64,000 nt of DNA from contig NZ_CP023317.1 of NCBI RefSeq assembly GCF_009497655.1, positions 1,207,501 through 1,271,500 on the forward strand. Direction: 5' to 3'. The number at the start of each line of letters is the position of its first letter. Within the stretch, counting starts at the first letter, position 1. The notes beneath the pieces are model-generated. The model saw only the letters and a list, made by a program, of their open reading frames with translations, did no database searches and was not told where the DNA came from. The translations under genes were made by a program, and so were the position numbers. This stretch comes from Priestia megaterium (lineage in GTDB: Bacteria > Bacillota > Bacilli > Bacillales > Bacillaceae_H). Below are positions 1 to 64,000 of this stretch, in pieces.

Positions 1-1
1 A

Positions 2-487
2 AATCTTCTTGCACTTAATGCTGCTATTGAAGCTGCAAGGGCTGGAGAACATGGAAAAGGTTTTGCTGTAGTGGCAGGGGAAGTACGTAAGCTAGCGGAA
101 GAATCTAAAACGTCCGCTATACAAATCAGTCATTTGTTAAAAGAAATTGAAGTACAGGCAAAGCGGGCTTATCGAAACATGGAAGTGAATACGGAAGAAG
201 TCACGCTTGGTATTGCCACTGTCGAAGATGTAACGCAACAGTTTTCCATAATTATGGAAGATGTCTTTGCCGCTCAAGAACAAATGAACAAAATGACAAA
301 AGCAACAGGAGAGATTGATGGGTATTCGTTTAAGGTAATGGAGTCTGTCATGGCCCTTTCGGAGGTTGCTAAACAAGCAGCTGCTTACGCTGAAGAAGTA
401 GCTGCGGCTTCACAAGAGGAGTTAGCATCTATAGAAGAACTTGTGATGTTGGCAGCTAATTTAAAATCTACGGTAAGTGAGTCCTGA
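2..487 (+). CDS. Methyl-accepting chemotaxis protein, C-terminal part (5' end outside window)
   Basis: The reading frame is open from base 2, so only the cytoplasmic signalling end of the protein is present. The first residues ([20 protein letters not shown]) are the highly conserved hairpin tip of MCP signalling domains, which contacts CheA and Che[16 protein letters not shown] follows, and then a long heptad-like helix to the C-terminus. The last residues contain no recognisable CheR tethering pentapeptide. The ligand-binding part lies outside the window, so the stimulus cannot be guessed. A hairpin with a T-rich tail follows the stop codon. Confidence 0.93.
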
Positions 488-509
488 AGTCTATCTTGAT
501 ATGTACGTA

Positions 510-543
510 ATACGCGCAGTTTTCTGCGTGTATTTGTTTTATT
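510..543 (+). terminator. Terminator of the chemoreceptor gene
   Basis: Inverted repeat ATACGCGCAG / CTGCGTGTAT with a TTTT loop, followed by TTGTTTTATTT, 22 bases after the chemoreceptor stop codon. Confidence 0.65.
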
Positions 544-573
544 TATATCTTTTATAGAAAACGATAAATAGAA

Positions 574-634
574 TTGACACGTTATCAAAGCAGTTGTATA
601 GTGAGTACGCAAGGCGGCAGTCTGCCTTTTTTTA
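574..634 (+). promoter_or_regulatory. Consensus sigma-A promoter running straight into a hairpin with T-run
   Basis: TTGACA (574-579), a 17-base spacer and TATAGT (597-602) make a near-perfect vegetative promoter. The predicted start is near 609. It is followed at once by AAGGC/GCCTT (611-629) and a run of seven T. The acetyltransferase start codon is at 695. The hairpin may be a weak terminator, an attenuator or an operator; the stem is only 5 bp, so termination is uncertain. Confidence 0.5.
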
Positions 635-694
635 ATTCTTAGTAAACTTATAAGTTAAATAAAATATTTGAGTACTATATAAGGAGACAAAGAG

Positions 695-1201
695 ATGAAA
701 AATGAATTCCGTTTGGCAACAAATGACGACGCGGATAACTTATTGAACTTAACTCTACAAGCATATAAGCCTATTCGAGAGCTAGGCATTCCTTTCTTAG
801 CAGCTACTGCTGATCTTGCCCTCGTTAAGAAAAATATTTCTCAAAACCTTTGCTATGTATATGAAGAAGATAAAAGAATCGCTGCCACTGTATCTATACG
901 AATGCCTTGGGGAGAACATCCAGGTCCGTTTGCTGTTCCGCATTTTTGGTGGTTTGCAGTGGACCCGTCGCTTGCCAGGAAAGGCGTTGGATCTAAGCTG
1001 CTGCATCTAGTAGAGGAAGAGGTAATAAAGAATACGTTTAAATCGCCAGGTGTGTCTTTAGGAACAGCAAAAGAACATCCTTGGTTAGTTGAGATGTATG
1101 AACGAAAAGGATATGTTCAAGCTAAAGAAAAGCACCTTGCACAAGGCTATACGACCGTATTTCTTTATAAAAAATTCAATGAGGTACACTCTTTGTCGTA
1201 A
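695..1201 (+). CDS. GNAT-family N-acetyltransferase
   Basis: This 168-residue protein has the GNAT fold signature. The beta4/motif A region reads FAVDPSLARKGVGSKLLHLV, containing the R-x-x-G-x-G acetyl-CoA pyrophosphate loop. The later segment LVEMYERKGYVQA matches motif B. AAGGAG lies 8 bases upstream of the ATG. The next gene, an amidohydrolase, starts 47 bases after the stop with no terminator between them. The pair may be co-transcribed and could acetylate and deacylate related amine substrates, but that is inference. The substrate is unknown. Confidence 0.85.
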   Translation: MKNEFRLATNDDADNLLNLTLQAYKPIRELGIPFLAATADLALVKKNISQNLCYVYEEDKRIAATVSIRMPWGEHPGPFAVPHFWWFAVDPSLARKGVGSKLLHLVEEEVIKNTFKSPGVSLGTAKEHPWLVEMYERKGYVQAKEKHLAQGYTTVFLYKKFNEVHSLS

Positions 1202-1248
1202 AAGATAGAGAAGTGGTCTAAATTAAGAAATGTGAAAGAGTGATAAAT

Positions 1249-2403
1249 ATGACAGATCAATTACTACTAAATACGCTAATAGACATACGCCGTGAGCTGC
1301 ACCGGTTTCCAGAGCTTTCAATGAAAGAATATGAAACAACTAAACGTATTAAAAAGTGGTTAAAGCACTACGATATTTCTATAGCGGATGCATTCCATTT
1401 AGACGTGGGAGCAGTAGCGGAAATTGTGGGAGGAAAGCCGGGACCTACTATCGCTATTCGAGCTGATATTGATGCGCTGCCAATTGAAGAAAAAACCAAT
1501 CTGCCATTTGCTTCTGAAGTGAACGGTGTTATGCACGCATGCGGACATGATTTTCATACGGCTTCTATAATCGGAGCAGCCATTCTTCTCAAAGAGCGTC
1601 AGCAGGAGCTTTGCGGTACGGTTCGATTTATCTTTCAACCGGCCGAAGAAACGGCTTCTGGGGCAAAAATGCTCGTTGAAAAAGGTGTGCTCGAAGGAGT
1701 AGAAGCGATATTTGGAATGCATAACAAACCGAATCTTCCTGTAGGAACCATTGGTGTCAAATCGGGACCTTTAATGGCAAGCGTTGATCGTTTTGAAATT
1801 GACGTCAAAGGAGTAGGCGGTCACGCAGGTATTCCAGAAAAAACAGTAGATCCGATTGCTGCTGCTGGTCAAATTGTTACTAGTTTACAAACCATTGTCA
1901 GCCGTAATCTCAGCCCATTTCAAAATGTTGTTGTCAGCATAACTCAAATCCACGGAGGGAGCTCGTGGAACGTCATTCCTGACAAAGTAACGCTTGAAGG
2001 AACGGTGCGTACCTTTCAAGAAGAAGCGAGAGAAAAAATACCGGCTCTTATGAAACGAACTGCTGAAGGGATTGGAGCAGCTTTCGGGGCTTCAGTAGAC
2101 GTTAAATGGTATCCGTATCTTCCTGTAGTAAACAATGATGATACGCTGGAAAAATTGGTTATTAACGCTGCAGAGAATCTTAGTTATCAAGTCGTAGAAG
2201 CTGAACAATCGCCTGGAGGAGAAGATTTTGCCGTATATCAGCAGCGTGTACCAGGATTTTTTGTATGGATGGGTACGGCTGGAGAATATGAATGGCACCA
2301 TCCTTCTTTTTCATTAAATGAAGAGGCATTACTTGTAGCAGCTTCTTATTTTGCTAATCTAAGCTTTGACTTTTTGAATTCATTCCATTACCAAAAAAAT
2401 TAA
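1249..2403 (+). CDS. M20D-family amidohydrolase (N-acyl amino acid or related amide hydrolase)
   Basis: A protein of 384 residues in the peptidase M20D/amidohydrolase family. HACGHDFHTA near residue 100 carries the metal ligands. Q-P-A-E-E near 130 supplies the metal ligand and general base. GGHAGIPEKTVDP near 190 lies in the dimerisation domain, and GGEDFAVY is near 325. The family removes N-acyl groups from amino acids or cleaves related amides in the cytosol. The ATG at 1249 is preferred over an in-frame GTG at 1240, because the purine-rich GAAAGAG lies 8-10 bases before the ATG. It follows an acetyltransferase gene closely. The true substrate cannot be read from sequence. Confidence 0.85.
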   Translation: MTDQLLLNTLIDIRRELHRFPELSMKEYETTKRIKKWLKHYDISIADAFHLDVGAVAEIVGGKPGPTIAIRADIDALPIEEKTNLPFASEVNGVMHACGHDFHTASIIGAAILLKERQQELCGTVRFIFQPAEETASGAKMLVEKGVLEGVEAIFGMHNKPNLPVGTIGVKSGPLMASVDRFEIDVKGVGGHAGIPEKTVDPIAAAGQIVTSLQTIVSRNLSPFQNVVVSITQIHGGSSWNVIPDKVTLEGTVRTFQEEAREKIPALMKRTAEGIGAAFGASVDVKWYPYLPVVNNDDTLEKLVINAAENLSYQVVEAEQSPGGEDFAVYQQRVPGFFVWMGTAGEYEWHHPSFSLNEEALLVAASYFANLSFDFLNSFHYQKN

Positions 2404-2469
2404 AATATTTTTATTTTTCTATTTACGCGGATGGAATTGTTTGATAAAATAAATTTTAAATTAAAAAAG

Positions 2470-2565
2470 TTATCACGAGTGGACGAGAGATCTGGCTCTT
2501 TGACTCCACAGCAACCTACGAATGTAAGGTGCTCCTACCAGCAAAGCATGTGCTTTGGGTGATAA
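2470..2565 (+). promoter_or_regulatory. S-box (SAM-I) riboswitch
   Basis: P1 is TTATCAC (2470-2476) pairing with GTGATAA (2559-2565). P2 is GTGGA/TCCAC enclosing GAG...CTC. The conserved core reads AGCAACC, then AAGGTGCT and ACCAGCAA, and P4 is AAAGC/GCTTT. These match the S-box layout, with a P2 sequence unlike the two other copies in this window. SAM binding is expected to favour the downstream terminator, so the following small gene should be expressed when SAM is low. Confidence 0.88.
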
Positions 2566-2575
2566 AACGGGTGAA

Positions 2576-2612
2576 AAACTCATTTTGCATCAAAGCAAAA
2601 TGAGTTTTTTTT
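2576..2612 (+). terminator. Riboswitch-controlled intrinsic terminator
   Basis: AAACTCATTTTGC pairs with GCAAAATGAGTTT around a 6-base loop, followed by a T-run. It sits 10 bases after the S-box P1 helix and 24 bases before the next start codon. Confidence 0.9.
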
Positions 2613-2636
2613 ATTTTTCTAAAAGGAGAGGGTTTT

Positions 2637-2879
2637 ATGAGTCATACAGCAGTTGCAGCACATACAGGAGAGAAAGCATTAAAGGAAGCCGTAAAATTAT
2701 TAGGAAAGCATTATCAAGTAGCTTATCGTGAATTAGAAACATTTTATGAAATTGTGGTCGAAAACCATGTTCGTACATATGCTGTAGGCATAGATATTAA
2801 AGATGTACAAAAAGCAAATGAACTAGAAATTTATTCATCATGCTGTTCCAAGCTTGAGCGAGTAGGCTGTCTTTTATAG
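2637..2879 (+). CDS. Small protein of unknown function under SAM riboswitch control
   Basis: An 80-residue protein preceded by AAAAGGAGAGG, with its own S-box riboswitch and terminator. I do not recognise the family. It has no signal peptide or membrane segment. The middle is charged (YRELETFYEIVVENH). The C-terminus carries a Cys-Cys pair and a further Cys (SSCCSKLERVGCLL), which could bind metal or take part in thiol chemistry. The riboswitch suggests a role in sulfur or methionine metabolism. It is monocistronic: the next gene has its own promoter. Confidence 0.75.
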   Translation: MSHTAVAAHTGEKALKEAVKLLGKHYQVAYRELETFYEIVVENHVRTYAVGIDIKDVQKANELEIYSSCCSKLERVGCLL

Positions 2880-2932
2880 AAGTCTGCTCGCGCCTCTATT
2901 TTTAAAGTGTTTTTAAATAGAAAGCATGTTTT

Positions 2933-2962
2933 TTGACAATTGAAGAATCTGGTGGGTATAAT
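2933..2962 (+). promoter_or_regulatory. Strong sigma-A promoter for the 29-aa microprotein unit
   Basis: TTGACA (2933-2938), an 18-base spacer and TATAAT (2957-2962) match both consensus boxes exactly. An imperfect inverted repeat, GTGGGTA / TACTCAC (2953-2973), overlaps the -10 and could be an operator. Confidence 0.7.
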
Positions 2963-3086
2963 CATTACTCACTAGGTTTTAAAATTAATCATAAATTGTC
3001 GAAATTTTTACACAAATTAAAGGTTACATTCGAAATGAATTGTGGTATGTTATAAAACAAGAATATTTTATGAAAGGAGCATTGAA

Positions 3087-3176
3087 ATGGAAATGTCTCT
3101 TGAACATGGAAACGATGCAGGAAGCGAACAGCTTATTGATCGTATCCTAGACTTTTTAGAAGATGACGAAAAGTAA
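3087..3176 (+). CDS. 29-residue microprotein, unknown function
   Basis: The frame starts at the ATG at 3087 with AAAGGAG 8 bases upstream and encodes 29 residues (MEMSLEHGNDAGSEQ, then LIDRILDFLEDDEK). The second half could form one amphipathic acidic helix; there is no transmembrane segment. It has a private consensus promoter, a leader of about 118 bases and its own terminator, so it is a complete transcription unit of about 250 nucleotides. The RNA itself might act as a regulator, with or without the peptide. I recognise no homologue. Confidence 0.55.
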   Translation: MEMSLEHGNDAGSEQLIDRILDFLEDDEK

Positions 3177-3180
3177 AAAA

Positions 3181-3220
3181 AGAGTGTGCGGTGCTAGCCC
3201 TAGCCGCGCACTCTTTTTTT
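3181..3220 (+). terminator. Terminator of the microprotein unit
   Basis: AGAGTGTGCGG pairs with CCGCGCACTCT (one G-U pair), followed by seven T, 5 bases after the microprotein stop codon. Confidence 0.9.
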
Positions 3221-3335
3221 ATCATGTGCGTCAAGGAAGCGCATACTATGATACATAGGGATAGAATGAAAGGGTCTCTGTCAAAGGGATTGACGAATCG
3301 TTTTGTTTGATGGAAAATTTAGAAAAAGGAAAGAG

Positions 3336-4958
3336 ATGAAGGGTATGTCGAACAAAACATCTTTGTATCAAACAAAAGAACAGTTAAAGAAGCTTGTAAG
3401 CGAATTGGTTTCTATACCTAGCGTGACAGGAACGATGGCAGAAGTGGAAATGGCTGAATCGATAGCGGCGTATTTATTGAAGCTGCCTTACTTTCAAAAA
3501 AACGAGCAAGTTGAGCTTCATTCAACAGGAGACGGGCGATCGATTGTCACAGCTTTTGTTGAAGGGAAAAATACGAATAAAACAGTTGTATTAGTCAGTC
3601 ATTACGACGTAGTGGATGTACAAGATTATGGACAGTGGAAAAAGGATGCTTTTCACGCTGATACGTTAACGAGTACTTTTTATAATGATATGGAACAAGT
3701 TCCGGCGCACGTACAAAAAGATATGATAAAAGGAGACTGGCTTTTTGGCCGAGGAACGATGGACATGAAAGCAGGTATTGCTCTGCATATCAGTATGATT
3801 GAACGAGCATGCAACGGAGAGTTTGACGGAAACATCCTGCTTCTGTCGGTACCGGATGAAGAAGTAAATTCGCTCGGAATGAGAAAAGCAGTGCCTGTTC
3901 TTTTAGAACTTGCGTGCAAACATCAGCTGGATTTTTCTCTCATGCTAAATGCAGAACCAGTGTTCAGCCGCTATCCTGGTGATCAAACGAACTATGTGTA
4001 CTCAGGATCGATTGGCAAGATCATGCCAAGCTTTTTGTGTTATGGAAAAGAAACTCATGTAGGGGAACCGCTAGCTGGTTTGAATGCTAATTTACTAGCT
4101 TCTTATTTAACAACAGAAATAGAACTAAACGTTGATTTTTGCGAAAAAGTAAGAGATGAAACGAGTCCACCTCCTACTGTGCTGATACAAAAAGATTTAA
4201 AAGAAGAGTATTCCGTTCAAGTTCCGCACTCTGCCGTTGTATTATTTAATTTATTTATGTTAAACCGCTCTCTTAAAGAAGTAACAGATCTGCTGTTGAA
4301 ATCGGCTGACAAAGCGGCTTTGAATGTAAAAAAACATTATAATAAAGCTGCTCGGCAGTACGCTGTGGGAATGGAGGGTTCATCCCTTGACGTGAACGTA
4401 TGGACGTATGAAGAACTTTATACTCATGCAGTCAAACAGCATGGTGAAAAATATGTGCAAGAAATGGAAGCGGCACTTTTGGCACAAGAAGATGATGACA
4501 GAAATAAAACCATTAAATTAGTAAACTCTTTAGCTGGTTTATGTAAAGAAGCAGCTCCGATGATAGTCTTATTTTTTACGCCGCCTTTTTACCCGGCCGT
4601 TTGTTCACATGATGATCTCTTTGTACAAAAGATTTTGTCAAACGTACAGGCAACTGCCAAAGAGCAATTCCAAGTGGAGCTAGTTGAACAAAGTTATTTT
4701 GGCGGAATTTCGGATTTAAGCTATGCCAGCCTGCAGCACCCGCTTCATACATTTAACACGTTAGTAGCCAATATGCCTCTATGGAATAAAGGATATCATA
4801 TCCCGCTAGAAGAGCTAGAGGAGCTGAAGATGCCGGTGCTGAACATTGGACCGCTGGGAAGAGATGCGCATCAATGGACCGAAAGATTAGACGTTCAGTA
4901 TTCCTTTGAGATTTTGCCTCACTTCATTTATCAAGCTATAAAAGAAGCACAGAAATAA
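3336..4958 (+). CDS. rocB: Arginine utilization protein RocB-like M20 peptidase
   Basis: About 540 residues, the length of B. subtilis RocB (566 aa) and longer than ordinary M20 peptidases. VLVSHYDVVDV near residue 90 carries the first metal-ligand motif. LFGRGTMDMKAGIALH near 140 carries the bridging aspartate. LLLSVPDEEVNSLG near 175 carries the general-base glutamate. RocB acts in arginine catabolism, but its exact reaction is not settled. In B. subtilis it lies in rocABC; here it stands alone. AAGGA lies 5 bases before the ATG at 3336; an in-frame ATG at 3345 is the alternative start. Confidence 0.85.
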   Translation: MKGMSNKTSLYQTKEQLKKLVSELVSIPSVTGTMAEVEMAESIAAYLLKLPYFQKNEQVELHSTGDGRSIVTAFVEGKNTNKTVVLVSHYDVVDVQDYGQWKKDAFHADTLTSTFYNDMEQVPAHVQKDMIKGDWLFGRGTMDMKAGIALHISMIERACNGEFDGNILLLSVPDEEVNSLGMRKAVPVLLELACKHQLDFSLMLNAEPVFSRYPGDQTNYVYSGSIGKIMPSFLCYGKETHVGEPLAGLNANLLASYLTTEIELNVDFCEKVRDETSPPPTVLIQKDLKEEYSVQVPHSAVVLFNLFMLNRSLKEVTDLLLKSADKAALNVKKHYNKAARQYAVGMEGSSLDVNVWTYEELYTHAVKQHGEKYVQEMEAALLAQEDDDRNKTIKLVNSLAGLCKEAAPMIVLFFTPPFYPAVCSHDDLFVQKILSNVQATAKEQFQVELVEQSYFGGISDLSYASLQHPLHTFNTLVANMPLWNKGYHIPLEELEELKMPVLNIGPLGRDAHQWTERLDVQYSFEILPHFIYQAIKEAQK

Positions 4959-4982
4959 ACATCCGCCCGCGGATGTTTATTT
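4953..4982. terminator. Bidirectional terminator containing both convergent stop codons
   Basis: A perfect 14-bp inverted repeat (AAATAAACATCCGC with its complement) separated by two bases. The rocB TAA lies in one arm, and the stop of the convergent VOC gene lies in the other. T-rich flanks occur on both strands. Confidence 0.8.
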
Positions 4983-5774
4983 GTTGAATTTAAAAGAAGC
5001 TCCTTGTACGGTAATTTGTTGCGGTGTTAGAGCGTGATCCAATTCAACCAAAAATGGACGCTCTCCAACTTTTTTTAATGTATCGTGGACAACACCTTGT
5101 GTTCCGCTGCAAAAAATAAGGTTTCCTTTATTGACATATAGTTTTTGACAACGTGCATCAAGTAAAGAGTCTTTGTAGCTTTCGCCAGCCTGAACGTCCA
5201 GCAGTTTTGTCCATTTGCTGATGGATTCTTCAAGGTTATGTACAGCACAGTAAATGTTTTTTAGCTGCAGCTGACCGGCTTGATGGGAAGAAAGAGCAGC
5301 TAGCTTTGGCTTGCGTTTTTCTTCTGGTTCACCCCACTCAATAAAGAAAGGAAAAGGGAGGGCATCATGGTCATCTTCAATAAAACACATTTGCCATTGA
5401 AGTCTTTCTCCATCATTAGTTTGACGAGACCCCGCTACAGGGCCTTTTACAGTGTAGCCCTTGTCTTTCAGCTCGGTTATGAGCAAATCCATATCATCTG
5501 TACGAAGGGCAAATCGCCCAAAATGACCAAACGGCGTATGTTCGTTAACAAGCTGCTGAATAAGATCATTATCTGTAACTGTTTGAGCTAATGCGATATC
5601 TGTAAGCCCAAGCCACTCAATATAGCTCAGGTGAAAATAAGCCAACGTGTTAAAAGTGCCCCATTTTTCATGGGTACCGCCTTTAATAACATTGATTCCG
5701 TATTCGTTTAGTTCTTTCTGAGCTTTAATAGGATCAGGTGAAAAATGAACAAGATGATCAAAAGATAAGTGCAT
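4977..5774 (-). CDS. VOC-superfamily (glyoxalase-like) protein
   Basis: A 265-residue protein whose start FDHLVHFSPDP matches the opening beta strand of VOC or glyoxalase-like domains. A second half beginning LKNIYCAVHNLEESISKWTKLL looks like a repeated VOC module. VOC proteins are metal-dependent lyases, isomerases, dioxygenases or binding proteins. Possible ligands are the H of FDHLVH and acidic residues in the FIEWGEPEE segment. AAAAGGAGG lies 7 bases before the ATG. It runs convergent with rocB and shares its terminator. The substrate is unknown. Confidence 0.75.
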   Translation of the reverse strand: MHLSFDHLVHFSPDPIKAQKELNEYGINVIKGGTHEKWGTFNTLAYFHLSYIEWLGLTDIALAQTVTDNDLIQQLVNEHTPFGHFGRFALRTDDMDLLITELKDKGYTVKGPVAGSRQTNDGERLQWQMCFIEDDHDALPFPFFIEWGEPEEKRKPKLAALSSHQAGQLQLKNIYCAVHNLEESISKWTKLLDVQAGESYKDSLLDARCQKLYVNKGNLIFCSGTQGVVHDTLKKVGERPFLVELDHALTPQQITVQGASFKFNK

Positions 5775-5876
5775 GGGTAGGCCTCCTTTTAAGAGAGATT
5801 CTTTCCCACTATTATACTTTGTTTTCTTTTTTAAGAAGAGTAAAACGAATGATTATGTAAAATAAAAATCTTGAAA

Positions 5877-5913
5877 AAAGCAAGCCGCGTATGTTTTAGA
5901 CTCGGCTTGCTTT
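5877..5913 (-). terminator. Terminator of the Arg-rich repeat protein gene
   Basis: AAAGCAAGCCG pairs with CGGCTTGCTTT. On the minus strand it is followed by a T-run (TTTTTTC). It lies just after the minus-strand stop codon. Confidence 0.8.
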
Positions 5914-5921
5914 AGAGTTAG

Positions 5922-6305
5922 TTAGCGACGGCAGCCATGCCCTTTAAAGCAGCAGCCAAATGATTTATTAAACCATGGATATGAGCAGCAAGGTGAACCG
6001 CAGCGACAGCGGCGACGGCTAGAACGGCGAGTAGAACGGCGAGTAGTGCAGCGAGTAGAACGGCGAGTAGTGCGACGAGTAGAACGGCGAGTAGTGCGAC
6101 GAGTAGTGCGACGAGTAGTGCGGCGAGTAGTGCGACGAGTAGTGCGACGAGTAGTGCGGCGAGTAGAACGGCGAGTAGAACGACGAGTAGAACGACGACG
6201 AGAACGTCTGTGAAGAGCAGTTGGCTCTTGGTACATAAATGTTTCAAGCTCAGTAGAAGCAAGTGCTTCTGTTGCTTCTCTAATTCTTTCAGCAGTGATA
6301 TGCAT
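5922..6305 (-). CDS. CotG-like Arg/Thr/Ser tandem-repeat protein (probable spore coat or outer spore protein)
   Basis: This 127-residue protein starts with a normal acidic helix (MHITAERIREATEALASTEL). It then has some 15 four-residue units of the type x-T-R-R or x-S-R-R, and ends in a Cys/Gly-rich tail (RCRCGSPCCSYP, then FGCCFKGHGC). CotG-type spore proteins share this plan: a short normal head followed by a long basic tandem-repeat region phosphorylated in the mature coat. The start is well supported, with AGGAGGTG 5 bases upstream. CATA-N3-TA, the sigma-K -10 pattern, lies upstream. The assignment is by composition and layout, not by a direct match. Confidence 0.65.
   Translation of the reverse strand: MHITAERIREATEALASTELETFMYQEPTALHRRSRRRSTRRSTRRSTRRTTRRTTRRTTRRTTRRTTRRTTRRSTRRTTRRSTRCTTRRSTRRSSRRRCRCGSPCCSYPWFNKSFGCCFKGHGCRR
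6022..6201. repeat. 12-bp tandem repeat, about 15 units
   Basis: Units of the form GTGCGACGAGTA and GAACGGCGAGTA follow one another without a break. The period is a multiple of three, so changes in copy number keep the frame. The units encode the Thr/Ser-Arg-Arg region of the CotG-like protein on the minus strand. Confidence 0.9.
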
Positions 6306-6336
6306 ATAAACACCTCCTGGCTAATTCGGTACATAA

Positions 6337-6345
6337 TACAATATG
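6337..6345 (-). promoter_or_regulatory. Possible sigma-K -10 element for the CotG-like gene
   Basis: On the minus strand this reads CATATTGTA, matching CATA-N3-TA, about 32 bases before the start codon. No clear -35 is visible. Confidence 0.35.
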
Positions 6346-6418
6346 TACAAGGAAGGTGTTTGGATATAGTGAAAACATGGAATTTGTCTAAATTTGTGAA
6401 AGAAATGGAGTGGTTTTC

Positions 6419-6865
6419 ATGCTTCAAATCCTCGAACATCAAAGAGTGGATATCGCTCTTCAAATAGTAGCTGTGCAAGTAGAAGCTTATCAAGAAGAAG
6501 CAAGGCTCATTAGCTTTTCAGATATTCCTCAGCTTACAGAAAGCAAAGAAGATGTTATGAAAAGCAAGGAAGTGTTTATCGGAGAAATAATTGAAGGTAA
6601 GCTAGCAGGCGTGCTGTCGTTTGAAAAAGAAAATGAGCGATTAACGATTTGCCGCCTTGTTGTGCGTCCTCGTTACTTTCGAAAAGGAATCGGAAGCCGT
6701 CTTTTAACATATGTACTTCAAAGATATTCAGAATGTGAGTGTATGGTTTCCACAGCCGAAAAAAATACACCTGCGATTAAGCTATACGAAGCTCATCGGT
6801 TTTCAATTATAAAACACACTGCAGCTGCGGATAATCTTGTGTTAGTAACGATGAAAAGAGATTGA
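6419..6865 (+). CDS. GNAT-family N-acetyltransferase
   Basis: 148 residues from the ATG at 6419, which has GGAG 8 bases upstream; an in-frame GTG at 6410 is less well placed. The acetyl-CoA loop is LVVRPRYFRKGIGSRLL, followed by the motif B segment TPAIKLYEAHRFSI. It is divergent from the CotG-like gene, and its 3' end abuts a dispersed repeat that separates it from the convergent MFS gene. The acceptor substrate is unknown. Confidence 0.82.
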   Translation: MLQILEHQRVDIALQIVAVQVEAYQEEARLISFSDIPQLTESKEDVMKSKEVFIGEIIEGKLAGVLSFEKENERLTICRLVVRPRYFRKGIGSRLLTYVLQRYSECECMVSTAEKNTPAIKLYEAHRFSIIKHTAAADNLVLVTMKRD

Positions 6866-7123
6866 GACATAGCTAGATTAATCCAAAGACTAACAAATTG
6901 GCTACATGAGCTAGTAGGAATCGGCTGTTGATTTCCCTACAAGGCTTCGCTTTCCGCAGGAGTCTTCGCCTTGCCCTCCAATCACCAGCTAGAAGTACCT
7001 ACATACATGAAACTTACGTTTACCATAGCAATAAAAAAATCCGAACGCGTTGGATTCTCCATCAAGAATCTCGATTCATCGTTCGGATCTTCCTTCAGCT
7101 AAAATACTTTTGTTTCAGCCTCT
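6862..7123 (-). repeat. Dispersed stop-codon-associated element, copy 1 (full-length type)
   Basis: Read on the minus strand it starts GAGGCTGAAACA, directly overlapping the TAG stop of the MFS gene. It contains a GATCCGAACG-type hairpin and then the GGAGGGCAAGGCGAAGACTC and GCGGAAAGCGAAGCCTTG blocks. It ends near TATGTCTCAAT next to the convergent acetyltransferase gene. It thus lies between two convergent genes and probably terminates the MFS transcript. Confidence 0.85.
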
Positions 7124-8291
7124 ATGATGATAGTGTTTGCTCAGAATAATCTAGAGCTGTATGACGCTGAATCAGCAGTAAAGCAGCTAAAGTGACAACT
7201 GCTCCGATAATAAAAGGCAGCGTCATATTGAGTTTAAAGGCAAATGCACCAAGCAGAGGGCCAAAAATACGCCCTAAGCTATCCATTGAGGCAGTTAACC
7301 CTGAAGCAGAGCCATATCCTACTTTGGTTCTCATCGTAATTAATGAGAGGACACAAGGACGAATAAGGGCATTTCCTGCTGTAAATATGCACAGAAATAA
7401 GGTAGCATTAACGGCACTAGAAGATAACAAAATAGACGTAAATCCTATTGCTGAAACCAATAAGCCAATAGCCATCAGTTTTTTTTCATTTCCTTTTTTA
7501 AATCGCTGCAGTACACCGCCTTGAATCAGGGCTTGAGTTAAACCGCTCGCCATAAACATCCATCCGATTGTCGTGGGAGTAGCATTGATTTTCGCTATTT
7601 GAAAAAATTGAAAAGTAGCTTCTAAACCAGCGAGCGTAAAAGTAGCTAAAAATGAAAGAACATATAAATACTTCATAGCTCCTTGAAAATCTGACGTGAA
7701 GTCATGCCATCTGGATGTCTGTATTTTGGCAGCAGGTTCTTTTCGTAACGATTCTTTTAACGTAAAGAATGAGAACGCTGTCATAATCAGTGACAAGATA
7801 CCAGAGATAACGAAGGGAACAAACAAGCCGAAAGACGAAAGGACACCGCCTAATGCCGGTCCAAAAATAAAGCCTAAGCCAATTGACATCCCTAACAGTC
7901 CCATTGCTTTCGTGCGGTTTTCTTCATCTGTACTATCAGAAGCGTATGCAAAAGCACAAGGAATAACAGCTCCTGCAAACAAACCTCCGATGATGCGTGA
8001 CGTATACATCAGAGTCAAAGAGTTTTCTGCCACCGAAAAAAGAAAAAAGCTTGCGCTAAAGCCAAGTAAGCCCCAAAGTAAGATGGGACGGCGGCCTTTT
8101 ATATCGGAAAGCTTCCCCCAAAAAGGTGCGGTAATAAAAGATGCGATCGAATAGCTAGCCATTAGTATCCCTAAATTGACCGTGCTTGCACCCGTGGCAC
8201 GAATAACTTCAGGTACGATGGGGATGATCACGCCAAAGCCGACAAATACCATAAAAATAACAAACATTAACGTTCCAAGCTGTTTGTTCAT
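7122..8291 (-). CDS. MFS drug/metabolite exporter (DHA1 type, 12 TM)
   Basis: About 389 residues with 12 predicted membrane segments. Motif A is GKLSDIKGRRPILLWG between TM2 and TM3. The TM5 motif C-like stretch reads GLGFIFGPALGG. Both are typical of DHA1 drug:H+ antiporters related to Bmr and Blt. ATG 8291 is preferred over TTG 8297, since GAAAGGGG lies 11 bases upstream of the ATG. The substrate cannot be predicted and no adjacent regulator is visible. Confidence 0.83.
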   Translation of the reverse strand: MNKQLGTLMFVIFMVFVGFGVIIPIVPEVIRATGASTVNLGILMASYSIASFITAPFWGKLSDIKGRRPILLWGLLGFSASFFLFSVAENSLTLMYTSRIIGGLFAGAVIPCAFAYASDSTDEENRTKAMGLLGMSIGLGFIFGPALGGVLSSFGLFVPFVISGILSLIMTAFSFFTLKESLRKEPAAKIQTSRWHDFTSDFQGAMKYLYVLSFLATFTLAGLEATFQFFQIAKINATPTTIGWMFMASGLTQALIQGGVLQRFKKGNEKKLMAIGLLVSAIGFTSILLSSSAVNATLFLCIFTAGNALIRPCVLSLITMRTKVGYGSASGLTASMDSLGRIFGPLLGAFAFKLNMTLPFIIGAVVTLAALLLIQRHTALDYSEQTLSS

Positions 8292-8466
8292 ATGCAATTA
8301 AGCCCCTTTCTCTGTAGAACATGCCGTGAGTTTAGTATACCAAATACAAAGACGTTTTTTACGTATATTTGGTAAAAAGCGCTTTATTTATAAGTGAAGA
8401 AAACATGTTAATATTTACCTGTTGCGCTGAAACTGATACAATTAAAAGAAAAGGGACGTGAAGCAA

Positions 8467-8661
8467 TTGCCAATATGGATTGTATTTGCTGGGATTATAG
8501 GCGGTCTTTTAGGATTTGGGGCGCTAGTGGATTATATAGCTAAAAAGAGAAGTGTCGAGCTAAATCCAGAAGAAGGGATAAAGAATGCTTCTGATGCAGA
8601 ACAAATCTATGTGGAAAATTACCTTTATCAAACAAAAGAAAATAACAATCACTTTCAATAA
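8467..8661 (+). CDS. Small single-pass membrane protein, unknown function
   Basis: 64 residues from a TTG at 8467. The upstream AAGGGACGTG resembles the full anti-16S sequence, so the in-frame GTG at 8458 is probably part of the ribosome binding site and not the start. One N-terminal membrane helix (PIWIVFAGIIGGLLGFGALV) is followed by a charged cytoplasmic tail rich in Glu and Asn. No family is recognised. It is monocistronic, with a strong terminator shared with the convergent permease gene. Confidence 0.65.
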   Translation: MPIWIVFAGIIGGLLGFGALVDYIAKKRSVELNPEEGIKNASDAEQIYVENYLYQTKENNNHFQ

Positions 8662-8664
8662 AAA

Positions 8665-8696
8665 AAAAGCTTGGAGAGAAATCTCCAAGCTTTTTT
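8665..8696. terminator. Bidirectional terminator between the small membrane gene and pbuO
   Basis: AAAAGCTTGGAGA pairs with TCTCCAAGCTTTT around GAAA, with a T-run on either side, immediately after the two convergent stop codons. Confidence 0.88.
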
Positions 8697-9996
8697 AATG
8701 CGGTAAAAAGATGAGCTGATAGAGAAATAAAACAGCAAAGACATACACAAGCGGATGAACTTGTTTGCCTTTTCCTTTTACCAGCTTCATTAACGGATAA
8801 GAAATGAAGCCAAGCGCAATTCCTGTTGCAATACTTGATGTAAGAGGCATCGCTAGAACAACTAAAAAGGCAGGGAACGCTTCATCAAAGTCATTCCAAT
8901 TAATTTTAGCTACAGCACCCATCATCAAGCTTCCGACAATAATTAATGCAGGTGAAGTAATAGCTGCTACGCCAGAAACCGAGCTTACAACCGGGCTAAA
9001 GAATGCTGCCACGATAAATAGAATGGCTACCGTCACGCCCGTTAGACCTGTACGTCCGCCTGCTGCTACACCAGATGAAGATTCAACGTAAGCGGTTGTT
9101 GGGCTTGTACCAAATAAAGCGCCAATCGTTGTACCAAAGGAGTCAGCAAGCAATGCTTGACGCACGCGAGGCATCTTATTACCTTTCATAAGACCGGCCT
9201 GTTGAGCTACGCCTACCATTGTACCTGTTGTATCAAAAATCGTCACAAGTAAGAAAGAAAAAACAACTGTGTACAAATCATGATGAATAACATCTCCAAA
9301 AGCAGCAAAAGGATTTGAAATCATTAAGCCATCTGGAAGGTGAGGGGAAGCAAACAAACCTTTATCAAATGAAAGCTGTCCTCTAAAGAAAGCAATTAAT
9401 CCGGTAATAATCATACCGAAGAATAAAGCGCCGTTTACATTTAGCGTATATAAAATGATTGTAATCGCAAGTCCAATCAGTGTTAAAACTACTTTCTCAG
9501 ACTGCAAATCACCAAGTCCAATTAAATTTGATTTATTTGCAACAATAATACCGGCTGAACGAAGCCCGATAAAAGCAATAAATAAACCGATACCAGCACT
9601 GATCGCGTGCTTTAAATTGTTTGGAATAGCTTCAATTAATTTTTCACGAAACGATGTTAACGATAGGATGATAAAGATAATACCCGCTACGAATACAGCT
9701 GAAAAAGCAGTAGCATAGTCGATACTTCCATTTGAACCAACAACTAAAGCAGCAAAGTATGCATTCATTCCCATACCGGGAGCAATAGCGATTGGATAGT
9801 TAGCTGCAAGAGCCATCCATAGCGTAGCTACGACTGCTGAAATAATAGTAGCTGTAAATACTTGATCAAAAGGAACGCCGGCGCTGGACAAAATAACTGG
9901 GTTCACAATGACGATATAAATCATGGTTAAAAACGTTGTAATACCAGCTAAAATCTCCGTTTTAGCATCCGTGTTATATTCTTTTAACTTAAACAT
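8695..9996 (-). CDS. pbuO: Guanine/hypoxanthine permease, NCS2 (AzgA/PbuO) family
   Basis: 433 residues with many membrane segments. The N-terminus LKEYNTDAKTEILAGITTFL and the IAIAPGMGMNAYF motif are typical of the AzgA branch. FDTTGTMVGVAQQAGL and GTSPTTAYVESSSGVAAGGR are the conserved substrate and half-helix motifs. The N-terminus is closer to PbuO than to PbuG of B. subtilis. It imports guanine and hypoxanthine by proton symport. Two CGAA-containing boxes upstream may be PurR sites. The symbol is likely but not certain. Confidence 0.82.
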   Translation of the reverse strand: MFKLKEYNTDAKTEILAGITTFLTMIYIVIVNPVILSSAGVPFDQVFTATIISAVVATLWMALAANYPIAIAPGMGMNAYFAALVVGSNGSIDYATAFSAVFVAGIIFIILSLTSFREKLIEAIPNNLKHAISAGIGLFIAFIGLRSAGIIVANKSNLIGLGDLQSEKVVLTLIGLAITIILYTLNVNGALFFGMIITGLIAFFRGQLSFDKGLFASPHLPDGLMISNPFAAFGDVIHHDLYTVVFSFLLVTIFDTTGTMVGVAQQAGLMKGNKMPRVRQALLADSFGTTIGALFGTSPTTAYVESSSGVAAGGRTGLTGVTVAILFIVAAFFSPVVSSVSGVAAITSPALIIVGSLMMGAVAKINWNDFDEAFPAFLVVLAMPLTSSIATGIALGFISYPLMKLVKGKGKQVHPLVYVFAVLFLYQLIFLPH

Positions 9997-10010
9997 AAGT
10001 AACCTCCAAA

Positions 10011-10053
10011 AATAACGAACATTAAAAGCAACATGATATATAATATTCGTTTT
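10011..10053 (-). promoter_or_regulatory. Possible PurR operator (two inverted PurBox-like motifs) and promoter of pbuO
   Basis: AATAACGAACATT (10011-10023) and, on the other strand, AAAACGAATATTA (around 10041-10053) each contain the CGAA core of PurBoxes in opposite orientation. They flank a TATTATATAT -10 region for the minus strand. Box sequence and promoter overlap fit PurR control. I am not sure the spacing of about 31 bp between cores is allowed. Confidence 0.35.
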
Positions 10054-10189
10054 TTACTTGAAATGCAATAGATATGCATATAAAAAATCAAAAACTAAAA
10101 AAGTGACGATAAAAGAGCTAAAATAAGTGTGAAATATTTCTTTTTTTCGGTGCTTTTTATAGTGTGCGCGTATAGAAGAGGCTCATACG

Positions 10190-10217
10190 AAAAAAAGCCG
10201 CTTAGGCTATAGCGGCT
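10190..10217 (-). terminator. Terminator of natRK
   Basis: AGCCGCT/AGCGGCT stem followed on the minus strand by seven T, overlapping the natK stop codon. Confidence 0.8.
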
Positions 10218-11166
10218 ATGTTGCTTGTTTTGAGGAAACGACTATCGGAAATTTTATTTTAATGGAAAGAGTTAAATCGTGATAGGTATATTCCAAGCGT
10301 CCGTGGTAGTTGGAAACAAGTTCAGAAATGATCCACGTGCCAAGGCCTTCGTGGCGTTCTTTCTTTTCTGTCACATGAAAAGAAGTAAACAAGTGATCTT
10401 GACGCTCTCGTGATAAAGGAGCGGTAGAATTGCTGACTTCTAAAATGTAAATGCCACTTCGAATCATACTCGAAACGGTTATCTCTTTTTTCTCAGAAGA
10501 ATGAGCGGCTTCTAAAGCATTATGCAGTAAATTCATGATGAGATTCATTTGGTCAAGGTGCTTTAAAGGCAGCTGTGATAACGGTGAATCTAATTGAACA
10601 TTCATATGTATTCCCCACGTATGTGCTTGATTCTTGCTTTGATGTACAACAGAAGCAACGTGCGAATGTTCACCTTGAATATATGAATGGGTATCATTCA
10701 AAGCTTCAACGTAATCTTGAATATACTCTTGTGCCTGCTGTCTTTGGTTTGTTTCTAGAAGATAGGATACGGCGCTGACATGTTTAATAAAATCATGTCT
10801 TTCAGCTCTTAATGCTTGAAAAAGCTCATTGTTTTTTTGAATTTCACGTGAAGCACTGCTTTCCCGGTTAGCTACGAATATGTATTGTTGATAAGACGAA
10901 AACATGTCGGTCATGTAACCAATCATTGTGATAACGGTAAGGCCAATACTAAGAGGTGAAGATAGGCTAAATAAAAGCAGGAAAAAAGACGTCAGTACGA
11001 TTGCTTTTTTTATCGTTAGTGAAGGAGCCGTTTGATATTTCTTTCTCCATATAAAAAATGAACCAATTATAAAAGAACTAAGTAGGAGATGTAAACTAAC
11101 AGGCAGGTCTTTAAAAAAGAGGAGCACGAAAACAGTTAGTAAAACTAGTGTGTAAAATAGTTTCAT
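10216..11166 (-). CDS. natK: Sensor histidine kinase NatK (GHKL type)
   Basis: 316 residues with an N-terminal group of hydrophobic helices (about residues 1-95). A dimerisation helix with the phospho-acceptor motif ERHDFIKH comes at about 120-127. The GHKL ATPase domain has an N-box (NLLHNALEAA) and a G-box (GLGTWIISELV). It is expected to phosphorylate NatR, whose gene lies 17 bases upstream in the same operon. The divergent neighbours are natAB, as expected for the sodium-responsive NatKR system. AAAGGAGG lies 11 bases before the start. Confidence 0.85.
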   Translation of the reverse strand: MKLFYTLVLLTVFVLLFFKDLPVSLHLLLSSFIIGSFFIWRKKYQTAPSLTIKKAIVLTSFFLLLFSLSSPLSIGLTVITMIGYMTDMFSSYQQYIFVANRESSASREIQKNNELFQALRAERHDFIKHVSAVSYLLETNQRQQAQEYIQDYVEALNDTHSYIQGEHSHVASVVHQSKNQAHTWGIHMNVQLDSPLSQLPLKHLDQMNLIMNLLHNALEAAHSSEKKEITVSSMIRSGIYILEVSNSTAPLSRERQDHLFTSFHVTEKKERHEGLGTWIISELVSNYHGRLEYTYHDLTLSIKIKFPIVVSSKQAT

Positions 11167-11183
11167 TTTAAATAGTGCCTCCT

Positions 11184-11882
11184 TTAAAAGTACTCTTTTT
11201 GCAAGATGTCTAAATTTGTTTTCGTGATTAAAGCTGTTTTTTCGGTGCTTTGAAACATCACGGAGTAGGAGTGCTTAGTATACAGGGAGAAATTTTGAAT
11301 ATAGGAAATGTTGATAATAAAAGCTCGATGCGACCTTAGAAAATGACTCGCTGTTAATTCTTTTTCAATTTCGTTTAATGATTGATAGGTACTAAATTCT
11401 CCATTTGTCGTTATGATGGTGGTAGAGCGACCCGTTCGCTCTGCAAATATAATATCTTGTTTGTTCAGCACTTGCATTTCGGTTTTTTGTTTTAAAATAA
11501 GCTTATCTCTTGTATCAGTTGATTGTTTTTTTTGATGAAAACGCTGAATGCCTTTTAACAGGCGCTCTTTAGAATAAGGCTTCATAATGTAGTCTAAAAC
11601 GTTGAGTTCAAATGCATGAACGGCAAAGCCGCTGTGCCCAGTGACAAAGATGACTTGAATATCAAGTGCGTAAGCATTGATAAAGTCTGCAAGCTCATAA
11701 CCTGATAGCTTTGGCATTTCAATATCTGTAATTAATAAATCAATTTCATTTTTTTTAATTTCGTTATAAGCTTCCTCCGCGCTGCTAGTCGAAAAAAGTA
11801 TGTCTATATCATCTTCTCTTTCTAAAGAAATCCTCAATTTTTCTAAATCATATGAATGATCATCCACTAATCCTACCTTCAT
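11184..11882 (-). CDS. natR: Response regulator NatR (REC-LytTR)
   Basis: 232 residues from the ATG at 11882, where GAGGG lies 9 bases upstream; longer in-frame starts have no ribosome site. The receiver domain has acidic D7-D8, the phospho-acceptor D53 in LLITDIEMP, and the K of MKPYSKERL. The C-terminal LytTR DNA-binding domain covers about 135-232 (FLRSHRAFIINISYIQNF). In B. subtilis NatR controls natAB, and here natAB is divergently oriented 176 bases away. Direct repeats in that gap are candidate binding sites. Confidence 0.88.
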   Translation of the reverse strand: MKVGLVDDHSYDLEKLRISLEREDDIDILFSTSSAEEAYNEIKKNEIDLLITDIEMPKLSGYELADFINAYALDIQVIFVTGHSGFAVHAFELNVLDYIMKPYSKERLLKGIQRFHQKKQSTDTRDKLILKQKTEMQVLNKQDIIFAERTGRSTTIITTNGEFSTYQSLNEIEKELTASHFLRSHRAFIINISYIQNFSLYTKHSYSVMFQSTEKTALITKTNLDILQKEYF

Positions 11883-11942
11883 AAATAAAAACCCTCTTTG
11901 TTTTATTCTATTGGATATTACCACACTATTTTACCATGATTT

Positions 11943-11998
11943 ACAAGATGGAAAGGACGTTTCGCGACATAAAAAACCCTCTTTATGACAAGATGGAA
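11943..11998 (+). promoter_or_regulatory. Candidate NatR binding repeats upstream of natAB
   Basis: The 11-mer ACAAGATGGAA occurs exactly at 11943-11953 and 11988-11998, 45 bp apart (about four helical turns) and on the same strand, in the divergent natR/natA gap. LytTR regulators bind direct repeats, so this is a plausible activator site; the match itself is seen, the role is inferred. Confidence 0.5.
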
Positions 11999-12057
11999 GA
12001 TGCTGTATAAAAAATAAGCTAAGATATAGTCAATCACAGTAAAAGGGGAGAGCGGAT

Positions 12058-12795
12058 ATGATTGAAATCAAAGGTGTGACGAAATATTTCAAAGAGAAAA
12101 AGCAAACAATTACAGCTGTTCAAGATATTCATGTAACCATCGCACAAGGAGAAATTGTAGGACTATTAGGGGAAAATGGAGCGGGGAAAACAACTCTTTT
12201 ACGTATGCTGTCGACTGTACTTGAACCATCGGAAGGTAATATGTTCATTCACGGAATAAACATTCATAAACAGCCTGATAAAATAAAGAAAAAAATCGGC
12301 GTGCTTTTTGGCGGTGAAACAGGTTTATATGACCGTTTGACTGCGCGTGAAAACTTATCTTATTTTGCTAAGTTTTATGGAATGAGCAAACATGAAACAA
12401 AGATAAGGATTGAGGAACTGGCCAAACGTTTTGGAATGAAAGACTACTTGGACCGTCGCGTCGGAGGCTTTTCAAAAGGAATGCGTCAAAAAGTAGCCAT
12501 TGCACGCACTATTCTTCATAACCCGGACGTTATCCTATTTGATGAACCGACTACAGGATTAGATATTACATCAGCAAACATGTTTCGCGAGCTTATTAAA
12601 AGTCTGCAAAGAGAAGGAAAAACGATTGTTTTTTCCAGTCACATTATGGAAGAAGTGGAGATGCTGTGTCAATCTATCATTATGATTCATAAAGGAAAAA
12701 TGATTTATCAAGGAACAAATGAACAGCTGTATAAAGAAGAGGAAAGTACAGACTTAAACTACATCTTTATGTCGCGTATCGTGAGGGGGGCTTAA
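12058..12795 (+). CDS. natA: Sodium efflux ABC transporter ATP-binding protein NatA
   Basis: 245 residues, one ABC ATPase domain. The Walker A motif is GENGAGKTT near residue 38, the signature reads GFSKGMRQKVAIAR near 138, and Walker B plus D-loop is VILFDEPTTGLD. The switch His lies in VFSSHIMEEVE. It should energise NatB for Na+ export. AGGGGAG lies 7 bases upstream. natB follows after one base. Confidence 0.9.
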   Translation: MIEIKGVTKYFKEKKQTITAVQDIHVTIAQGEIVGLLGENGAGKTTLLRMLSTVLEPSEGNMFIHGINIHKQPDKIKKKIGVLFGGETGLYDRLTARENLSYFAKFYGMSKHETKIRIEELAKRFGMKDYLDRRVGGFSKGMRQKVAIARTILHNPDVILFDEPTTGLDITSANMFRELIKSLQREGKTIVFSSHIMEEVEMLCQSIIMIHKGKMIYQGTNEQLYKEEESTDLNYIFMSRIVRGA

Positions 12796-12796
12796 T

Positions 12797-13963
12797 ATGA
12801 TTTGGCATATTTATAAAAAAGAGTTAATAGATTGTTTGCGAGATCGCAAAACGATTATCTTTAGCGTGTTGATTCCGATTTTATTAAATGTAGGGATTAT
12901 CTTTTTTGCAGACAAAATGATGGCTAGTGATCAAACAGATTCCATGTCTGTAGCTGTTACAAAAGATTCTGATGCCAGTGTGATCGACTGGTTAAAAAAC
13001 GATGACAATATTAAAGTAATTGAAAGCAGAAATCCACTCAGTGCTGTAGAACAAGGGAAAGCGTTAGCGGCGTTAAAGCTACCAGACGATTTTTCTTCAG
13101 AAGTGCGTAAGATGAAATCGCCAGAAGTTACTGTTTATACGGATTCAGCGAGCATGAACTCAGGTGCTACCGCAGAGTATATACAAAATATACTGAATAA
13201 ACATCGAGAAGCTATAGTTAGCGAACGCTTAGACCAACTAAATGTGAATAGTCAAACGATAGCTCCGTTTAATGTGGTTGAAAAAGGAGTGTCTAAAGAA
13301 GATGACGGCTCTTTAACAATGATTGCAATGTTTGCGCCAATGATTATCATTATGGGCGTTTTTGGGGGGATTCTTCCTTCAGCAAATGATATTTTTGCAG
13401 GTGAAAAAGAACGGAAAACAATGGAAGCTTTATTGATGTCTCCTGTAAAACGAACGCAATTACTGGTTGGGAAATGGCTTACTATCTCTACATTTGGTAT
13501 ATTGAGCGGTCTTTTGTCCACATTTACATTTGTTTTGTCTGTACGTTATTTAACAACCGTATTAAATAATGCACTGCAGCTCAACGGTCATGTTACAACC
13601 TTTATCTTCTCGTTTTTAGTCACCCTTACCCTGCTAGCACTTCTAGGAGCTATGGTATTATGTATTCTTAGCCTTTTAGCAAGTTCGGTTAAAGAAGCGC
13701 AGAGCTATACATCTCAAATTGTGATGGTAGCGATACTTCCATACTTTTTACTGATGGGAAAATCCGTACATGAACTGCAACCAAGCGGATTTTTAATTCC
13801 TATTTATAACGTATTTGCACTTATGAAACAGCTTCTCTACGGTGTCTATGACATGCAGAGTCTCGTTTATACAATAGGAAGCTTATCGGTTTGTACGGTT
13901 GTTTTATTATCAGTTGGTTATACGATGTTTACCAAAAGCCGCTGGGTGCTTGGTAAAGGGTAA
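12797..13963 (+). CDS. natB: Sodium efflux ABC transporter permease NatB
   Basis: 388 residues of the ABC-2 permease type: one N-terminal TM, a large extracytoplasmic loop (about residues 40-170), then about five TM segments. GEKERKTMEALLMSPVKRTQLLVGKW is the typical ABC-2 coupling helix region between TM2 and TM3. Translation is coupled to natA (one-base gap, GAGGGGGG site at the end of natA). A dispersed element begins right after the TAA and supplies the terminator. Confidence 0.9.
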   Translation: MIWHIYKKELIDCLRDRKTIIFSVLIPILLNVGIIFFADKMMASDQTDSMSVAVTKDSDASVIDWLKNDDNIKVIESRNPLSAVEQGKALAALKLPDDFSSEVRKMKSPEVTVYTDSASMNSGATAEYIQNILNKHREAIVSERLDQLNVNSQTIAPFNVVEKGVSKEDDGSLTMIAMFAPMIIIMGVFGGILPSANDIFAGEKERKTMEALLMSPVKRTQLLVGKWLTISTFGILSGLLSTFTFVLSVRYLTTVLNNALQLNGHVTTFIFSFLVTLTLLALLGAMVLCILSLLASSVKEAQSYTSQIVMVAILPYFLLMGKSVHELQPSGFLIPIYNVFALMKQLLYGVYDMQSLVYTIGSLSVCTVVLLSVGYTMFTKSRWVLGKG

Positions 13964-14226
13964 GAGATTGGGCAAAAGTAGTTTAGTTGAAGGAAGGTCC
14001 GAACGAGTAATCGTTCGGATTTTTCTATTGGAATGGTGAACGTAGGTTTCAGGTATGTAGTTAGTTGCTTCTAGCTGTGGGTTGGAGGGAAAGACGGAGA
14101 CTGCTGCGGGGAAAGCGAAGTCTTGCACGGAAATCAACAGCGGTGTCACAAGCGCTTCATAATAGCTCATTCACCCCATTTGTTTGTATTAAATTGAAGT
14201 GATTTCGTTATGTCTCAACTTTTTTG
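13964..14226 (+). repeat. Dispersed stop-codon-associated element, copy 2 (full-length type)
   Basis: It begins GAGATTGGGCAAAAG directly after the natB TAA. It has a TCCGAACGA/TCGTTCGGA hairpin followed by TTTTTC. The middle block includes GGAAAGCGAAGTCTTGCACG, and the element ends TTATGTCTCAACTTTTTT. The GC-rich middle is shorter than in copies 7 and 8. Confidence 0.85.
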
Positions 14227-14277
14227 TAGGGAAAGAGCAACAAAAAGAGAATGTAGAAAGAAAGGGGAGTGGAACAA

Positions 14278-15060
14278 TTGCATCCTATTATAGTAGAAGA
14301 AATTCCTCATTCGATAAAAAAGTATGTAAAGCAAATCGAAAAAGTGACGTTTCCGAAGCAAGGGTGTACCTCAGATGTTGGTATCCTTCATACGGCTAGA
14401 GGGAGATATGTTTTAAAACGGACAAAAAGGGAAAAGTACAGAAAATGGTTATATAAGGAATATTATGTATTAAAAAATATACAGGCACTGGCGGACTTTC
14501 AAAGCCCGAGCGCTTACAAGTTTGTTCAAACAGCAGAAGAGAGCTGGATGCTGCTAGAATTTCTTGAAGGAAAGACGGTAAGAGAGTATTTAGAGAAGGA
14601 AGATAATGAAAAAAAGCGTGAGCACGTTGTCTATGAAATGGGGCGTCTTCTTGCTCGTATTCACAATGCTGAGTGTCCAGAACGATTAGTGAGTAAGCAG
14701 CCGTGGATCCACCGAATGCTGCAAGAGGCAGAGTACAATTTAACTCACTATGAGGTAGACGGAAATCAACGGCTGCTAAAACAACTGCAGAAGCAAAACA
14801 TGATATGCAAACAAGAGGTACTTATTCACGGAGACTACACGATTGATAATGTACTTGTACACGACGGTCAGATAACAGCTGTTATTGACTGGAGCGGAGG
14901 AACTTTAGGAGACGCTCGTTATGATATGGCGCTGGCTGTTCGTTTTGAAGACGGAATCTTTACAGGTAAAGAGCGCGCGTCTTTTTTTAAGGGATACGGC
15001 AAGGGGATTTCACAGAGCGAATTTTGTTATTTTGCAGAAGGTTTATACGAGTTTTTCTAG
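14278..15060 (+). CDS. Aminoglycoside/choline-kinase-like phosphotransferase (APH fold)
   Basis: About 260 residues. The catalytic loop is IHGDYTIDNVLV near residue 188 (Brenner motif H-x-D-x4-N), followed by the metal-binding AVIDWSGG. GRYVLKRTKREKY carries the ATP-binding lysine near residue 45. Members phosphorylate small molecules such as aminoglycosides or sugars, but the substrate here is unknown and resistance should not be assumed. TTG 14278 is chosen because AAAGGGGAGTG upstream looks like a ribosome site that includes the in-frame GTG at 14269. Confidence 0.75.
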   Translation: MHPIIVEEIPHSIKKYVKQIEKVTFPKQGCTSDVGILHTARGRYVLKRTKREKYRKWLYKEYYVLKNIQALADFQSPSAYKFVQTAEESWMLLEFLEGKTVREYLEKEDNEKKREHVVYEMGRLLARIHNAECPERLVSKQPWIHRMLQEAEYNLTHYEVDGNQRLLKQLQKQNMICKQEVLIHGDYTIDNVLVHDGQITAVIDWSGGTLGDARYDMALAVRFEDGIFTGKERASFFKGYGKGISQSEFCYFAEGLYEFF

Positions 15061-15106
15061 GGAATAATGACATCATTTTCTTCATTTGTTGAACGTCCAC
15101 TTTCTT

Positions 15107-15163
15107 TGACGAATTCATACTAGTTTTGTCACGTATGAAGGGATTTAAAGATTTCTCTCGAAA
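15107..15163 (+). promoter_or_regulatory. Possible Spo0A box and sigma-H promoter of racA
   Basis: TGACGAA at 15107-15113 fits the TGNCGAA Spo0A box. Downstream GAAGGGATT (15137-15145), an 11-base spacer and CTCGAAA (15157-15163) resemble sigma-H -35 and -10 elements with one mismatch each. Such control would fit RacA, which is made at the onset of sporulation. Confidence 0.33.
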
Positions 15164-15196
15164 TGGCTAGTAAATGAAAAAATGGAGGGATGGAAC

Positions 15197-15697
15197 ATGA
15201 CGATGAAAACGGTGGATGTGGCAAAGTCGCTGGGAATACATCCAAGTACGGTATTAAAATGGGTTAAAATGGCGGATATCGAGCTAGAGAGAAATGAATC
15301 GGGACACTGTGAGTTTACAGAAGAAAATATTGAAGCACTTAGAGACTTTCAAAAAAACCGCAATCGTCAAGCCGTCGTCAAAGTGGTAGAAAAAGTAGTA
15401 GAAAAAGAGGAAGTCGTTATATCTGATGAACGTGCACAAGATATGCAAAAGCAGCTTGATCAGCTTTTTTTAAGACTGATTGAAAATGAAAAGCGTACAG
15501 AAGAAAAAGCGGGAGAAGTAGTGACCTTTCAAATTTTAGAGCATCGTTCAGAAATCGATCGGTTAAATAAAGTTATTACAAAATTAGAAAATCGAGTAGC
15601 GGAACTTGAAAGTCAGTTGAAAAGTGAAGACAGCTTAAAAGGTAAAAAGCCTGTTCCAAGATGGAGAAGCTTTTTAACCGGTATTTTTAGCTACTAG
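15197..15697 (+). CDS. racA: RacA-like chromosome-anchoring protein
   Basis: 166 residues from the ATG at 15197 (GGAGGG 7 bases upstream). The N-terminus (MKTVDVAKSLGIHPSTVLKWV) is a MerR-type helix-turn-helix, followed by NESGHCEFTEENIEALRDF, the wing region. Residues about 60-150 form a long coiled coil (KVITKLENRVAELESQL). A basic C-terminus (KGKKPVPRWRSFL) follows. This plan and length (184 aa in B. subtilis) fit RacA, which binds ram sites near oriC and anchors the chromosome at the cell pole via DivIVA. The identity is by architecture. Confidence 0.68.
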   Translation: MTMKTVDVAKSLGIHPSTVLKWVKMADIELERNESGHCEFTEENIEALRDFQKNRNRQAVVKVVEKVVEKEEVVISDERAQDMQKQLDQLFLRLIENEKRTEEKAGEVVTFQILEHRSEIDRLNKVITKLENRVAELESQLKSEDSLKGKKPVPRWRSFLTGIFSY

Positions 15698-15699
15698 CA

Positions 15700-15731
15700 G
15701 CGATTTACCATAACGGTAAATCGCTTTTTTT
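15700..15731 (+). terminator. Terminator of racA
   Basis: GCGATTTACC/GGTAAATCGC stem with ATAAC loop and seven T. Confidence 0.9.
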
Positions 15732-15899
15732 ATGGAATTTTATGAAAAATACATCAATTCGTACAGAATTGTGGAAAAAAATCTCAATAATAGTTGACGA
15801 AACGCTTAGTAATTTGATAAAACTAATTAAGTTAAGAAAGTGAAATACTTTCGTAAATACATATTCGTTATCATGCGATAGCGTTAAGGAGAGTGACAA

Positions 15900-16328
15900 G
15901 TGAAAAAAAGAGAAGAGCTCGTTCAAGAAATGGAGACGCTGTTTCGCTTTGTGTTCAGACAGCTTCGCCAAGAAATTAATGAAGTATACAATTCAGAGCT
16001 ATCAACAAATGAATTTATGGTGCTTCGTATGCTGGTTGATTCCGGCAGGCAGCGATCAACTGATTTATCTAAGTATCTTCAAGTGTCAGCAAGCCACATT
16101 ACGGCGGTAACCGACTTGCTTTTGTCAAAAGGCTACATTGCACGCAAACGGTCTGAAAATGATCGACGTATTATTGATATTGAACTGACCAAAGAAGGGC
16201 AAGATATTTTTAATGTGATTCAAGAAAAAAAACGAGCGTATTTCCTTGAGCGGTTTGAGCACTTTACAGATAAAGAAATTGAAACGATGAATAAACTGTT
16301 TCACAAAATTAAAGGTGATCAAAAATAA
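15900..16328 (+). CDS. MarR-family transcriptional regulator
   Basis: 142 residues with a GTG start preceded by AAGGAGAGTG. The winged helix-turn-helix is clear: STDLSKYLQVSASHITAVTDLLLSKGYIARKRSENDRRIIDIELT, with the recognition helix near 60-75 and the D-R-R wing. The N- and C-terminal helices dimerise. It has its own terminator. The next gene, msrAB, is co-directional 150 bases away and might be a target, but no evidence of this is visible. Confidence 0.88.
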   Translation: MKKREELVQEMETLFRFVFRQLRQEINEVYNSELSTNEFMVLRMLVDSGRQRSTDLSKYLQVSASHITAVTDLLLSKGYIARKRSENDRRIIDIELTKEGQDIFNVIQEKKRAYFLERFEHFTDKEIETMNKLFHKIKGDQK

Positions 16329-16347
16329 AGCGCTTTAAATGCGGAAG

Positions 16348-16386
16348 AATAATCAGTGAAGATGAGCTTCACTGATTATTTTTTTG
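16348..16386 (+). terminator. Terminator of the MarR-family gene
   Basis: AATAATCAGTGAA pairs with TTCACTGATTATT around a 7-base loop, followed by a T-run. Confidence 0.9.
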
Positions 16387-16481
16387 TCTTAAAACGGAAA
16401 GAGTACAAGAAGCAAGTTAGTTGGTGAGAACATCAAATCAGCGTATAATAATAGAAAGAATACATGAAGGAGGTCATCTTT

Positions 16482-17444
16482 TTGACAGAACAATATGAAG
16501 TAGCAACTTTTGCTGGAGGCTGTTTTTGGTGTATGGTGAAGCCCTTTGATGAACAGCCAGGCATTATAAAAGTTGTATCTGGCTATACAGGCGGTCACAA
16601 AGAGAACCCGACGTACAAAGAAGTATGCTCAGAAACAACGGGCCACTATGAAGCGGTCCAAATTACATTTGACCCAGAAGTTTTTCCATATGAAAAGCTT
16701 TTAGAACTATACTGGCCTCAAATTGACCCAACGGATGCAGGCGGACAATTTGCGGATCGAGGCGATTCATATCGAACAGCTATCTTTTATCACAATGAGC
16801 ACCAAAAGGCACTAGCTGAAGAATCCAAGCAACAATTAGAAGCAAGCGGTCGTTTTTCTGAACCAATTGCCACACAAATTCTACCGGCAAAACCGTTTTA
16901 TGAAGCGGAAGAATACCATCAAGGTTATTATAAGAAAAATAAATTCCGCTATGCTATGTATCGACGAGGATCTGGACGTGATCGTTTTATTAAAGAAAAC
17001 TGGAAAGACTTTGGCCGCGACGAGCAGCTAAAAACGACATTAACGCCTATTCAATATGAAGTTACTCAAAATGACGCAACGGAACCCCCGTTTCGCAATG
17101 AATTTTGGGATCATACAGAAGATGGTATTTATGTAGATATCGTATCAGGAGAGCCGTTGTTTAGTTCAACCGATAAATATGATGCCGGATGCGGATGGCC
17201 GTCTTTCACAAAAGCGATTAATAAAGATGAAGTAAAAGAAAACATGGACGTTAGTCATAATATGGTTCGTACAGAAGTACGAAGCAAAACGGCTAACTCT
17301 CATTTAGGTCATTTATTTGATGATGGTCCGCAAGATGCAGGCGGCTTGCGTTATTGCATCAACTCAGCAGCTCTTCGATTTGTTCCGAAGGAAGATTTAG
17401 AAAAAGAAGGATACGGGGAATACGCTGTTTTATTTAACAAATAA
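16482..17444 (+). CDS. msrAB: Bifunctional peptide methionine sulfoxide reductase MsrA-MsrB
   Basis: 320 residues. MsrA at the N-terminus has the catalytic GGCFWCM near residue 11-17, GYTGG and the GHYEAV motif. MsrB at the C-terminus has [19 protein letters not shown] and the catalytic Cys in [11 protein letters not shown]. MsrA reduces the S and MsrB the R epimer of methionine sulfoxide. B. subtilis has separate adjacent msrA and msrB genes; here they are one chain. The TTG at 16482 is the likely start, with AAGGAGGT 8 bases upstream; the ATG at 16464 lies before the ribosome site. Confidence 0.92.
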
Positions 17445-17453
17445 AATAATATG

Positions 17454-17501
17454 AAAAAAAGAGCGTGATTCAACTTAAAGTTGGCTCACGCTCTTCTTTT
17501 T
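17454..17501. terminator. Bidirectional terminator between msrAB and gerKB
   Basis: GAGCGTGA/TCACGCTC stem with inner CAAC/GTTG pairs, A-run before and T-rich tail after, lying between convergent genes. Confidence 0.8.
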
Positions 17502-18594
17502 GTGCTTTCTTTTGTTTTATTTTGGCTCGAATGAGGCTATAGAGAAAAAGGAAAGGAATGTAGCCATAAATAAAGTAAAAGCCGGTCATGGATAATCGTG
17601 TATTAAGATGATCGATCGTTTCTCGATCGTCAAAGAAAATAGAAAAACCAAGAAGGGCAATAAGAACTAATATGAGAAAAATCGTAGGCGGCTTATTAAA
17701 TGTTTTACTAAATCCACGAATTGTACACCATACGCTGACAGCAATAGTAGGAAGAACGACTAAAAGCCACAGAGAAATTAAAATATATTCAAAACGCTGT
17801 AAAAATGGAATTTCAATAATTTTAGCCATTGTTAAAGTTGGCCAGATTGTATGCATTAACTGTCCTTGACTAAAGTAAGCAAATGACACTAATGCCGTGC
17901 ACAAATATAAAAAAGTACTGAACAAAATGCCATATTGCCCCCACTTCTGACTAGTAGCGCCATTTTTTATAAACGGATAGAAAAAAAGCACGGATTCAAA
18001 CCCCAAATTCTCAAAGGTCATCATCTTAGTCGAAATTAAAAATTCCCATATCGTGTGATCAAACAAAGGAAATAAATTATTAATGTGCCCATACTTCAAA
18101 GGGTAAATTAAGGCAAATATGAGCGGCAAGGGAAGCATGACCCCAAAAAAGGCAATTCCAGTAATCACACGAAACCCACCGGAAACCGTGTAGTAAATAA
18201 TAGGCAAGTATACAAGTGATACGATCCATGTTTCTAACTGTGGAAACATCCATATTTGTAAAATCTCTACGTAGGTTCGGTAAATCGTTAGCGCAAAGAT
18301 AAAATAATAAATGGAAGCGGCAAGGGTTAAAGCTCCTCCAAGGTATTTACCGAAATATAACCGGTGAATATCAACAATATCGCTGTTTTCACGAGTTAAG
18401 ATATTAAAGATCATGGCTAATAAAATACAAACGCTGATTGCAGCAAGGAAGATGGATATCCATGCTTCATATCCGGCACCTTTAATAATATAACGCTGAA
18501 ACCCTAGTATTCCAACGCCAATCTGAGTAGAGTGAACTAAGAAAAAAAGAAAAGAAGGGGAAACTTGATTTTCTTCTTTAATTGTATTGTGCAT
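17470..18594 (-). CDS. gerKB: Spore germinant receptor B subunit (GerKB-like)
   Basis: 374 residues with about ten membrane helices, in the GerAB/APC-like amino acid permease fold (FFLVHSTQIGVGILGFQRYI at TM1). B subunits bind the germinant in the spore inner membrane. It is the last gene of an A-C-B operon, an order found in B. subtilis gerK, whereas gerA and gerB are A-B-C. AGGAGGAAGAAAAG precedes the ATG. The germinant is not predictable; GerK receptors respond to sugars in combination with others. Confidence 0.82.
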   Translation of the reverse strand: MHNTIKEENQVSPSFLFFLVHSTQIGVGILGFQRYIIKGAGYEAWISIFLAAISVCILLAMIFNILTRENSDIVDIHRLYFGKYLGGALTLAASIYYFIFALTIYRTYVEILQIWMFPQLETWIVSLVYLPIIYYTVSGGFRVITGIAFFGVMLPLPLIFALIYPLKYGHINNLFPLFDHTIWEFLISTKMMTFENLGFESVLFFYPFIKNGATSQKWGQYGILFSTFLYLCTALVSFAYFSQGQLMHTIWPTLTMAKIIEIPFLQRFEYILISLWLLVVLPTIAVSVWCTIRGFSKTFNKPPTIFLILVLIALLGFSIFFDDRETIDHLNTRLSMTGFYFIYGYIPFLFLYSLIRAKIKQKKAQKEEREPTLS

Positions 18595-18606
18595 CTTTTC
18601 TTCCTC

Positions 18607-19692
18607 CTAGTTGCTAATACCGGTTTGAATAAGGTGAACGCGAGCTTTTACTTCAATATTCATATCCGGATATTGCGCTTTAAATTCTTCACTGTTAAAC
18701 CTTCTCGTTTTACTTCGAACATAATCTGTAAAACAAATGGGGTCGATCCTATGTTGCTGAAGTTTCTTAATAAAGGCATCCCCATCTTTTTCAATATCTT
18801 TTTGGAGCATTTTTTCAACCATTTTAATACGAGTCGGATCAGTTAGGTCCACCCATCCAGGAAATTCTTTTACAAGGCCATCGATAGTTAAGTGCGCAAC
18901 AATACTTGGATGTTGATGATTTCCTTTAATTTCATACTTTGTTTTGGTGCGCAAGTTTTGCAATATAATTTCGCCTTTACGGTCATTCTCTTTAATTTTT
19001 ACTGCGTAGCGTCCGTGCTTTGTTCCGCTTGTTAGCAGCTTAAATAAAAATGTTTCTTTCATTCCAATGGTTGTAACGACTTTTTGTTCTTTGAAAAGCG
19101 CCAGCCCCTTTAATTTAATAGCATCTTTTTCTTGTGCTAAAACAGGAAGGTACGGGTCACGGTCGTCGCTAAAAAAACTGAATAAAAAAATTTGTAAATT
19201 GGTGTTAGGCAAATTTTCTGTGCGGATATTTTGTTCGATTAAATTAGAAATAAACTGATAGTCCTTAATTTTCTTTTTTGTAACGGAGCTTAATAATTCA
19301 TGTGCGTTGCCGTCTACAATGCTTAATTTAATATTACGTCCAAGGTCTGGATTTCTAGCAATTGTATTTACTAACTCATCTACTCCATGTGTCGCAAATT
19401 CTTTTCCCATAACGATGCTTCTCAGCTGCCCAAACGCGACGGGAAGAGATGATTTATTGTTTAAACGGAGTGGAATATCAAATGATGAATTAGCAGTAGC
19501 CGCAATAATACTCGGTTCTTCCGTTGGTCCGTATTTATAGATAGGGTATAAAATTGTTCCTCTGACTTTATTGCTTTGAGGAATATAATCATATCCGATG
19601 GAGTTGACTACTTGAATTTCGTCAATCGTTTCACGGTCTGCACAGCTCGTTAAAAAAGTAAGGCAAGTGCATAAAATTAGTATTCTTTTCAT
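18607..19692 (-). CDS. gerKC: Spore germinant receptor lipoprotein C subunit (GerKC-like)
   Basis: 361 residues with a lipoprotein signal peptide: MKRILILCTCLTFLTSC, lipidated at Cys17. After ADRETIDEIQVVNSIGYD come the Ger(x)C domains. It is anchored to the outer face of the spore inner membrane and needed for receptor function. It is the middle gene of the gerKA-KC-KB operon, with gaps of 14 and 12 bases. GCGGGGAAA precedes the ATG. Confidence 0.85.
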   Translation of the reverse strand: MKRILILCTCLTFLTSCADRETIDEIQVVNSIGYDYIPQSNKVRGTILYPIYKYGPTEEPSIIAATANSSFDIPLRLNNKSSLPVAFGQLRSIVMGKEFATHGVDELVNTIARNPDLGRNIKLSIVDGNAHELLSSVTKKKIKDYQFISNLIEQNIRTENLPNTNLQIFLFSFFSDDRDPYLPVLAQEKDAIKLKGLALFKEQKVVTTIGMKETFLFKLLTSGTKHGRYAVKIKENDRKGEIILQNLRTKTKYEIKGNHQHPSIVAHLTIDGLVKEFPGWVDLTDPTRIKMVEKMLQKDIEKDGDAFIKKLQQHRIDPICFTDYVRSKTRRFNSEEFKAQYPDMNIEVKARVHLIQTGISN

Positions 19693-19706
19693 GACGTTTC
19701 CCCGCT

Positions 19707-21227
19707 TTACTCATTATCTAAATTACTTTTTCGTTTCATCTTATTCGCTTTATTAGGGTTATAGCGGAAGCGTTCTAAAGGACGTAAGTAGCTTGGACGC
19801 TTTGCTGTGTGACTATAGGGCAATCGCAGAAATGTATCCCTGTACTCTGTGGGGCGAAACGGAAAAAGCGGAACAAGATAAGGCATGCCCAAAGATTTTA
19901 AACGAAGCAAATGAACCAGCAAGAAACAAAAGCCAAATGTGATGCCGACTAAACCGAACGCAGTGGCAAACAAAATAAACGGAAAACGTAGCAGCCGGAT
20001 CGTGTTAGACATTTTAAAAATAGGCGTTGTAAAAGAAGCTAAAGCTGTCAGTGAAACAATAATAAGCAAAATATTGCTTGTTAACGCAGCTTCTACCGTT
20101 GCTTGCCCAATAACAATCCCGCCTACGATTCCCAGTGTTTGCCCTACTTTTGTTGGAAGTCTGGCTCCTGCCTCCCGAAGCAGCTCAATGGTTATTTCTA
20201 AAAAAAGCACTTCGATAACAGGTGGAAAAGGAACGTTTGTCCTTGAAAAGATAATAGGCCCCAGCAAATCTTTTGGAAGCATCTCATAATGATACGTAAC
20301 AATGGCTACATAAAGAGGCGTAGCAAAAATAGAGAAAAAGACGCCCAAAATACGAATAACTCGGAAAAATGACCCTAGAACCCACGGTAAATAGTAGTCT
20401 TCGGGTGAAATAAAGAAGTCAAGCAACGTTGACGGTCCGGTAACTGCGTAGGGTGAACCACTCGAAAAGAAGGCAGCTTGCCCGTTTAACAGACTAAACA
20501 GAACTCGATCAATCCGCTCTGTTGTTAAAAAAAGCGGAAATGCCGTAGAAGAATTATCGGAAATCAATTGATCAAGCATTGTACTATCAAAAATGACGTC
20601 AAAATCTATTTCTTCAAGGCGCTGGGTCATGGTGTCTACGTGCTGAGGATTCGTTACGCCTTCTAAGTAAACAAGCACCACGCGCGTTTTCGATTTATTT
20701 CCTACGGTGAGTTCTTTAAAAATAAGGTTTTCGGAAATGACCGTTTTTCTCATTAAATAGAGATTGACATCTAAATCCTCCACAAAACCAATTTTAGGAC
20801 CAACGACGCTGAACTCATTTTCCGTTTCATTTTCTTTTCGAAACCCCGTATCAAAGCTTTGAACTTTAATAAGAGCTACTAGCTTATCGTCTTTATGCAG
20901 TTGAAACATCACATAGCCGCGCAGCATCTTTTCTAAAATTTCTTTTGTATCTTTTGTAACGGAAATATCTTCAATCGGCAGAACGTTTTCGACTTCATAT
21001 ACACTGCTTAACGTGAAGTCTAGTTTTTGAAAAGGCTCAAGTATTTTATCTTCAACACTTTGCATGTTTACGAGCTGCTTAAAATAAGTAATGATGTATT
21101 TTCGATGCTGCGAACCAATAGCTAATGTTGTAAAATCACTTGATTTTTTAAATTGTTTAATCAGTTCGTCCAATGATTTTTTGGGCTGATCGTCTGCATT
21201 CTTTTTTTTAAATAAATGTTTAAACAT
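19707..21227 (-). CDS. gerKA: Spore germinant receptor A subunit (GerKA-like)
   Basis: About 506 residues from the ATG at 21227, with GAGGGG upstream; longer in-frame starts lack a ribosome site. A soluble N-terminal domain of about 240 residues is followed by a membrane domain with about five helices, including the conserved stretch FPPVIEVLFLEITIELLREA. The C-terminus carries the motif MPYLVPLFPFRPTEYRDT. GerA-family A subunits form the ion-channel part of germinant receptors. Confidence 0.86.
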   Translation of the reverse strand: MFKHLFKKKNADDQPKKSLDELIKQFKKSSDFTTLAIGSQHRKYIITYFKQLVNMQSVEDKILEPFQKLDFTLSSVYEVENVLPIEDISVTKDTKEILEKMLRGYVMFQLHKDDKLVALIKVQSFDTGFRKENETENEFSVVGPKIGFVEDLDVNLYLMRKTVISENLIFKELTVGNKSKTRVVLVYLEGVTNPQHVDTMTQRLEEIDFDVIFDSTMLDQLISDNSSTAFPLFLTTERIDRVLFSLLNGQAAFFSSGSPYAVTGPSTLLDFFISPEDYYLPWVLGSFFRVIRILGVFFSIFATPLYVAIVTYHYEMLPKDLLGPIIFSRTNVPFPPVIEVLFLEITIELLREAGARLPTKVGQTLGIVGGIVIGQATVEAALTSNILLIIVSLTALASFTTPIFKMSNTIRLLRFPFILFATAFGLVGITFGFCFLLVHLLRLKSLGMPYLVPLFPFRPTEYRDTFLRLPYSHTAKRPSYLRPLERFRYNPNKANKMKRKSNLDNE

Positions 21228-21332
21228 AACCGTGCCCCTCGCATGACTTTCTATTACTGGTAGTTTGTTCATGTACTTCCTTTTTATTCGACTATTTTTT
21301 CTCAAGAAGAAAGGAAGAATATAAAGACAAAC

Positions 21333-21370
21333 TTTACACTCTTTTACAGTGGATAAACAGTAGATTTACG
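21333..21370 (+). promoter_or_regulatory. PhoP-box-like direct repeats upstream of the alkaline phosphatase
   Basis: Four hexamers on the coding strand, TTTACA (21333), TTTACA (21343), TAAACA (21354) and TTTACG (21365), spaced 10-11 bp. PhoP sites in Bacillus are TTAACA-like repeats separated by about 5 bp. GATAAT at 21399 could be the -10, but the distance is longer than usual. Confidence 0.5.
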
Positions 21371-21429
21371 TTTGGATGGTAACTTTAGACATGTCGAAGA
21401 TAATGAAATAAAGGAGCGGGTACATTTAT

Positions 21430-23085
21430 ATGAAGAAAAAATTAGCAGGTATTACACTGGCAGGAGCAGTAGCATTGGCCTCGTTTGGTTTAGGAAACTC
21501 TCTTATTCAAACGGAAGCAAAAGTGGAGCATCAGTCAGCTAAGAAACCTCAAAATGTCATTATGATGGTAATGGACGGGACGAGTTCAAATGCTACTACA
21601 CTTGCAAGATGGTACAAAGGAAAACCGTTACATATGGATCAGCTGATGGCCGGGGGAGTACGTGCGTATTCGGCAGAATCTGCTATTACAGATTCCGCTC
21701 CGGCAGCTACTGCTTTAGCAACAGGAAATAAATCAAATTCAGGTTATGTAGGTGTGCTCCCTTCAGTAGTGAATACACCTGGGGTTAAACCCGTAGAAAA
21801 AGAAGATCAGTTTCGTCCCGTAGCAAACGTTCTAGAAGGAGCAAAGCTTTCGGGGCGCGCGACAGGAATTGTGGCTACTTCTGAAATCCAGCACGCCACA
21901 CCAGCTGGTTTTTCAGCCCACAACTACAGCCGTAATGATTTTCAAACGCTAGCGGAGCAGCAAGTGTATCAAAACATTGATGTAGTACTTGGAGGAGGTA
22001 AGCAATCTCTTCTGCCAGGAAAAGAAGAAAAAAGCCGAAAAGACGGTGAAAACTTAGTCAATGTATTGAAAAAAAGAGGATATGACTTTGTAGAAAATAA
22101 AAAGGAATTAGAGCAGTCGCGCGCCAAAAAAATCTGGGGGAGCTTCGCCGACCGAGATTTAGCGTATGATATGGATCGACCGCAGACAAAAGCAGAACAG
22201 CCAAAGCTGTCTCAGATGACAAATAAAGCAATAACAACACTCTCCAAAGATAAAGACGGTTTTTTCTTATTTGTTGAAGGAAGCAAAACGGATTGGGCAG
22301 CTCATGCGAATGATCCAATAGGCATGATTAGCGATGTATTAGCGTTTGATGAAGCAGTGGGCAAGGCAGTAGAGTTCGCTAAAAAAGATGGAAATACGAT
22401 GGTTATTGCGATTGCTGATCACGGAAACAGCGGTCTTTCAATCGGTAATGCAAATACAACAAAAGGATATGATACCACACCTGTTTCTGCTTATATTGAT
22501 CCATTAAAAAAAGCAAAAATGACGTTAGAAGGTGCTACGTCTAACTTAAAAGAAGATTTATCAAATAAAGAAGAAGTAGCTGCTTTGTATGGTTTATCAA
22601 ATCTAACTTCAGAGGAAAAAGCGCAGCTGACTAAAGCAAGAGATAAAAAAGAAATGAGTGCTACACTATCAAAGCTATTAGCCAACCGAGCAAACCTTGG
22701 ATTCACAACGGGCGGTCATACGGGTGAGGATGTATTTCTGTATTCATACGGCGTCAATCGACCAACGGGGCACTTTGATAATACGGATATTGCTAAACAT
22801 ATGGCTAAGTCAATGAATATTAACTTAAATGAGTTAACAAATGAATTATTTATTGAAGCAAATAAAGCTTTTAAAGGCTCAAATGTAGCGGTGGACTCAA
22901 AAGATAAAAACAACCCTGTGCTCGTTGTTACAAAAAATAAGCGAACGGTACGTTTTCCGGTAAATAAAAATATTGCAATTGTAAATGGAAAAGAGATGCA
23001 GATGGACAGTGTGGTGGTACAGGATAAAAAAGGTCGCTTCTTTGTATCTAAACAGGCACAGCAAATTGTAAAAAATGCAAAATAA
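21430..23085 (+). CDS. Secreted alkaline phosphatase with C-terminal copper-amine-oxidase-N-like domain
   Basis: 551 residues. Residues 1-30 are a signal peptide (MKKKLAGITLAGAVALASFG, cleavage near TEA). The phosphatase core has VIMMVMDGTSSNATT (metal site), ITDSAPAATALATG with the nucleophilic Ser near 85, ADHGNSG and the late FTTGGHTGEDV with metal-binding His. The C-terminal 70 residues (KRTVRFPVNKNIAIVNGKEM) resemble the copper amine oxidase N-terminal domain, found as an envelope-binding module. It releases phosphate outside the cell. PhoP-like boxes lie upstream. Confidence 0.9.
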   Translation: MKKKLAGITLAGAVALASFGLGNSLIQTEAKVEHQSAKKPQNVIMMVMDGTSSNATTLARWYKGKPLHMDQLMAGGVRAYSAESAITDSAPAATALATGNKSNSGYVGVLPSVVNTPGVKPVEKEDQFRPVANVLEGAKLSGRATGIVATSEIQHATPAGFSAHNYSRNDFQTLAEQQVYQNIDVVLGGGKQSLLPGKEEKSRKDGENLVNVLKKRGYDFVENKKELEQSRAKKIWGSFADRDLAYDMDRPQTKAEQPKLSQMTNKAITTLSKDKDGFFLFVEGSKTDWAAHANDPIGMISDVLAFDEAVGKAVEFAKKDGNTMVIAIADHGNSGLSIGNANTTKGYDTTPVSAYIDPLKKAKMTLEGATSNLKEDLSNKEEVAALYGLSNLTSEEKAQLTKARDKKEMSATLSKLLANRANLGFTTGGHTGEDVFLYSYGVNRPTGHFDNTDIAKHMAKSMNINLNELTNELFIEANKAFKGSNVAVDSKDKNNPVLVVTKNKRTVRFPVNKNIAIVNGKEMQMDSVVVQDKKGRFFVSKQAQQIVKNAK

Positions 23086-23096
23086 GAAATGAAAGT

Positions 23097-23133
23097 AAAA
23101 CAGGCCGAAGTATAACTTTAGGCCTGTTTTTTT
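23097..23133 (+). terminator. Terminator of the alkaline phosphatase gene
   Basis: AAAACAGGCC/GGCCTGTTTT stem followed by TTT, 12 bases after the stop codon. Confidence 0.9.
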
Positions 23134-23822
23134 ACAGATAATAGATGGATAATTAGATGTATTAGCCTTTAGAGAGGAATGAATTGATTTATTTTACAAA
23201 TAAATAGCTTTGAACTCTTAAAGGAATGGAAAGTCTTCACCTTTAAATATATGTGATTTATACTATGAAATGGTATAATAATCATAGTTCTAAAAGGAAC
23301 TAGTTCGGAATACATATGTAAGTTCATAGCGTTATATGCTAGAATTTTTATAATAAAATGAATAAAAAATACATAAATTTCTTCAAGTGAAATTACAAAT
23401 ACAGGGTTATTAAGGGTTGTATGTAAGTAATTACCTTGAATAAAAAGTAAAAAATGAATAAAAGTATGGGTGGAAGAACGTAGAACATGTTTTAATAGTA
23501 AGAGAAGACAAAATGATTGAAAATAGCGTGTCGCCTTTATTAAAAATATTAAATAAAGATTCTGGCATGCTGATTTACAGATTATAAAAAGGGTATTAAA
23601 TCATTGTTAGGAAAATAAATGATAATAGATAAACGGTTTTATTTCTTCTTCTAGAAAACCTACAATTATTGCAATATTCCCCATGAACAATCGTTGTGCG
23701 TTCCATTAACGATTAGCGTCCGTGTAGATCATTCATCTCAACATAAAAACACTATAAATATGTGTAGACATGCATAAAACAGAATGGGCAATAGTTCGTA
23801 CTATACTTTAACATTGTATCCT
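23134..23822. other. Gene-free AT-rich stretch with one isolated promoter
   Basis: About 690 bases with no open frame having a ribosome site. TGGTATAAT at 23271-23279 is an extended -10 element on the plus strand, followed by TAGTTC/GAACTA (23286-23303). A frame of 24 codons near 23512 has no ribosome site. The stretch may hold a long leader or a small RNA for the downstream regulator, or the remains of decayed genes. Confidence 0.4.
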
Positions 23823-23835
23823 AGGGGGAGTCAGG

Positions 23836-24579
23836 ATGAACAAAATCAACTTAATTATTGCCGATGATAACGAAGATTCGGTTGAAATTTTAGATTATTT
23901 TATAGAACAGCTTCCGGAATTTGAAGTGATTGGCATCTGCAAAGACGGAGAGCAGCTTGTACAGGAAGTGATGGCTAAGAGTCCAGACCTTTTGCTCGTA
24001 GACATTAATATGCCTACGATTAACGGTGTAGATGCCATAAAAAAGTGCCTGCGCATTAAGCCGAATTTAAACTTCATTTTTATCACCGGTTATGATGAAT
24101 TTGCTGTGAAGGCATTCGAGTTGTCAGCACTGGATTACATTGTAAAACCAATTGAAAAAACCAGACTTTATATGGCGCTAGAGCGGGCAAAAAACTCCAT
24201 TGGAATTGATAAAAATCAGTCAAAAAAGCCAGGTGAGCAATTAAAAAGACTGCCTGTAAAATTTAATGGATCTACTTATTACATTCCAATTGATCAAATT
24301 ATTTTTATTGAAAAGTCCGGAAAAAAATGCTTAATCTATACTCAATCACGTGTCTATGAGACATATGAAAATATTAGTGATATCTATATGTATTTGAACC
24401 CTTCTGTATTCAGTCAAACACATCGGTCTTATATCGTAAATTTGCAGAAAGTTTCGCACATCACACCAAAAAATGAAACATATCTTGTTTATTTCTTAGA
24501 AATTGATGAATATGCTCATATCTCAAAATTAAAAATCCAAGACGTTCAAAAACAGCTGCATCAGTTAATGACAAATTAA
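23836..24579 (+). CDS. LytTR-family response regulator
   Basis: 247 residues. The receiver domain has D10-D11, the phospho-acceptor D56 (LLLVDINMP) and the K of YIVKPIEKTRL. A linker is followed by a LytTR DNA-binding domain (FNGSTYYIPIDQIIFIEKSG to RSYIVNLQKVSHI). No LytS- or AgrC-type kinase is adjacent. The next gene encodes a hybrid kinase of a different class that already carries its own receiver. The start has AGGGGGAGTC upstream. Confidence 0.87.
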   Translation: MNKINLIIADDNEDSVEILDYFIEQLPEFEVIGICKDGEQLVQEVMAKSPDLLLVDINMPTINGVDAIKKCLRIKPNLNFIFITGYDEFAVKAFELSALDYIVKPIEKTRLYMALERAKNSIGIDKNQSKKPGEQLKRLPVKFNGSTYYIPIDQIIFIEKSGKKCLIYTQSRVYETYENISDIYMYLNPSVFSQTHRSYIVNLQKVSHITPKNETYLVYFLEIDEYAHISKLKIQDVQKQLHQLMTN

Positions 24580-24618
24580 GAGATGCTGCTTCTTCTAAAA
24601 TAGTTATGCTGATGAGAG

Positions 24619-24642
24619 GACGAAGCTTATGTAAGTTTCGTC
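24619..24642 (+). terminator. Hairpin after the LytTR regulator gene
   Basis: GACGAAGCTT pairs with AAGTTTCGTC (one G-U pair) around ATGT. The tail TATTTCATG is poor in T, so this may be an inefficient terminator. Confidence 0.4.
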
Positions 24643-24738
24643 TATTTCATGTGTCTGCTTTCGGAATAAATGATCGTAATATAGTTCTTATAAGGAAAGT
24701 TAGATAGAAGAAGTAACGTTAAAGTGAAAGGAAAGAAA

Positions 24739-27700
24739 ATGATTTCAATTACTGGTCACTATAATGAATTTACCGTATTTCTTGCTGTCATTGTAGGGAT
24801 TCTTGCCTCTTATACAGCACTTGATATTGTGAGCAAAATGATGAAAAAACAGCGGAACAATTATTTGTGGCTCACACTGTCAGCAACTTCAATGGGGCTT
24901 GGAGTGGGGGCGATGCACTATATTGCTATGCTTGCTTATTATGTTCCTGTTAGCTTTCATTTTGATGCTGTACTTTCTGTTCTTGCTTTAATAATAGCAA
25001 TTAGCGGGTCATTAGTTGCGTTTTGGACATTCTGGAAATGGCGCACGTCGGTATGGTCAGGGCTTATTTTAGGAAGCAGTATTCTGGGTACGCATTACAT
25101 TGCAATGGCAGCAATCGAAACAGAAGCACACATTCATTATGCGATGCTATCTGTTTTGCTTTCTATCATCATCGCCCTGGTCGTTGCATTTTATGCGATG
25201 CACTTGTTTTTTCGTTCGAAAAGCGTGAAAGCTAATCCATTTCTTAAACTTGTTAGCTCTATTTTACTGGGTATTGGTATTTCAGCTATGCATTTCATCA
25301 GTATGTATGGAATGAAGCTGCATATTGCACATTCAGTTGCTAGAAGGTGGGGCCAGTGGCTGCCGTATCAAGCGCCGTTTTCCAATATTATTGCAAGCAT
25401 CACAATTACGCTACTGATTGTCTTCCTGCTCGTTGCTGCTTTTAAGCGTCAGGAAGAAGTGAGGGAAAGTCAATTAAAAGAAGAGTATTATCAATCTCTT
25501 TTTAACTACAATCCCAATATTGTGTGTGCAGTTGATTTGTACGGCAATATTCAAACGATTAACCCAAAAGGAATCGAGCTAACAGGATACACGTTAAACA
25601 AAATGGAGACAATCCCGTTTCCTTCTATGTTCAGAGAAGCTGAAAGAGCTGAAGAATATATGTGGAAATCCCTGAGCGGAGACTCTGTATATTATGAGGC
25701 AACGCTGATTCGCAAAGATAATCAGCCTGTATACGTTGAAGTCACGCAAATGCCCATTATTGTTTATGATCAAATTAAAGGAAGTTACGTTATCGCCAAA
25801 GATGTGACAGATCGAAAAAGGGCTCAACAGCAGCTTCTGGAGTTACAAAAAGATTTAAAACGCACGCTTTCACAGCAAGATGGTACTATTTTTAAATTTG
25901 TGAAGAACAGTAAAGGATATGTCTATACGATGTGCGAAGGCAAAATGATTCGTGAAATGGGATATGAGGAAATAGATGTTGTCGGAAAAACACCTGAGGA
26001 ATTTTTACCTGAATCCTACGCAAGAGATAATAGGAGTTACTATGATAAAGCATGGGCGGGAGAGAAAGTGTCGTATGAAGTACTTTTGAACGACTTTGCT
26101 TACTATACGAAATTAACACCTCATATCTACAAAGGAGAAGTACAAGAAGTTATTGGTTCTATAGTAGATATTACTGATCTTCACGAAGCAAGAGAAAAGC
26201 TGGCTAAAAGTGAAAGCATGTATCGATCCGTTCTTTCTACAATGTCAGAAGGCGTGGTGTTTCATGACCTTGAAGGTAACTTAATTGCTGCCAATGCATA
26301 CGCTGCTAAGATTCTAAACGTGCCTTATGACCAAATGTTATCGGTTAACCCGTTTGGTTTAGACTGGGAAATTATTCATCCTGATGGCACAGCTTTTGCA
26401 CTCGAAGATATTCCATCTGTCCGCTGTCTTCATACAAAAGAGCCTGTGCGAAATACAGTCATGGGCATTTATTTAAATGAGAAAAAGTTGACTTGGCTTT
26501 CGGTGAATGCTGAACCTCTGCAAGAAAGCAAATATTATAAAGGCGTAGTTGTCACATTTTATGATATTACAAAGCAGCAGGAACAAGAACAAGATCTGCT
26601 TCATTCCAATCAGCAAATGATTATAGCCAAAGAAGAAGCCGAAAAAGCAAATCAGGCTAAGTCAGAATTTTTATCAAAAGTAAGCCATGAACTTCGAACG
26701 CCTTTAAACAGTATTTTAGGCTATGCACAGATATTGGAAGAGCAAGGAGAAAAAGATTTAACAGAAAAACAATTGAATCGTATACGAAAAATTTTAAAAG
26801 CAGGTAATCATCTTCTTTATTTAATAAATGAAACGCTTGATTTATCGAAAATTGAATCAGGTCACTTAGCGATTAACCTTGAACCAGTGTCGGTAAAAGA
26901 AGCAATTGAAGACGCGCTTAAAATTATGAAACCATTAGCAAAAGATAAGCATAGTATATTTTATACTCGCTTTCACGCATACCAAGAAGTCTTTGTTGAA
27001 GTAGATGAACTTCGGTTTCAGCAGATCTTATTAAATCTGCTTACAAACGCCATTAAATATTCGCCCGCTTATCGCGATATCATTATCTATACCGATATTG
27101 CTCAGCATCACGTAACCATATTGATTGAAGATAGGGGCTTTGGAATTCCAGCTTCAGAATTAAATCGGATTTTTGAACCTTTCTATCGTGTGAATAGACT
27201 AGAAAAAGACGGAACAGGGATTGGGCTGGCGCTTGTAAAGCAGCTTGTTGTCTTAATGAATGGAACGTGCGGAGTGCGAAGTGAAGAAGGAAAAGGCAGT
27301 ACATTTTGGGTTCGTTTTCCCTTAGTACATCCACCTGTTCCTAAACGCTTATCCAATGAAAGGGAAGCCGAGTCATTTTTAGGTTTTTCCATGCCGATCT
27401 CAATTGTGTATATTGAGGATAACGATACAAATATTGAGCTTATGCAATCGATTCTTTCTCCATATAAAAACGTTAAGCTCTTAGTTGCCAAAACAGGAGA
27501 AAACGGCATCGGGCTAATCAAGTCCATTTCACCGGATATTGTTTTAATTGATATTGATCTACCTGATATGAATGGTTTTGAGGTATGCACACAGCTTCAG
27601 CTGGAAAAAGAGTTGAAGAATATTCCGCGAGTTGCCTTGAGTGCAAGCGCAATGCAAAGCGACATTGATCAAGCTTTTTTAGTCGGTTTTAGTGAATACG

Positions 27701-27762
27701 TAACAAAGCCTATTCATATTGCCACGTTTTTAAACGTATTAAAACGCTTAACAAAAGCTTAA
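24739..27762 (+). CDS. MHYT-PAS hybrid sensor histidine kinase with C-terminal receiver
   Basis: About 1007 residues. The N-terminal MHYT domain (about 1-235) has seven helices with three motif copies: GAMHYIAM, GTHYIAMAA and SAMHFISMYG. MHYT domains are proposed to bind copper and sense gases. Three PAS regions follow (about 255-640). HisKA has the phospho-acceptor His in VSHELRTPLNSILGY. The HATPase has NLLTNAIKYS, DRGFGIPAS and GTGIGLALV. A receiver follows, with the phospho-acceptor Asp in IVLIDIDLPDMNGF. ATG 24739 has AAGGAAAG upstream. No HPt or output partner is adjacent apart from the LytTR regulator upstream. Confidence 0.88.
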   Translation: MISITGHYNEFTVFLAVIVGILASYTALDIVSKMMKKQRNNYLWLTLSATSMGLGVGAMHYIAMLAYYVPVSFHFDAVLSVLALIIAISGSLVAFWTFWKWRTSVWSGLILGSSILGTHYIAMAAIETEAHIHYAMLSVLLSIIIALVVAFYAMHLFFRSKSVKANPFLKLVSSILLGIGISAMHFISMYGMKLHIAHSVARRWGQWLPYQAPFSNIIASITITLLIVFLLVAAFKRQEEVRESQLKEEYYQSLFNYNPNIVCAVDLYGNIQTINPKGIELTGYTLNKMETIPFPSMFREAERAEEYMWKSLSGDSVYYEATLIRKDNQPVYVEVTQMPIIVYDQIKGSYVIAKDVTDRKRAQQQLLELQKDLKRTLSQQDGTIFKFVKNSKGYVYTMCEGKMIREMGYEEIDVVGKTPEEFLPESYARDNRSYYDKAWAGEKVSYEVLLNDFAYYTKLTPHIYKGEVQEVIGSIVDITDLHEAREKLAKSESMYRSVLSTMSEGVVFHDLEGNLIAANAYAAKILNVPYDQMLSVNPFGLDWEIIHPDGTAFALEDIPSVRCLHTKEPVRNTVMGIYLNEKKLTWLSVNAEPLQESKYYKGVVVTFYDITKQQEQEQDLLHSNQQMIIAKEEAEKANQAKSEFLSKVSHELRTPLNSILGYAQILEEQGEKDLTEKQLNRIRKILKAGNHLLYLINETLDLSKIESGHLAINLEPVSVKEAIEDALKIMKPLAKDKHSIFYTRFHAYQEVFVEVDELRFQQILLNLLTNAIKYSPAYRDIIIYTDIAQHHVTILIEDRGFGIPASELNRIFEPFYRVNRLEKDGTGIGLALVKQLVVLMNGTCGVRSEEGKGSTFWVRFPLVHPPVPKRLSNEREAESFLGFSMPISIVYIEDNDTNIELMQSILSPYKNVKLLVAKTGENGIGLIKSISPDIVLIDIDLPDMNGFEVCTQLQLEKELKNIPRVALSASAMQSDIDQAFLVGFSEYVTKPIHIATFLNVLKRLTKA

Positions 27763-27845
27763 CAAAAGTTTAGAGGGCTTTTCATTGACTTATTAGTGGA
27801 CCTTTTGTAAAATAAAAACAACTTAATACATTTACTTCTTACGGA

Positions 27846-27970
27846 GTAAAGGGGAGTAGCGTCAGGGAAACCTGAAACAAAGTCGTCATTACATGGAGTA
27901 TTCCATCGGCTTTGTTGGCATAATGATTATGCTTAGCAAGACCTTTGCCATATTTGGCAAAGGTCTTTTT
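27846..27970 (+). promoter_or_regulatory. yybP-ykoY manganese riboswitch with terminator
   Basis: AAAGGGGAGTAGCGTCAGGG at the 5' side, GGCTTTGTTGGC and AGCAAGACCTTTGCC match the yybP-ykoY aptamer. The expression platform is ACCTTTGCC/GGCAAAGGT with TCTTTTTG (27940-27970). Mn2+ binding is known to prevent termination, which raises expression of the downstream exporter. Confidence 0.92.
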
Positions 27971-28030
27971 GTGTTTTATTCCGGTAATGAGAATAAATCA
28001 ACTTATACAAAGAAACGAGAGGGGATTTTT

Positions 28031-28846
28031 ATGGATGCATCGCTTTTGTTAGAATATGGATGGGTATTGCTGGTGCTGGTTGCATTAGAAGGAATTTTGG
28101 CGGCGGATAATGCTCTTGTAATGGCCATTATGGTCAAACATTTACCGGAAGAAAAACGCAAGAAGGCATTGTTTTACGGATTAGCCGGTGCCTTTATTTT
28201 TAGATTCGGTTCATTGTTTTTGATTTCATTTTTGGTAGATGTATGGCAGCTTCAAGCAATAGGAGCCATTTACTTATTGTTCATTTCCATTAATCATATT
28301 GTGAAGCGATATGTGAAAAAAGGTGATCATGAAAAAGTAAAAGAAGCGGACGGAAAAAAAGGCTCAGGTTTCTGGATGACGGTTTTAAAAGTAGAAGTAG
28401 CGGACATTGCTTTTGCGGTTGATTCAATTTTGGCTGCTGTGGCTCTTGCCGTTACGTTACCAACAACGAATCTTCCTAAAATTGGCGGACTCGATGGCGG
28501 ACAATTCTTGGTGATCTTTGCCGGAGGAATTATGGGACTAATCATTATGCGTTTTGCTGCAACTTGGTTCGTCAAGCTATTAAATACGCGCCCGGGGCTA
28601 GAAACGGCGGCTTTTGCTATCGTAGGCTGGGTAGGGGTTAAGCTAGCAGTTTACACTCTTGCTCATCCGGAGTTAGGTATTATTAATGAACACTTCCCTG
28701 AATCAAAAGTATGGAAAATTACGTTTTGGGTTGTGTTACTTGGCATAGCAGCTTCAGGCTGGTTTTTATCTAAAAACAAAGAACAAACTGATCTTGAAGG
28801 TTCAGAGAAAGAAAAAGACTCATTAAAGAAAATTGAAAATCAATAA
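28031..28846 (+). CDS. ykoY: TerC-family membrane protein, Mn2+ exporter (YkoY/MeeY-like)
   Basis: About 271 residues with eight or nine membrane helices. The family motifs are EGILAADNALVMAIMVKHLP in TM1/2 and KVEVADIAFAVDSILAAVA in a later helix; their paired acidic residues form the metal path. TerC proteins export Mn2+ and help metallate secreted enzymes. Regulation by a manganese riboswitch supports this. The ATG at 28031 has GAGAGGGG upstream; an in-frame open region before it lies within the riboswitch and is not coding. Confidence 0.9.
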   Translation: MDASLLLEYGWVLLVLVALEGILAADNALVMAIMVKHLPEEKRKKALFYGLAGAFIFRFGSLFLISFLVDVWQLQAIGAIYLLFISINHIVKRYVKKGDHEKVKEADGKKGSGFWMTVLKVEVADIAFAVDSILAAVALAVTLPTTNLPKIGGLDGGQFLVIFAGGIMGLIIMRFAATWFVKLLNTRPGLETAAFAIVGWVGVKLAVYTLAHPELGIINEHFPESKVWKITFWVVLLGIAASGWFLSKNKEQTDLEGSEKEKDSLKKIENQ

Positions 28847-28849
28847 TAC

Positions 28850-28881
28850 AAAAAAACGCGCTTTTAATGCGCGTTTTTTTG
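28850..28881 (+). terminator. Terminator of the TerC-family gene
   Basis: ACGCGC/GCGCGT stem extended by A-T pairs, followed by a T-run. Confidence 0.88.
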
Positions 28882-28882
28882 T

Positions 28883-29201
28883 ATATTAAGATAAAATACC
28901 TAGTTTAAATTGTTTTGAGAAAGGGTAAAAGAACTAACTGATGTTTAATTACTGTATATCCGAATGTTTTGCTTTTTCGTTCATATTCTGTAAAGAACGG
29001 AAGCAGCGTTGGATAATTCAGTTCAATGAAGTTTATTTCAGTTCATAAACATATATTTCAAATGTATGTTAATTGGTAAAATTGAGCTATTATGGGTTAT
29101 AATAAAGAGAAATTAAAAGGAGCAGAGTGCTTCTTAACCCTGTTTGTCATCAAAAGAATGGATATTAATATGGTATAAAGCAACTGAGTATAGTAAAAGA
29201 G
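28883..29201. other. Leader/promoter region of sigI
   Basis: About 320 bases without an open frame that has a ribosome site. TTATAATA at 29096-29103 could be a sigma-A -10. I could not find a clear sigma-I autoregulatory promoter. Nothing else is recognisable. Confidence 0.3.
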
Positions 29202-29210
29202 GTGAAGCCA

Positions 29211-29921
29211 ATGCTCACAAAAGTTCAAACGCCTCCATCGCTTGAAACGCTTGTACTGACGATTCAGCAAGGGGATAAACAATTACATAACGAAATGATT
29301 CAACAATATAAACCGTTTATTGCTAAAGTTGTTTCAGCTGTATGTAAACGTTATATAAGTGAAGCTGACGATGAATTTAGCATTGGTCTGATTGCGTTTA
29401 ATGAAGCCATTGAAAATTACACAATCCAAAAAGGAAGATCCCTTCTTGCATTTGCGGAACTGATTATTAAAAGAAGAGTCATCGACTATATTCGAAAAGA
29501 AAAGCGAAACCAAACGCTTCTCTATAGCCGAATTGAAAATGAAGGTTTTATGCAAGGTAAGATAGAAAGGGATATATCGCTTTCTAACTATAAAAGGCAA
29601 AGTGAAACTTCATATATTCAAGAGGAAATGACTTATTTTTGTCAGACGCTGGAACTGTTTAAATTAACTCTTGAAGACATTATTAACACATCTCCTAAAC
29701 ATAAGGATGCAAGGGGAAACGCAGTGGAAGTTGCATCTTTTATCGTCAATGAAAAAGAATTAAAAGATAAGCTGTTTTTAAAGCGGCAGCTTCCCATTCG
29801 CTTGATTGAAAAACATGTCAAAGTGAGCCGGAAAACAATTGAAAGAAACCGGAAATATATCATCGCAATGGTTATTATATTAGCGGGGGACTACGTGTAT
29901 TTAAAAGACTATATTATGTAA
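29211..29921 (+). CDS. sigI: RNA polymerase sigma factor SigI
   Basis: 236 residues. The region 2-like part runs ETLVLTIQQGDKQLHNEMIQ, KPFIAKVVSAVCKRYI and DDEFSIGLIAFNEAIENY. LAFAELIIKRRVIDYIRKEK is the -10 recognition and melting part. The C-terminal domain contains LIEKHVKVSRKTIERNRKYI, a helix-turn-helix for the -35. This is typical of SigI, which responds to heat or cell envelope and polysaccharide signals. SigI is normally followed by its anti-sigma factor gene rsgI; here a terminator and a convergent SASP gene follow instead. The ATG at 29211 is used because the GTG at 29202 forms part of AAAGAGGTG. Confidence 0.85.
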   Translation: MLTKVQTPPSLETLVLTIQQGDKQLHNEMIQQYKPFIAKVVSAVCKRYISEADDEFSIGLIAFNEAIENYTIQKGRSLLAFAELIIKRRVIDYIRKEKRNQTLLYSRIENEGFMQGKIERDISLSNYKRQSETSYIQEEMTYFCQTLELFKLTLEDIINTSPKHKDARGNAVEVASFIVNEKELKDKLFLKRQLPIRLIEKHVKVSRKTIERNRKYIIAMVIILAGDYVYLKDYIM

Positions 29922-29922
29922 G

Positions 29923-29951
29923 AAAAAGGCACACGCAGGTGCCTTTTTTTT
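29923..29951 (+). terminator. Terminator of sigI
   Basis: AAAAAGGCAC/GTGCCTTTTT around ACGCAG, with eight T, directly after the sigI stop codon. Confidence 0.92.
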
Positions 29952-29973
29952 AGCCATGTTATGAAGTTATGTT

Positions 29974-30171
29974 TTATTTTTGTGTGCTGCCGCTTAAGTG
30001 AGCTTGAGCTTGTTGCACCAAGCGTTTTGTGATTTCTCCGCCTACTGAACCGTTGCTGCGTGCAGCAGTGTCAGAACCTAGAGTTACCCCAAATTCTTGA
30101 GCGATTTCGTATTTATATTGATCTAAAAATTGTTCTACTCCTGGTGTTAATAGTTTATTTGTTCTAGCCAT
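29974..30171 (-). CDS. Alpha/beta-type small acid-soluble spore protein
   Basis: 65 residues. [15 protein letters not shown] contains the GPR protease cleavage site (E-I-A family motif EFGV). [20 protein letters not shown] is the conserved DNA-binding C-terminal half. Such proteins coat and protect spore DNA and are degraded during germination. AAAAGGAG lies about 9 bases upstream. A sigma-G-like promoter and a palindrome at the predicted start of transcription precede it. Confidence 0.95.
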
Positions 30172-30195
30172 GATTAGTCATCTCCTTTTTTAGTT

Positions 30196-30217
30196 GTACA
30201 GCAGTTCACTGCTGTAC
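30196..30217 (-). promoter_or_regulatory. Perfect palindrome at the SASP transcription start
   Basis: GTACAGCAGT and ACTGCTGTAC flank two bases. The palindrome begins a few bases after the predicted sigma-G -10, so it is either an operator or a 5' stabilising hairpin in the mRNA. Confidence 0.55.
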
Positions 30218-30220
30218 CTG

Positions 30221-30249
30221 TATTATTTGCTGTTTACTATTTTGCATAC
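30221..30249 (-). promoter_or_regulatory. Possible sigma-G promoter of the SASP gene
   Basis: On the minus strand: GTATG (30249-30245), 17 bases, AATAATA (30227-30221). This resembles the sigma-G consensus (GHATR, CATNHTA) with one mismatch in the -10, as expected for a forespore SASP gene. Confidence 0.45.
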
Positions 30250-30273
30250 TGGTAATGGTTTGCAAGAAAGTAT

Positions 30274-30310
30274 AAAAAAGCCCAGCTTTCAAAGAAGCTG
30301 GGCTTTTTTA
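30274..30310 (-). terminator. Terminator of phaQ-phaP
   Basis: AAAGCCCAGCTT/AAGCTGGGCTTT stem with A- and T-runs on both sides, just after the phaP stop codon on the minus strand. Confidence 0.9.
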
Positions 30311-30314
30311 TATA

Positions 30315-30827
30315 TTATTTTACAACTGCATATTGCTCAAGAGACTGAGCAAATGATTTTTGAAGAGATTTTACTTGCTCTACGTATGCATCAGATACGT
30401 GTTGGAACTCTTGACGCGTTTTCTTTTGCTCTTCTACTAATTGTGTTACTACTTGATGATATTGTTCTTGAGCTTGCTTTACTAAAGAATAGCTTGATTT
30501 GCTTTGGTTAAGAGAAAGCTCTTGTAATTTATTTAATGCTTCATGCGTGCGGTTTGTCCATTCTTCATAAGAATCGGCAACAGCGTTACCAGCTGTTTTA
30601 CGTAAGTTTTCAACTGTTTTTTGTTGAAGATCTTCTAATTCAGCTTTCCACTGTTTGTCTGTTGCTTGAAGTTGTTCAACTGCTTTTGTTACAAATTCTT
30701 GCTGTTGCTCAAGTGCTTTTAACGTCCATTGCTCAATTTGTTTGTTTCCGTCTGCAATGTTTTGTAACCCCTTTGTCCATTGTTCCCACATTGCATCAAT
30801 TACTGTATCATACTTTACTGTTGACAT
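30315..30827 (-). CDS. phaP: Phasin PhaP (PHB granule protein)
   Basis: 170 residues, the size of the B. megaterium 20-kDa phasin. The start MSTVKYDTVIDAMWEQWTKG is followed by an almost continuous amphipathic helix rich in Gln, Glu and Lys (QQQEFVTKAVEQLQAT and similar). It has no signal or membrane segment. It covers the surface of polyhydroxybutyrate granules. ATG 30827 has AAGGAGG about 10 bases upstream. It follows phaQ in the same direction after 172 bases and probably has both its own and read-through transcription. Confidence 0.93.
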   Translation of the reverse strand: MSTVKYDTVIDAMWEQWTKGLQNIADGNKQIEQWTLKALEQQQEFVTKAVEQLQATDKQWKAELEDLQQKTVENLRKTAGNAVADSYEEWTNRTHEALNKLQELSLNQSKSSYSLVKQAQEQYHQVVTQLVEEQKKTRQEFQHVSDAYVEQVKSLQKSFAQSLEQYAVVK

Positions 30828-30999
30828 AATCAAATTCCTCCTTGAATAATTTGGTCTGGCGAACAGTTATCGTAATGAACAAAACGTTAAAGAAGAAATT
30901 CGTAGTTGTGTAATAAACCTAACATTCCGCGCTCGCTGGTTGACCGTGAAATTTATTTAACATTATATTAGGAAACGCAGATGTACTGCGTGAATCCCT

Positions 31000-31440
31000 T
31001 TAATCGTTTTCTTCCTCTTTTGATTCTTTTGACTTTTTAGAAGAAGAAGAGCTAAAAGGGAACAACATGTCGGTATACATGTGAAAAAATGAATCTAACA
31101 TGTTTTGATACTGTTCAAGTGAATTAGCCCACATGCTTAAATATTGTTCACCGGCGTCTGTTAATGAGTAAATCCGGCGTGCAGGTCCTTCAGCTGACGT
31201 ATCCCATTGCGATGTAATCAAGTTGTCTTTTTCAAGCTGTCTCAGCGTGCGGTAGACATTTCCTTGATCAACTGATGTGAATCCAAAGCTCATTAGTTGC
31301 TGAATGAGCTTGTAACCATGTAGATTCCAACCTCTTAAACTTAAAAGAAGAAAAGGAACCATCAAGTTTTTTGGTGCACCGCTAATCGATTTTTCTAAGT
31401 TGTTTGAATTAGAGGTGTTATCTTTTTCACTTGATCCCAA
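31000..31440 (-). CDS. phaQ: PadR-family regulator PhaQ
   Basis: 146 residues from a TTG at 31440. The GTG at 31449 is part of the ribosome site GAAGGGGTG, and 146 residues agrees with the described PhaQ. The winged helix runs from MVPFLLLSLRGWNLHGYKLI to VDQGNVYRTLRQLEKDNLITSQW. The C-terminal helix dimerises and ends in a Ser/Lys/Glu-rich tail. PhaQ is a PHB-responsive repressor of phaQ-phaP. It is divergent from phaRBC. Confidence 0.92.
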   Translation of the reverse strand: MGSSEKDNTSNSNNLEKSISGAPKNLMVPFLLLSLRGWNLHGYKLIQQLMSFGFTSVDQGNVYRTLRQLEKDNLITSQWDTSAEGPARRIYSLTDAGEQYLSMWANSLEQYQNMLDSFFHMYTDMLFPFSSSSSKKSKESKEEEND

Positions 31441-31449
31441 GGTAATCAC

Positions 31450-31832
31450 CCCTTCGAAAAAAGAGAATTTGTTTTCTATATGTGTAATTTACACCTAGAT
31501 GAAAAAATTGTCAACACTTTAAAACAGGTCTTTCAAATACAGGAAAAAAGAACGATTTTTTGAATTTCGACAAAAAGCGTCAAAAAAATTCAAAAATAAA
31601 CAAAGATTTAGAATTGTTTATTTTGGAAAACGAATTTATAATAGTACATGTAGGTAATTTTTATAACATTTATAATTTGTTGGTAAGTGAATTGTGAAAA
31701 GATTTACATTATCCAATAAATAAACGCAAAATTGGTTGCGTTTACTTAGAGCTTCTAATATGTCGCTTGTCACATTAAGTGTCCATATTGAAAGCCATCA
31801 CTTTTAACGTACACAAGAAAGGAGATGGAGTT
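31450..31832. other. Divergent control region phaQP / phaRBC
   Basis: About 380 bases, very AT-rich, with no gene. It must contain the promoters in both directions. The Rex-like site at 31692-31709 lies here, with AATAAA (31715-31720) 17 bases after TTGTGA as a possible promoter for phaR. PhaQ should bind near the phaQ side; I could not define its operator. Confidence 0.6.
31692..31709 (+). promoter_or_regulatory. Rex-box-like site upstream of phaRBC
   Basis: TTGTGAAAAGATTTACAT fits the Rex consensus TGTGAA-N4-TTNACA in every fixed position. It is identical over 18 bases to the site in the pncB promoter. It lies 124 bases before the phaR start. Confidence 0.55.
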
Positions 31833-32432
31833 TTGGAACAGCAAAAAGTATTTGATCCGTTTCAAGCATGGAAAGACGTATATGACAAAACCGAATCTTA
31901 CTGGGGTAAAGTTATTGGGGACAATATGAATCGTGAAGAATTTTCCCAGCTCATGGGAAATGTGCTAAATATGAACCTTCAATATCAACAAGCAGTAAAT
32001 GAAGTAACGGGGCGCTATCTGCACCAAGTAAATGTACCCACAAAAGAAGATGTAGCAAACGTTGCGTCATTAGTCATCAATGTGGAAGAAAAAGTAGAAT
32101 TATTAGAAGAGCAATTTGATGATCGTTTTGATGAATTAGAAGCACAGCAAGAAAGTGCATCCGCTTTGAAAAAAGATGTAACTAAGCTGAAATCTGATGT
32201 CAAATCATTAGACAAAAAACTCGACAAAGTTTTATCTCTTCTTGAAGGGCAGCAAAAAACACAAGACGAGTTAAAAGAAACGATTCAACAACAAATTAAA
32301 ACTCAAGGTGAGCAGCTTCAGGCTCAGCTGTTAGAAAAACAAGAAAAATTAGCTGAAAAGCCAAAGGCAGAAGCTAAAGCTGAAGCAAAACCATCAAACG
32401 CTCAAAAAACTGAGCAGCCGGCTCGCAAGTAG
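31833..32432 (+). CDS. phaR: PHA synthase subunit PhaR (class IV)
   Basis: 199 residues from a TTG at 31833 with AAAGGAGATGG upstream. The start LEQQKVFDPFQAWKDVYDKTE and the following helix bundle match PhaR of Bacillus class IV synthases. Residues about 90-165 are a coiled coil (LKKDVTKLKSDVKSLDKKLD), and the tail is Ala/Lys/Pro-rich. PhaR forms a complex with PhaC and is needed for polymerisation, and is implicated in the alcoholysis activity of the enzyme. Confidence 0.93.
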   Translation: MEQQKVFDPFQAWKDVYDKTESYWGKVIGDNMNREEFSQLMGNVLNMNLQYQQAVNEVTGRYLHQVNVPTKEDVANVASLVINVEEKVELLEEQFDDRFDELEAQQESASALKKDVTKLKSDVKSLDKKLDKVLSLLEGQQKTQDELKETIQQQIKTQGEQLQAQLLEKQEKLAEKPKAEAKAEAKPSNAQKTEQPARK

Positions 32433-32513
32433 GGCATAGGGGATTTTAAAACAACATTAACTGCTGTATTTACAGTAAAAATCATCGCTGAAGAAGCAAG
32501 GGGGAAATTTTTC

Positions 32514-33257
32514 ATGACAACATTACAAGGTAAAGTAGCAATCGTAACAGGCGGATCTAAAGGTATCGGGGCAGCAATTACACGTGAGCTTGCTTCTAAT
32601 GGAGTAAAAGTAGCAGTAAACTATAACAGCAGTAAAGAATCTGCAGAAGCAATTGTAAAAGAAATTAAAGACAACGGCGGCGAAGCTATTGCGGTTCAAG
32701 CTGACGTGTCTTATGTAGATCAAGCAAAACACCTAATCGAAGAAACAAAAGCTGCGTTTGGACAATTGGACATTCTAGTAAACAATGCTGGAATTACGCG
32801 TGACCGTTCATTCAAGAAGTTAGGCGAAGAAGATTGGAAAAAAGTAATTGATGTAAACTTACATAGCGTATACAACACAACATCAGCTGCGCTAACGCAT
32901 CTTTTAGAATCTGAAGGCGGTCGTGTTATCAATATTTCATCAATTATTGGTCAAGCGGGCGGATTTGGTCAAACAAACTACTCAGCTGCTAAAGCAGGTA
33001 TGCTAGGATTCACTAAATCATTAGCTCTTGAACTAGCTAAGTCAGGCGTAACAGTTAATGCAATTTGCCCAGGATTTATTGAAACGGAAATGGTAATGGC
33101 AATGCCGGAAGAAGTTCGTGCAAAAGTTGTTGCGAAAATTCCAACTCGTCGCTTAGGCCACGCTGAAGAAATTGCACGCGGAGTTGTTTACTTAGCAAAA
33201 GACGGCGCGTACATTACAGGACAACAGTTAAACATTAACGGCGGCTTATACATGTAA
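32514..33257 (+). CDS. phaB: Acetoacetyl-CoA reductase PhaB
   Basis: 247-residue short-chain dehydrogenase. TGGSKGIGAAI binds the cofactor, NNAG follows, and the catalytic Ser, Tyr and Lys lie in INISSIIGQAG and YSAAKAG. It reduces acetoacetyl-CoA to (R)-3-hydroxybutyryl-CoA, usually with NADPH, and supplies the PHB monomer. It lies between phaR and phaC, as in other class IV loci. Confidence 0.95.
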   Translation: MTTLQGKVAIVTGGSKGIGAAITRELASNGVKVAVNYNSSKESAEAIVKEIKDNGGEAIAVQADVSYVDQAKHLIEETKAAFGQLDILVNNAGITRDRSFKKLGEEDWKKVIDVNLHSVYNTTSAALTHLLESEGGRVINISSIIGQAGGFGQTNYSAAKAGMLGFTKSLALELAKSGVTVNAICPGFIETEMVMAMPEEVRAKVVAKIPTRRLGHAEEIARGVVYLAKDGAYITGQQLNINGGLYM

Positions 33258-33266
33258 TAGATGCTG

Positions 33267-33286
33267 GCCCTGACTTTTGTCGGGGC
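33267..33286 (+). other. Hairpin between phaB and phaC
   Basis: GCCCTGAC pairs with GTCGGGGC around TTTT, 9 bases after the phaB stop, with no T-run after it. It could protect the upstream mRNA or reduce phaC expression. Confidence 0.5.
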
Positions 33287-33333
33287 TGTGCTTGTTAACT
33301 AACTACTAATGAAATGAAAGGGTGTGTATATTC

Positions 33334-34422
33334 GTGGCAATTCCTTACGTGCAAGAGTGGGAAAAATTAATCAAATCAATGCCAAGTGAATATAAAAGTT
33401 CTGCAAGACGTTTTAAGCGTGCATATGAAATTATGACAACAGAAGCGGAACCGGAAGTTGGATTAACACCAAAAGAGGTTATTTGGAAAAAGAACAAAGC
33501 GAAATTATATCGCTATACGCCAGTAAAAGATAACCTTCATAAAACACCAATTTTACTCGTATATGCACTGATCAATAAACCGTATATTTTGGATTTGACA
33601 CCTGGAAACAGCCTTGTTGAATACTTATTAAACCGCGGTTTTGACGTGTATTTACTTGACTGGGGAACTCCTGGACTTGAAGACAGCAATATGAAGCTAG
33701 ATGATTATATTGTGGATTATATTCCAAAAGCGGCGAAAAAGGTGCTGCGCACTTCTAAATCTCCTGATTTGTCTGTTCTTGGTTACTGCATGGGCGGAAC
33801 TATGACATCTATTTTTGCTGCATTAAATGAAGACTTGCCGATTAAAAACTTAATTTTTATGACAAGTCCATTTGATTTCTCGGATACAGGTTTATACGGG
33901 GCATTCCTAGACGACCGCTACTTTAATTTAGATAAAGCAGTAGATACATTCGGAAACATCCCTCCAGAGATGATTGACTTTGGAAACAAGATGCTAAAGC
34001 CAATCACAAATTTTTACGGTCCGTATGTAACGCTGGTGGATCGTTCGGAAAATCAGCGCTTTGTTGAAAGCTGGAAGCTAATGCAAAAGTGGGTTGCTGA
34101 CGGAATCCCATTTGCTGGTGAAGCTTATCGTCAGTGGATTCGCGACTTCTATCAACAAAACAAATTAATCAATGGTGAACTTGAAGTTCGCGGCCGAAAA
34201 GTAGATTTGAAAAATATTAAAGCTAATATTTTAAACATTGCTGCTAGCCGTGATCATATTGCGATGCCGCATCAAGTGGCAGCTTTAATGGACGCTGTTT
34301 CAAGTGAAGATAAAGAGTACAAATTGCTGCAAACAGGTCACGTATCTGTTGTATTTGGTCCAAAAGCAGTGAAGGAAACATATCCTTCAATCGGCGATTG
34401 GCTAGAAAAACGTTCTAAATAA
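33334..34422 (+). CDS. phaC: Class IV PHA synthase catalytic subunit PhaC
   Basis: 362 residues from the GTG at 33334 (GAAAGGGTG upstream), with the start AIPYVQEWEKLIKSMPSEYK. The alpha/beta hydrolase core has the lipase-like box GYCMGG with catalytic Cys at residue 152, Asp in AASRDHIAMP and His in QTGHVSVVFG. It polymerises (R)-3-hydroxybutyryl-CoA into PHB together with PhaR. A dispersed element 9 bases after the stop provides the terminator. Confidence 0.95.
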   Translation: MAIPYVQEWEKLIKSMPSEYKSSARRFKRAYEIMTTEAEPEVGLTPKEVIWKKNKAKLYRYTPVKDNLHKTPILLVYALINKPYILDLTPGNSLVEYLLNRGFDVYLLDWGTPGLEDSNMKLDDYIVDYIPKAAKKVLRTSKSPDLSVLGYCMGGTMTSIFAALNEDLPIKNLIFMTSPFDFSDTGLYGAFLDDRYFNLDKAVDTFGNIPPEMIDFGNKMLKPITNFYGPYVTLVDRSENQRFVESWKLMQKWVADGIPFAGEAYRQWIRDFYQQNKLINGELEVRGRKVDLKNIKANILNIAASRDHIAMPHQVAALMDAVSSEDKEYKLLQTGHVSVVFGPKAVKETYPSIGDWLEKRSK

Positions 34423-34431
34423 AATAAAGAC

Positions 34432-34545
34432 GCGGCTGGGACAAAAATATTTTAGCCGAAGTAAAAAACGAACCACTGATATTAGTGGTTCGTTTTTTGT
34501 TATGGTGAACGCAGGTTTCAAGTATGTGGTTGCTTCTAGCTGTTT
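34432..34545 (+). repeat. Dispersed stop-codon-associated element, copy 3 (3'-truncated)
   Basis: It starts GCGGCTGGGACAAAAATATT. The ACGAACCACT/AGTGGTTCGT hairpin with TTTTTG follows, then GGTGAACGCAGGTTTC and TTGCTTCTAGCTGT. After this the similarity stops and no GC-rich block or TATGTCTCAA end is present. It serves as terminator of phaRBC. Confidence 0.8.
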
Positions 34546-34619
34546 TTTTGTAAACAGACCATATTGAGTGACGGTTCTTGATGCAGGCTGCTGGGATTTA
34601 TGATATCTAATGACAAGTG

Positions 34620-34695
34620 AGGTGACTTCTTTTATACTAATGTAGTCACCTTCTTGAACATGGGATTTTTTACATGGATATTACGATCCATGTAA
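34620..34695 (+). promoter_or_regulatory. Two inverted repeats in the ktrD leader
   Basis: AGGTGACT/AGTCACCT (34620-34651) and the perfect 10-bp repeat TTACATGGAT/ATCCATGTAA with a 6-base loop (34670-34695). They lie 68 bases before the ktrD start. They do not match the c-di-AMP riboswitch. They may be an operator or an mRNA structure. Confidence 0.45.
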
Positions 34696-34762
34696 CAATG
34701 AGTATGCTTTGGGAAGAAAGAAGAAAACTATTAGTATTATAACAAAAAAGGAATGTCAGATT

Positions 34763-36118
34763 ATGCCGCAACCATGGAAACGACGAGTAAGGCAGATGTC
34801 TTCAGCTCAAATTATTGTTACATTTTACATAGTGGCTGTTACGCTTGGATTTCTATTGCTTAGTATTCCAGAAGCTTTAAAGCCGGGAGTGAAGTTAGCA
34901 TTTATTGATCGCTTATTTATTGCCGTTAGTGCGGTAAGTGTAACAGGGCTGACACCTGTTTCTACTCCGGATACATTTAGTACGACGGGCTATTTTTTGC
35001 TCGCTTTTATCTTTCAAATCGGTGGTATTGGTGTGATGACACTCAGTACATTCATTTGGATGATTTTAGGTAAAAAAATTGGTTTAAAGGAACGTCAGCT
35101 CATTATGACAGATCATAACCAATCCCGTTTATCAGGATTAGTTGACTTGATGAGAAATATTTTATTTATTATTTTTGCTATTGAACTAGTTGGTGCCATT
35201 ATTTTAGGATTACATTTTCTCCGTTACTATTCGAGCTGGACAGATGCGTTTCTGCATGGTTTCTTTGCTTCTGTCAGCGCTACAACAAATGCCGGCTTCG
35301 ATATTACAGGATCTTCATTTATTCCGTATGCCCATGATTATTTTGTACAAGTGGTAACTGTTATTTTAATTACGCTTGGAGCGATTGGATTCCCTGTGTT
35401 AATTGAGATTAAGCACTATTTTTTAACATTTAAAGATAAGCGTAAATTTCAATTTTCTCTATTTGCGAAGCTAACGACCATTATGTTTTTTCTGCTGTTG
35501 GCAGGGGGAACAATTTTAATTCTTGTGCTAGAGCATTCAGGGTTTTTAGCAGATAAGTCTTGGGATGAATCGTTCTTTTATGCGTTTTTCCAATCCGCTG
35601 CTACAAGGAGCGGAGGAGTGGCGACCATGAATATTAATGAGTTTTCACTTCCTACGTTAATTATGATGAGCGCGATGATGTTTATCGGGGCTTCACCGAG
35701 CTCAGTAGGAGGAGGAATTCGTACGACGACGTTTGCATTAAATATTCTTTTCCTGTTTTATTACGTAAGAGGAAATAAGACGATTAAAATCTTTCGCCGC
35801 GAAATTCATGAAGATGACATTATCAAATCAGTAGCCGTGTCGATGTTAGCCGTGATCATTTGCTCGATTTCTCTTCTTATTTTAAGTATTACAGAACATT
35901 TTTCTCTCATTGAGCTTATTTTTGAAGTGTGTTCAGCTTTTGGGACAACCGGTTTATCAATGGGCATTACAGGAGGACTTTCTGATATCGGAAAATGCGT
36001 TATTATGATTTTAATGTTCATTGGCCGAATTGGCATGTTTTCATTTATCTTAATGCTTCGCCGTCCAACGTCTGGACCGGATTATCACTATCCGAAAGAA
36101 CGTATCATTATTGGATAA
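34763..36118 (+). CDS. ktrD: K+ transporter subunit KtrD/KtrB type
   Basis: About 451 residues from the ATG at 34763 with AAAAAGGAATG upstream. Four pore modules can be seen by their filter motifs: SVTGLTPVST, SATTNAGFD, AATRSGGVAT and FGTTGLSMG. Na+-dependent K+ uptake needs a cytoplasmic KtrA or KtrC ring, which is not encoded here. KtrD normally stands alone and pairs with KtrC elsewhere on the chromosome. In B. subtilis ktrD is also close to kinE-ogt-mtn, which favours KtrD over KtrB. Confidence 0.85.
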   Translation: MPQPWKRRVRQMSSAQIIVTFYIVAVTLGFLLLSIPEALKPGVKLAFIDRLFIAVSAVSVTGLTPVSTPDTFSTTGYFLLAFIFQIGGIGVMTLSTFIWMILGKKIGLKERQLIMTDHNQSRLSGLVDLMRNILFIIFAIELVGAIILGLHFLRYYSSWTDAFLHGFFASVSATTNAGFDITGSSFIPYAHDYFVQVVTVILITLGAIGFPVLIEIKHYFLTFKDKRKFQFSLFAKLTTIMFFLLLAGGTILILVLEHSGFLADKSWDESFFYAFFQSAATRSGGVATMNINEFSLPTLIMMSAMMFIGASPSSVGGGIRTTTFALNILFLFYYVRGNKTIKIFRREIHEDDIIKSVAVSMLAVIICSISLLILSITEHFSLIELIFEVCSAFGTTGLSMGITGGLSDIGKCVIMILMFIGRIGMFSFILMLRRPTSGPDYHYPKERIIIG

Positions 36119-36120
36119 AA

Positions 36121-36398
36121 GAGGCTGGGACAAAAATATGTTAGTTGAAGGAAGATCCGAATGAGTTTGTTTCTTGATTAAGAATCCAACTCGTTCGGAT
36201 CTTTTTATTATGATGGTGAACGTAGGTTTCATGTAGCTGCTTCTAGCTGTTGATGGGAGGGCGAGGCTTATCGACCGCCCGCGGAAAGCGAAGCCTTGCA
36301 CGGAAATCAACAGCGGTGTCACAAGCGGTTCAACGCATTTATCCTAGTTGTTCGTATTTAGAGTAAAGTGATTTTGTTATGTTTCAACCGCTTTTTTA
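36121..36398 (+). repeat. Dispersed stop-codon-associated element, copy 4 (full-length type)
   Basis: It starts GAGGCTGGGACAAAAATATG, 2 bases after the ktrD stop. The GATCCGAATGAGT/ACTCGTTCGGATC hairpin is followed by TTTTTATTATG. Then come GACCGCCCGCGGAAAGCGAA, GCACGGAAATCAACAGCGG and the end TTATGTTTCAACCGC. Confidence 0.88.
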
Positions 36399-36485
36399 CA
36401 GCTTTTTCTGCTTATATTGCTTAGCAAAACGCGCATTCTAAGAAAAGGAAGTTCAATGGACTTCCAAGCATAGGAGGGATAGATG

Positions 36486-36644
36486 ATGGCAAAGCGTAAA
36501 GTAGGGTACAAATCAGCACTAACTAACAACAATACACCAAAAGAGAGCCTTTCAGATGCAGAATTTGCTGCTGAATATGCTGGCGGCGAGGAGCCGGCTA
36601 AAGGCGCGAATCGCAATTCTAAAAAAGGAAAGCAAGGTAAGTAA
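36486..36644 (+). CDS. Small hydrophilic protein (52 aa), possible minor spore protein
   Basis: 52 residues beginning MAKRKVGYKSALTNNNT and ending NRNSKKGKQGK, with a central LSDAEFAAEYAGGEE. GGAGGG lies 7 bases upstream of the second of two adjacent in-frame ATGs. It is Lys-, Asn- and Glu-rich with no hydrophobic segment, the composition of minor small acid-soluble spore proteins, but I do not recognise the family. The next small gene starts 2 bases after its stop, so they form a pair. Confidence 0.65.
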   Translation: MAKRKVGYKSALTNNNTPKESLSDAEFAAEYAGGEEPAKGANRNSKKGKQGK

Positions 36645-36646
36645 CG

Positions 36647-36820
36647 ATGAGCAAACATAAACAAAATAATAAGCACATCGCGAGCACCGAAGCAAAACAA
36701 AAACAATTACTGCAAGAAGAGTTTGGAACGGAAATGGGCGATCCGAACGCAGCTAAAATATATGAATCCCTTGGAAAGACAAAGTCTGATAAAGAGCATG
36801 AAAAGAAAAAAGAATGCTAA
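36647..36820 (+). CDS. Small hydrophilic protein (57 aa), possible minor spore protein
   Basis: 57 residues beginning MSKHKQNNKHIASTEAKQ. The core is LLQEEFGTEMGDPNAAKIYE and the tail is a charged DKEHEKKKEC. The E-E-F-G-T-E stretch recalls gamma-type spore proteins, but the rest does not. It is coupled to the preceding small gene and followed by a terminator. The function is unknown. Confidence 0.62.
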   Translation: MSKHKQNNKHIASTEAKQKQLLQEEFGTEMGDPNAAKIYESLGKTKSDKEHEKKKEC

Positions 36821-36823
36821 AGA

Positions 36824-36851
36824 AAAAAACCTCGGATATCCGAGGTTTTAG
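36824..36851. terminator. Bidirectional terminator after the small protein pair
   Basis: A perfect palindrome (AAACCTCGGAT and its complement) flanked by A-run and T-run, between convergent genes. Confidence 0.85.
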
Positions 36852-38617
36852 CTTACAACTGGAAGACCAAATGCTTCTACAGGTGCTGAATAAAGTTTTG
36901 TATCATTTGCTTTTTGATCATAATAAGCAAGAAGAACAGATGGTTGTTCATTGATTTGTCCTGTTTGTTTATAATACATATAATCAAATGGAAGAATCTC
37001 TAAAACAGTGTGCTTGTATAATTCTTTTTCAGCAAGCTGTTCAGCTTCAAAAGCCTGTCCCATGGTAGAAGGATTAGCAAGCATTTGCTGATAGTAATGA
37101 GAGCGGACTTGTTTTTCTACTTTATCGTCCCACCAAGGCTTACGAGGCTTATGCTTTTGGTTTTGTAAATAATCAATTTTCATAAACCCTTCAATTACTT
37201 CTTCATTTGAAAAACTTTCTGTTTGAATATACTGTTTAAGGCGTCTGAATAAATCTTCAAGCTGATGACCGATTCGAACCCAGCCCATTTCATCCCAATA
37301 CGTCCCAAAGTTTTGGAAAAAATCAAAAGGCGTATCATAGCAGTGCTCCACTAAAAACTCGATCGTTTCATCCATTCGGTGGTCATTCCAAAACTTTTCT
37401 AAAATATCTTCTACATGCTTGATGCGTACGACATCTGAAAATGGCAAGACGTTATTGCTTAAAATTTCATAAGGCGACTGATCCATGTATTGATAATTAT
37501 AGCGAGGCGCACTTAAACGTAAGCCAGTGCCGCGAAGCATTTTTAAAAAGCCTAGCTGAAGCTCTTCAGGACGAAGTGCAAATACATCATTAAACGTATT
37601 TTTAAATGAGTTGTAATCTTCGTCTGGCAGTCCGGCGATTAAATCTAAATGCTGGTCGATCTTTCCGCCTTCTTTTACCATTGTTACGGTACGCGTTAAT
37701 TTTTTGAAGTTTTGTTTGCGTTTGACTAGCTCATTAACGGCATCATTTGTAGATTGAACGCCAATTTCAAAGCGGAATAATCCTTTTGGCGCATTATCGT
37801 TTAAGAACTGAATAACTTCTGGGCGCATAATATCGGCAGTAATTTCAAACTGAAATACGGTACCTTCACGATGTTCATCAATTAAAAATTGGAACATTTC
37901 CATGGCGTAGCTGCGGCTGATGTTGAACGTGCGGTCTACGAACTTAATTGTGCGCGCTCCGTTATCCATCAAATAGCGAATATCTTCTTTTACTTTTTCT
38001 CGGTCGAAATAACGAACGCCTACTTCAATAGAAGAGAGACAGAACTGACAGCTAAACGGACAGCCGCGGCTTGTTTCAATATACACAACGCGTTTTGAAA
38101 GTTCTTGGCGGTCTTCTTCAAAACGGAAAGGAGAAGGCATTTCGCGCAGATCAATTTTATTGCGCTGTGGGTTAACAACTGGTTTTCCTTCTTTTCGGAA
38201 AGCCACGCCGCTTACGTTTTCAAACTGACGCTCGCCGTGAAGTTCATCTAACAGCTGCTTGAATGTTTCTTCACCTTCACCAATAGCGATAAAGTCAGCT
38301 TCAGGAATACGCTCTAACCAGTGAGTTACATCATAGGTTACTTCTGGTCCACCGAATATAATGATGAGCTCAGGATTGATCTTTTTAAGCATTTGTGCGA
38401 CTTTAATCGTTTCTTCAATATTCCAAATGTAACAGCTGAAACCAATAATATCTGGGTTGCGTTTATATAAATCCGTGACAATGTTCATAGCAGGATCTTT
38501 AATCGTATATTCGGCCATATCCACTTTATAGTCAGGCTCGGCATAGGCTTTTAAACATCGAAGGGCTAAAGAAGTATGAATATACTTCGCATTCAATGTA
38601 CTGACAACAATGTTCAT
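36848..38617 (-). CDS. B12-binding-domain radical SAM protein (DUF4080 C-terminus)
   Basis: 589 residues. The N-terminal 140 residues form a cobalamin-binding-like Rossmann domain (NIVVSTLNAKYIHTSLALRC, DIIGFSCYIWN, IIIFGGPEV). The radical SAM core has the 4Fe-4S motif ETSRGCPFSCQFCLSS, with three Cys near 185-192. A C-terminal region follows with WNDHRMDETIEFL and similar. Such proteins carry out radical methylation or other transformations. The substrate is unknown; conservation in Bacillus suggests housekeeping modification. AAAAGGAGC precedes the ATG. Confidence 0.85.
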   Translation of the reverse strand: MNIVVSTLNAKYIHTSLALRCLKAYAEPDYKVDMAEYTIKDPAMNIVTDLYKRNPDIIGFSCYIWNIEETIKVAQMLKKINPELIIIFGGPEVTYDVTHWLERIPEADFIAIGEGEETFKQLLDELHGERQFENVSGVAFRKEGKPVVNPQRNKIDLREMPSPFRFEEDRQELSKRVVYIETSRGCPFSCQFCLSSIEVGVRYFDREKVKEDIRYLMDNGARTIKFVDRTFNISRSYAMEMFQFLIDEHREGTVFQFEITADIMRPEVIQFLNDNAPKGLFRFEIGVQSTNDAVNELVKRKQNFKKLTRTVTMVKEGGKIDQHLDLIAGLPDEDYNSFKNTFNDVFALRPEELQLGFLKMLRGTGLRLSAPRYNYQYMDQSPYEILSNNVLPFSDVVRIKHVEDILEKFWNDHRMDETIEFLVEHCYDTPFDFFQNFGTYWDEMGWVRIGHQLEDLFRRLKQYIQTESFSNEEVIEGFMKIDYLQNQKHKPRKPWWDDKVEKQVRSHYYQQMLANPSTMGQAFEAEQLAEKELYKHTVLEILPFDYMYYKQTGQINEQPSVLLAYYDQKANDTKLYSAPVEAFGLPVVS

Positions 38618-38810
38618 TCAAAAAGCTCCTTTTAACTCGTAATATGAAATCAATTTACTATTTTAGCACATTTGAGAAATAAAGTATAAATACCTTTGCA
38701 CTTTTGTTGTGGCGGGGAAAAGATTTCGGTAAAATGTAACAGAAACGTAAAAGAAGAAAGAGTCTCGGTTAATGTGAACCTTGGTGAACGAAAAAAATGA
38801 GGTGGAAAAC

Positions 38811-39530
38811 GTGGAATATAAGCGAATTAAGCCAAAAAAAATATACGAAGAAGTAGCCGAAACGCTTCTTGAGAATATAAAAGAAGGCAGCTTGAAGCCT
38901 GGAGACCGTTTGGATTCAGTGCAGCAGCTGGCGGAAAACTTTCAGGTAGGACGCTCAGCTATTCGTGAAGCTCTTAGCGCTTTGCGGGCGATGGGGCTTC
39001 TGGAGATGAAGCAAGGAGAAGGCACATTTGTACGCGAATTTAACTCAGATATGCTGTCTTTGCCTGTAACTAGCGCTGTATTAATGAATAAAAACGATAT
39101 TGAGCATTTGCTTGAAGTGAGAAAAGTATTAGAAATTGGAGCTGTTCGAGCGGCAGCTCAAAAGAGAACGGATGCGGACCTTAAACAGCTGTCTAATAGT
39201 CTGGAACAAATGAAAGGAGCGTTTGGCAATGAAGAACTGGGAGAGAAAGCAGATTTTGCTTTTCATTTAGCCATTGCCAAAGCCTCACAAAACCCTCTTT
39301 TAGTGAAGCTTATGAATAACGTATCAGAAATGATGATTGAAACGATGAAAGAGACAAGACGCATCTGGCTTTATGCAGAAGAGAAAACGGCTGAACGGAT
39401 TTATAAAGAGCATCAGCAAATTTATGAAGCTATTCTCTCTCAGCATGCAGAAGATGCTCAGCATTTTATGATGAGTCACCTTGATAATGTTGAACATGTA
39501 CTAATGAAATACATACCGGAAGAAAAATAA
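38811..39530 (+). CDS. lutR: GntR/FadR-family regulator, probable LutR
   Basis: 240 residues from the GTG at 38811 with GAGGTGG upstream. The winged helix runs IYEEVAETLLENIKEGSLKPGDRL to FQVGRSAIREALSALRAMGLL. The FCD ligand domain (about 90-235) has the metal-ligand type D/H pattern in KADFAFHLAIAKAS and EEHQQIYEAI-like helices. LutR represses lutABC in B. subtilis. lutABC lies 2.8 kb downstream here and has a TCATC-N-GATGA operator. pncB and nadE separate the regulator from its likely target. The assignment is probable. Confidence 0.7.
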   Translation: MEYKRIKPKKIYEEVAETLLENIKEGSLKPGDRLDSVQQLAENFQVGRSAIREALSALRAMGLLEMKQGEGTFVREFNSDMLSLPVTSAVLMNKNDIEHLLEVRKVLEIGAVRAAAQKRTDADLKQLSNSLEQMKGAFGNEELGEKADFAFHLAIAKASQNPLLVKLMNNVSEMMIETMKETRRIWLYAEEKTAERIYKEHQQIYEAILSQHAEDAQHFMMSHLDNVEHVLMKYIPEEK

Positions 39531-39604
39531 CGCCATTTCAGGCAGAAAAGTGCGCTCTAAACAACAGAAAAACTAAAATTCAAGCACCTTCCGATAATTT
39601 ATGC

Positions 39605-39633
39605 TTGCTCTATTGTGAAAAGATTTACATAAT
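39605..39633 (+). promoter_or_regulatory. pncB promoter with Rex-like site in the spacer
   Basis: TTGCTC (39605-39610), a 17-base spacer and CATAAT (39628-39633) form the promoter. TTGTGAAAAGATTTACAT (39613-39630) fills the spacer and runs into the -10. It fits the Rex consensus TGTGAA-N4-TTNACA. A bound repressor there would block RNA polymerase. Confidence 0.6.
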
Positions 39634-39668
39634 AGAAACTAGGATTGTCAAATGGAGGGTTACAAAGT

Positions 39669-41189
39669 ATGAAAAAGCAATATAGAGATGATAGTCTAGC
39701 TTTGCATACAGATCTATACGAGCTGAATATGGCGCATACGTATTTTCAAGACCAGATTCATAAACGTCGTTCTGTATTTGAAGCTTACTTTCGTCGGATG
39801 CCGTTTGAAAGCGGTTATGCGGTGTTTGCCGGGCTAGAAAGAGTAATTGATTTTATTGCTAATTTCAGATTTAGCGAAACGGACTTAGATTATTTATATG
39901 AAGAATTACATTATGAAGCGGAGTTTATCGACTATCTAAAACAGGTTCGATTTAGCGGTAATATTCGTTCGGTCGTAGAAGGCGAAATGATTTTTGCTAA
40001 TGAACCGATGCTGCAAATTGACGCTCCTTTAGCAGAAGCGCAGCTTATTGAAACGCCGCTTTTAAATATTTTAAATTTCCATCCGCTGATTGCCACAAAA
40101 GCATCGCGTATTCGCTTAGCCGCGGGAGAAGATAATTTATATGAACATACGGGTACAAATCAGCTTATGGAATTTGGTTCAAGAAGAGCACATGAGCTGG
40201 ATGCTGCTTTTTACGGGGCAAGAGCTGCTTATATTGGAGGCTTTGACGCAACCAGTAATGTAAGAGCGGGAAAAGTGTTTGGAATTCCTGTGTCCGGCAC
40301 TCACGCCCACGCGCTTGTTCAAGTCTATCGTGATGAATATAGTGCGTTTAAAAAATATGCCGAATCACACCGTAACTGTATCTTTTTAGTAGATACATAT
40401 AATACGTTAAAATCAGGTATTCCAAATGCTATTAAAGTAGCAAAAGAAATGGGAGAACGAATTAATTTTATCGGTATTCGATTAGACAGCGGAAGACTTC
40501 CATATCTTTCTCAAGAGGCAAGAAAAATGCTTGATGAAGCGGGCTATCATGATGTGAAAATTTTCGCTTCGAATGACCTTGATGAGTACAGCATTCTAGA
40601 TTTGAAAGCGCAAGGTGCCAAAATTGATGGATGGGGAGTTGGAACAAAGCTCATGACGTCCTTTGATCAGCCGGCGCTAGGAGCGGTGTACAAGCTGGTT
40701 TCTATTGAAGATGATCATGGAAACATGGTGGATACGATTAAGCTGTCAGAAAACCCGGAGAAAATTTCAACTCCCGGTCTAAAAGAAGTATATCGAATTG
40801 TAAATCAAGTGAATCACAAATGGGAAGGCGATTATATTACGATGCAAGACGAAGTGCCGAATGAAGAGGAGCATTTAAAAATGTTTCATCCTATTCATAC
40901 GCACGTCAGCAAGTTTGTCACGAACTTTAACGCACGTAAAATTCACCAGCCAATCTTTGTACAGGGAAAGCTTGTGTATGAGCAGCCTACCATTGAAGAA
41001 ATGAGAGCCTACTGCTTACAAAACTTAAAGCATCTATGGGATGACTACAAAGTTATTACAAAATCGAACGAAGATGTATTTCGTCCTACAGAGTATCCAG
41101 TAGACTTAAGTACAAACTGCTGGGATAACAAAATGCAAAATATCGAAGAGACTAGAAGCAAGTTACTATCTGATACCGTACTTGTGTAG
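39669..41189 (+). CDS. pncB: Nicotinate phosphoribosyltransferase PncB
   Basis: 506 residues from the ATG at 39669 with GGAGGG 10 bases upstream. The start DDSLALHTDLYELNMAHTYF, the EFGSRRAHELDAA motif with the substrate-binding Arg, and the phosphoribosyl-binding region IGIRLDSGRLPYLS identify the family. It converts nicotinate and PRPP to nicotinate mononucleotide (ATP-coupled), the entry step of NAD salvage. It is co-transcribed with nadE 35 bases downstream. Confidence 0.93.
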   Translation: MKKQYRDDSLALHTDLYELNMAHTYFQDQIHKRRSVFEAYFRRMPFESGYAVFAGLERVIDFIANFRFSETDLDYLYEELHYEAEFIDYLKQVRFSGNIRSVVEGEMIFANEPMLQIDAPLAEAQLIETPLLNILNFHPLIATKASRIRLAAGEDNLYEHTGTNQLMEFGSRRAHELDAAFYGARAAYIGGFDATSNVRAGKVFGIPVSGTHAHALVQVYRDEYSAFKKYAESHRNCIFLVDTYNTLKSGIPNAIKVAKEMGERINFIGIRLDSGRLPYLSQEARKMLDEAGYHDVKIFASNDLDEYSILDLKAQGAKIDGWGVGTKLMTSFDQPALGAVYKLVSIEDDHGNMVDTIKLSENPEKISTPGLKEVYRIVNQVNHKWEGDYITMQDEVPNEEEHLKMFHPIHTHVSKFVTNFNARKIHQPIFVQGKLVYEQPTIEEMRAYCLQNLKHLWDDYKVITKSNEDVFRPTEYPVDLSTNCWDNKMQNIEETRSKLLSDTVLV

Positions 41190-41224
41190 ATTCCGTCAGC
41201 TAGTAATGAGAGGAGAGTTTTTTT

Positions 41225-42055
41225 ATGAAAGAGCTACAAAAGCAAATTATTGAAGAAATGCATGTGCAAAAAGAAATTAATCCCGCGGAAGAAATTCGCC
41301 GCAGCGTTGATTTTCTGAAATCCTACATGAACAAATATCCTTTTTTACGTTCGTTTGTACTAGGTATTTCCGGCGGCCAAGATTCTACGTTAACTGGAAA
41401 GCTGGCGCAGCTAGCGGTTAATGAGTTGAATGAAGAAGCCGAAGAAGAGCGCTATCAGTTTATTGCTGTTCGTCTTCCATACGGTGTGCAGGCAGATGAA
41501 GCAGACTGTCAAGATGCACTTGCTTTTATTCAACCAACAAAATCTATTTCTATTAATGTAAAACCAGCAGTAGATGCGATGCTTTCTGCTGTTGAAGAAG
41601 CGGCAGATGATAAAGTTTCCGACTTCAACAAAGGAAATGTAAAAGCACGTGAACGAATGATTGCGCAATATACGGTAGCAGGCATGTACAGTGGAGTCGT
41701 ACTTGGAACGGATCACTCCGCTGAAGCTGTTACAGGATTTTATACAAAATTTGGTGACGGAGGAGCTGACTTAGTGCCTATCTTCCGTCTAAACAAGCGA
41801 CAAGGGAAACAAATGCTAAAAGAATTAGGCTGTCCCGAGCATCTATATATGAAAAAACCAACGGCTGATTTGGAAGAAGATCGTCCACAGCTTCCGGATG
41901 AAGAAGCGCTTGGCGTAACGTATGAGCAAATCGACGATTATTTAGAAGGCAAAGATGTAGGTGAACATGCAAGTAACGTCATTGAAGGTCACTTCTTAAA
42001 AACGCAGCATAAACGCCAATTGCCAATCACAGTGTTTGATGATTTTTGGAAATAA
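41225..42055 (+). CDS. nadE: NH3-dependent NAD+ synthetase NadE
   Basis: 276 residues, the short ammonia-dependent form. The P-loop is [16 protein letters not shown] near residue 45. [26 protein letters not shown] and [17 protein letters not shown] are the family motifs for deamido-NAD and ATP binding. It makes NAD+ from deamido-NAD+, the last step of the pathway begun by pncB just upstream. GAGAGGAGAG precedes the ATG. Confidence 0.95.
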
Positions 42056-42063
42056 ATAAGTAA

Positions 42064-42188
42064 GAAGCTGAGACAAACGTAGTTTAGTTGAAGGAAGATC
42101 CGAACGGTTTTGATTCTTGATGGAGAATCAAATTCGTTCGGATTTTTTTAATAATAGGGCAAACGTAGGTTTCACGTGTCTCAATTTC
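42064..42188 (+). repeat. Dispersed stop-codon-associated element, copy 5 (short type)
   Basis: It starts GAAGCTGAGACAAACGTAG, 8 bases after the nadE stop. The GATCCGAACG/CGTTCGGATT hairpin with a T-run is followed by GGCAAACGTAGGTTTCACG and the end GTCTCAATTTC. The GC-rich middle is absent; the element is 125 bases. Confidence 0.82.
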
Positions 42189-42241
42189 TTATTATTTTGT
42201 GGGAAAAATATCAAACAAAGAAATGTATTTTTGAAAAACTA

Positions 42242-42291
42242 GTGAAATTAGAAAAACATAGGAGTATAATAGCATTAAGTCATCTGATGAC
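42242..42291 (+). promoter_or_regulatory. lutABC promoter and LutR operator
   Basis: GTGAAA (42242), 17 bases and TATAAT (42265-42270) form the promoter. GTCATCTGATGAC (42279-42291) is a perfect inverted repeat with one central base just after the start site. It matches TCATC-N-GATGA, the LutR operator as I recall it from B. subtilis. Confidence 0.65.
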
Positions 42292-42334
42292 CTGTTAACT
42301 AAAAGAAGTAAAATGATCAGCTTGGAGGGAGCAA

Positions 42335-43057
42335 ATGATGAAAGTATCTTTATTTGCCACATGTTTGATTGATATGTTTCAAACAAATGTAGGAAAAGCG
42401 ACGGTAGAATTGTTAGAACGATTAGGATGCGAAGTGGATTTTCCAAAGAGTCAAGTATGCTGCGGGCAGCCTGCGTATAACAGCGGTTACGTAAAAGAAT
42501 CAAAAGAAGCAATGAAAAACATGATAAAAGCGTTTGAGCATGCAGAGTACGTTGTATCTCCATCAGGCTCGTGTGTGACAATGTTTAAAGAGTATCCCCA
42601 TCTTTTTAAAGGTGATGCTGCATGGCATGAGTCTGCCGTGAAGCTTGCTGATAAAACGTATGAGCTAACGGATTTTATTGTAAACGTTTTAAAAGTAGAA
42701 GACGTGGGAGCCAGCTTAAATGGGAAAGCCACTTATCATTCTTCCTGTCATATGACGCGTTTGCTAAACGTAAAAAAAGAACCTTTTACACTATTAAACA
42801 ATGTAAAGGGTCTTGAAATGGAGAATCTTGAAAACAGTCATAACTGCTGCGGATTTGGCGGGACGTTTTCGGTTAAGATGGGGCAAATCTCTGAACAAAT
42901 GGTCGATGAAAAAGTGGGCTGTATAGCTAAAACAAACGCGGAGTACTTAATTGGAGCTGACTGCGGCTGTCTTATGAATATTGGAGGAAGAATTGAACGA
43001 AAAGGACAGCCTGTAAAAGTGATGCATATCGCTGAAGTGTTAAATAGCAGAATGTAA
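42335..43057 (+). CDS. lutA: L-lactate utilization protein LutA
   Basis: 240 residues. Two cysteine-rich CCG domains, with [12 protein letters not shown] near 45 and [15 protein letters not shown] near 175, are those of heterodisulfide reductase- and GlpC-type Fe-S subunits. With LutB and LutC it oxidises L-lactate to pyruvate and replaces lactate dehydrogenase. GGAGGGAGC precedes two consecutive in-frame ATGs (42335, 42338). lutB follows after 17 bases. Confidence 0.92.
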
Positions 43058-43074
43058 AGAAAGGAGAATACTGA

Positions 43075-44514
43075 ATGTCTATGAAAATAGGAAACGATCA
43101 GTTTAAAAAACGCGTCGATGACGGAGTAAATAATGCGTTTATGCGCTTTGCGGTTTCAGGTGCTCAAGAGCGCTTAAGAAGCCGTAGATTAGATGCGGCG
43201 GAAGAGTTAGGGAACTGGGAAGAATGGAGAGCGCTTGGCGAAGAAATTCGTCAGCATACGCTTGAAAATTTAGATTACTATTTAGAGCAGCTAACGGATA
43301 ATGTAGCTAAACGCGGAGGCCACGTTTTTTTCGCTCAAACAGCTGAAGAAGCGAATGAGTACATAAAAAATGTAGCGAGGCAAAAGCAGGCAAAGAAAGT
43401 CGTTAAATCCAAGTCAATGGTTACAGAAGAAATTCATATGAACGCTGCTTTAGAAGAACTGGGCTGTGAAGTTATTGAAACGGATTTAGGAGAATATATC
43501 CTGCAAGTAGATGATCACGATCCGCCTTCTCATATCGTAGCTCCTGCACTTCATAAAAATAAAGAACAAATTAGAGATGTATTTCAACAAAAGCTTTCTT
43601 ATAAAAAAACAGAAAAACCTGAAGAACTAGCTCTTCACGCCCGGGAAATGCTGCGAAAAGAATTTTTATCAGCTGATATTGGCATCACGGGATGTAATTT
43701 TGCGATTGCAGAATCTGGGTCTATTTCACTTGTAACCAATGAAGGAAATGCAAGGTTAACAACGGCCCTTCCTAAAACGCAAATTACGGTTATGGGAATG
43801 GAACGAATTGTGCCAACGTTTGAAGAGTTTGAAGTGTTGGTAAGCCTGTTAACTAGAAGTGCAGTAGGTCAGCGGCTTACAAGTTACGTAACAGCGCTTA
43901 CAGGACCTAGACTTCCAGGAGAAGTAGACGGACCGGAAGAATTTCACCTAGTGATTGTAGATAACGGACGATCTGCGATTTTAGGAACTGAGTTTCAATC
44001 TGTTTTACAGTGTATTCGCTGTGCGGCATGTGTGAATGTATGTCCCGTGTATCGCCATATTGGAGGGCATTCATATGGATCTATTTATTCAGGTCCGATT
44101 GGAGCTGTATTATCTCCTTTGCTTGGAGGCTATGAAGACTACAAAGAGCTTCCATATGCTTCAACTCTATGCGCAGCCTGTACGGATGCCTGTCCGGTCA
44201 AAATTCCGCTGCATGAGCTATTGCACAAGCACCGTCAGCGAATTGTCGAGAAAGAAGGAAAAGCACCTATTTCGGAAAAGCTGGCGATGAAAGCATTTGG
44301 CTTGGGAGCAGCTTCTTCTTCTCTATATACAGTGGGCGCTAAAGTGGCACCGGCTGCTCTTACTCCTTTTATGTCAGGAAGCAGTATTTCCAAAGGGCCT
44401 GGTCCATTAAAAGCGTGGACAGAAAGCAGAGAGTTTCCGGCGCCTACAAAAGAGCGCTTACGAGATTGGTTTGATAAAAGGAGTGATGATGATGAACGGA
44501 AGCATTCAAAATAG
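43075..44514 (+). CDS. lutB: L-lactate utilization iron-sulfur protein LutB
   Basis: 479 residues, exactly the usual length. The LUD domain is N-terminal. Two ferredoxin-like clusters are [15 protein letters not shown] near residue 310 and [15 protein letters not shown] near 365. The DUF3390 tail is C-terminal. It carries electrons in the LutABC complex. It overlaps the start of lutC by about 23 bases. Confidence 0.93.
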
Positions 44515-45205
44515 AGACAGTTTTTTAGATAATATTGCAGCTAATCTTAAGCGAAGCAGGCGAACAAGCGGCGTAGTAAAGCCCCAATGGAAGCATGCTC
44601 CTCAGCATGAGGTCTACCGCAGCTATTCGCCAGATCAATTAAAGAAAGAGCTTGAAAACCATTGCGAACGTATTCATACTCGCTATGTAGAAACATCATC
44701 ACAACACTTGCCAGCTGTCCTTGAGGAAGCCGTAGCGAACTATGGAAATGGTCTTGTGAGCACGTGGGATGATCCTAGGTTTTCCGAATATGGATTGAAT
44801 CTGCTGATGGAGAAATGGGAAACAAGCAGTAGCCTTCATGTATGGAATTCTGCAAAAGGCGATGAGAATATTAAACTAGCTGAACAAGCAAATGTAGGCA
44901 TCACATTCAGTGATTTGACGCTAGCGGAATCCGGCACAGTTGTTTTGTTCAGCAGCGCTGCAAAAGGACGATCGGTCAGTTTGCTGCCGGCCACTTATAT
45001 TGCGATCATTCCTCAAAGCTCCATTGTCCCTCGCATGACACAAGCTGCTGAAATGATTCATGAAAAAGTAGAGCGAGGAGAAACGATTGCTTCTTGCATT
45101 AACTTTATTACGGGACCGAGCAATTCAGCTGATATTGAAATGAATCTAGTCGTTGGCGTGCATGGACCTATTCAAGCCACTTATATTGTAGTGAATGATC
45201 GATAG
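44492..45205 (+). CDS. lutC: L-lactate utilization protein LutC
   Basis: 237 residues, LUD domain, with [20 protein letters not shown] and [18 protein letters not shown] as family motifs and [19 protein letters not shown] near the end. AAAAGGAGTG sits in the end of lutB, followed by three consecutive ATGs (44486, 44489, 44492). The last has the best spacing. The TAG stop codon itself forms the beginning of a dispersed element. Confidence 0.9.
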
Positions 45206-45327
45206 AGGCTTGGGAAAACGTATTTTAGCCGAAGTGAAAAACGAACCGTGAATCAAACATGTTGATTCACGGTTCGTTTTCTTTGTTATGTTGAGCATAG
45301 GTTTCATTTTGTTATGTCCCAGCCTCT
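45205..45327 (+). repeat. Dispersed stop-codon-associated element, copy 6 (short type)
   Basis: It starts GAGGCTTGGGAAAACGTATT inside the lutC stop codon. The ACGAACCGTGAATCA/TGATTCACGGTTCGT hairpin is followed by TTTCTTTG. The end is TTATGTCCCAGCCTC, which pairs with the start as a terminal inverted repeat. It is 123 bases long, without the GC-rich middle. Confidence 0.85.
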
Positions 45328-45404
45328 TTTATTCATGCTCCTTTTTTAAATAACGGGAGAATGTGAAGAAATGTCGCATTTTGAATAAACGTGACTAATT
45401 TTAA

Positions 45405-45431
45405 AAAGGTAAAAAGCAAATCTTGTAGAAT
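45405..45431 (+). promoter_or_regulatory. Possible sigma-H promoter of kinE
   Basis: AAAGGTAAA (45405-45413) and GTAGAAT (45425-45431) with an 11-base spacer resemble the sigma-H elements RNAGGAWWW and RNNGAAT with one mismatch. Confidence 0.35.
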
Positions 45432-45490
45432 ACTAAGTCTATAGATAAAAGGTGGGGAAATGGGAAGTGCAAAAGAAAGGAGCAATGAGC

Positions 45491-47647
45491 ATGTCACCAC
45501 ACAGAGAATTAACATCTGAAGCTGCGCAAAAGCAGCAAGGTGAATTAGAGCAGCTACGAGCTATTTTTAATGACGTATTAGATGCCATTGTCGTATTTGA
45601 TGAGTATTTTCAAGTTATAAATGCCAATGAATCAGCCTGCGGGCTGTTTGAAAAAACAAAGGATGAGCTATTAACGTATCAAATGAAAGATTTTCTCATG
45701 TATTTTCCGTATGACATGATTGAAGCGTACTATCCAGCGCTTTTAGAAGAAAGCTATTTCAAATATGAAGGCGCGATGACGCTTCAAAGCGGCATGATGA
45801 AACATGTTGAATTTACTTCACACAAACATAGTCACATGTCGGGCATTATTGTGTGTACATTTCGAGATATTACACAGCACAAGGTGATGGAAAACGAACG
45901 GTTTATTAGTCATCATATGTTTATGGATGTATTTAATGAAGCGGTAGATGGAATTGTTATTTTTGATCGAACTGGTCAGCTTATCGACGCGAACCCTTCA
46001 TTTTGCGAGCGATTAAATTATACAAGAGCACAGCTTTTAACCAAAACGTTAGAGGAGCTTGTAGAACCTACTTATCATTATAAAGTGAAAAAATTATGGA
46101 GAACTCTGCATCAAGAAGGAAAGACAAGCGGCGAGCTGCCGATTAAGCTCGAAAATGGAGACGTTACTTTTTTTGAATTTACCACAACGGCTAATATATA
46201 CAGTCAATACTATATGTCCATTATGAGAGACGTGACGGAAAAACGGCTGATGGAGCAGCAGCTGTTGAGAAGCGAAAAAAATTTCAGGGCTATTTTTGAA
46301 AATGCGATTGAAGCCATTTTGATTTGGAAAGACGATGGGGAAATCTTAAACGCTAATCTTGCTTCGTCCCGTACATTCGAGCTGCCGTTGAACAAATTGA
46401 TTGGAAGTAATTTGTATACGTTTATCGATAAGCAAAGCTTTAGTGCATTAAAAATGCTGCAAACATTTCAAAAAGAGGGAGAAATTCGCAATCAGCTTCC
46501 TTTTTACATGCCAAATGGAGAAATCAAACAGTTGGAATTCACAGGGAAAAAAGGCATTATAGAAGGAGACCATTTAACCATTTTTCGAAACATTAGTGAA
46601 CGTACAAAAATCGAACAAGAGCTTCGGAATAACGAAGAGAAATTCAGACAGATTTTTAATGGTTCGATCGATGGGTTAGTTTTATGGGACGGCAAGCGAA
46701 ATATTATTGATGTGAATTCTTCTCTTTGTGATATTCTCGAACTCAGCAAAGAGGAGATTTGTGCGCATTCCATGGAGGATTTTATTTCTTCAGCGAATTT
46801 AGATGCGGTCATTGAGCATAAAGAAACAATTGAGCAAAAAGGGGAAGCTGAAGGAGAGATTACGTACGTTACGGGGAACGAAAAAGTTAAAAACATCGAA
46901 TTCTCTACGAAAAAAGATATCTTGCCAGGTCTATATATGACGCTTTTAAGAGACGTAACGGAACGAAATCAAATGCAGGAGCAGATTCGGAAATCGGATA
47001 CGCTTCAAGTAGTCGGACAGTTAGCAGCTGGGATTGCGCATGAAATCCGCAACCCGATGACGGCTTTAAAAGGGTTTGTTCAGCTGCTAGAAAGCAGCAT
47101 TCAAGAAGATCACTCTCTTTATTTTGATATTATTAAATCCGAATTAAAAAGAATCGAAACCATTATTACAGAGTTTCTAGTACTCGCTAAGCCACAGGCC
47201 GTAAAGTTCGAAAAGAAAAATCTAGCTGCGGTTGTTAAAGAAACGATTGATTTATTAAATGCTCAAGCGCTTTTAGAAAATATTCAGTTTGAACTAAGTG
47301 TGTCCCCTCAGCTGCCAATGGTATACTGCGAGCCGAACCAAATTAAACAAGTACTAATAAATGTAATTAAAAACGCAATTGAAGTTACGTCAAACGGGGG
47401 AAGAATTTTTGTTGAGGTCTATTCTACAGAGCCGCACTACGTGACGGTCTCCATTCGAGATCAAGGAGACGGAATGCCCGAAGAGCGCATCAAGCGCTTA
47501 GGAGAACCATTTTATACGACAAAAGAAAAAGGAACGGGGCTTGGTTTGATGGTCTCATATAAAATTATCGAAGAACATAAAGGGCGAATTGAAGTGGAAA
47601 GCAAAATAAGAGAAGGAACGGCTTTTCGTGTTATTCTTCCAGCCTAA
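45491..47647 (+). CDS. kinE: Sporulation sensor histidine kinase KinE-like, four PAS domains
   Basis: 718 residues from the ATG at 45491 (AAAGGAG, spacing 8). Four PAS domains in a row begin LRAIFNDVLDAIVVFDE, MFMDVFNEAVDGIVIFDR, FRAIFENAIEAILIWKD and FRQIFNGSIDGLVLWDG. HisKA has the phospho-acceptor His in GIAHEIRNPMTALKGF. The HATPase has NVIKNAIEVTSNG, RDQGDGMP and GTGLGLMVS. No membrane segment is visible. In B. subtilis kinE is next to ogt and mtnA, as here. Sporulation kinases feed phosphate into Spo0F. Confidence 0.83.
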   Translation: MSPHRELTSEAAQKQQGELEQLRAIFNDVLDAIVVFDEYFQVINANESACGLFEKTKDELLTYQMKDFLMYFPYDMIEAYYPALLEESYFKYEGAMTLQSGMMKHVEFTSHKHSHMSGIIVCTFRDITQHKVMENERFISHHMFMDVFNEAVDGIVIFDRTGQLIDANPSFCERLNYTRAQLLTKTLEELVEPTYHYKVKKLWRTLHQEGKTSGELPIKLENGDVTFFEFTTTANIYSQYYMSIMRDVTEKRLMEQQLLRSEKNFRAIFENAIEAILIWKDDGEILNANLASSRTFELPLNKLIGSNLYTFIDKQSFSALKMLQTFQKEGEIRNQLPFYMPNGEIKQLEFTGKKGIIEGDHLTIFRNISERTKIEQELRNNEEKFRQIFNGSIDGLVLWDGKRNIIDVNSSLCDILELSKEEICAHSMEDFISSANLDAVIEHKETIEQKGEAEGEITYVTGNEKVKNIEFSTKKDILPGLYMTLLRDVTERNQMQEQIRKSDTLQVVGQLAAGIAHEIRNPMTALKGFVQLLESSIQEDHSLYFDIIKSELKRIETIITEFLVLAKPQAVKFEKKNLAAVVKETIDLLNAQALLENIQFELSVSPQLPMVYCEPNQIKQVLINVIKNAIEVTSNGGRIFVEVYSTEPHYVTVSIRDQGDGMPEERIKRLGEPFYTTKEKGTGLGLMVSYKIIEEHKGRIEVESKIREGTAFRVILPA

Positions 47648-47666
47648 TTAGAAAGGATAAGCGAGT

Positions 47667-48170
47667 ATGTACTATGGAGAAATGAACTTATTTTCTGATT
47701 TGAAAATTTATATTGTAGCCTCGGAAAAAGGGGTTCAACATATTTGGTTTGATAGCGATGATCACAACGAGCAGCTTAAAAAACTTGTCCATGACGAGAA
47801 TTATCACCTTGTGAAAGAAGCGAAGCGGCAGCTTCAGGATTATGCTGAAGGGCGCACGCTAACATTTGATGTGCCTTTGGATATAAAAGGAACAGACTTT
47901 CAAAAAGAAGTGTGGTTAACGCTTAAAGGTATACCTTATGGACAAACGTGGTCTTATAGTGATGTAGCGGAGTCTGTTAATCGCTCTAAAGCCGTAAGGG
48001 CTGTGGGACAAGCGAATCGTCGAAATCCACTGCCTATTATTTTACCTTGTCACCGTGTTATTGGTAAAAATGGAGCTTTAACAGGTTATGCAGGTTCCCA
48101 AACTCATATAAAAGAAAAACTATTAATGCTTGAAAGAAATGTAGCAAAAGGCGCTCTGGAGTTAAAATAA
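47667..48170 (+). CDS. ogt: Methylated-DNA-protein-cysteine methyltransferase
   Basis: 167 residues. The active-site motif ILPCHRVIGKNG contains the alkyl-acceptor Cys, and the helix-turn-helix region YSDVAESVNRSKAVRAVGQANRRNP carries the Arg finger. It repairs O6-methylguanine by irreversible transfer to itself. It starts 19 bases after kinE and is probably co-transcribed with it. Confidence 0.93.
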   Translation: MYYGEMNLFSDLKIYIVASEKGVQHIWFDSDDHNEQLKKLVHDENYHLVKEAKRQLQDYAEGRTLTFDVPLDIKGTDFQKEVWLTLKGIPYGQTWSYSDVAESVNRSKAVRAVGQANRRNPLPIILPCHRVIGKNGALTGYAGSQTHIKEKLLMLERNVAKGALELK

Positions 48171-48335
48171 CTATTCACCGTCTAATTTCCAGCCTTCTCC
48201 CTGCACAAAAACACCGTCAATTTGCTGAGGAGAAGGGAGGGAATTTAGTTCTTCATCTTTGGATAAATCGAATAGCTGATATTGCTGCTTGCGATTCAAC
48301 GCTTTGTTTTTATCCGTTTTTTGCTCTGCACTCAT
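48171..48335 (-). CDS. Small hydrophilic protein (54 aa), unknown function
   Basis: 54 residues: MSAEQKTDKNKALNRKQQ, then LFDLSKDEELNSLPSPQQID and GVFVQGEGWKLDGE. TAAGGAGGAG lies 5 bases upstream, an excellent ribosome site. It runs convergent with ogt, with stop codons adjacent and no space for a separate terminator. It has no membrane segment and no recognised family. Confidence 0.68.
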   Translation of the reverse strand: MSAEQKTDKNKALNRKQQYQLFDLSKDEELNSLPSPQQIDGVFVQGEGWKLDGE

Positions 48336-48445
48336 TTTTACTCCTCCTTATTCAAAAAGAATCCCCTATAATATATGTAGAAAAAGCAGAGAGTACTGTT
48401 ACAATTGTGTTACAAATGCAGCCAAAAAGCGCTGTTTAATAAAAA

Positions 48446-48772
48446 AGGTTGAGACATAACAAAATCAATGTCATCTAAAGATGAACAACTCGTATAGATG
48501 AACTGAACCGCTTGTGACACCGCAGTTGATTTCCGTGCAAGACTTCGCTTTCCGCGGGCGGCCGCTGAGCCTCCTCGTCGCTTGCGCTCCTGCGGGGTCT
48601 CACCCCTTCCGTTTTTCCCGCAGGAGTCTTCACCTTGCCCTCCAATCAACTGCTAGAGGGAACGAAACAGATAAAACGATATTTACCATCACAAAAAAAC
48701 GAACCACTAATCAACATGTTGATTAGTGGTTCGTTTTGCAGTGGGGCTAAAATACTTTTGTCCCAGCCTCTT
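48446..48772 (-). repeat. Dispersed stop-codon-associated element, copy 7 (longest type)
   Basis: Read on the minus strand it starts GAGGCTGGGACAAAAGTATT 1-2 bases after the mtnA stop. The CGAACCACTAATCA/TGATTAGTGGTTCG hairpin follows. Then come TTGGAGGGCAAGGTGAAGAC, CTCCTGCGGGAAAAACGGAA, GAGACCCCGCAGGAGCGCAA, GCGGCCGCCCGCGGAAAGCG and GCACGGAAATCAACTGCGG, and it ends TTATGTCTCAACC. Confidence 0.9.
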
Positions 48773-48773
48773 G

Positions 48774-49832
48774 TTATTGAGCAGATTGCAGCAAAACTTT
48801 TTGAATGGATTCAAAAGACGGGGAATGGATAACTCCATGCTCTGTAATAATGGCCGTAATCAGTTCGCTTGGCGTCACATCAAAAGCTGGATTGTACACA
48901 GAGATTCCGTCTGGAGCAATTTGCGTATCTCCAATGTGCGTTACTTCTTTAGGTGAACGTTCTTCAATAGGGATGCTGCTTCCGTCTTGAATAGATAAAT
49001 CAAATGTGGACTGCGGCGCTGCTACGTAAAATGGAATACCGAATGCTTTCGCTAAAAGAGCAAGTCCATACGTTCCAATTTTGTTAGCCGTATCGCCATT
49101 TGATGCAATGCGGTCAGCACCTACAATGATCCCATTAATTCCTTTTGTTTTAATGGTATGAGCAGCCATATTATCCGTAATCAGCGTAACGTCTACTCCC
49201 GACTGCTGAAGTTCCCATGCTGTTAAGCGAGAACCTTGAAGAACGGGTCTTGTTTCACAAGCAAATACTTCAAGCGGAATATCGCGCTGCTTAGACAAGT
49301 GAAAAGGTGCTAATGCTGTTCCATAATAAGCTGTAGCAATTGAACCAGCATTACATATTGTCATGATTTTATCTTTCTTTTTAAATAAAGAAAGGGCATG
49401 ATCTCCAATTCGGTAGCACGTTTCTTCATCTTCTACTTGAATTTGAATCGCTTCATGAACAACTTTTGTTTTAGCTTCATTAACGGACGAAGCGGATTCA
49501 GCGCTTTTCGCTACGCGGTCCAATGCCCAAAATAAATTGACGGCAGTCGGGCGTGAACTAGCTAAATACTGTTGATCTAGAGCTAGCTTTTTGTTAAATT
49601 CCTTGACTGAATCCGTGTCATAGCTAAGCGCAGAAAGAGCAAGACCAAAAGCCGCCGTAATGCCAATTGCAGGGGCTCCGCGTACTTTCAAGGTAGTGAT
49701 AGCATCCCATACGTCTTTAATGGTTTGCAGCTTAATATATTCAACTTTGCCAGGAAGCTGCTGCTGATCTAATAAAGTAATATATGATTCATTCCATTCC
49801 ACTGAGCGCGGAAGTGATAGTGTATTTGTCAT
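48774..49832 (-). CDS. mtnA: 5-Methylthioribose-1-phosphate isomerase MtnA
   Basis: 352 residues, eIF2B-like fold. [16 protein letters not shown], the catalytic Cys in ICNAGSIAT (about 160), and the Asp in [20 protein letters not shown] identify MtnA. It converts MTR-1-phosphate to MTRu-1-phosphate in methionine salvage. It is the second gene of the SAM-riboswitch-controlled mtnK-mtnA operon, 35 bases after mtnK. Confidence 0.95.
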
Positions 49833-49867
49833 GCTGATACCGATCCTTTCATTGTGTACATTATTCG

Positions 49868-51082
<1,215 letters not shown>

Positions 51083-51132
51083 TTAATAGGTTTAAGAATG
51101 TATGGAGGCTTTTATAATTTTAGAAAATATAA

Positions 51133-51158
51133 AAGCCTCTTTCGTTGGAAAGAGGCTT
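51133..51158 (-). terminator. Riboswitch-controlled terminator of mtnKA
   Basis: AAGCCTCTTTC/GAAAGAGGCTT with a 4-base loop and, on the minus strand, TTTTATATTT after it. Confidence 0.88.
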
Positions 51159-51175
51159 GATTGTAGTGTTCAAAC

Positions 51176-51329
51176 CTCTTATCTGCCAGAAAGAATTACT
51201 TTCTGTTGGAATTAGCACCGTGCCTTTGTAAAAACATGTTTTACGGGTGTGATCCACCTTAGGATGGAATGACGGTCGGTTGCTGGGCTTCACAGGGCCA
51301 AATCCCTCAGCCAACTCTTGATAAGAGTA
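51176..51329 (-). promoter_or_regulatory. S-box (SAM-I) riboswitch of mtnKA
   Basis: On the minus strand: CTCTTATCAAGAGTTGGCTG, GAGGGATTTGGCCCTGTGAA, CCCAGCAACCG, a long P3, GGCACGGTGCTAATTCCA and CAGATAAGAGG closing P1. It matches the S-box consensus at all core positions. Confidence 0.95.
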
Positions 51330-51418
51330 CGATTACTTATTCAATTTTGATTTGTTTGAAAATTTTATGTTATCTGGTGAAAATCGTATCATGCAAAAAA
51401 ACGGCTGTCAATACATAA

Positions 51419-52201
51419 TTAATAAAATTCTGTGCGGCGATCTGTAAAGACAGGAATTTGTTTACGAATTTCTTTTACAAGTTCCAGGTTAACGTCGGCA
51501 CTTAAAAGTTCTTCGCTATCGCCAGCTTCAGCGATTATTTCTCCCCACGGATCTATGACTAAGGAATGTCCGGCAAATGTGTTATTAGGATCTTGGCCTA
51601 CACGATTACACGCGATTACATAGCATTGATTTTCGATTGCGCGGCTAATGAGCAGTGCTTTCCAATGGGCAAGTCTTGGAGCCGGCCACTGAGCAACAAC
51701 AAATAAGACTTCTGCTCCGCTGCTAGTATGCACGCGAATCCATTCTGGAAAACGAATATCGTAACAAATAACTCCTGCGCATAAAGACTGTTCAAGTGTA
51801 AAAAGATTTTTTGCTGTTCCTGCTTCTAGATAGAGGTGCTCATCCATTAATTTAAATAAGTGCAGCTTACTGTATTGTGACACTTCACGACCTTTTCGGT
51901 CAAAAATATACATCGTATTTGTGACGCCTTGCTCTGTTTTTTTCGCGATCGAACCTGCCACAATATTTACTTCGTTCGTTTTAGCAAATTGAGAGATTAA
52001 TTGCTTGGCCTGCTGTCCTTCATCATCGGCAATTTCGTCTAGCCGCGTCAAATCATAAGCTGTATCCCATAGCTCAGGAAGCACAAGGATGTCAGGGTTT
52101 TCTTTCAGAGCTTCCGTCATTTTTTGTTGAATATATTTTCGGTTTTTAGTTGGGTTTCCAAACGCAATATCAAGCTGCAAACACGTGATTTTTACACTCA
52201 C
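51419..52201 (-). CDS. mtnU: Carbon-nitrogen hydrolase MtnU (omega-amidase-like)
   Basis: 260 residues of the nitrilase family. The catalytic triad is visible: Glu in LVLPELWDTAY (about 42), Lys in YSKLHLF (about 112) and Cys in GVICYDIRFPEW (about 146). In methionine salvage it is thought to hydrolyse the ketoglutaramate formed when MtnE uses glutamine as amino donor. It starts with GTG and AAAGGACGG upstream. It is divergent from mtnE. Confidence 0.9.
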   Translation of the reverse strand: MSVKITCLQLDIAFGNPTKNRKYIQQKMTEALKENPDILVLPELWDTAYDLTRLDEIADDEGQQAKQLISQFAKTNEVNIVAGSIAKKTEQGVTNTMYIFDRKGREVSQYSKLHLFKLMDEHLYLEAGTAKNLFTLEQSLCAGVICYDIRFPEWIRVHTSSGAEVLFVVAQWPAPRLAHWKALLISRAIENQCYVIACNRVGQDPNNTFAGHSLVIDPWGEIIAEAGDSEELLSADVNLELVKEIRKQIPVFTDRRTEFY

Positions 52202-52310
52202 TTTATCATCCGTCCTTTTTGTAGTAGTTGAAAAAAATGACTTTACAAGTTGAGTATTACAATATATTATTTGTGACTAGAATTTCAAGAATTTTTTGAG
52301 AAGGTGTGCG

Positions 52311-53486
52311 ATGATGAAACAATTTGAGCAATCGGAACTATTAAAAAGTTTACCAAAACAATTTTTTGCATCACTTGTAGGCAAGGTAGGAAAAGTAATG
52401 GCCCAAGGGCACGACGTTATTAACTTAGGGCAGGGCAATCCTGATCAGCCTACTCCTTCACATATTGTAGAAACACTGCAAAAAGCAAGTGCTAATCCTA
52501 TGCATCATAAATATTCTCCATTTCGGGGGCACCAGTTTTTGAAAGAGGCCGTTGCGACTTTTTATAAACGAGAATATGGCGTTGATGTGGATCCTGAAAA
52601 AGAAGTAGCTATTTTGTTTGGCGGGAAGGGTGGACTTGTTGAAATCCCGCAGTGCTTATTAAACCCTGGAGATACGGTGCTGGTTCCGGATCCTGGATAT
52701 CCTGATTACTGGTCTGGAGTAGAGCTTGCAAAAGCAAAGATGGAAGTGATGCCGCTCACGGCTGAAAATCATTTTCTGCCCGTATACGAAAAGATAGGTG
52801 AACGTGCTAAAGAACAGGCAAAGCTCATGTTTTTAAACTATCCGAATAATCCTACCGGTGCAGTGGCAACGGCAGAATTTTTTGAAGACACCGTGGCGTT
52901 TGCTGCCAAGCACGATATTTGTGTGGTACACGACTTTGCCTACGGAGCCATTGGATTTGATGGTAAAAAGCCAATCAGCTTTTTACAGACTCCTGGTGCA
53001 AAAGAGACGGGAATTGAAATTTATACTCTTTCTAAAACGTATAACATGGCGGGATGGCGAGTTGGATTTGCTGTAGGAAATGAAAGTGTAGTAGAAGCTA
53101 TTAATCTTCTTCAAGATCATATGTATGTCAGCCTCTTTGGGGCGGTTCAAGAGGCAGCAGCGGCAGCTCTGTTAGAATCTCAACAATGTGTGAATGATTT
53201 AGTTAAGCGCTATGAATCTAGACGCAATACCTTTATTCAAGGGCTTCAAGAAATTGGTTGGGACGTTACATCTCCAGCGGGTTCCTTTTTTGCATGGCTA
53301 AAAGTTCCTAAAGGATATACTTCTGAACAATTTTCAGATTTACTTCTTGAAAAAGCCCACGTTGTAGTGGCACCTGGAGTAGGCTTCGGAACATATGGTG
53401 AAGGCTATGTGCGCGTAGGACTGCTGACGGATGAAGAGCGCATGAGAGAAGCTGTATCTCGAATAAAAAAATTAAATTTATTTTAA
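52311..53486 (+). CDS. mtnE: Methionine salvage aminotransferase MtnE
   Basis: 391 residues, PLP-dependent class I aminotransferase. HKYSPFRGHQFLKEAV and LNYPNNPTGA are substrate and PLP motifs. The PLP-binding Lys is in YTLSKTYNMAGWRVGF near 235. It transaminates 4-methylthio-2-oxobutyrate to methionine. No S-box is visible before it. Two adjacent ATGs (52311, 52314) follow AGAAGGTG. Confidence 0.9.
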   Translation: MMKQFEQSELLKSLPKQFFASLVGKVGKVMAQGHDVINLGQGNPDQPTPSHIVETLQKASANPMHHKYSPFRGHQFLKEAVATFYKREYGVDVDPEKEVAILFGGKGGLVEIPQCLLNPGDTVLVPDPGYPDYWSGVELAKAKMEVMPLTAENHFLPVYEKIGERAKEQAKLMFLNYPNNPTGAVATAEFFEDTVAFAAKHDICVVHDFAYGAIGFDGKKPISFLQTPGAKETGIEIYTLSKTYNMAGWRVGFAVGNESVVEAINLLQDHMYVSLFGAVQEAAAAALLESQQCVNDLVKRYESRRNTFIQGLQEIGWDVTSPAGSFFAWLKVPKGYTSEQFSDLLLEKAHVVVAPGVGFGTYGEGYVRVGLLTDEERMREAVSRIKKLNLF

Positions 53487-53493
53487 AAACGCA

Positions 53494-53523
53494 TTGACAA
53501 TCCTTTTTGAGTTGGCTTAATAT
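53494..53523 (+). promoter_or_regulatory. Possible promoter of the mtnWXBD transcript
   Basis: TTGACA (53494-53499), 18 bases, TAATAT (53518-53523). TATAAT at 53581 is a second candidate -10 nearer to the riboswitch, with no good -35. Confidence 0.45.
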
Positions 53524-53616
53524 GTAAGAAGTTAACGAGATTAATAACCGATAAATCCTAGCGGTATTTTTTATTTAGTATATAATCTACGAATTCAATT
53601 TAAATAAATAGCAACT

Positions 53617-53724
53617 TTCTTATTAAGAGTAGGTGGAGGGACTAGCCCGATGAAGCCCGGCAACCGACTTAACGCATGTTAAGCACGGTGCTAATTCTTG
53701 CAGCAGCAGCTGAGAGATAAGAAG
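53617..53724 (+). promoter_or_regulatory. S-box (SAM-I) riboswitch of mtnWXBD
   Basis: CTTATTAAGAGTAGGTGGAG, GGACTAGCCCGATGAAGCCC, GGCAACCG, GCACGGTGCTAATTCTTGCA and GAGATAAGAAG reproduce the S-box core and P1 closure. Confidence 0.95.
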
Positions 53725-53735
53725 AGCAACGAAAG

Positions 53736-53767
53736 CCTCTTCTTAATCACAGAAGAGGTTTTTTTTA
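53736..53767 (+). terminator. Riboswitch-controlled terminator of mtnWXBD
   Basis: CCTCTTCT/AGAAGAGG around a 7-base loop, followed by nine T. Its left arm can alternatively pair with the 3' part of the aptamer. Confidence 0.9.
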
Positions 53768-53803
53768 TTAACGATATTAAACAGCAAGGGAGTTTTTAGC
53801 ATA

Positions 53804-55048
53804 ATGAGTGAAATCGTTGCAAGCTACTTACTACATGACAATAAAGGAAATTTTCATAAAAAAGCGGAAGGAATTGCTTTAGGACTAACCGTCGGCTCAT
53901 GGACAGATCTGCCGCTTTTAGATCAACAGCAGCTTCAAAAGCATAAAGGGCGCGTCGTATCCGTAACTGAGCTTCAAGACTGCGAACGTGTTAACGGATA
54001 TTTAGGCGGAGAGGTTAAGCAGGCTATTGTCAAAATTGCTTATCCAACTGCCAACTTTTCAAGAGATTTACCGGCTATTTTAGTTACGGTTTTCGGAAAA
54101 CTATCACTTGATGGAAAAGTGAAATTATTAGACTTGGATTTTCCTGATGAATTATTAGCTGAATTCCCAGGACCGCGCTTTGGAATAGAAGGTATACGAG
54201 AGAAACTAGGCGTTTATGACCGTCCGCTTGTGATGAGTATTTTTAAAGGCGTGATTGGAAGAGACATGACGTACTTAACAACTCAGCTGCGTGAGCAAGC
54301 GCTTGGCGGAGTGGATTTGGTTAAAGACGACGAGATTTTGTTTGATAGTGAACGAACACCTTTTGAAACTCGCGTTACAGAAGGAAAAAAAGTACTGAAT
54401 GACGTATACGAAAAAACGGGACACCGCACGCTGTATGCTGTTAATTTAACGGGACGAACGTTTGAATTAAAAGAAAAAGCGAGAAAAGCAGCTGAGCTAG
54501 GAGCCGATGTTCTTTTATTCAACGTATTTGCTTACGGGTTAGACGTACTGCAGGCACTTCGAGAAGATGATGAAATTAACTTGCCGATTATGGCACACCC
54601 AGCTGTTAGCGGAGCGCTTACGCCATCAGAGTTTTACGGTTTTTCAAATTCATTACTGCTTGGAAAACTATTGCGCTTAGCCGGAGCGGATTTCTCACTG
54701 TTTCCATCACCATACGGAACCGTAGCGCTTTCTCTTGAAGATACGACAGGCATTGCCTACGAATTAACGCGTCCTGTGTACAAATATAAGCAGACTTTCC
54801 CGGTTCCTTCAGCAGGAATTCATCCTGGAATGGTACCGCAGCTTGTGAAGGACTTTGGAATCGACAGCATTATTAATGCAGGAGGCGGAGTTCACGGTCA
54901 TCCAGACGGCGCTATCGGAGGAGGAAAAGCATTCCGTGCGGCGATAGATGCAGTACTCTCTCATCAAACACTAGCCGAAAAAGCGGAAGAATCAAAAGAG
55001 TTGCAAAAAGCTTTGCAACTATGGGGAACAGTAGAGGTGAAAGCATGA
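53804..55048 (+). CDS. mtnW: 2,3-Diketo-5-methylthiopentyl-1-phosphate enolase MtnW
   Basis: 414 residues, a RuBisCO-like protein. GTVVKDD-type lysine motifs of true RuBisCO are replaced; here the segments are [20 protein letters not shown] and the metal-binding [28 protein letters not shown] and [20 protein letters not shown] are the phosphate-binding motifs. It forms the enol intermediate in methionine salvage. Its stop overlaps the mtnX start (ATGA). Confidence 0.95.
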
Positions 55049-55710
55049 CATCGTTAAAAATCTTTTGTGACTTTGATGGAACAATCACAAATAGCGATAA
55101 CATTATTGCTATTATGAAACAATTTGCTCCTCCGGAGTGGGAAAGTATTAAAGACGACGTGCTAGCACAGCGCGTCTCCATTCAAGAAGGAGTAGGGCAA
55201 ATGTTTGCCTTGCTTCCCGTGGAATTAAAGGAAGATATTATTTCTTATATTTTAGAGACGTCTGCTATTCGAGATGGATTTGATGATTTTATTGCCTATA
55301 CAAAAGAGCATCATATTCCGCTTTATATTGTAAGCGGAGGAATTGACTTTTTTGTAAAACCGCTTTTGGGAAATCGAGTTGCAGAGGAAATGCTCTACTG
55401 CAACGGATCTGATTTTTCCGGTGAGCATATTTCCATTACGTGGCCTCATACATGTGATAAACAGTGTACAAATGACTGCGGCTGCTGTAAGCCAACGATT
55501 ATTCGCCATCTTGCAGATGAAAGAGATCATACGGTTGTTATTGGCGATTCAATTACAGATTTGCAGGCTGCCAAATTAGCTGACACTGTCATTGCGCGTG
55601 ACTTTTTAATTAAAAAATGCGAAGAGCTATCTCTACCGTATCGTCCTTTTTCTACTTTTTATGATGTGATTCACCATTTACAAGAATTAACAGAAGAGGT
55701 GAAAGCATGA
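55045..55710 (+). CDS. mtnX: 2-Hydroxy-3-keto-5-methylthiopentenyl-1-phosphate phosphatase MtnX
   Basis: 221 residues, HAD superfamily. Motif I is [13 protein letters not shown] with the nucleophilic Asp near 9, the motif II region is [10 protein letters not shown] and motif III/IV is [17 protein letters not shown]. It removes phosphate to give the acireductone. ATG 55045 has GAGGTG 5 bases upstream and overlaps mtnW by 4 bases. Confidence 0.94.
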
Positions 55711-56345
55711 GTATTATGGCTCAGCAAAGATTACACGAGCTTGCAGATATAAAAGATGAGTTGGCAGAGCGCGATTGGTTCTTCGGTACAAGCGGAAACT
55801 TAGCGATTAAAGTGGATCAAAATCCGACAACTTTCTTTGTATCAGCAAGTGGAAAAGATAAAAGAAAACGCACAAATGAAGACTTTTTGTTAGTTGATCA
55901 ATACGGGAAGCCTGCAGAAGAAACGCATTTAAAGCCTTCTGCTGAAACGCTTTTACACGTTAAGATTTACGAGTCAACGAATGCTGGGTGCAGCCTTCAT
56001 GTACATACAATCGACAACAACGTGATCTCTGAACTGTACGGAGATGAAGGGTTTATTTCATTCAAAGGTCAAGAAATTATTAAGGCACTGGGTATTTGGG
56101 AGGAAGATGCGGAAATTACTGTTCCGATTATTCCGAATTACGCGGATATTCCGACACTAGCAGAAGAATTTTCTCACCATATAAAAGGCGATCAAGGCGC
56201 GATTTTAATTCGTAACCACGGGATTACGGTATGGGGAAAAAATGCGTTTGAAACAAAAAAAGCGCTAGAAGCCTATGAATTTCTATTTAGCTACCATGTG
56301 AAATTACTATCACTTAAAGGCATTAAGCCAAAGGTGCATTTATAA
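55707..56345 (+). CDS. mtnB: Methylthioribulose-1-phosphate dehydratase MtnB
   Basis: 212 residues, class II aldolase/adducin fold. [12 protein letters not shown], the zinc ligands in [11 protein letters not shown] and the later [11 protein letters not shown] identify the enzyme. It dehydrates MTRu-1-phosphate. The start overlaps the mtnX stop by 4 bases, with GAGGTG upstream. Confidence 0.94.
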
Positions 56346-56360
56346 AAGGAGGAAATAAAA

Positions 56361-56876
56361 ATGGCGCAAATTCGCTTACATGTAAATAATAAAAGAATTG
56401 AAACTCAAGAGGAAGTATCAGTTTTTCTGGCAAACAATGAAGTTATTTATGAAAACTGGGATATTACAAAACTTCCAGAAAATCTTCGTGAAAAATATGA
56501 TTTAACTGATGAAGAAAAAACAGAAATTTTAAACGCTTTTGGTGAGAATATTAAAGATATTTCTGAACGCCGCGGCTATAAAGCTCAAGATGTTATCTCG
56601 TTATCGGAATCTACACCAAACATTGATGAATTGTTAAAAAACTTTCAGCGCAAGCATATTCATACAGATGACGAAGTTCGCTTTATCGTAAGCGGTCATG
56701 GAATCTTTGTTATTCAAGGAAAAGACGGTGAATTTTTTGATGTTGAATTAGAGCCGGGCGATTTAATTTCAGTACCAGAAAACATTCTTCATTACTTTAC
56801 ACTAATGGAAGATCGTAAAGTAGTCGCTGTGCGAATTTTCGTGACAACTGAAGGATGGGTACCTATTTACGCATAA
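56361..56876 (+). CDS. mtnD: Acireductone dioxygenase MtnD
   Basis: 171 residues, cupin. KHIHTDDEVRFIVSGHGIF holds two His and the Glu ligand, and ILHYFTLMEDRKVVAVRIF holds the last His. It oxidises the acireductone to 2-keto-4-methylthiobutyrate and formate with Fe2+ (or off-pathway products with Ni2+). Last gene of mtnWXBD. Confidence 0.95.
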   Translation: MAQIRLHVNNKRIETQEEVSVFLANNEVIYENWDITKLPENLREKYDLTDEEKTEILNAFGENIKDISERRGYKAQDVISLSESTPNIDELLKNFQRKHIHTDDEVRFIVSGHGIFVIQGKDGEFFDVELEPGDLISVPENILHYFTLMEDRKVVAVRIFVTTEGWVPIYA

Positions 56877-56905
56877 CAACTACTTGTAAAGCATAGGTCA
56901 TGATC

Positions 56906-56940
56906 ACCCCGCTTTTACATCTAAAAGCGGGGTATTCTTT
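56906..56940 (+). terminator. Terminator of mtnWXBD
   Basis: ACCCCGCTTTTA/TAAAAGCGGGGT around CATC, followed by ATTCTTT. The stem is strong and the T-tail is interrupted. Confidence 0.75.
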
Positions 56941-56998
56941 GGATTATTATAAAACTAACTATTTTTATATGAATAATAAGTTTAATAGGAGGAACACC

Positions 56999-58075
56999 AT
57001 GAAAAAGAGTAAAAAAATGCTGTGGCCACTTACTTTGCTCGTGCTTCTAGTTTTTGCGCTGGCTGCCTGCACGAAAGAACAGCCAAGTCTAAACGAGAAA
57101 GCACAGGCAGCTCCAGCGCAGCAAGCGGCTTCTGCTAAGCCTGTACAGCAAGAAGGAAAAAAGATTACGAAAGATACAAAAATTGCGCTTATTTCTGAAT
57201 TTACATCAGGCACTCACGCTGCTCAGTACATAACAGGTGTGACAAAAGCGGCTAAAAAAGCAGGAGTACAGCTATCCGTTTCTGATTCTAATAATGATCA
57301 ATCTAAAATGGCGGCGTATTTAGACACGGCTATTAACCAAAATGTTGACGGTATTATGATTGACCACGGCCGGGCTGAAACCCTTGAACCTGGCGTGAAG
57401 CGCGCGATTGCAAAAGGGATTCCCGTTATTGCAACAGACGTAGAATTAAAGGTAGAAGGCGTTACAACGATTGACCAAGATGATTATATGCTTGCGCTCC
57501 AGGGGCTGAAGCAAATGATGCAGGACATTAACGGAAAAGGAAATATTGTATATGCGTTTGTTGGAGGCTTTGCACCGATGGAAAAACGCGACAGCATTTA
57601 TAAAATTATGATGAATCGCTATCCAGATGTAAAACAAATTGCCACGTTTGGAAGCGCAACAGACAACACCTCTCTAGACACTCAAAATAAAATGGCGGCT
57701 GTATTAAAGCAGTATCCAAATAAAGGAGACATTGCAGCCGTTTGGGCACCTTGGGACGAATTTGCAAAAGGAGTCACAAGAGCGATTAAAGAAGCAGGAC
57801 GAGATGAGATTAAGGTATATGGAGTGGACTTATCTGATGAAGACCTGCAAATGATGCAGGCAAAAAACAGCCCGTGGAAAGCGTCAGCTGCTGTAAACCC
57901 AGCTTCAGTAGGAGAAAAGCAGGTTGATCTGCTTCTTAAAAAGATTTCCGGTCAAGAGATCCCTCGTTATTATTCCTTTGATCCGGTTTTAGTCAAACAA
58001 ACTGACTTGCCTAATCAAACGATTAATATGGACCAGCTTAGTCAGTACGTAGAAGAATGGGGTAAAAAAGAGTAG
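56999..58075 (+). CDS. Sugar ABC transporter substrate-binding lipoprotein (ribose type)
   Basis: 358 residues from the ATG at 56999 with TAGGAGG upstream. The lipoprotein signal is LVLLVFALAACTKE, with lipidated Cys near 24. The periplasmic-binding fold type 1 has FTSGTHAAQYITGVTKAAKK, NQNVDGIMIDHGRAET and VWAPWDEFAKGVTRAIKEAG. It resembles RbsB- and YtfQ-type binding proteins. It starts the three-gene importer operon directly after the methionine salvage operon, so methylthioribose is a candidate ligand; this is inference. Confidence 0.86.
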   Translation: MKKSKKMLWPLTLLVLLVFALAACTKEQPSLNEKAQAAPAQQAASAKPVQQEGKKITKDTKIALISEFTSGTHAAQYITGVTKAAKKAGVQLSVSDSNNDQSKMAAYLDTAINQNVDGIMIDHGRAETLEPGVKRAIAKGIPVIATDVELKVEGVTTIDQDDYMLALQGLKQMMQDINGKGNIVYAFVGGFAPMEKRDSIYKIMMNRYPDVKQIATFGSATDNTSLDTQNKMAAVLKQYPNKGDIAAVWAPWDEFAKGVTRAIKEAGRDEIKVYGVDLSDEDLQMMQAKNSPWKASAAVNPASVGEKQVDLLLKKISGQEIPRYYSFDPVLVKQTDLPNQTINMDQLSQYVEEWGKKE

Positions 58076-58091
58076 AAGTGGAGGGACAGAC

Positions 58092-59597
58092 ATGACGAAC
58101 GAGCTTTCAATGAAGAACATTACAAAAAACTTTGGTTCTTTTCAAGCGCTGAACAAAGTTGATTTTACTGTTCAAAAAGGGGAAATTCATGCTTTATTGG
58201 GAGCCAATGGTGCCGGTAAAAGTACGTTGATGAAAATATTGTGCGGAGCTTACGACGAGTACGAAGGAAAGATTTACAAAGACGGAGGAGAAATCTCTAT
58301 TTCTTCTCCTAAAGAAGCGAAGAGCCACGGCATCGGCATTGTACACCAAGAAGTCGATGTAGCGCTGATTCCTTCGCTATCAGTAGCTGAAAACATTGTG
58401 TTAGACGTGCAGGTTTCTAAGAAAAGTAAGACATTTGTAAACTGGAAATCTATTTATAAGAAAGCGGAAGAAGCTCTTTCTTTACTTGGTTCTTCTTTAT
58501 CCGTTAAAAAAAATGTTGTTGATCTAACTCTATCAGAAAAACAGCAGGTGCTTATTGCACGTGCAATTGTACAGAATGTTGATTATTTAATTTTGGATGA
58601 ACCAACCGCACCTCTTAGTGTGGAAGAGACGAAACAATTGTTTTCTGTGATGAGAGAGCTGAAGAAAAGCGGAGTAGGCATTATTTATATTTCACATCGC
58701 CTTCAAGAAGTGGTTGATATTTGCGACCGCTTAACGGTTTTAAAGGACGGACGCTATGTAGCTACAAAAGAAACTTCACATACATCAATTGAAGACGTGA
58801 TTACGCTCATGTTAGGAACGTCTTCTGTAAAACAGTGGGTCAAAAAATCAGTAGAAGTTGGAAACGAACTTTTACATGTAGAAGCATTATCCCTTCCAGG
58901 GCGCCTTTCGAATATCTCTTTTCATGTAAAAGAAGGAGAGGTAGTCGGTATTGCAGGGCTTGTAGGAGCAGGGAAAACGGAGCTTTGCCGAAGTCTATTT
59001 GGTTTAGAGCAATATGTCAGCGGCAGCGTTCGGTTAAAAGGCAAGAAACTAAAGTTGAATAAGCAGCCGTATTATTATATTGCACAAGGTCTTTCTCTTG
59101 TTCCTGAAGAACGAAGAAAAGAAGGAATTTTTGTTCATGAATCGATTGCCGATAACTTAGTTTTGCCAAGTCTGTCCCGCTTTACAAATTATTCGTTTCT
59201 AAAGCGAGGAAAGATCAAAGAAAAAGCGCAGAAAACGACTGGGCAAGTTGGCGTAAAGTCTCATTCTATCGAGCAGTCAGTTGGAACGTTAAGCGGTGGA
59301 AATCAGCAGAAAGTAGCAATCGGAAAATGGCTTGTTACGGATTCTGACGTACTGTTGTTCGATGAGCCAACTAAAGGGGTTGATGTGGGCTCTAAGCGAG
59401 AGATATTCGACTTAATTACAGGGCTTGTGTCACAGCAAAAAGGCGTTGTTTATGCAACCTGTGAATTCGAGGAGCTGCTAGGGGTAGCGGATCGAATTTA
59501 TGTTATGTACAACGGGAAAATCGTGAAAGAATTATCCAAAGAAGAAGCAACTAGTGAAAAATTATTTTATTATACAGCAGGAGGAGTAAAAGGATGA
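58092..59597 (+). CDS. Sugar ABC transporter ATP-binding protein (two ABC domains)
   Basis: 501 residues with two ATPase domains, as in RbsA. The first has Walker A GANGAGKST near 35, a degenerate signature DLTLSEKQQVLIARA and Walker B YLILDEPTAPL. The second has LVGAGKTEL (degenerate Walker A), LSGGNQQKVAIGKW and VLLFDEPTKGVD. It energises the adjacent permease. GGAGGGACAG precedes the ATG and the stop overlaps the next start. Confidence 0.9.
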   Translation: MTNELSMKNITKNFGSFQALNKVDFTVQKGEIHALLGANGAGKSTLMKILCGAYDEYEGKIYKDGGEISISSPKEAKSHGIGIVHQEVDVALIPSLSVAENIVLDVQVSKKSKTFVNWKSIYKKAEEALSLLGSSLSVKKNVVDLTLSEKQQVLIARAIVQNVDYLILDEPTAPLSVEETKQLFSVMRELKKSGVGIIYISHRLQEVVDICDRLTVLKDGRYVATKETSHTSIEDVITLMLGTSSVKQWVKKSVEVGNELLHVEALSLPGRLSNISFHVKEGEVVGIAGLVGAGKTELCRSLFGLEQYVSGSVRLKGKKLKLNKQPYYYIAQGLSLVPEERRKEGIFVHESIADNLVLPSLSRFTNYSFLKRGKIKEKAQKTTGQVGVKSHSIEQSVGTLSGGNQQKVAIGKWLVTDSDVLLFDEPTKGVDVGSKREIFDLITGLVSQQKGVVYATCEFEELLGVADRIYVMYNGKIVKELSKEEATSEKLFYYTAGGVKG

Positions 59598-60628
59598 GTG
59601 CGGAGTATGTAACAGAACCTGTAGCGAAACCAAAGAGAAAAATAAGCGTTTTCGACTTTTTTTACAAATATGGGACAGTCTTAATGATTTTTGTTATTAT
59701 GATTATTTTTTCCATTGCCACACCTAACTTTTTAACAGGAGAAAACATTAGTGATATTCTGCGCTCTATTTCCATTGTTACCTTAATTGCGCTTGGTGTA
59801 ACGATATCGTTAACCGTCAACGGACTCGACTTATCTGTAGGATCTACGGCTGGTTTAGCCACTATTTTATCAGCTTCTATGCTCGTTTTACATAGACAAG
59901 AAATTGCAGTCGCTATCATTGTTCCGATTATTGCATCGCTTCTCATCGGGTTAGTGAATGCTTTTTTAGTAGTGAAAGTAAAGATTCCTGATATTTTAGC
60001 CACGCTTTCCATGATGTTTATCGTACAGGGGATTTTATTAACGTATACAAAAGGCTCAGCTATTTATACCAATATGCCTTTACCAAGCGGAGAAAGAGCT
60101 CCAGGAATTTTCATTCCTTCTTTCCTTGCGCTGGGGCAAGGTCACTTTCTAGGTATTCCCGTCCCTGTGATCATTATGCTGCTGACTGTGCTGCTTGTTC
60201 ATATCGTTTTTTCCTATACAAAGTTTGGTCGTTTTTTCTACGTAACAGGAGGTAACATAGAAGCAGCAAGACTTTCGGGTGTACCGGTTAATCGTTATCG
60301 TATGTATGCCTATATGTTTTCAGGTTTGCTTGCTGGAATTGGAGGAGTCGTTTTAGCTGCCCGTATTGGAGTAGGAGAAGTGAACGCAGGCTCACCATTT
60401 TTAATGGATGCCGTAGCTGCGACATACATTGGCTTTTCCGTATTTGGAGCAGGGAAACCGAATGTATTCGGGACGCTGATTGGCTCTATTTTAATTGGTG
60501 TGCTGTTAAATGGATTAACGATGCTAAATGTTCCGTATTATATGCAAGATATTATTAAAGGAGCTGTATTAGCAGGAGCCTTGGCTTTAACGTATTACCG
60601 CTCGAAACAAACATCTACGGCTGTGTAA
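59594..60628 (+). CDS. Sugar ABC transporter permease (RbsC-type)
   Basis: 344 residues with about eight to ten membrane helices. ISLTVNGLDLSVGSTAGLAT and GGNIEAARLSGVPVNRY (coupling helix) are hallmark RbsC/XylH-family motifs. It starts within ATGA of the ATPase stop. The terminator overlaps its last codons. Confidence 0.9.
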   Translation: MSAEYVTEPVAKPKRKISVFDFFYKYGTVLMIFVIMIIFSIATPNFLTGENISDILRSISIVTLIALGVTISLTVNGLDLSVGSTAGLATILSASMLVLHRQEIAVAIIVPIIASLLIGLVNAFLVVKVKIPDILATLSMMFIVQGILLTYTKGSAIYTNMPLPSGERAPGIFIPSFLALGQGHFLGIPVPVIIMLLTVLLVHIVFSYTKFGRFFYVTGGNIEAARLSGVPVNRYRMYAYMFSGLLAGIGGVVLAARIGVGEVNAGSPFLMDAVAATYIGFSVFGAGKPNVFGTLIGSILIGVLLNGLTMLNVPYYMQDIIKGAVLAGALALTYYRSKQTSTAV

Positions 60629-60643
60629 ACAGCCGTTTTTTTT
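60617..60643 (+). terminator. Terminator of the sugar ABC operon
   Basis: ACGGCTGT/ACAGCCGT around GTAA, seven T. The permease stop codon lies in the loop region. Confidence 0.9.
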
Positions 60644-60714
60644 CGTTTGAAATCGGGAAGAATAAGGAAAAACAATAGTATAATCTATTATTTATGTAGA
60701 AAGAGGGAGTATAG

Positions 60715-62055
60715 ATGAAACGTGTCGTCATTATAGGAGGAGTAGCCGCCGGAATGAGCGCAGCTTCACAGCTTCGCCGGATGAAAGAAAAAGAAGAAGT
60801 GGAAATCCTTGTGTTTGAAAAAGGTGGAGATATCTCTTACAGCGCATGTGGCATGCCTTACTATCTGTCAGGTGTTGTAAAAGAAAAAGACGATTTGATT
60901 GCTCGTACGAAACAAGAGTTTGAAGAGCGAAATATCTCCGTCCATCTTTTTCACGAAGTTAAAGAAGTAAACCATACAAAGAAATACATAGTAGCACAAA
61001 ATGTCAAAACGCACGCTGAAAAAGAGATAACATATGATGAACTCATCATTGCAACTGGAACAACGGCTGTTAAACCTAATTTTATGAGTGATAACATGCC
61101 GAATGTATGCACATTAAAGTCATTAGAAGACAGCGAAAGAATCTATACATATCTACAGGCTCACTCCGTAGAAAAAGTCACTATTATTGGTGGAGGATAT
61201 GTCGGAATGGAAGTAGCTGAAGCAATGAAGGCTTTGGGAAAAGAAGTACGGGTCATTGAACAGGGAAAGCAGATTCTATCTATTTTAGATCAAGACATGG
61301 CAGAGCATCTACAAAAGCAGCTAGATGACGATATTTTATTTCATTTCGAAGAAGAAGTGGAAGCATTGCTGCATTCAGATGGTTCCGTCACTCACGTTCA
61401 AACAAACCGTCAAACGTACCAAACGGATTTAGTGATTGTAAATGTAGGAGTTCGTCCGAATACGCAATTCTTAGAAAGAAACGGACTAAGAATGCTTGAA
61501 AATGGAGCTATTTTAGTAAACGAGAAGTTGGAAACCAACGTGCCTCATATCTACGCAGCGGGAGATTGTGCAACGAGCTATCACCGCGTATTAAAAAAAG
61601 ATGTTCATATTGCTCTTGGAACCATTGCCAATAAGCAGGGAAGGGTTCTTGGTTACCGATTAGGGGGAGAAAATAGAAAATTTCCGGGTGTTCTAGGTAC
61701 AAGCATTGTCAAAGTGATGGACTATGAAATCGGAAAAACCGGCATTTCAGAAAGAGAAGCAAGAGAAAATTCTCTTTTATACAAAACCATCACAGCCGGG
61801 GCTCCCAGTCATGCTTCTTACTATCCAGGAGCTGAAAAGATTGTGATAAAACTTGTTTATCATCCTGAAACAAAAGAGATTTTGGGGGTTCAAATGATTG
61901 GGAAAGAAGGAGTTGCAAAACGAATCGATGTATTTGCGACAGCTATTACTTGCCGCCTCACAACAGATGAAATAACCATGCTAGATCTTTCGTATGCCCC
62001 TCCTTTTGCTACGGTATGGGATGCTGTACAAATCGCTGCTCAAAAAGCTGAATAA
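60715..62055 (+). CDS. CoA-disulfide reductase-like FAD/NAD(P)-dependent oxidoreductase
   Basis: 446 residues. The FAD site is IIGGVAAGMSAASQLRR at the N-terminus. The single redox Cys lies in DISYSACGMPYYLSG near 43, typical of CoA-disulfide reductase. The NAD(P) site is VTIIGGGYVGMEVAEAM near 160, and AAGDCATSY near 280 is the second FAD motif. The C-terminal dimerisation domain is complete, and there is no rhodanese extension. It maintains CoA thiol redox state or reduces polysulfide. It has its own start site (GAGGGAG) after the ABC operon terminator. Confidence 0.85.
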   Translation: MKRVVIIGGVAAGMSAASQLRRMKEKEEVEILVFEKGGDISYSACGMPYYLSGVVKEKDDLIARTKQEFEERNISVHLFHEVKEVNHTKKYIVAQNVKTHAEKEITYDELIIATGTTAVKPNFMSDNMPNVCTLKSLEDSERIYTYLQAHSVEKVTIIGGGYVGMEVAEAMKALGKEVRVIEQGKQILSILDQDMAEHLQKQLDDDILFHFEEEVEALLHSDGSVTHVQTNRQTYQTDLVIVNVGVRPNTQFLERNGLRMLENGAILVNEKLETNVPHIYAAGDCATSYHRVLKKDVHIALGTIANKQGRVLGYRLGGENRKFPGVLGTSIVKVMDYEIGKTGISEREARENSLLYKTITAGAPSHASYYPGAEKIVIKLVYHPETKEILGVQMIGKEGVAKRIDVFATAITCRLTTDEITMLDLSYAPPFATVWDAVQIAAQKAE

Positions 62056-62059
62056 AAAA

Positions 62060-62389
62060 GAGGCTGGGACAAAAGTAGTTGAGTCCAAGTAAAAAAAGAA
62101 CCATTCATCAACCTGTTTGATGAGTGGTTCTTTTTTTTTTTGATGGTGCACATCGTTTTATTTGTTTCGTTCCTTCTAGCAATTGATTGGAGGGCAAGGA
62201 GAAGACTCCTGCGGGAAAAGCGGAACAGGTGAGACCCCGCAGGAGCGAAAGCGACGAGGAGGCTCAGCGGCCGCCCGCGGAAAGCGAAGCCTTGCACGGA
62301 AATCAATTGCGGTGTCATAAGCAGTCCAGCTCATGTATCTCATTTGTTCGTCTTTCGTTTGGATTTATTTCGTTATGTCTCAACCTCTT
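62060..62389 (+). repeat. Dispersed stop-codon-associated element, copy 8 (longest type)
   Basis: It starts GAGGCTGGGACAAAAGTAGT, 4 bases after the stop of the oxidoreductase gene. The AGAACCATTCATCA/TGATGAGTGGTTCT hairpin is followed by a 12-base T-run. Then come GGAGGGCAAGGAGAAGACTC, GAGACCCCGCAGGAGCGAAA, CGGCCGCCCGCGGAAAGCGA and CACGGAAATCAATTGCGGTG. It ends TTATGTCTCAACCTC, complementary to the start. Confidence 0.92.
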
Positions 62390-62597
62390 TTTTATTCGAC
62401 AAGCAGCATCTTTTGTCGAAAAACAACTTGTAAAAAAAAGATAAACGGTATTCCTATAGTAATGTAAGCGTTTATAAATTCCGACAAAATAATTTTTTTG
62501 CGAAAAAAATGTCTATTATTGCGACTCTATTTACATATTTAGTAGAATTTGTAATAATGCGTTATAAGCTAATTTCTTTGTCATAGGAGAGGATTTT
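62390..62597 (+). promoter_or_regulatory. spo0E upstream region with possible Spo0A box
   Basis: TGTCGAA at 62414-62420 matches the Spo0A box, and a near-match on the other strand (TGTCGGA, around 62483) lies further down. The rest is AT-rich, which would suit AbrB. No clear promoter could be fixed. Confidence 0.3.
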
Positions 62598-62837
62598 GTG
62601 TTTGGAGTGAGAAATAGAACGAAATCAGAGAGATTATTAGTGGAAATCGTCCAAAAAAGACAAAAGATGGTGCAGCTCGGAGAAGAAAAAGGTCTGACTA
62701 ATGAAGAAACCGTTACCTGTAGTCAAGAGCTTGATCAGCTCTTACTCGTTTATCAAAAGCAGCGTTTAAAAGAAGAGGAAGAAAAGACATCGTTTGCCAC
62801 ACTGATTAGCCGCTTTTTATCTTTTTCAAAGCTGTAA
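62598..62837 (+). CDS. Spo0E-like aspartyl-phosphate phosphatase
   Basis: 79 residues from a GTG with AGGAGAGG 5 bases upstream. The Spo0E family signature S-x-x-L-D is present as CSQELDQLLLVYQK near 47-60, preceded by a helix (LLVEIVQKRQKMVQLGEEKG). The family dephosphorylates Spo0A-P and delays sporulation. In B. subtilis spo0E lies close downstream of mtnD, which supports this call. The Ser/Phe-rich C-terminus is slightly longer than in minimal members. Confidence 0.78.
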   Translation: MFGVRNRTKSERLLVEIVQKRQKMVQLGEEKGLTNEETVTCSQELDQLLLVYQKQRLKEEEEKTSFATLISRFLSFSKL

Positions 62838-62901
62838 TGCAGGACAAGCATTCGGGATCGGGCAGTGAAACAATTACGCTGCCCGTGGCCTCTCTTCAGC
62901 T

Positions 62902-63633
62902 TTAAAAAATGTTAATTAAAAAAATCATAAACAAAATACCAAAAATAAACGAATAAGTAGCAAATCTTTCGTTTCCATCGCCGTGACTTTCCGGAATTAA
63001 CTCTTTATAAATAATAAAAAGCATGGCTCCGGCAGCAAACGCTAATCCATATGAAACGAGAGACTCCACAAAATTAGTTAAATAAAACCCGAGTAAAGAC
63101 GTTACAATTTCAACTGATCCTGTAAGGGTAGCAATTAAAAATGCTTTTATTTTACTGATATTTTGCTGAGCTAAAAATAGCGCGACCAACAGTCCTTCAG
63201 GTGCATTTTGAAGACCGATTGCAAGGGCAATTAAGTTCCCTGTATTTTCAACATTTGAAGCGTAGCTCACACCAACAGACAGTCCTTCAGGAAGGTTGTG
63301 CAACGTAATAGCGGAAACAATTAAAAGTGCTTTTTCATCAAACTGTATGCCGGTTTTAGAATGCTCAAGATCAATGTGAGGAATATTCTGCTCCAAGAGT
63401 GTTAATGTTACCACGCCAAGCAGTAAGCCAATCGCTAAGGAAAAAAAACCGCCGCTTTGAAGAGATTCTGGAATTAAGCTCATAGTAGAAGCTGCTGTCA
63501 TGATGCCTGCAGTGAGCGCAAGAAGTATATCTTTCCAGCGATGAGTGAGTTCTTGATTCAAAAATAGAATAGGCAAAGCGCCTACTCCAGTCGATAGCGC
63601 AGAAAGAATGCTTCCAATTAGTACCTCAGTCAT
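62902..63633 (-). CDS. ZIP-family divalent metal transporter
   Basis: 243 residues from the ATG at 63633 with AAAAGGAGACGG upstream. About eight membrane helices. TM4 has SAITLHNLPEGLSVGVSYAS and TM5 has AIGLQNAPEGLLVALFLA, the paired metal-binding motifs H-N-x-P-E-G and N-x-P-E-G of the GufA/ZupT branch. It imports zinc or other divalent metals. A longer frame upstream has no ribosome site. Confidence 0.88.
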   Translation of the reverse strand: MTEVLIGSILSALSTGVGALPILFLNQELTHRWKDILLALTAGIMTAASTMSLIPESLQSGGFFSLAIGLLLGVVTLTLLEQNIPHIDLEHSKTGIQFDEKALLIVSAITLHNLPEGLSVGVSYASNVENTGNLIALAIGLQNAPEGLLVALFLAQQNISKIKAFLIATLTGSVEIVTSLLGFYLTNFVESLVSYGLAFAAGAMLFIIYKELIPESHGDGNERFATYSFIFGILFMIFLINIF

Positions 63634-63760
63634 AAACCGTCTCCTTTTACGTATTCTTCTTTTTATCCTCAATTCACATCGTTCTTTTAGTGTATGTTTT
63701 TTTGTTTTCTATGAGCATGACTATTTTAAAAATGAACAGCTTTATGCAATAATTTTACAA

Positions 63761-63795
63761 AAAAGTTGAACCAGTGAAGGTTCAACTTTTTAGGT
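63761..63795. terminator. Terminator between the truncated last gene and the ZIP gene region
   Basis: AAAAGTTGAACC/GGTTCAACTTTT around AGTGAA. It overlaps the stop codon of the minus-strand gene that runs out of the window. Confidence 0.85.
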
Positions 63796-64000
63796 GAAGT
63801 ACAGCTCCTGAACTTGGTTAGCAATGTGCTCAAGCTTATTGGAAACTTGAGGAATGCCATATCCTACATACAAAGGAGATGTGGCAAAGCGAGGAATGAT
63901 TTTCGCTGCAATTTTGCCGTTTTTAAGATTATAAAAAAACAAGTTGTAGCTCGTGCAGCTACGATGAAAATGATTTAATAAATAGTGAGCAGCCGTTTGA
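63790..64000 (-). CDS. C-terminal 70 residues of a DUF4931-like protein (5' end outside window)
   Basis: On the minus strand the frame is open from the window edge to a TAA at 63792-63790. It reads QTAAHYLLNHFHRSCTSYNL, then KNGKIAAKIIPRFATSPLYV and GYGIPQVSNKLEHIANQVQ. This resembles the C-terminal part of DUF4931 proteins (GalT/HIT-like fold) as I remember them. Function unknown. Confidence 0.65.
   Translation of the reverse strand, partial: QTAAHYLLNHFHRSCTSYNLFFYNLKNGKIAAKIIPRFATSPLYVGYGIPQVSNKLEHIANQVQELYFT

Follow-up and report, generated by a model that had tools for sequence, protein, structure and literature searches.

Copies of the element in the window

The window, a 64,000-nt stretch of a Priestia genome of the megaterium/aryabhattai group, contains eight copies of a repeated element, each of which lies 3´ of a gene. 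Two copies are full length: one of 328 bp at 62060–62387 (plus strand), 3´ of a pyridine-nucleotide disulphide oxidoreductase gene, and one at 48445–48770 (minus strand), 3´ of an IF-2B/mtnA-like gene. The 328-bp copy comprises, all on the plus strand, a left terminal inverted repeat GAGGCTGGGACA (62060–62071), an internal terminator-like hairpin with a T-run (62091–62137), a GC-rich core (62183–62306), and a right terminal inverted repeat TGTCTCAACCTC (62376–62387); the left and right ends of the element pair with each other. The core is also found in other Bacilli and, twice and inverted, in an IS1182-type element of the genus-mate G006. It is shortened in the copies at 6858–7122 (minus strand, 265 bp, both ends present), which follows an MFS transporter gene (Pfam MFS_1), and at 13964–14222 (plus strand), 3´ of an ABC-2 permease gene. 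Another copy (36121–36391, plus strand) is located 3´ of a TrkH-family gene. The other three, all on the plus strand, are a truncated copy without the right end (34432–34545), 3´ of a PhaC-like alpha/beta hydrolase gene, a short copy with an internal deletion (42064–42188), 3´ of nadE, and a short copy with both inverted ends (45205–45326), 3´ of a lutC-like LUD-domain gene. P. aryabhattai carries a longer copy at the site of the truncated copy and also at nadE, where the present copy measures 125 bp; wherever short copies were compared, they are internal deletions or truncations.

With at most one mismatch, GAGGCTGGGACA has five matches in the window versus 0.10 expected, and five were reached in none of 100 shuffles. 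The five matches correspond to five of the eight copies; the remaining three copies are more diverged. Rfam returns four gathering-level matches in the window, none of them on an element copy. The initial annotation had listed these eight copies, had placed each 0–15 bases after a stop codon in the same direction and had counted the stop codons of the MFS and lutC-like genes as part of the element. All eight are present, the nearest upstream ORF is codirectional in 8/8, and its stop codon lies 0–11 nt before the copy. The first G of the copy at 45205 completes the TAG stop codon of the lutC-like gene, and the first base of the element likewise completes the stop codon of the MFS gene.

Number, position and orientation in the genome

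The genome-wide search proposed in the initial annotation was run with a sequence model, with strand and stop-codon distance tabulated, and gives at least 150 copies, which is a lower bound since scoring covered 150 of 1,441 candidates. The copies that reach 300 bp and have a scored right end (n = 50) are mostly 300–350 bp long. Full-length copies are fairly diverged, with a median nearest-neighbour identity of 87% and a maximum of 96% (90% or more in 7/48). The element thus resembles a MITE in being mostly no longer than about 350 bp, present in many copies and bounded by terminal inverted repeats; the copies that were read are too short for a transposase gene, which a member of the IS1182 family encodes.

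As judged from ORFs called with our own simple caller, the upstream ORF is codirectional for 141 of the 150 copies, at a median of 8 nt past the stop codon. Among these 141, the distance is at most 15 nt in 100, at most 30 nt in 123 and at most 60 nt in 134. Four of the 150 copies lie between divergent genes and none lies inside a gene. At the informative tandem sites (n = 93), 88 copies are sense and five antisense (p ~1e-20). Twenty-three copies run against the assumed direction of replication, and 20 of these still follow a codirectional gene. The rule that the element always points in the direction of the gene therefore stands as a strong bias (88/93) and not as an absolute one (5/93 antisense), and the findings named beforehand as speaking against it, namely copies as frequent inside genes and in upstream regions or a lack of strand and distance bias, were not encountered.

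A terminator-like hairpin within the element

A strict hairpin test in the sense direction is positive for 133 of the 150 copies, compared with a shuffle mean of 5.4/150, which substantiates the description of the element as a terminator-bearing cassette as far as a terminator-like hairpin is concerned. The hairpin is situated just inside the left end, its 3´ end falling about 77 nt into the element; reading inward from the right end, the same test is positive in one of 65 longer copies. An earlier, lax test was dropped, which scored 149/150 sense copies but also 85/150 shuffles as positive. Judged by its hairpin, the element probably brings its own transcription stop signal, so that the host gene still ends properly. 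A lax test places a terminator-like hairpin within 110 nt of 24 of the 52 genes in the window, and nearly the same test is positive for all eight copies; roughly one third of the terminator-like hairpins of the window may therefore be derived from the element.

Replacement of terminator hairpins

Orthologous loci without the element, which the initial annotation had suggested looking for, were found when 40 sites were compared with the relative G008. Twelve of these are empty, and each of the twelve carries a plain terminator hairpin between 500-nt flanks that are 88–99% identical. Eleven were detected by a gap rule; the twelfth (955909), which the rule missed, was found by eye. Both flanks are kept in 11/12 empty sites, some with single-base changes, and the hairpin is gone on the element side; the sole exception is site 1202717, where the right flank is altered. 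The replaced piece measures 16–29 nt at the 11 empty sites given by the gap rule, and the hairpins differ in sequence. Filled and empty sites are separated by insert length and not by the end-match score, which reaches 12/18 at an empty site and is 11/18 at two filled ones. The initial view of a cassette that spreads by targeting the 3´ ends of genes, or is retained only there, holds in substance, but the target proper is the terminator hairpin behind the stop codon, which the element replaces, and not the stop codon itself.

At the other 28 sites, G008 also has an insert (146–553 nt), and in most of these the element ends are clear; common descent thus accounts for the majority of copies. The plain hairpin is common to three relatives at site 1256173 and to two at site 1294538, which makes the filled state the derived one at both; most empty sites were compared with one relative only, and there we infer the direction of change. 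At the site of the copy 48445–48770, the plain hairpin is seen in G008, G001 and P. aryabhattai (L127). At sites 1202717 and 1319992, the element is present in G001 and missing from G008.

Of the copies with both ends scored (n = 85), 69 are flanked by an A-tract and a T-tract. No direct repeat is present in 81 of them and a 2-bp repeat in four. The target site duplication that is usual for MITEs is therefore lacking, as expected for stem-loop-replacing elements, and replacement of a hairpin without duplication, as in elements of the IS1182/IS1272 type, is observed at 12/12 empty sites.

Further candidates were set aside. A 2-kb insertion at 1176620 in G001, considered as an autonomous element, holds an unrelated gene and has no element ends. 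Plasmid copies H1 (99.4%) and H2 (87%) have the gene neighbourhoods of the same loci on the chromosome and so give no evidence of recent movement.

IS1182-family relatives and occurrence elsewhere

Complete IS1182-family ISs of about 1.8–2 kb with the same ends exist in other Bacilli, and the element has its terminal inverted repeats in common with them. Six 1.8-kb elements in the genomes G222, G065 and G080 share the element ends and have terminator-like hairpins inside both ends; in one of the six (L283) the transposase is in two pieces. Plasmid ISs of Kurthia gibsonii (pND2a) and Cytobacillus pseudoceanisediminis match at 15/15 nt at both ends. Most of these ISs share the left/right asymmetry of the element ends (ACAAAA / ACATAA), and an alignment of four ISs with three of the eight window copies, four short copies from other genera and a viral contig shows no variation in the first 15 nt of the left end. 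The three transposases tested, of 534–562 aa, score 414–427 bits with NF033551 transpos_IS1182 (cut-off 270). These ISs with GAGGCTGGGACA ends differ from the element in that they encode a transposase, in the three cases tested, and in the GC-rich core, for which a search of nine complete ones gave no match (E up to 1e-3); only four of these nine have clear A-tract/T-tract flanks by eye.

A parent-like IS is present within the genus. In G006, a broken 1.6-kb IS (L264, 1096–2721) has element-like ends and a terminator hairpin, and the core is present twice in it, in inverted orientation (84% and 76%), on either side of a remnant of an IS1182 transposase; the ends of this IS match only 11/12 and 10/12. 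Through this IS and the complete ISs of other Bacilli, the element is linked, as a MITE should be, to autonomous transposons with the same ends. The genus has two long IS1182 frames that are unbroken (G002:C51 and G006:C2); in the stretches examined, these show no such ends (best 9/12), and an intact parent IS with these ends was not found in Priestia. An IS1182 transposase was not found in the genome under study (G000) or in the copy-rich G001 and G007, so no driver is seen in copy-rich genomes; G008, which is also copy-rich, gives a single match at chance level.

The element has no match in the E. coli genomes and phages searched, nor in two genomes of its own genus, G004 and G005. At least 30 loci were returned from other genera, 18 of them readable on the plus strand. 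In G311, G185 and G046 (five loci each), 13 of 15 loci have a codirectional upstream ORF at 2–152 nt and two do not. In G048, 3/3 loci have an antisense ORF as their nearest called upstream neighbour, 82–107 nt away; these copies look like another arrangement.

Discussion

Taken from sequence comparison, the element is very probably a transposase-less MITE of an IS1182-family IS that moves by stem-loop-replacing transposition and supplies its own terminator. An IS1182-type transposase, supplied in trans, would recognise the hairpin of a rho-independent terminator and excise it from between the A-tract and the T-tract, and the element would take its place without target duplication. After a sense insertion the built-in hairpin could restore the destroyed termination, whereas after an antisense insertion it mostly could not; the near-uniform sense orientation would follow from selection for working termination. 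Inserted copies would then decay by internal deletion.

Terminators might also be exchanged without any transposase, if a template switch during replication or repair at A-tract/T-tract microhomology copies one over another. The tracts are indeed kept at most sites with the hairpin between them exchanged without duplication, and a driver transposase was not found in the copy-rich genomes; however, both ends of the incoming sequence are those of IS1182-family ISs and the hairpins of the empty alleles differ in sequence, which makes such a switch improbable, if the least improbable of the alternatives. We give still less weight to immobile, vertically inherited 3´ UTR modules that are ordinary terminators. 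The insert that G008 shares at 28/40 sites fits them, but 12/40 sites differ by presence in spite of their closely similar 500-nt flanks (88–99%), 150 copies with related ends stand at many different genes, and the element is unmatched in the congeneric genomes G004 and G005.

Palindromic ends, extragenic location, high copy number and hairpin targets would suit a single-strand element of the REP/RAYT or IS200/IS605 type with a Y1 transposase as its driver. Such a driver was rejected and is highly implausible here: PF01797 (Y1_Tnp) occurs in one of ten genomes of the genus (G006) and is absent from the carriers G000, G001, G007 and G008, and the termini and the parent-like IS point to IS1182. 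Equally implausible, and likewise rejected, is an element that recognises the stop codon or the point where translation ends. The median distance of 8 nt and the stop codons completed at the lutC-like and MFS genes might suggest it, but the replaced piece is the hairpin at 12/12 empty sites, and 18/141 copies are found beyond 30 nt from the stop codon, as terminators can be.

The initial annotation knew no name for the element, and a published description was not found among the titles and abstract openings listed from one open-licence library. Its kind is known. Group IIC introns, which depend on a reverse transcriptase and integrate next to a terminator stem, and DUS pairs, uptake signals tied to rho-independent terminators, are like the element mobile or repeated sequences associated with such terminators. 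DUS terminators are also mentioned in PMC2267715. Stem-loop- or inverted-repeat-replacing transposition has been published for IS1272/TnSha1 (IS1182 family, staphylococci), and the likeness drawn here is by published mechanism (PMC4923244; PMC5678879). According to these papers, those elements, like ours, have terminal inverted repeats and target hairpins, often terminators, without primary sequence specificity, and the stem-loop is deleted without target duplication (PMC4923244; PMC5678879). In the same papers, IS1272 is about 1.9 kb long with its own transposase and TnSha1 is found in both orientations in one terminator (PMC4923244; PMC5678879), whereas the Priestia element is mostly no longer than about 350 bp, has no transposase gene, is nearly always sense, and adds at least 150 copies and its own terminator-like hairpin. 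The bcr1–bcr3 repeats of the Bacillus cereus group are also MITE-like bacillus repeats often located in UTRs; they are set apart by description rather than sequence, in that the portion of the source available describes no hairpin-replacing target (PMC3446304). The element thus appears to be a transposase-less relative of IS1182/IS1272, to be filed as non-autonomous and not as an IS, and what appears to be new is this terminator-carrying Priestia form of a known kind of transposition.

The positional rule thereby receives a concrete mechanism. In the papers found, stem-loop-replacing transposition is described for IS1272; Priestia offers natural before/after pairs for it, twelve here and probably dozens genome-wide, and a ready system for measuring terminator turnover. 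The element also suggests a safe route to high copy number, which is to enter a terminator between genes and bring the replacement part. On a wider reading, for which we hold the balance to be even, hairpin-replacing MITEs would have overwritten a sizeable share of the terminators of Priestia, and probably of many further Bacilli in which these ends occur, while repaying the termination that they destroy, and a selfish element would be one of the chief sources of new terminators and 3´ UTRs.

The element replaces a terminator-like hairpin

Filled and empty orthologous sites were compared between the genome under study (G000) and a relative, G008, for all 40 modelled copies of two G000 blocks (18 in 1164–1384 kb and 22 in 687–1053 kb); some of these sites were additionally compared with the relative G001 and named relatives. 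G008 is filled at 28 sites, with an insert of 146–553 nt that mostly has clear element ends. The other 12 (G000 chromosome positions 1176620, 1202717, 1256173, 1294538, 1319992, 1364130, 736681, 786076, 810587, 920189, 1037208 and 955909, the last classed as filled by the gap rule but actually empty) are the element-free loci that the initial annotation had proposed to look for, and each holds a plain terminator-like hairpin. For example, the relative's stop codon is followed by an A-run, the hairpin and a T-run; G000 shares all of these but the hairpin, whose place the element takes. The flanks on either side are preserved at 11 of the 12 sites, with single-base changes in some; the exception, 1202717, has a changed right flank. 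There and at 955909, the right end of the copy itself is lost or degraded. The plain hairpin is common to G008, G001 and P. aryabhattai at 1256173 and to G008 and G001 at 1294538, which indicates that the insertion is derived at both sites. Of 17 comparable sites in G001, these two are empty and another is rearranged; at 1191310 all that is left is the first part of the element, ending with the internal hairpin adjoining the native T-tract. In the more distant relative G004 (locus L128), plain hairpins were seen by eye 3′ of genes at 5/5 sites.

Flank analysis covered 85 of the 150 copies, those in which both ends could be placed with confidence; the other 65 were excluded for a low-scoring end. 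An A-tract flanks 72 copies, a T-tract 80 and both 69; direct repeats are absent from 81 and 2 bp long in 4. In some copies a single further base pair remains beyond the element, as would be expected from a cut within the stem. The cited passages on TnSha1/IS1272 describe targeting of DNA secondary structures, terminators included, in which the stem-loop is bluntly deleted and the target is not duplicated (PMC4923244). A second group names the process inverted-repeat-replacing or stem-loop-replacing transposition and gives the size of the target structures as 21–85 bp (PMC5678879), a range that the pieces replaced in Priestia (16–29 nt) overlap and extend downward. The likeness to IS1272 lies in the described mechanism.

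Most copies follow the direction of transcription

A sequence-only model built on the first 100 positions of the element gave at least 150 matches in G000 (5.24 Mb, with the window at C1:1207501–1271500), with E-values of 5e-24 to 4e-7; the real copy number may exceed 150. For the 142 copies outside the window, neighbours were called by a simple ORF script in a surrounding stretch of ~3.4 kb. None of the 150 copies is intragenic; in element orientation, 88 are tandem sense, 5 tandem antisense, 53 convergent and 4 divergent. The initial annotation placed all eight window copies 3′ of a gene read in the same direction, and genome-wide a codirectional upstream ORF was found for 141 of 150, at a median distance of 8 nt (≤15 nt in 100, ≤30 in 123, ≤60 in 134). 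The strand and distance check that it proposed thus gave a strong bias to gene ends, which bears out its observation. Since convergent sites are hardly informative on orientation, the fair test is confined to tandem sites, 88 sense versus 5 antisense (p ~1e-20), so the orientation rule stands as a strong bias but is not absolute. Four of the 5 antisense copies have their far end 0–37 nt from the stop of the opposite-side gene and thus look like terminator insertions in reverse.

With the replication terminus assumed at ~2.4 Mb, 127/150 copies point along the direction of replication; 20 of the other 23 still follow the direction of the upstream gene. The rule appears to be set by transcription direction rather than the replication fork, and we infer that a one-way terminator-like hairpin is the simplest reason for the orientation bias.

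The element carries a one-way terminator-like hairpin

By reading and alignment, the eight window copies begin with GAGGCTGGGACA or a variant, followed by a hairpin with a T-run and then GGTGAACGTAGGTTTC or a variant; longer copies add a GC-rich core (62183–62306 in the copy at 62060) and a terminal sequence able to pair with the element start. The fold of the copy at 62060 lies 6 standard deviations below shuffled sequences. A strict hairpin (stem ≥12, T-run, within the first 130 nt) is present in the sense direction in 133/150 copies versus 5.4 expected from shuffles, and in 1 of 65 longer copies read inward from the right end. The element thus carries a terminator-like hairpin pointing one way. 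The stems are highly diverse, with 72 distinct 10-mers among 149 by a lax test. The earlier reading, a terminator-bearing cassette spreading at gene 3′ ends, is largely right, but the target is the terminator hairpin itself, as seen at 12/12 empty sites. At lutC the stop is completed by the element end, as TA|G at window 45205 and T|GA in P. aryabhattai (locus L127, 14174), so the GAGG end is able to supply stop codons.

The window also holds a tandem repeat of 12-bp period (5988–6227; 14 overlapping 84-nt register copies), and three SAM riboswitches and one yybP-ykoY manganese riboswitch (2467–2568, 27839–27934, 51176–51327 and 53617–53723).

IS1182-type ends and a possible parent

The 12-mer end occurs in 151/398 class genomes; its reversed sequence, used as control, gave at most one match per strand in any genome. 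Inverted pairs of ends lie 1.8 kb apart in some class genomes. All six such elements that were read show 12-nt ends without mismatch around a long transposase-like ORF, which is split in two in one case; three of these transposases were tested and fall in the IS1182 family. Two named plasmid ISs match 15/15 nt at the left and right ends alike, and another IS, from Terribacillus, 12/15. In end alignments that took in 3/8 window copies, the ISs and the Priestia element share an asymmetry, with ACAAAA at the left and mostly ACATAA at the right.

Within the genus, IS1182 transposase matches occur in G002, G004 and G006, mostly as fragments or frames with stops; none was found in G000, G001, G003, G005, G007 or G009, and G008 gave a single chance-level match. 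A 1,626-bp element of G006 (L264 1096–2721, contig G006:C15) contains, in order, a matching left end, a terminator hairpin, an inverted core, the broken gene of an IS1182 transposase, a second core copy and a right end almost the same as in the Priestia element. This layout makes it the leading candidate for the parental type. The two inverted core copies flank the broken transposase like a subterminal repeat of a parent IS. The absence of transposase from copy-rich genomes is a real gap, and the driver may be lost or elsewhere.

Decay and distribution

Where strains were compared, short copies are internal deletions, and the copies at nadE and trkH vary in extent among strains. nadE of G000 is 99% identical to that of P. 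aryabhattai B8W22, which places the genome in the Priestia megaterium/aryabhattai group. Among 48 of 50 full-length copies, the median nearest-neighbour identity is 87% (maximum 96%), which suggests that the last burst was not very recent. Model matches number 0 in G004 and G005, 5–13 (weak) in G009, G006 and G002, 44 in G003 and at least 149–150 in the genomes richest in copies.

Beyond Priestia, the core was detected in 23/200 class genomes (G000 included) and 15/95 genera, with E up to 1e-6. A viral contig (L227) has, by eye, the same ends with the core in the opposite orientation. In genus g63, with genomes of about 2 Mb (G048, G082, G155, G166 and others), several members hold 45–61 exact copies of GAGGCTGGGACA, and others hold none or few. 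At three G048 loci that were read, AAAAGTCCTAGCCTC follows the end and the closest ORF runs antisense, which may point to a separate family. Two records of P. megaterium CDC 2008724129 labelled as plasmids, NZ_CP069405.1 and NZ_CP069400.1, contain loci, element included, that lie on the chromosome in G000; they are either mislabelled or relocated chromosome pieces.

Searches of one open-licence library gave no published description of the element. It is best read as a terminator-replacing, non-autonomous element of IS1182 type, and what seems novel is its scale, its built-in terminator and its orientation bias.
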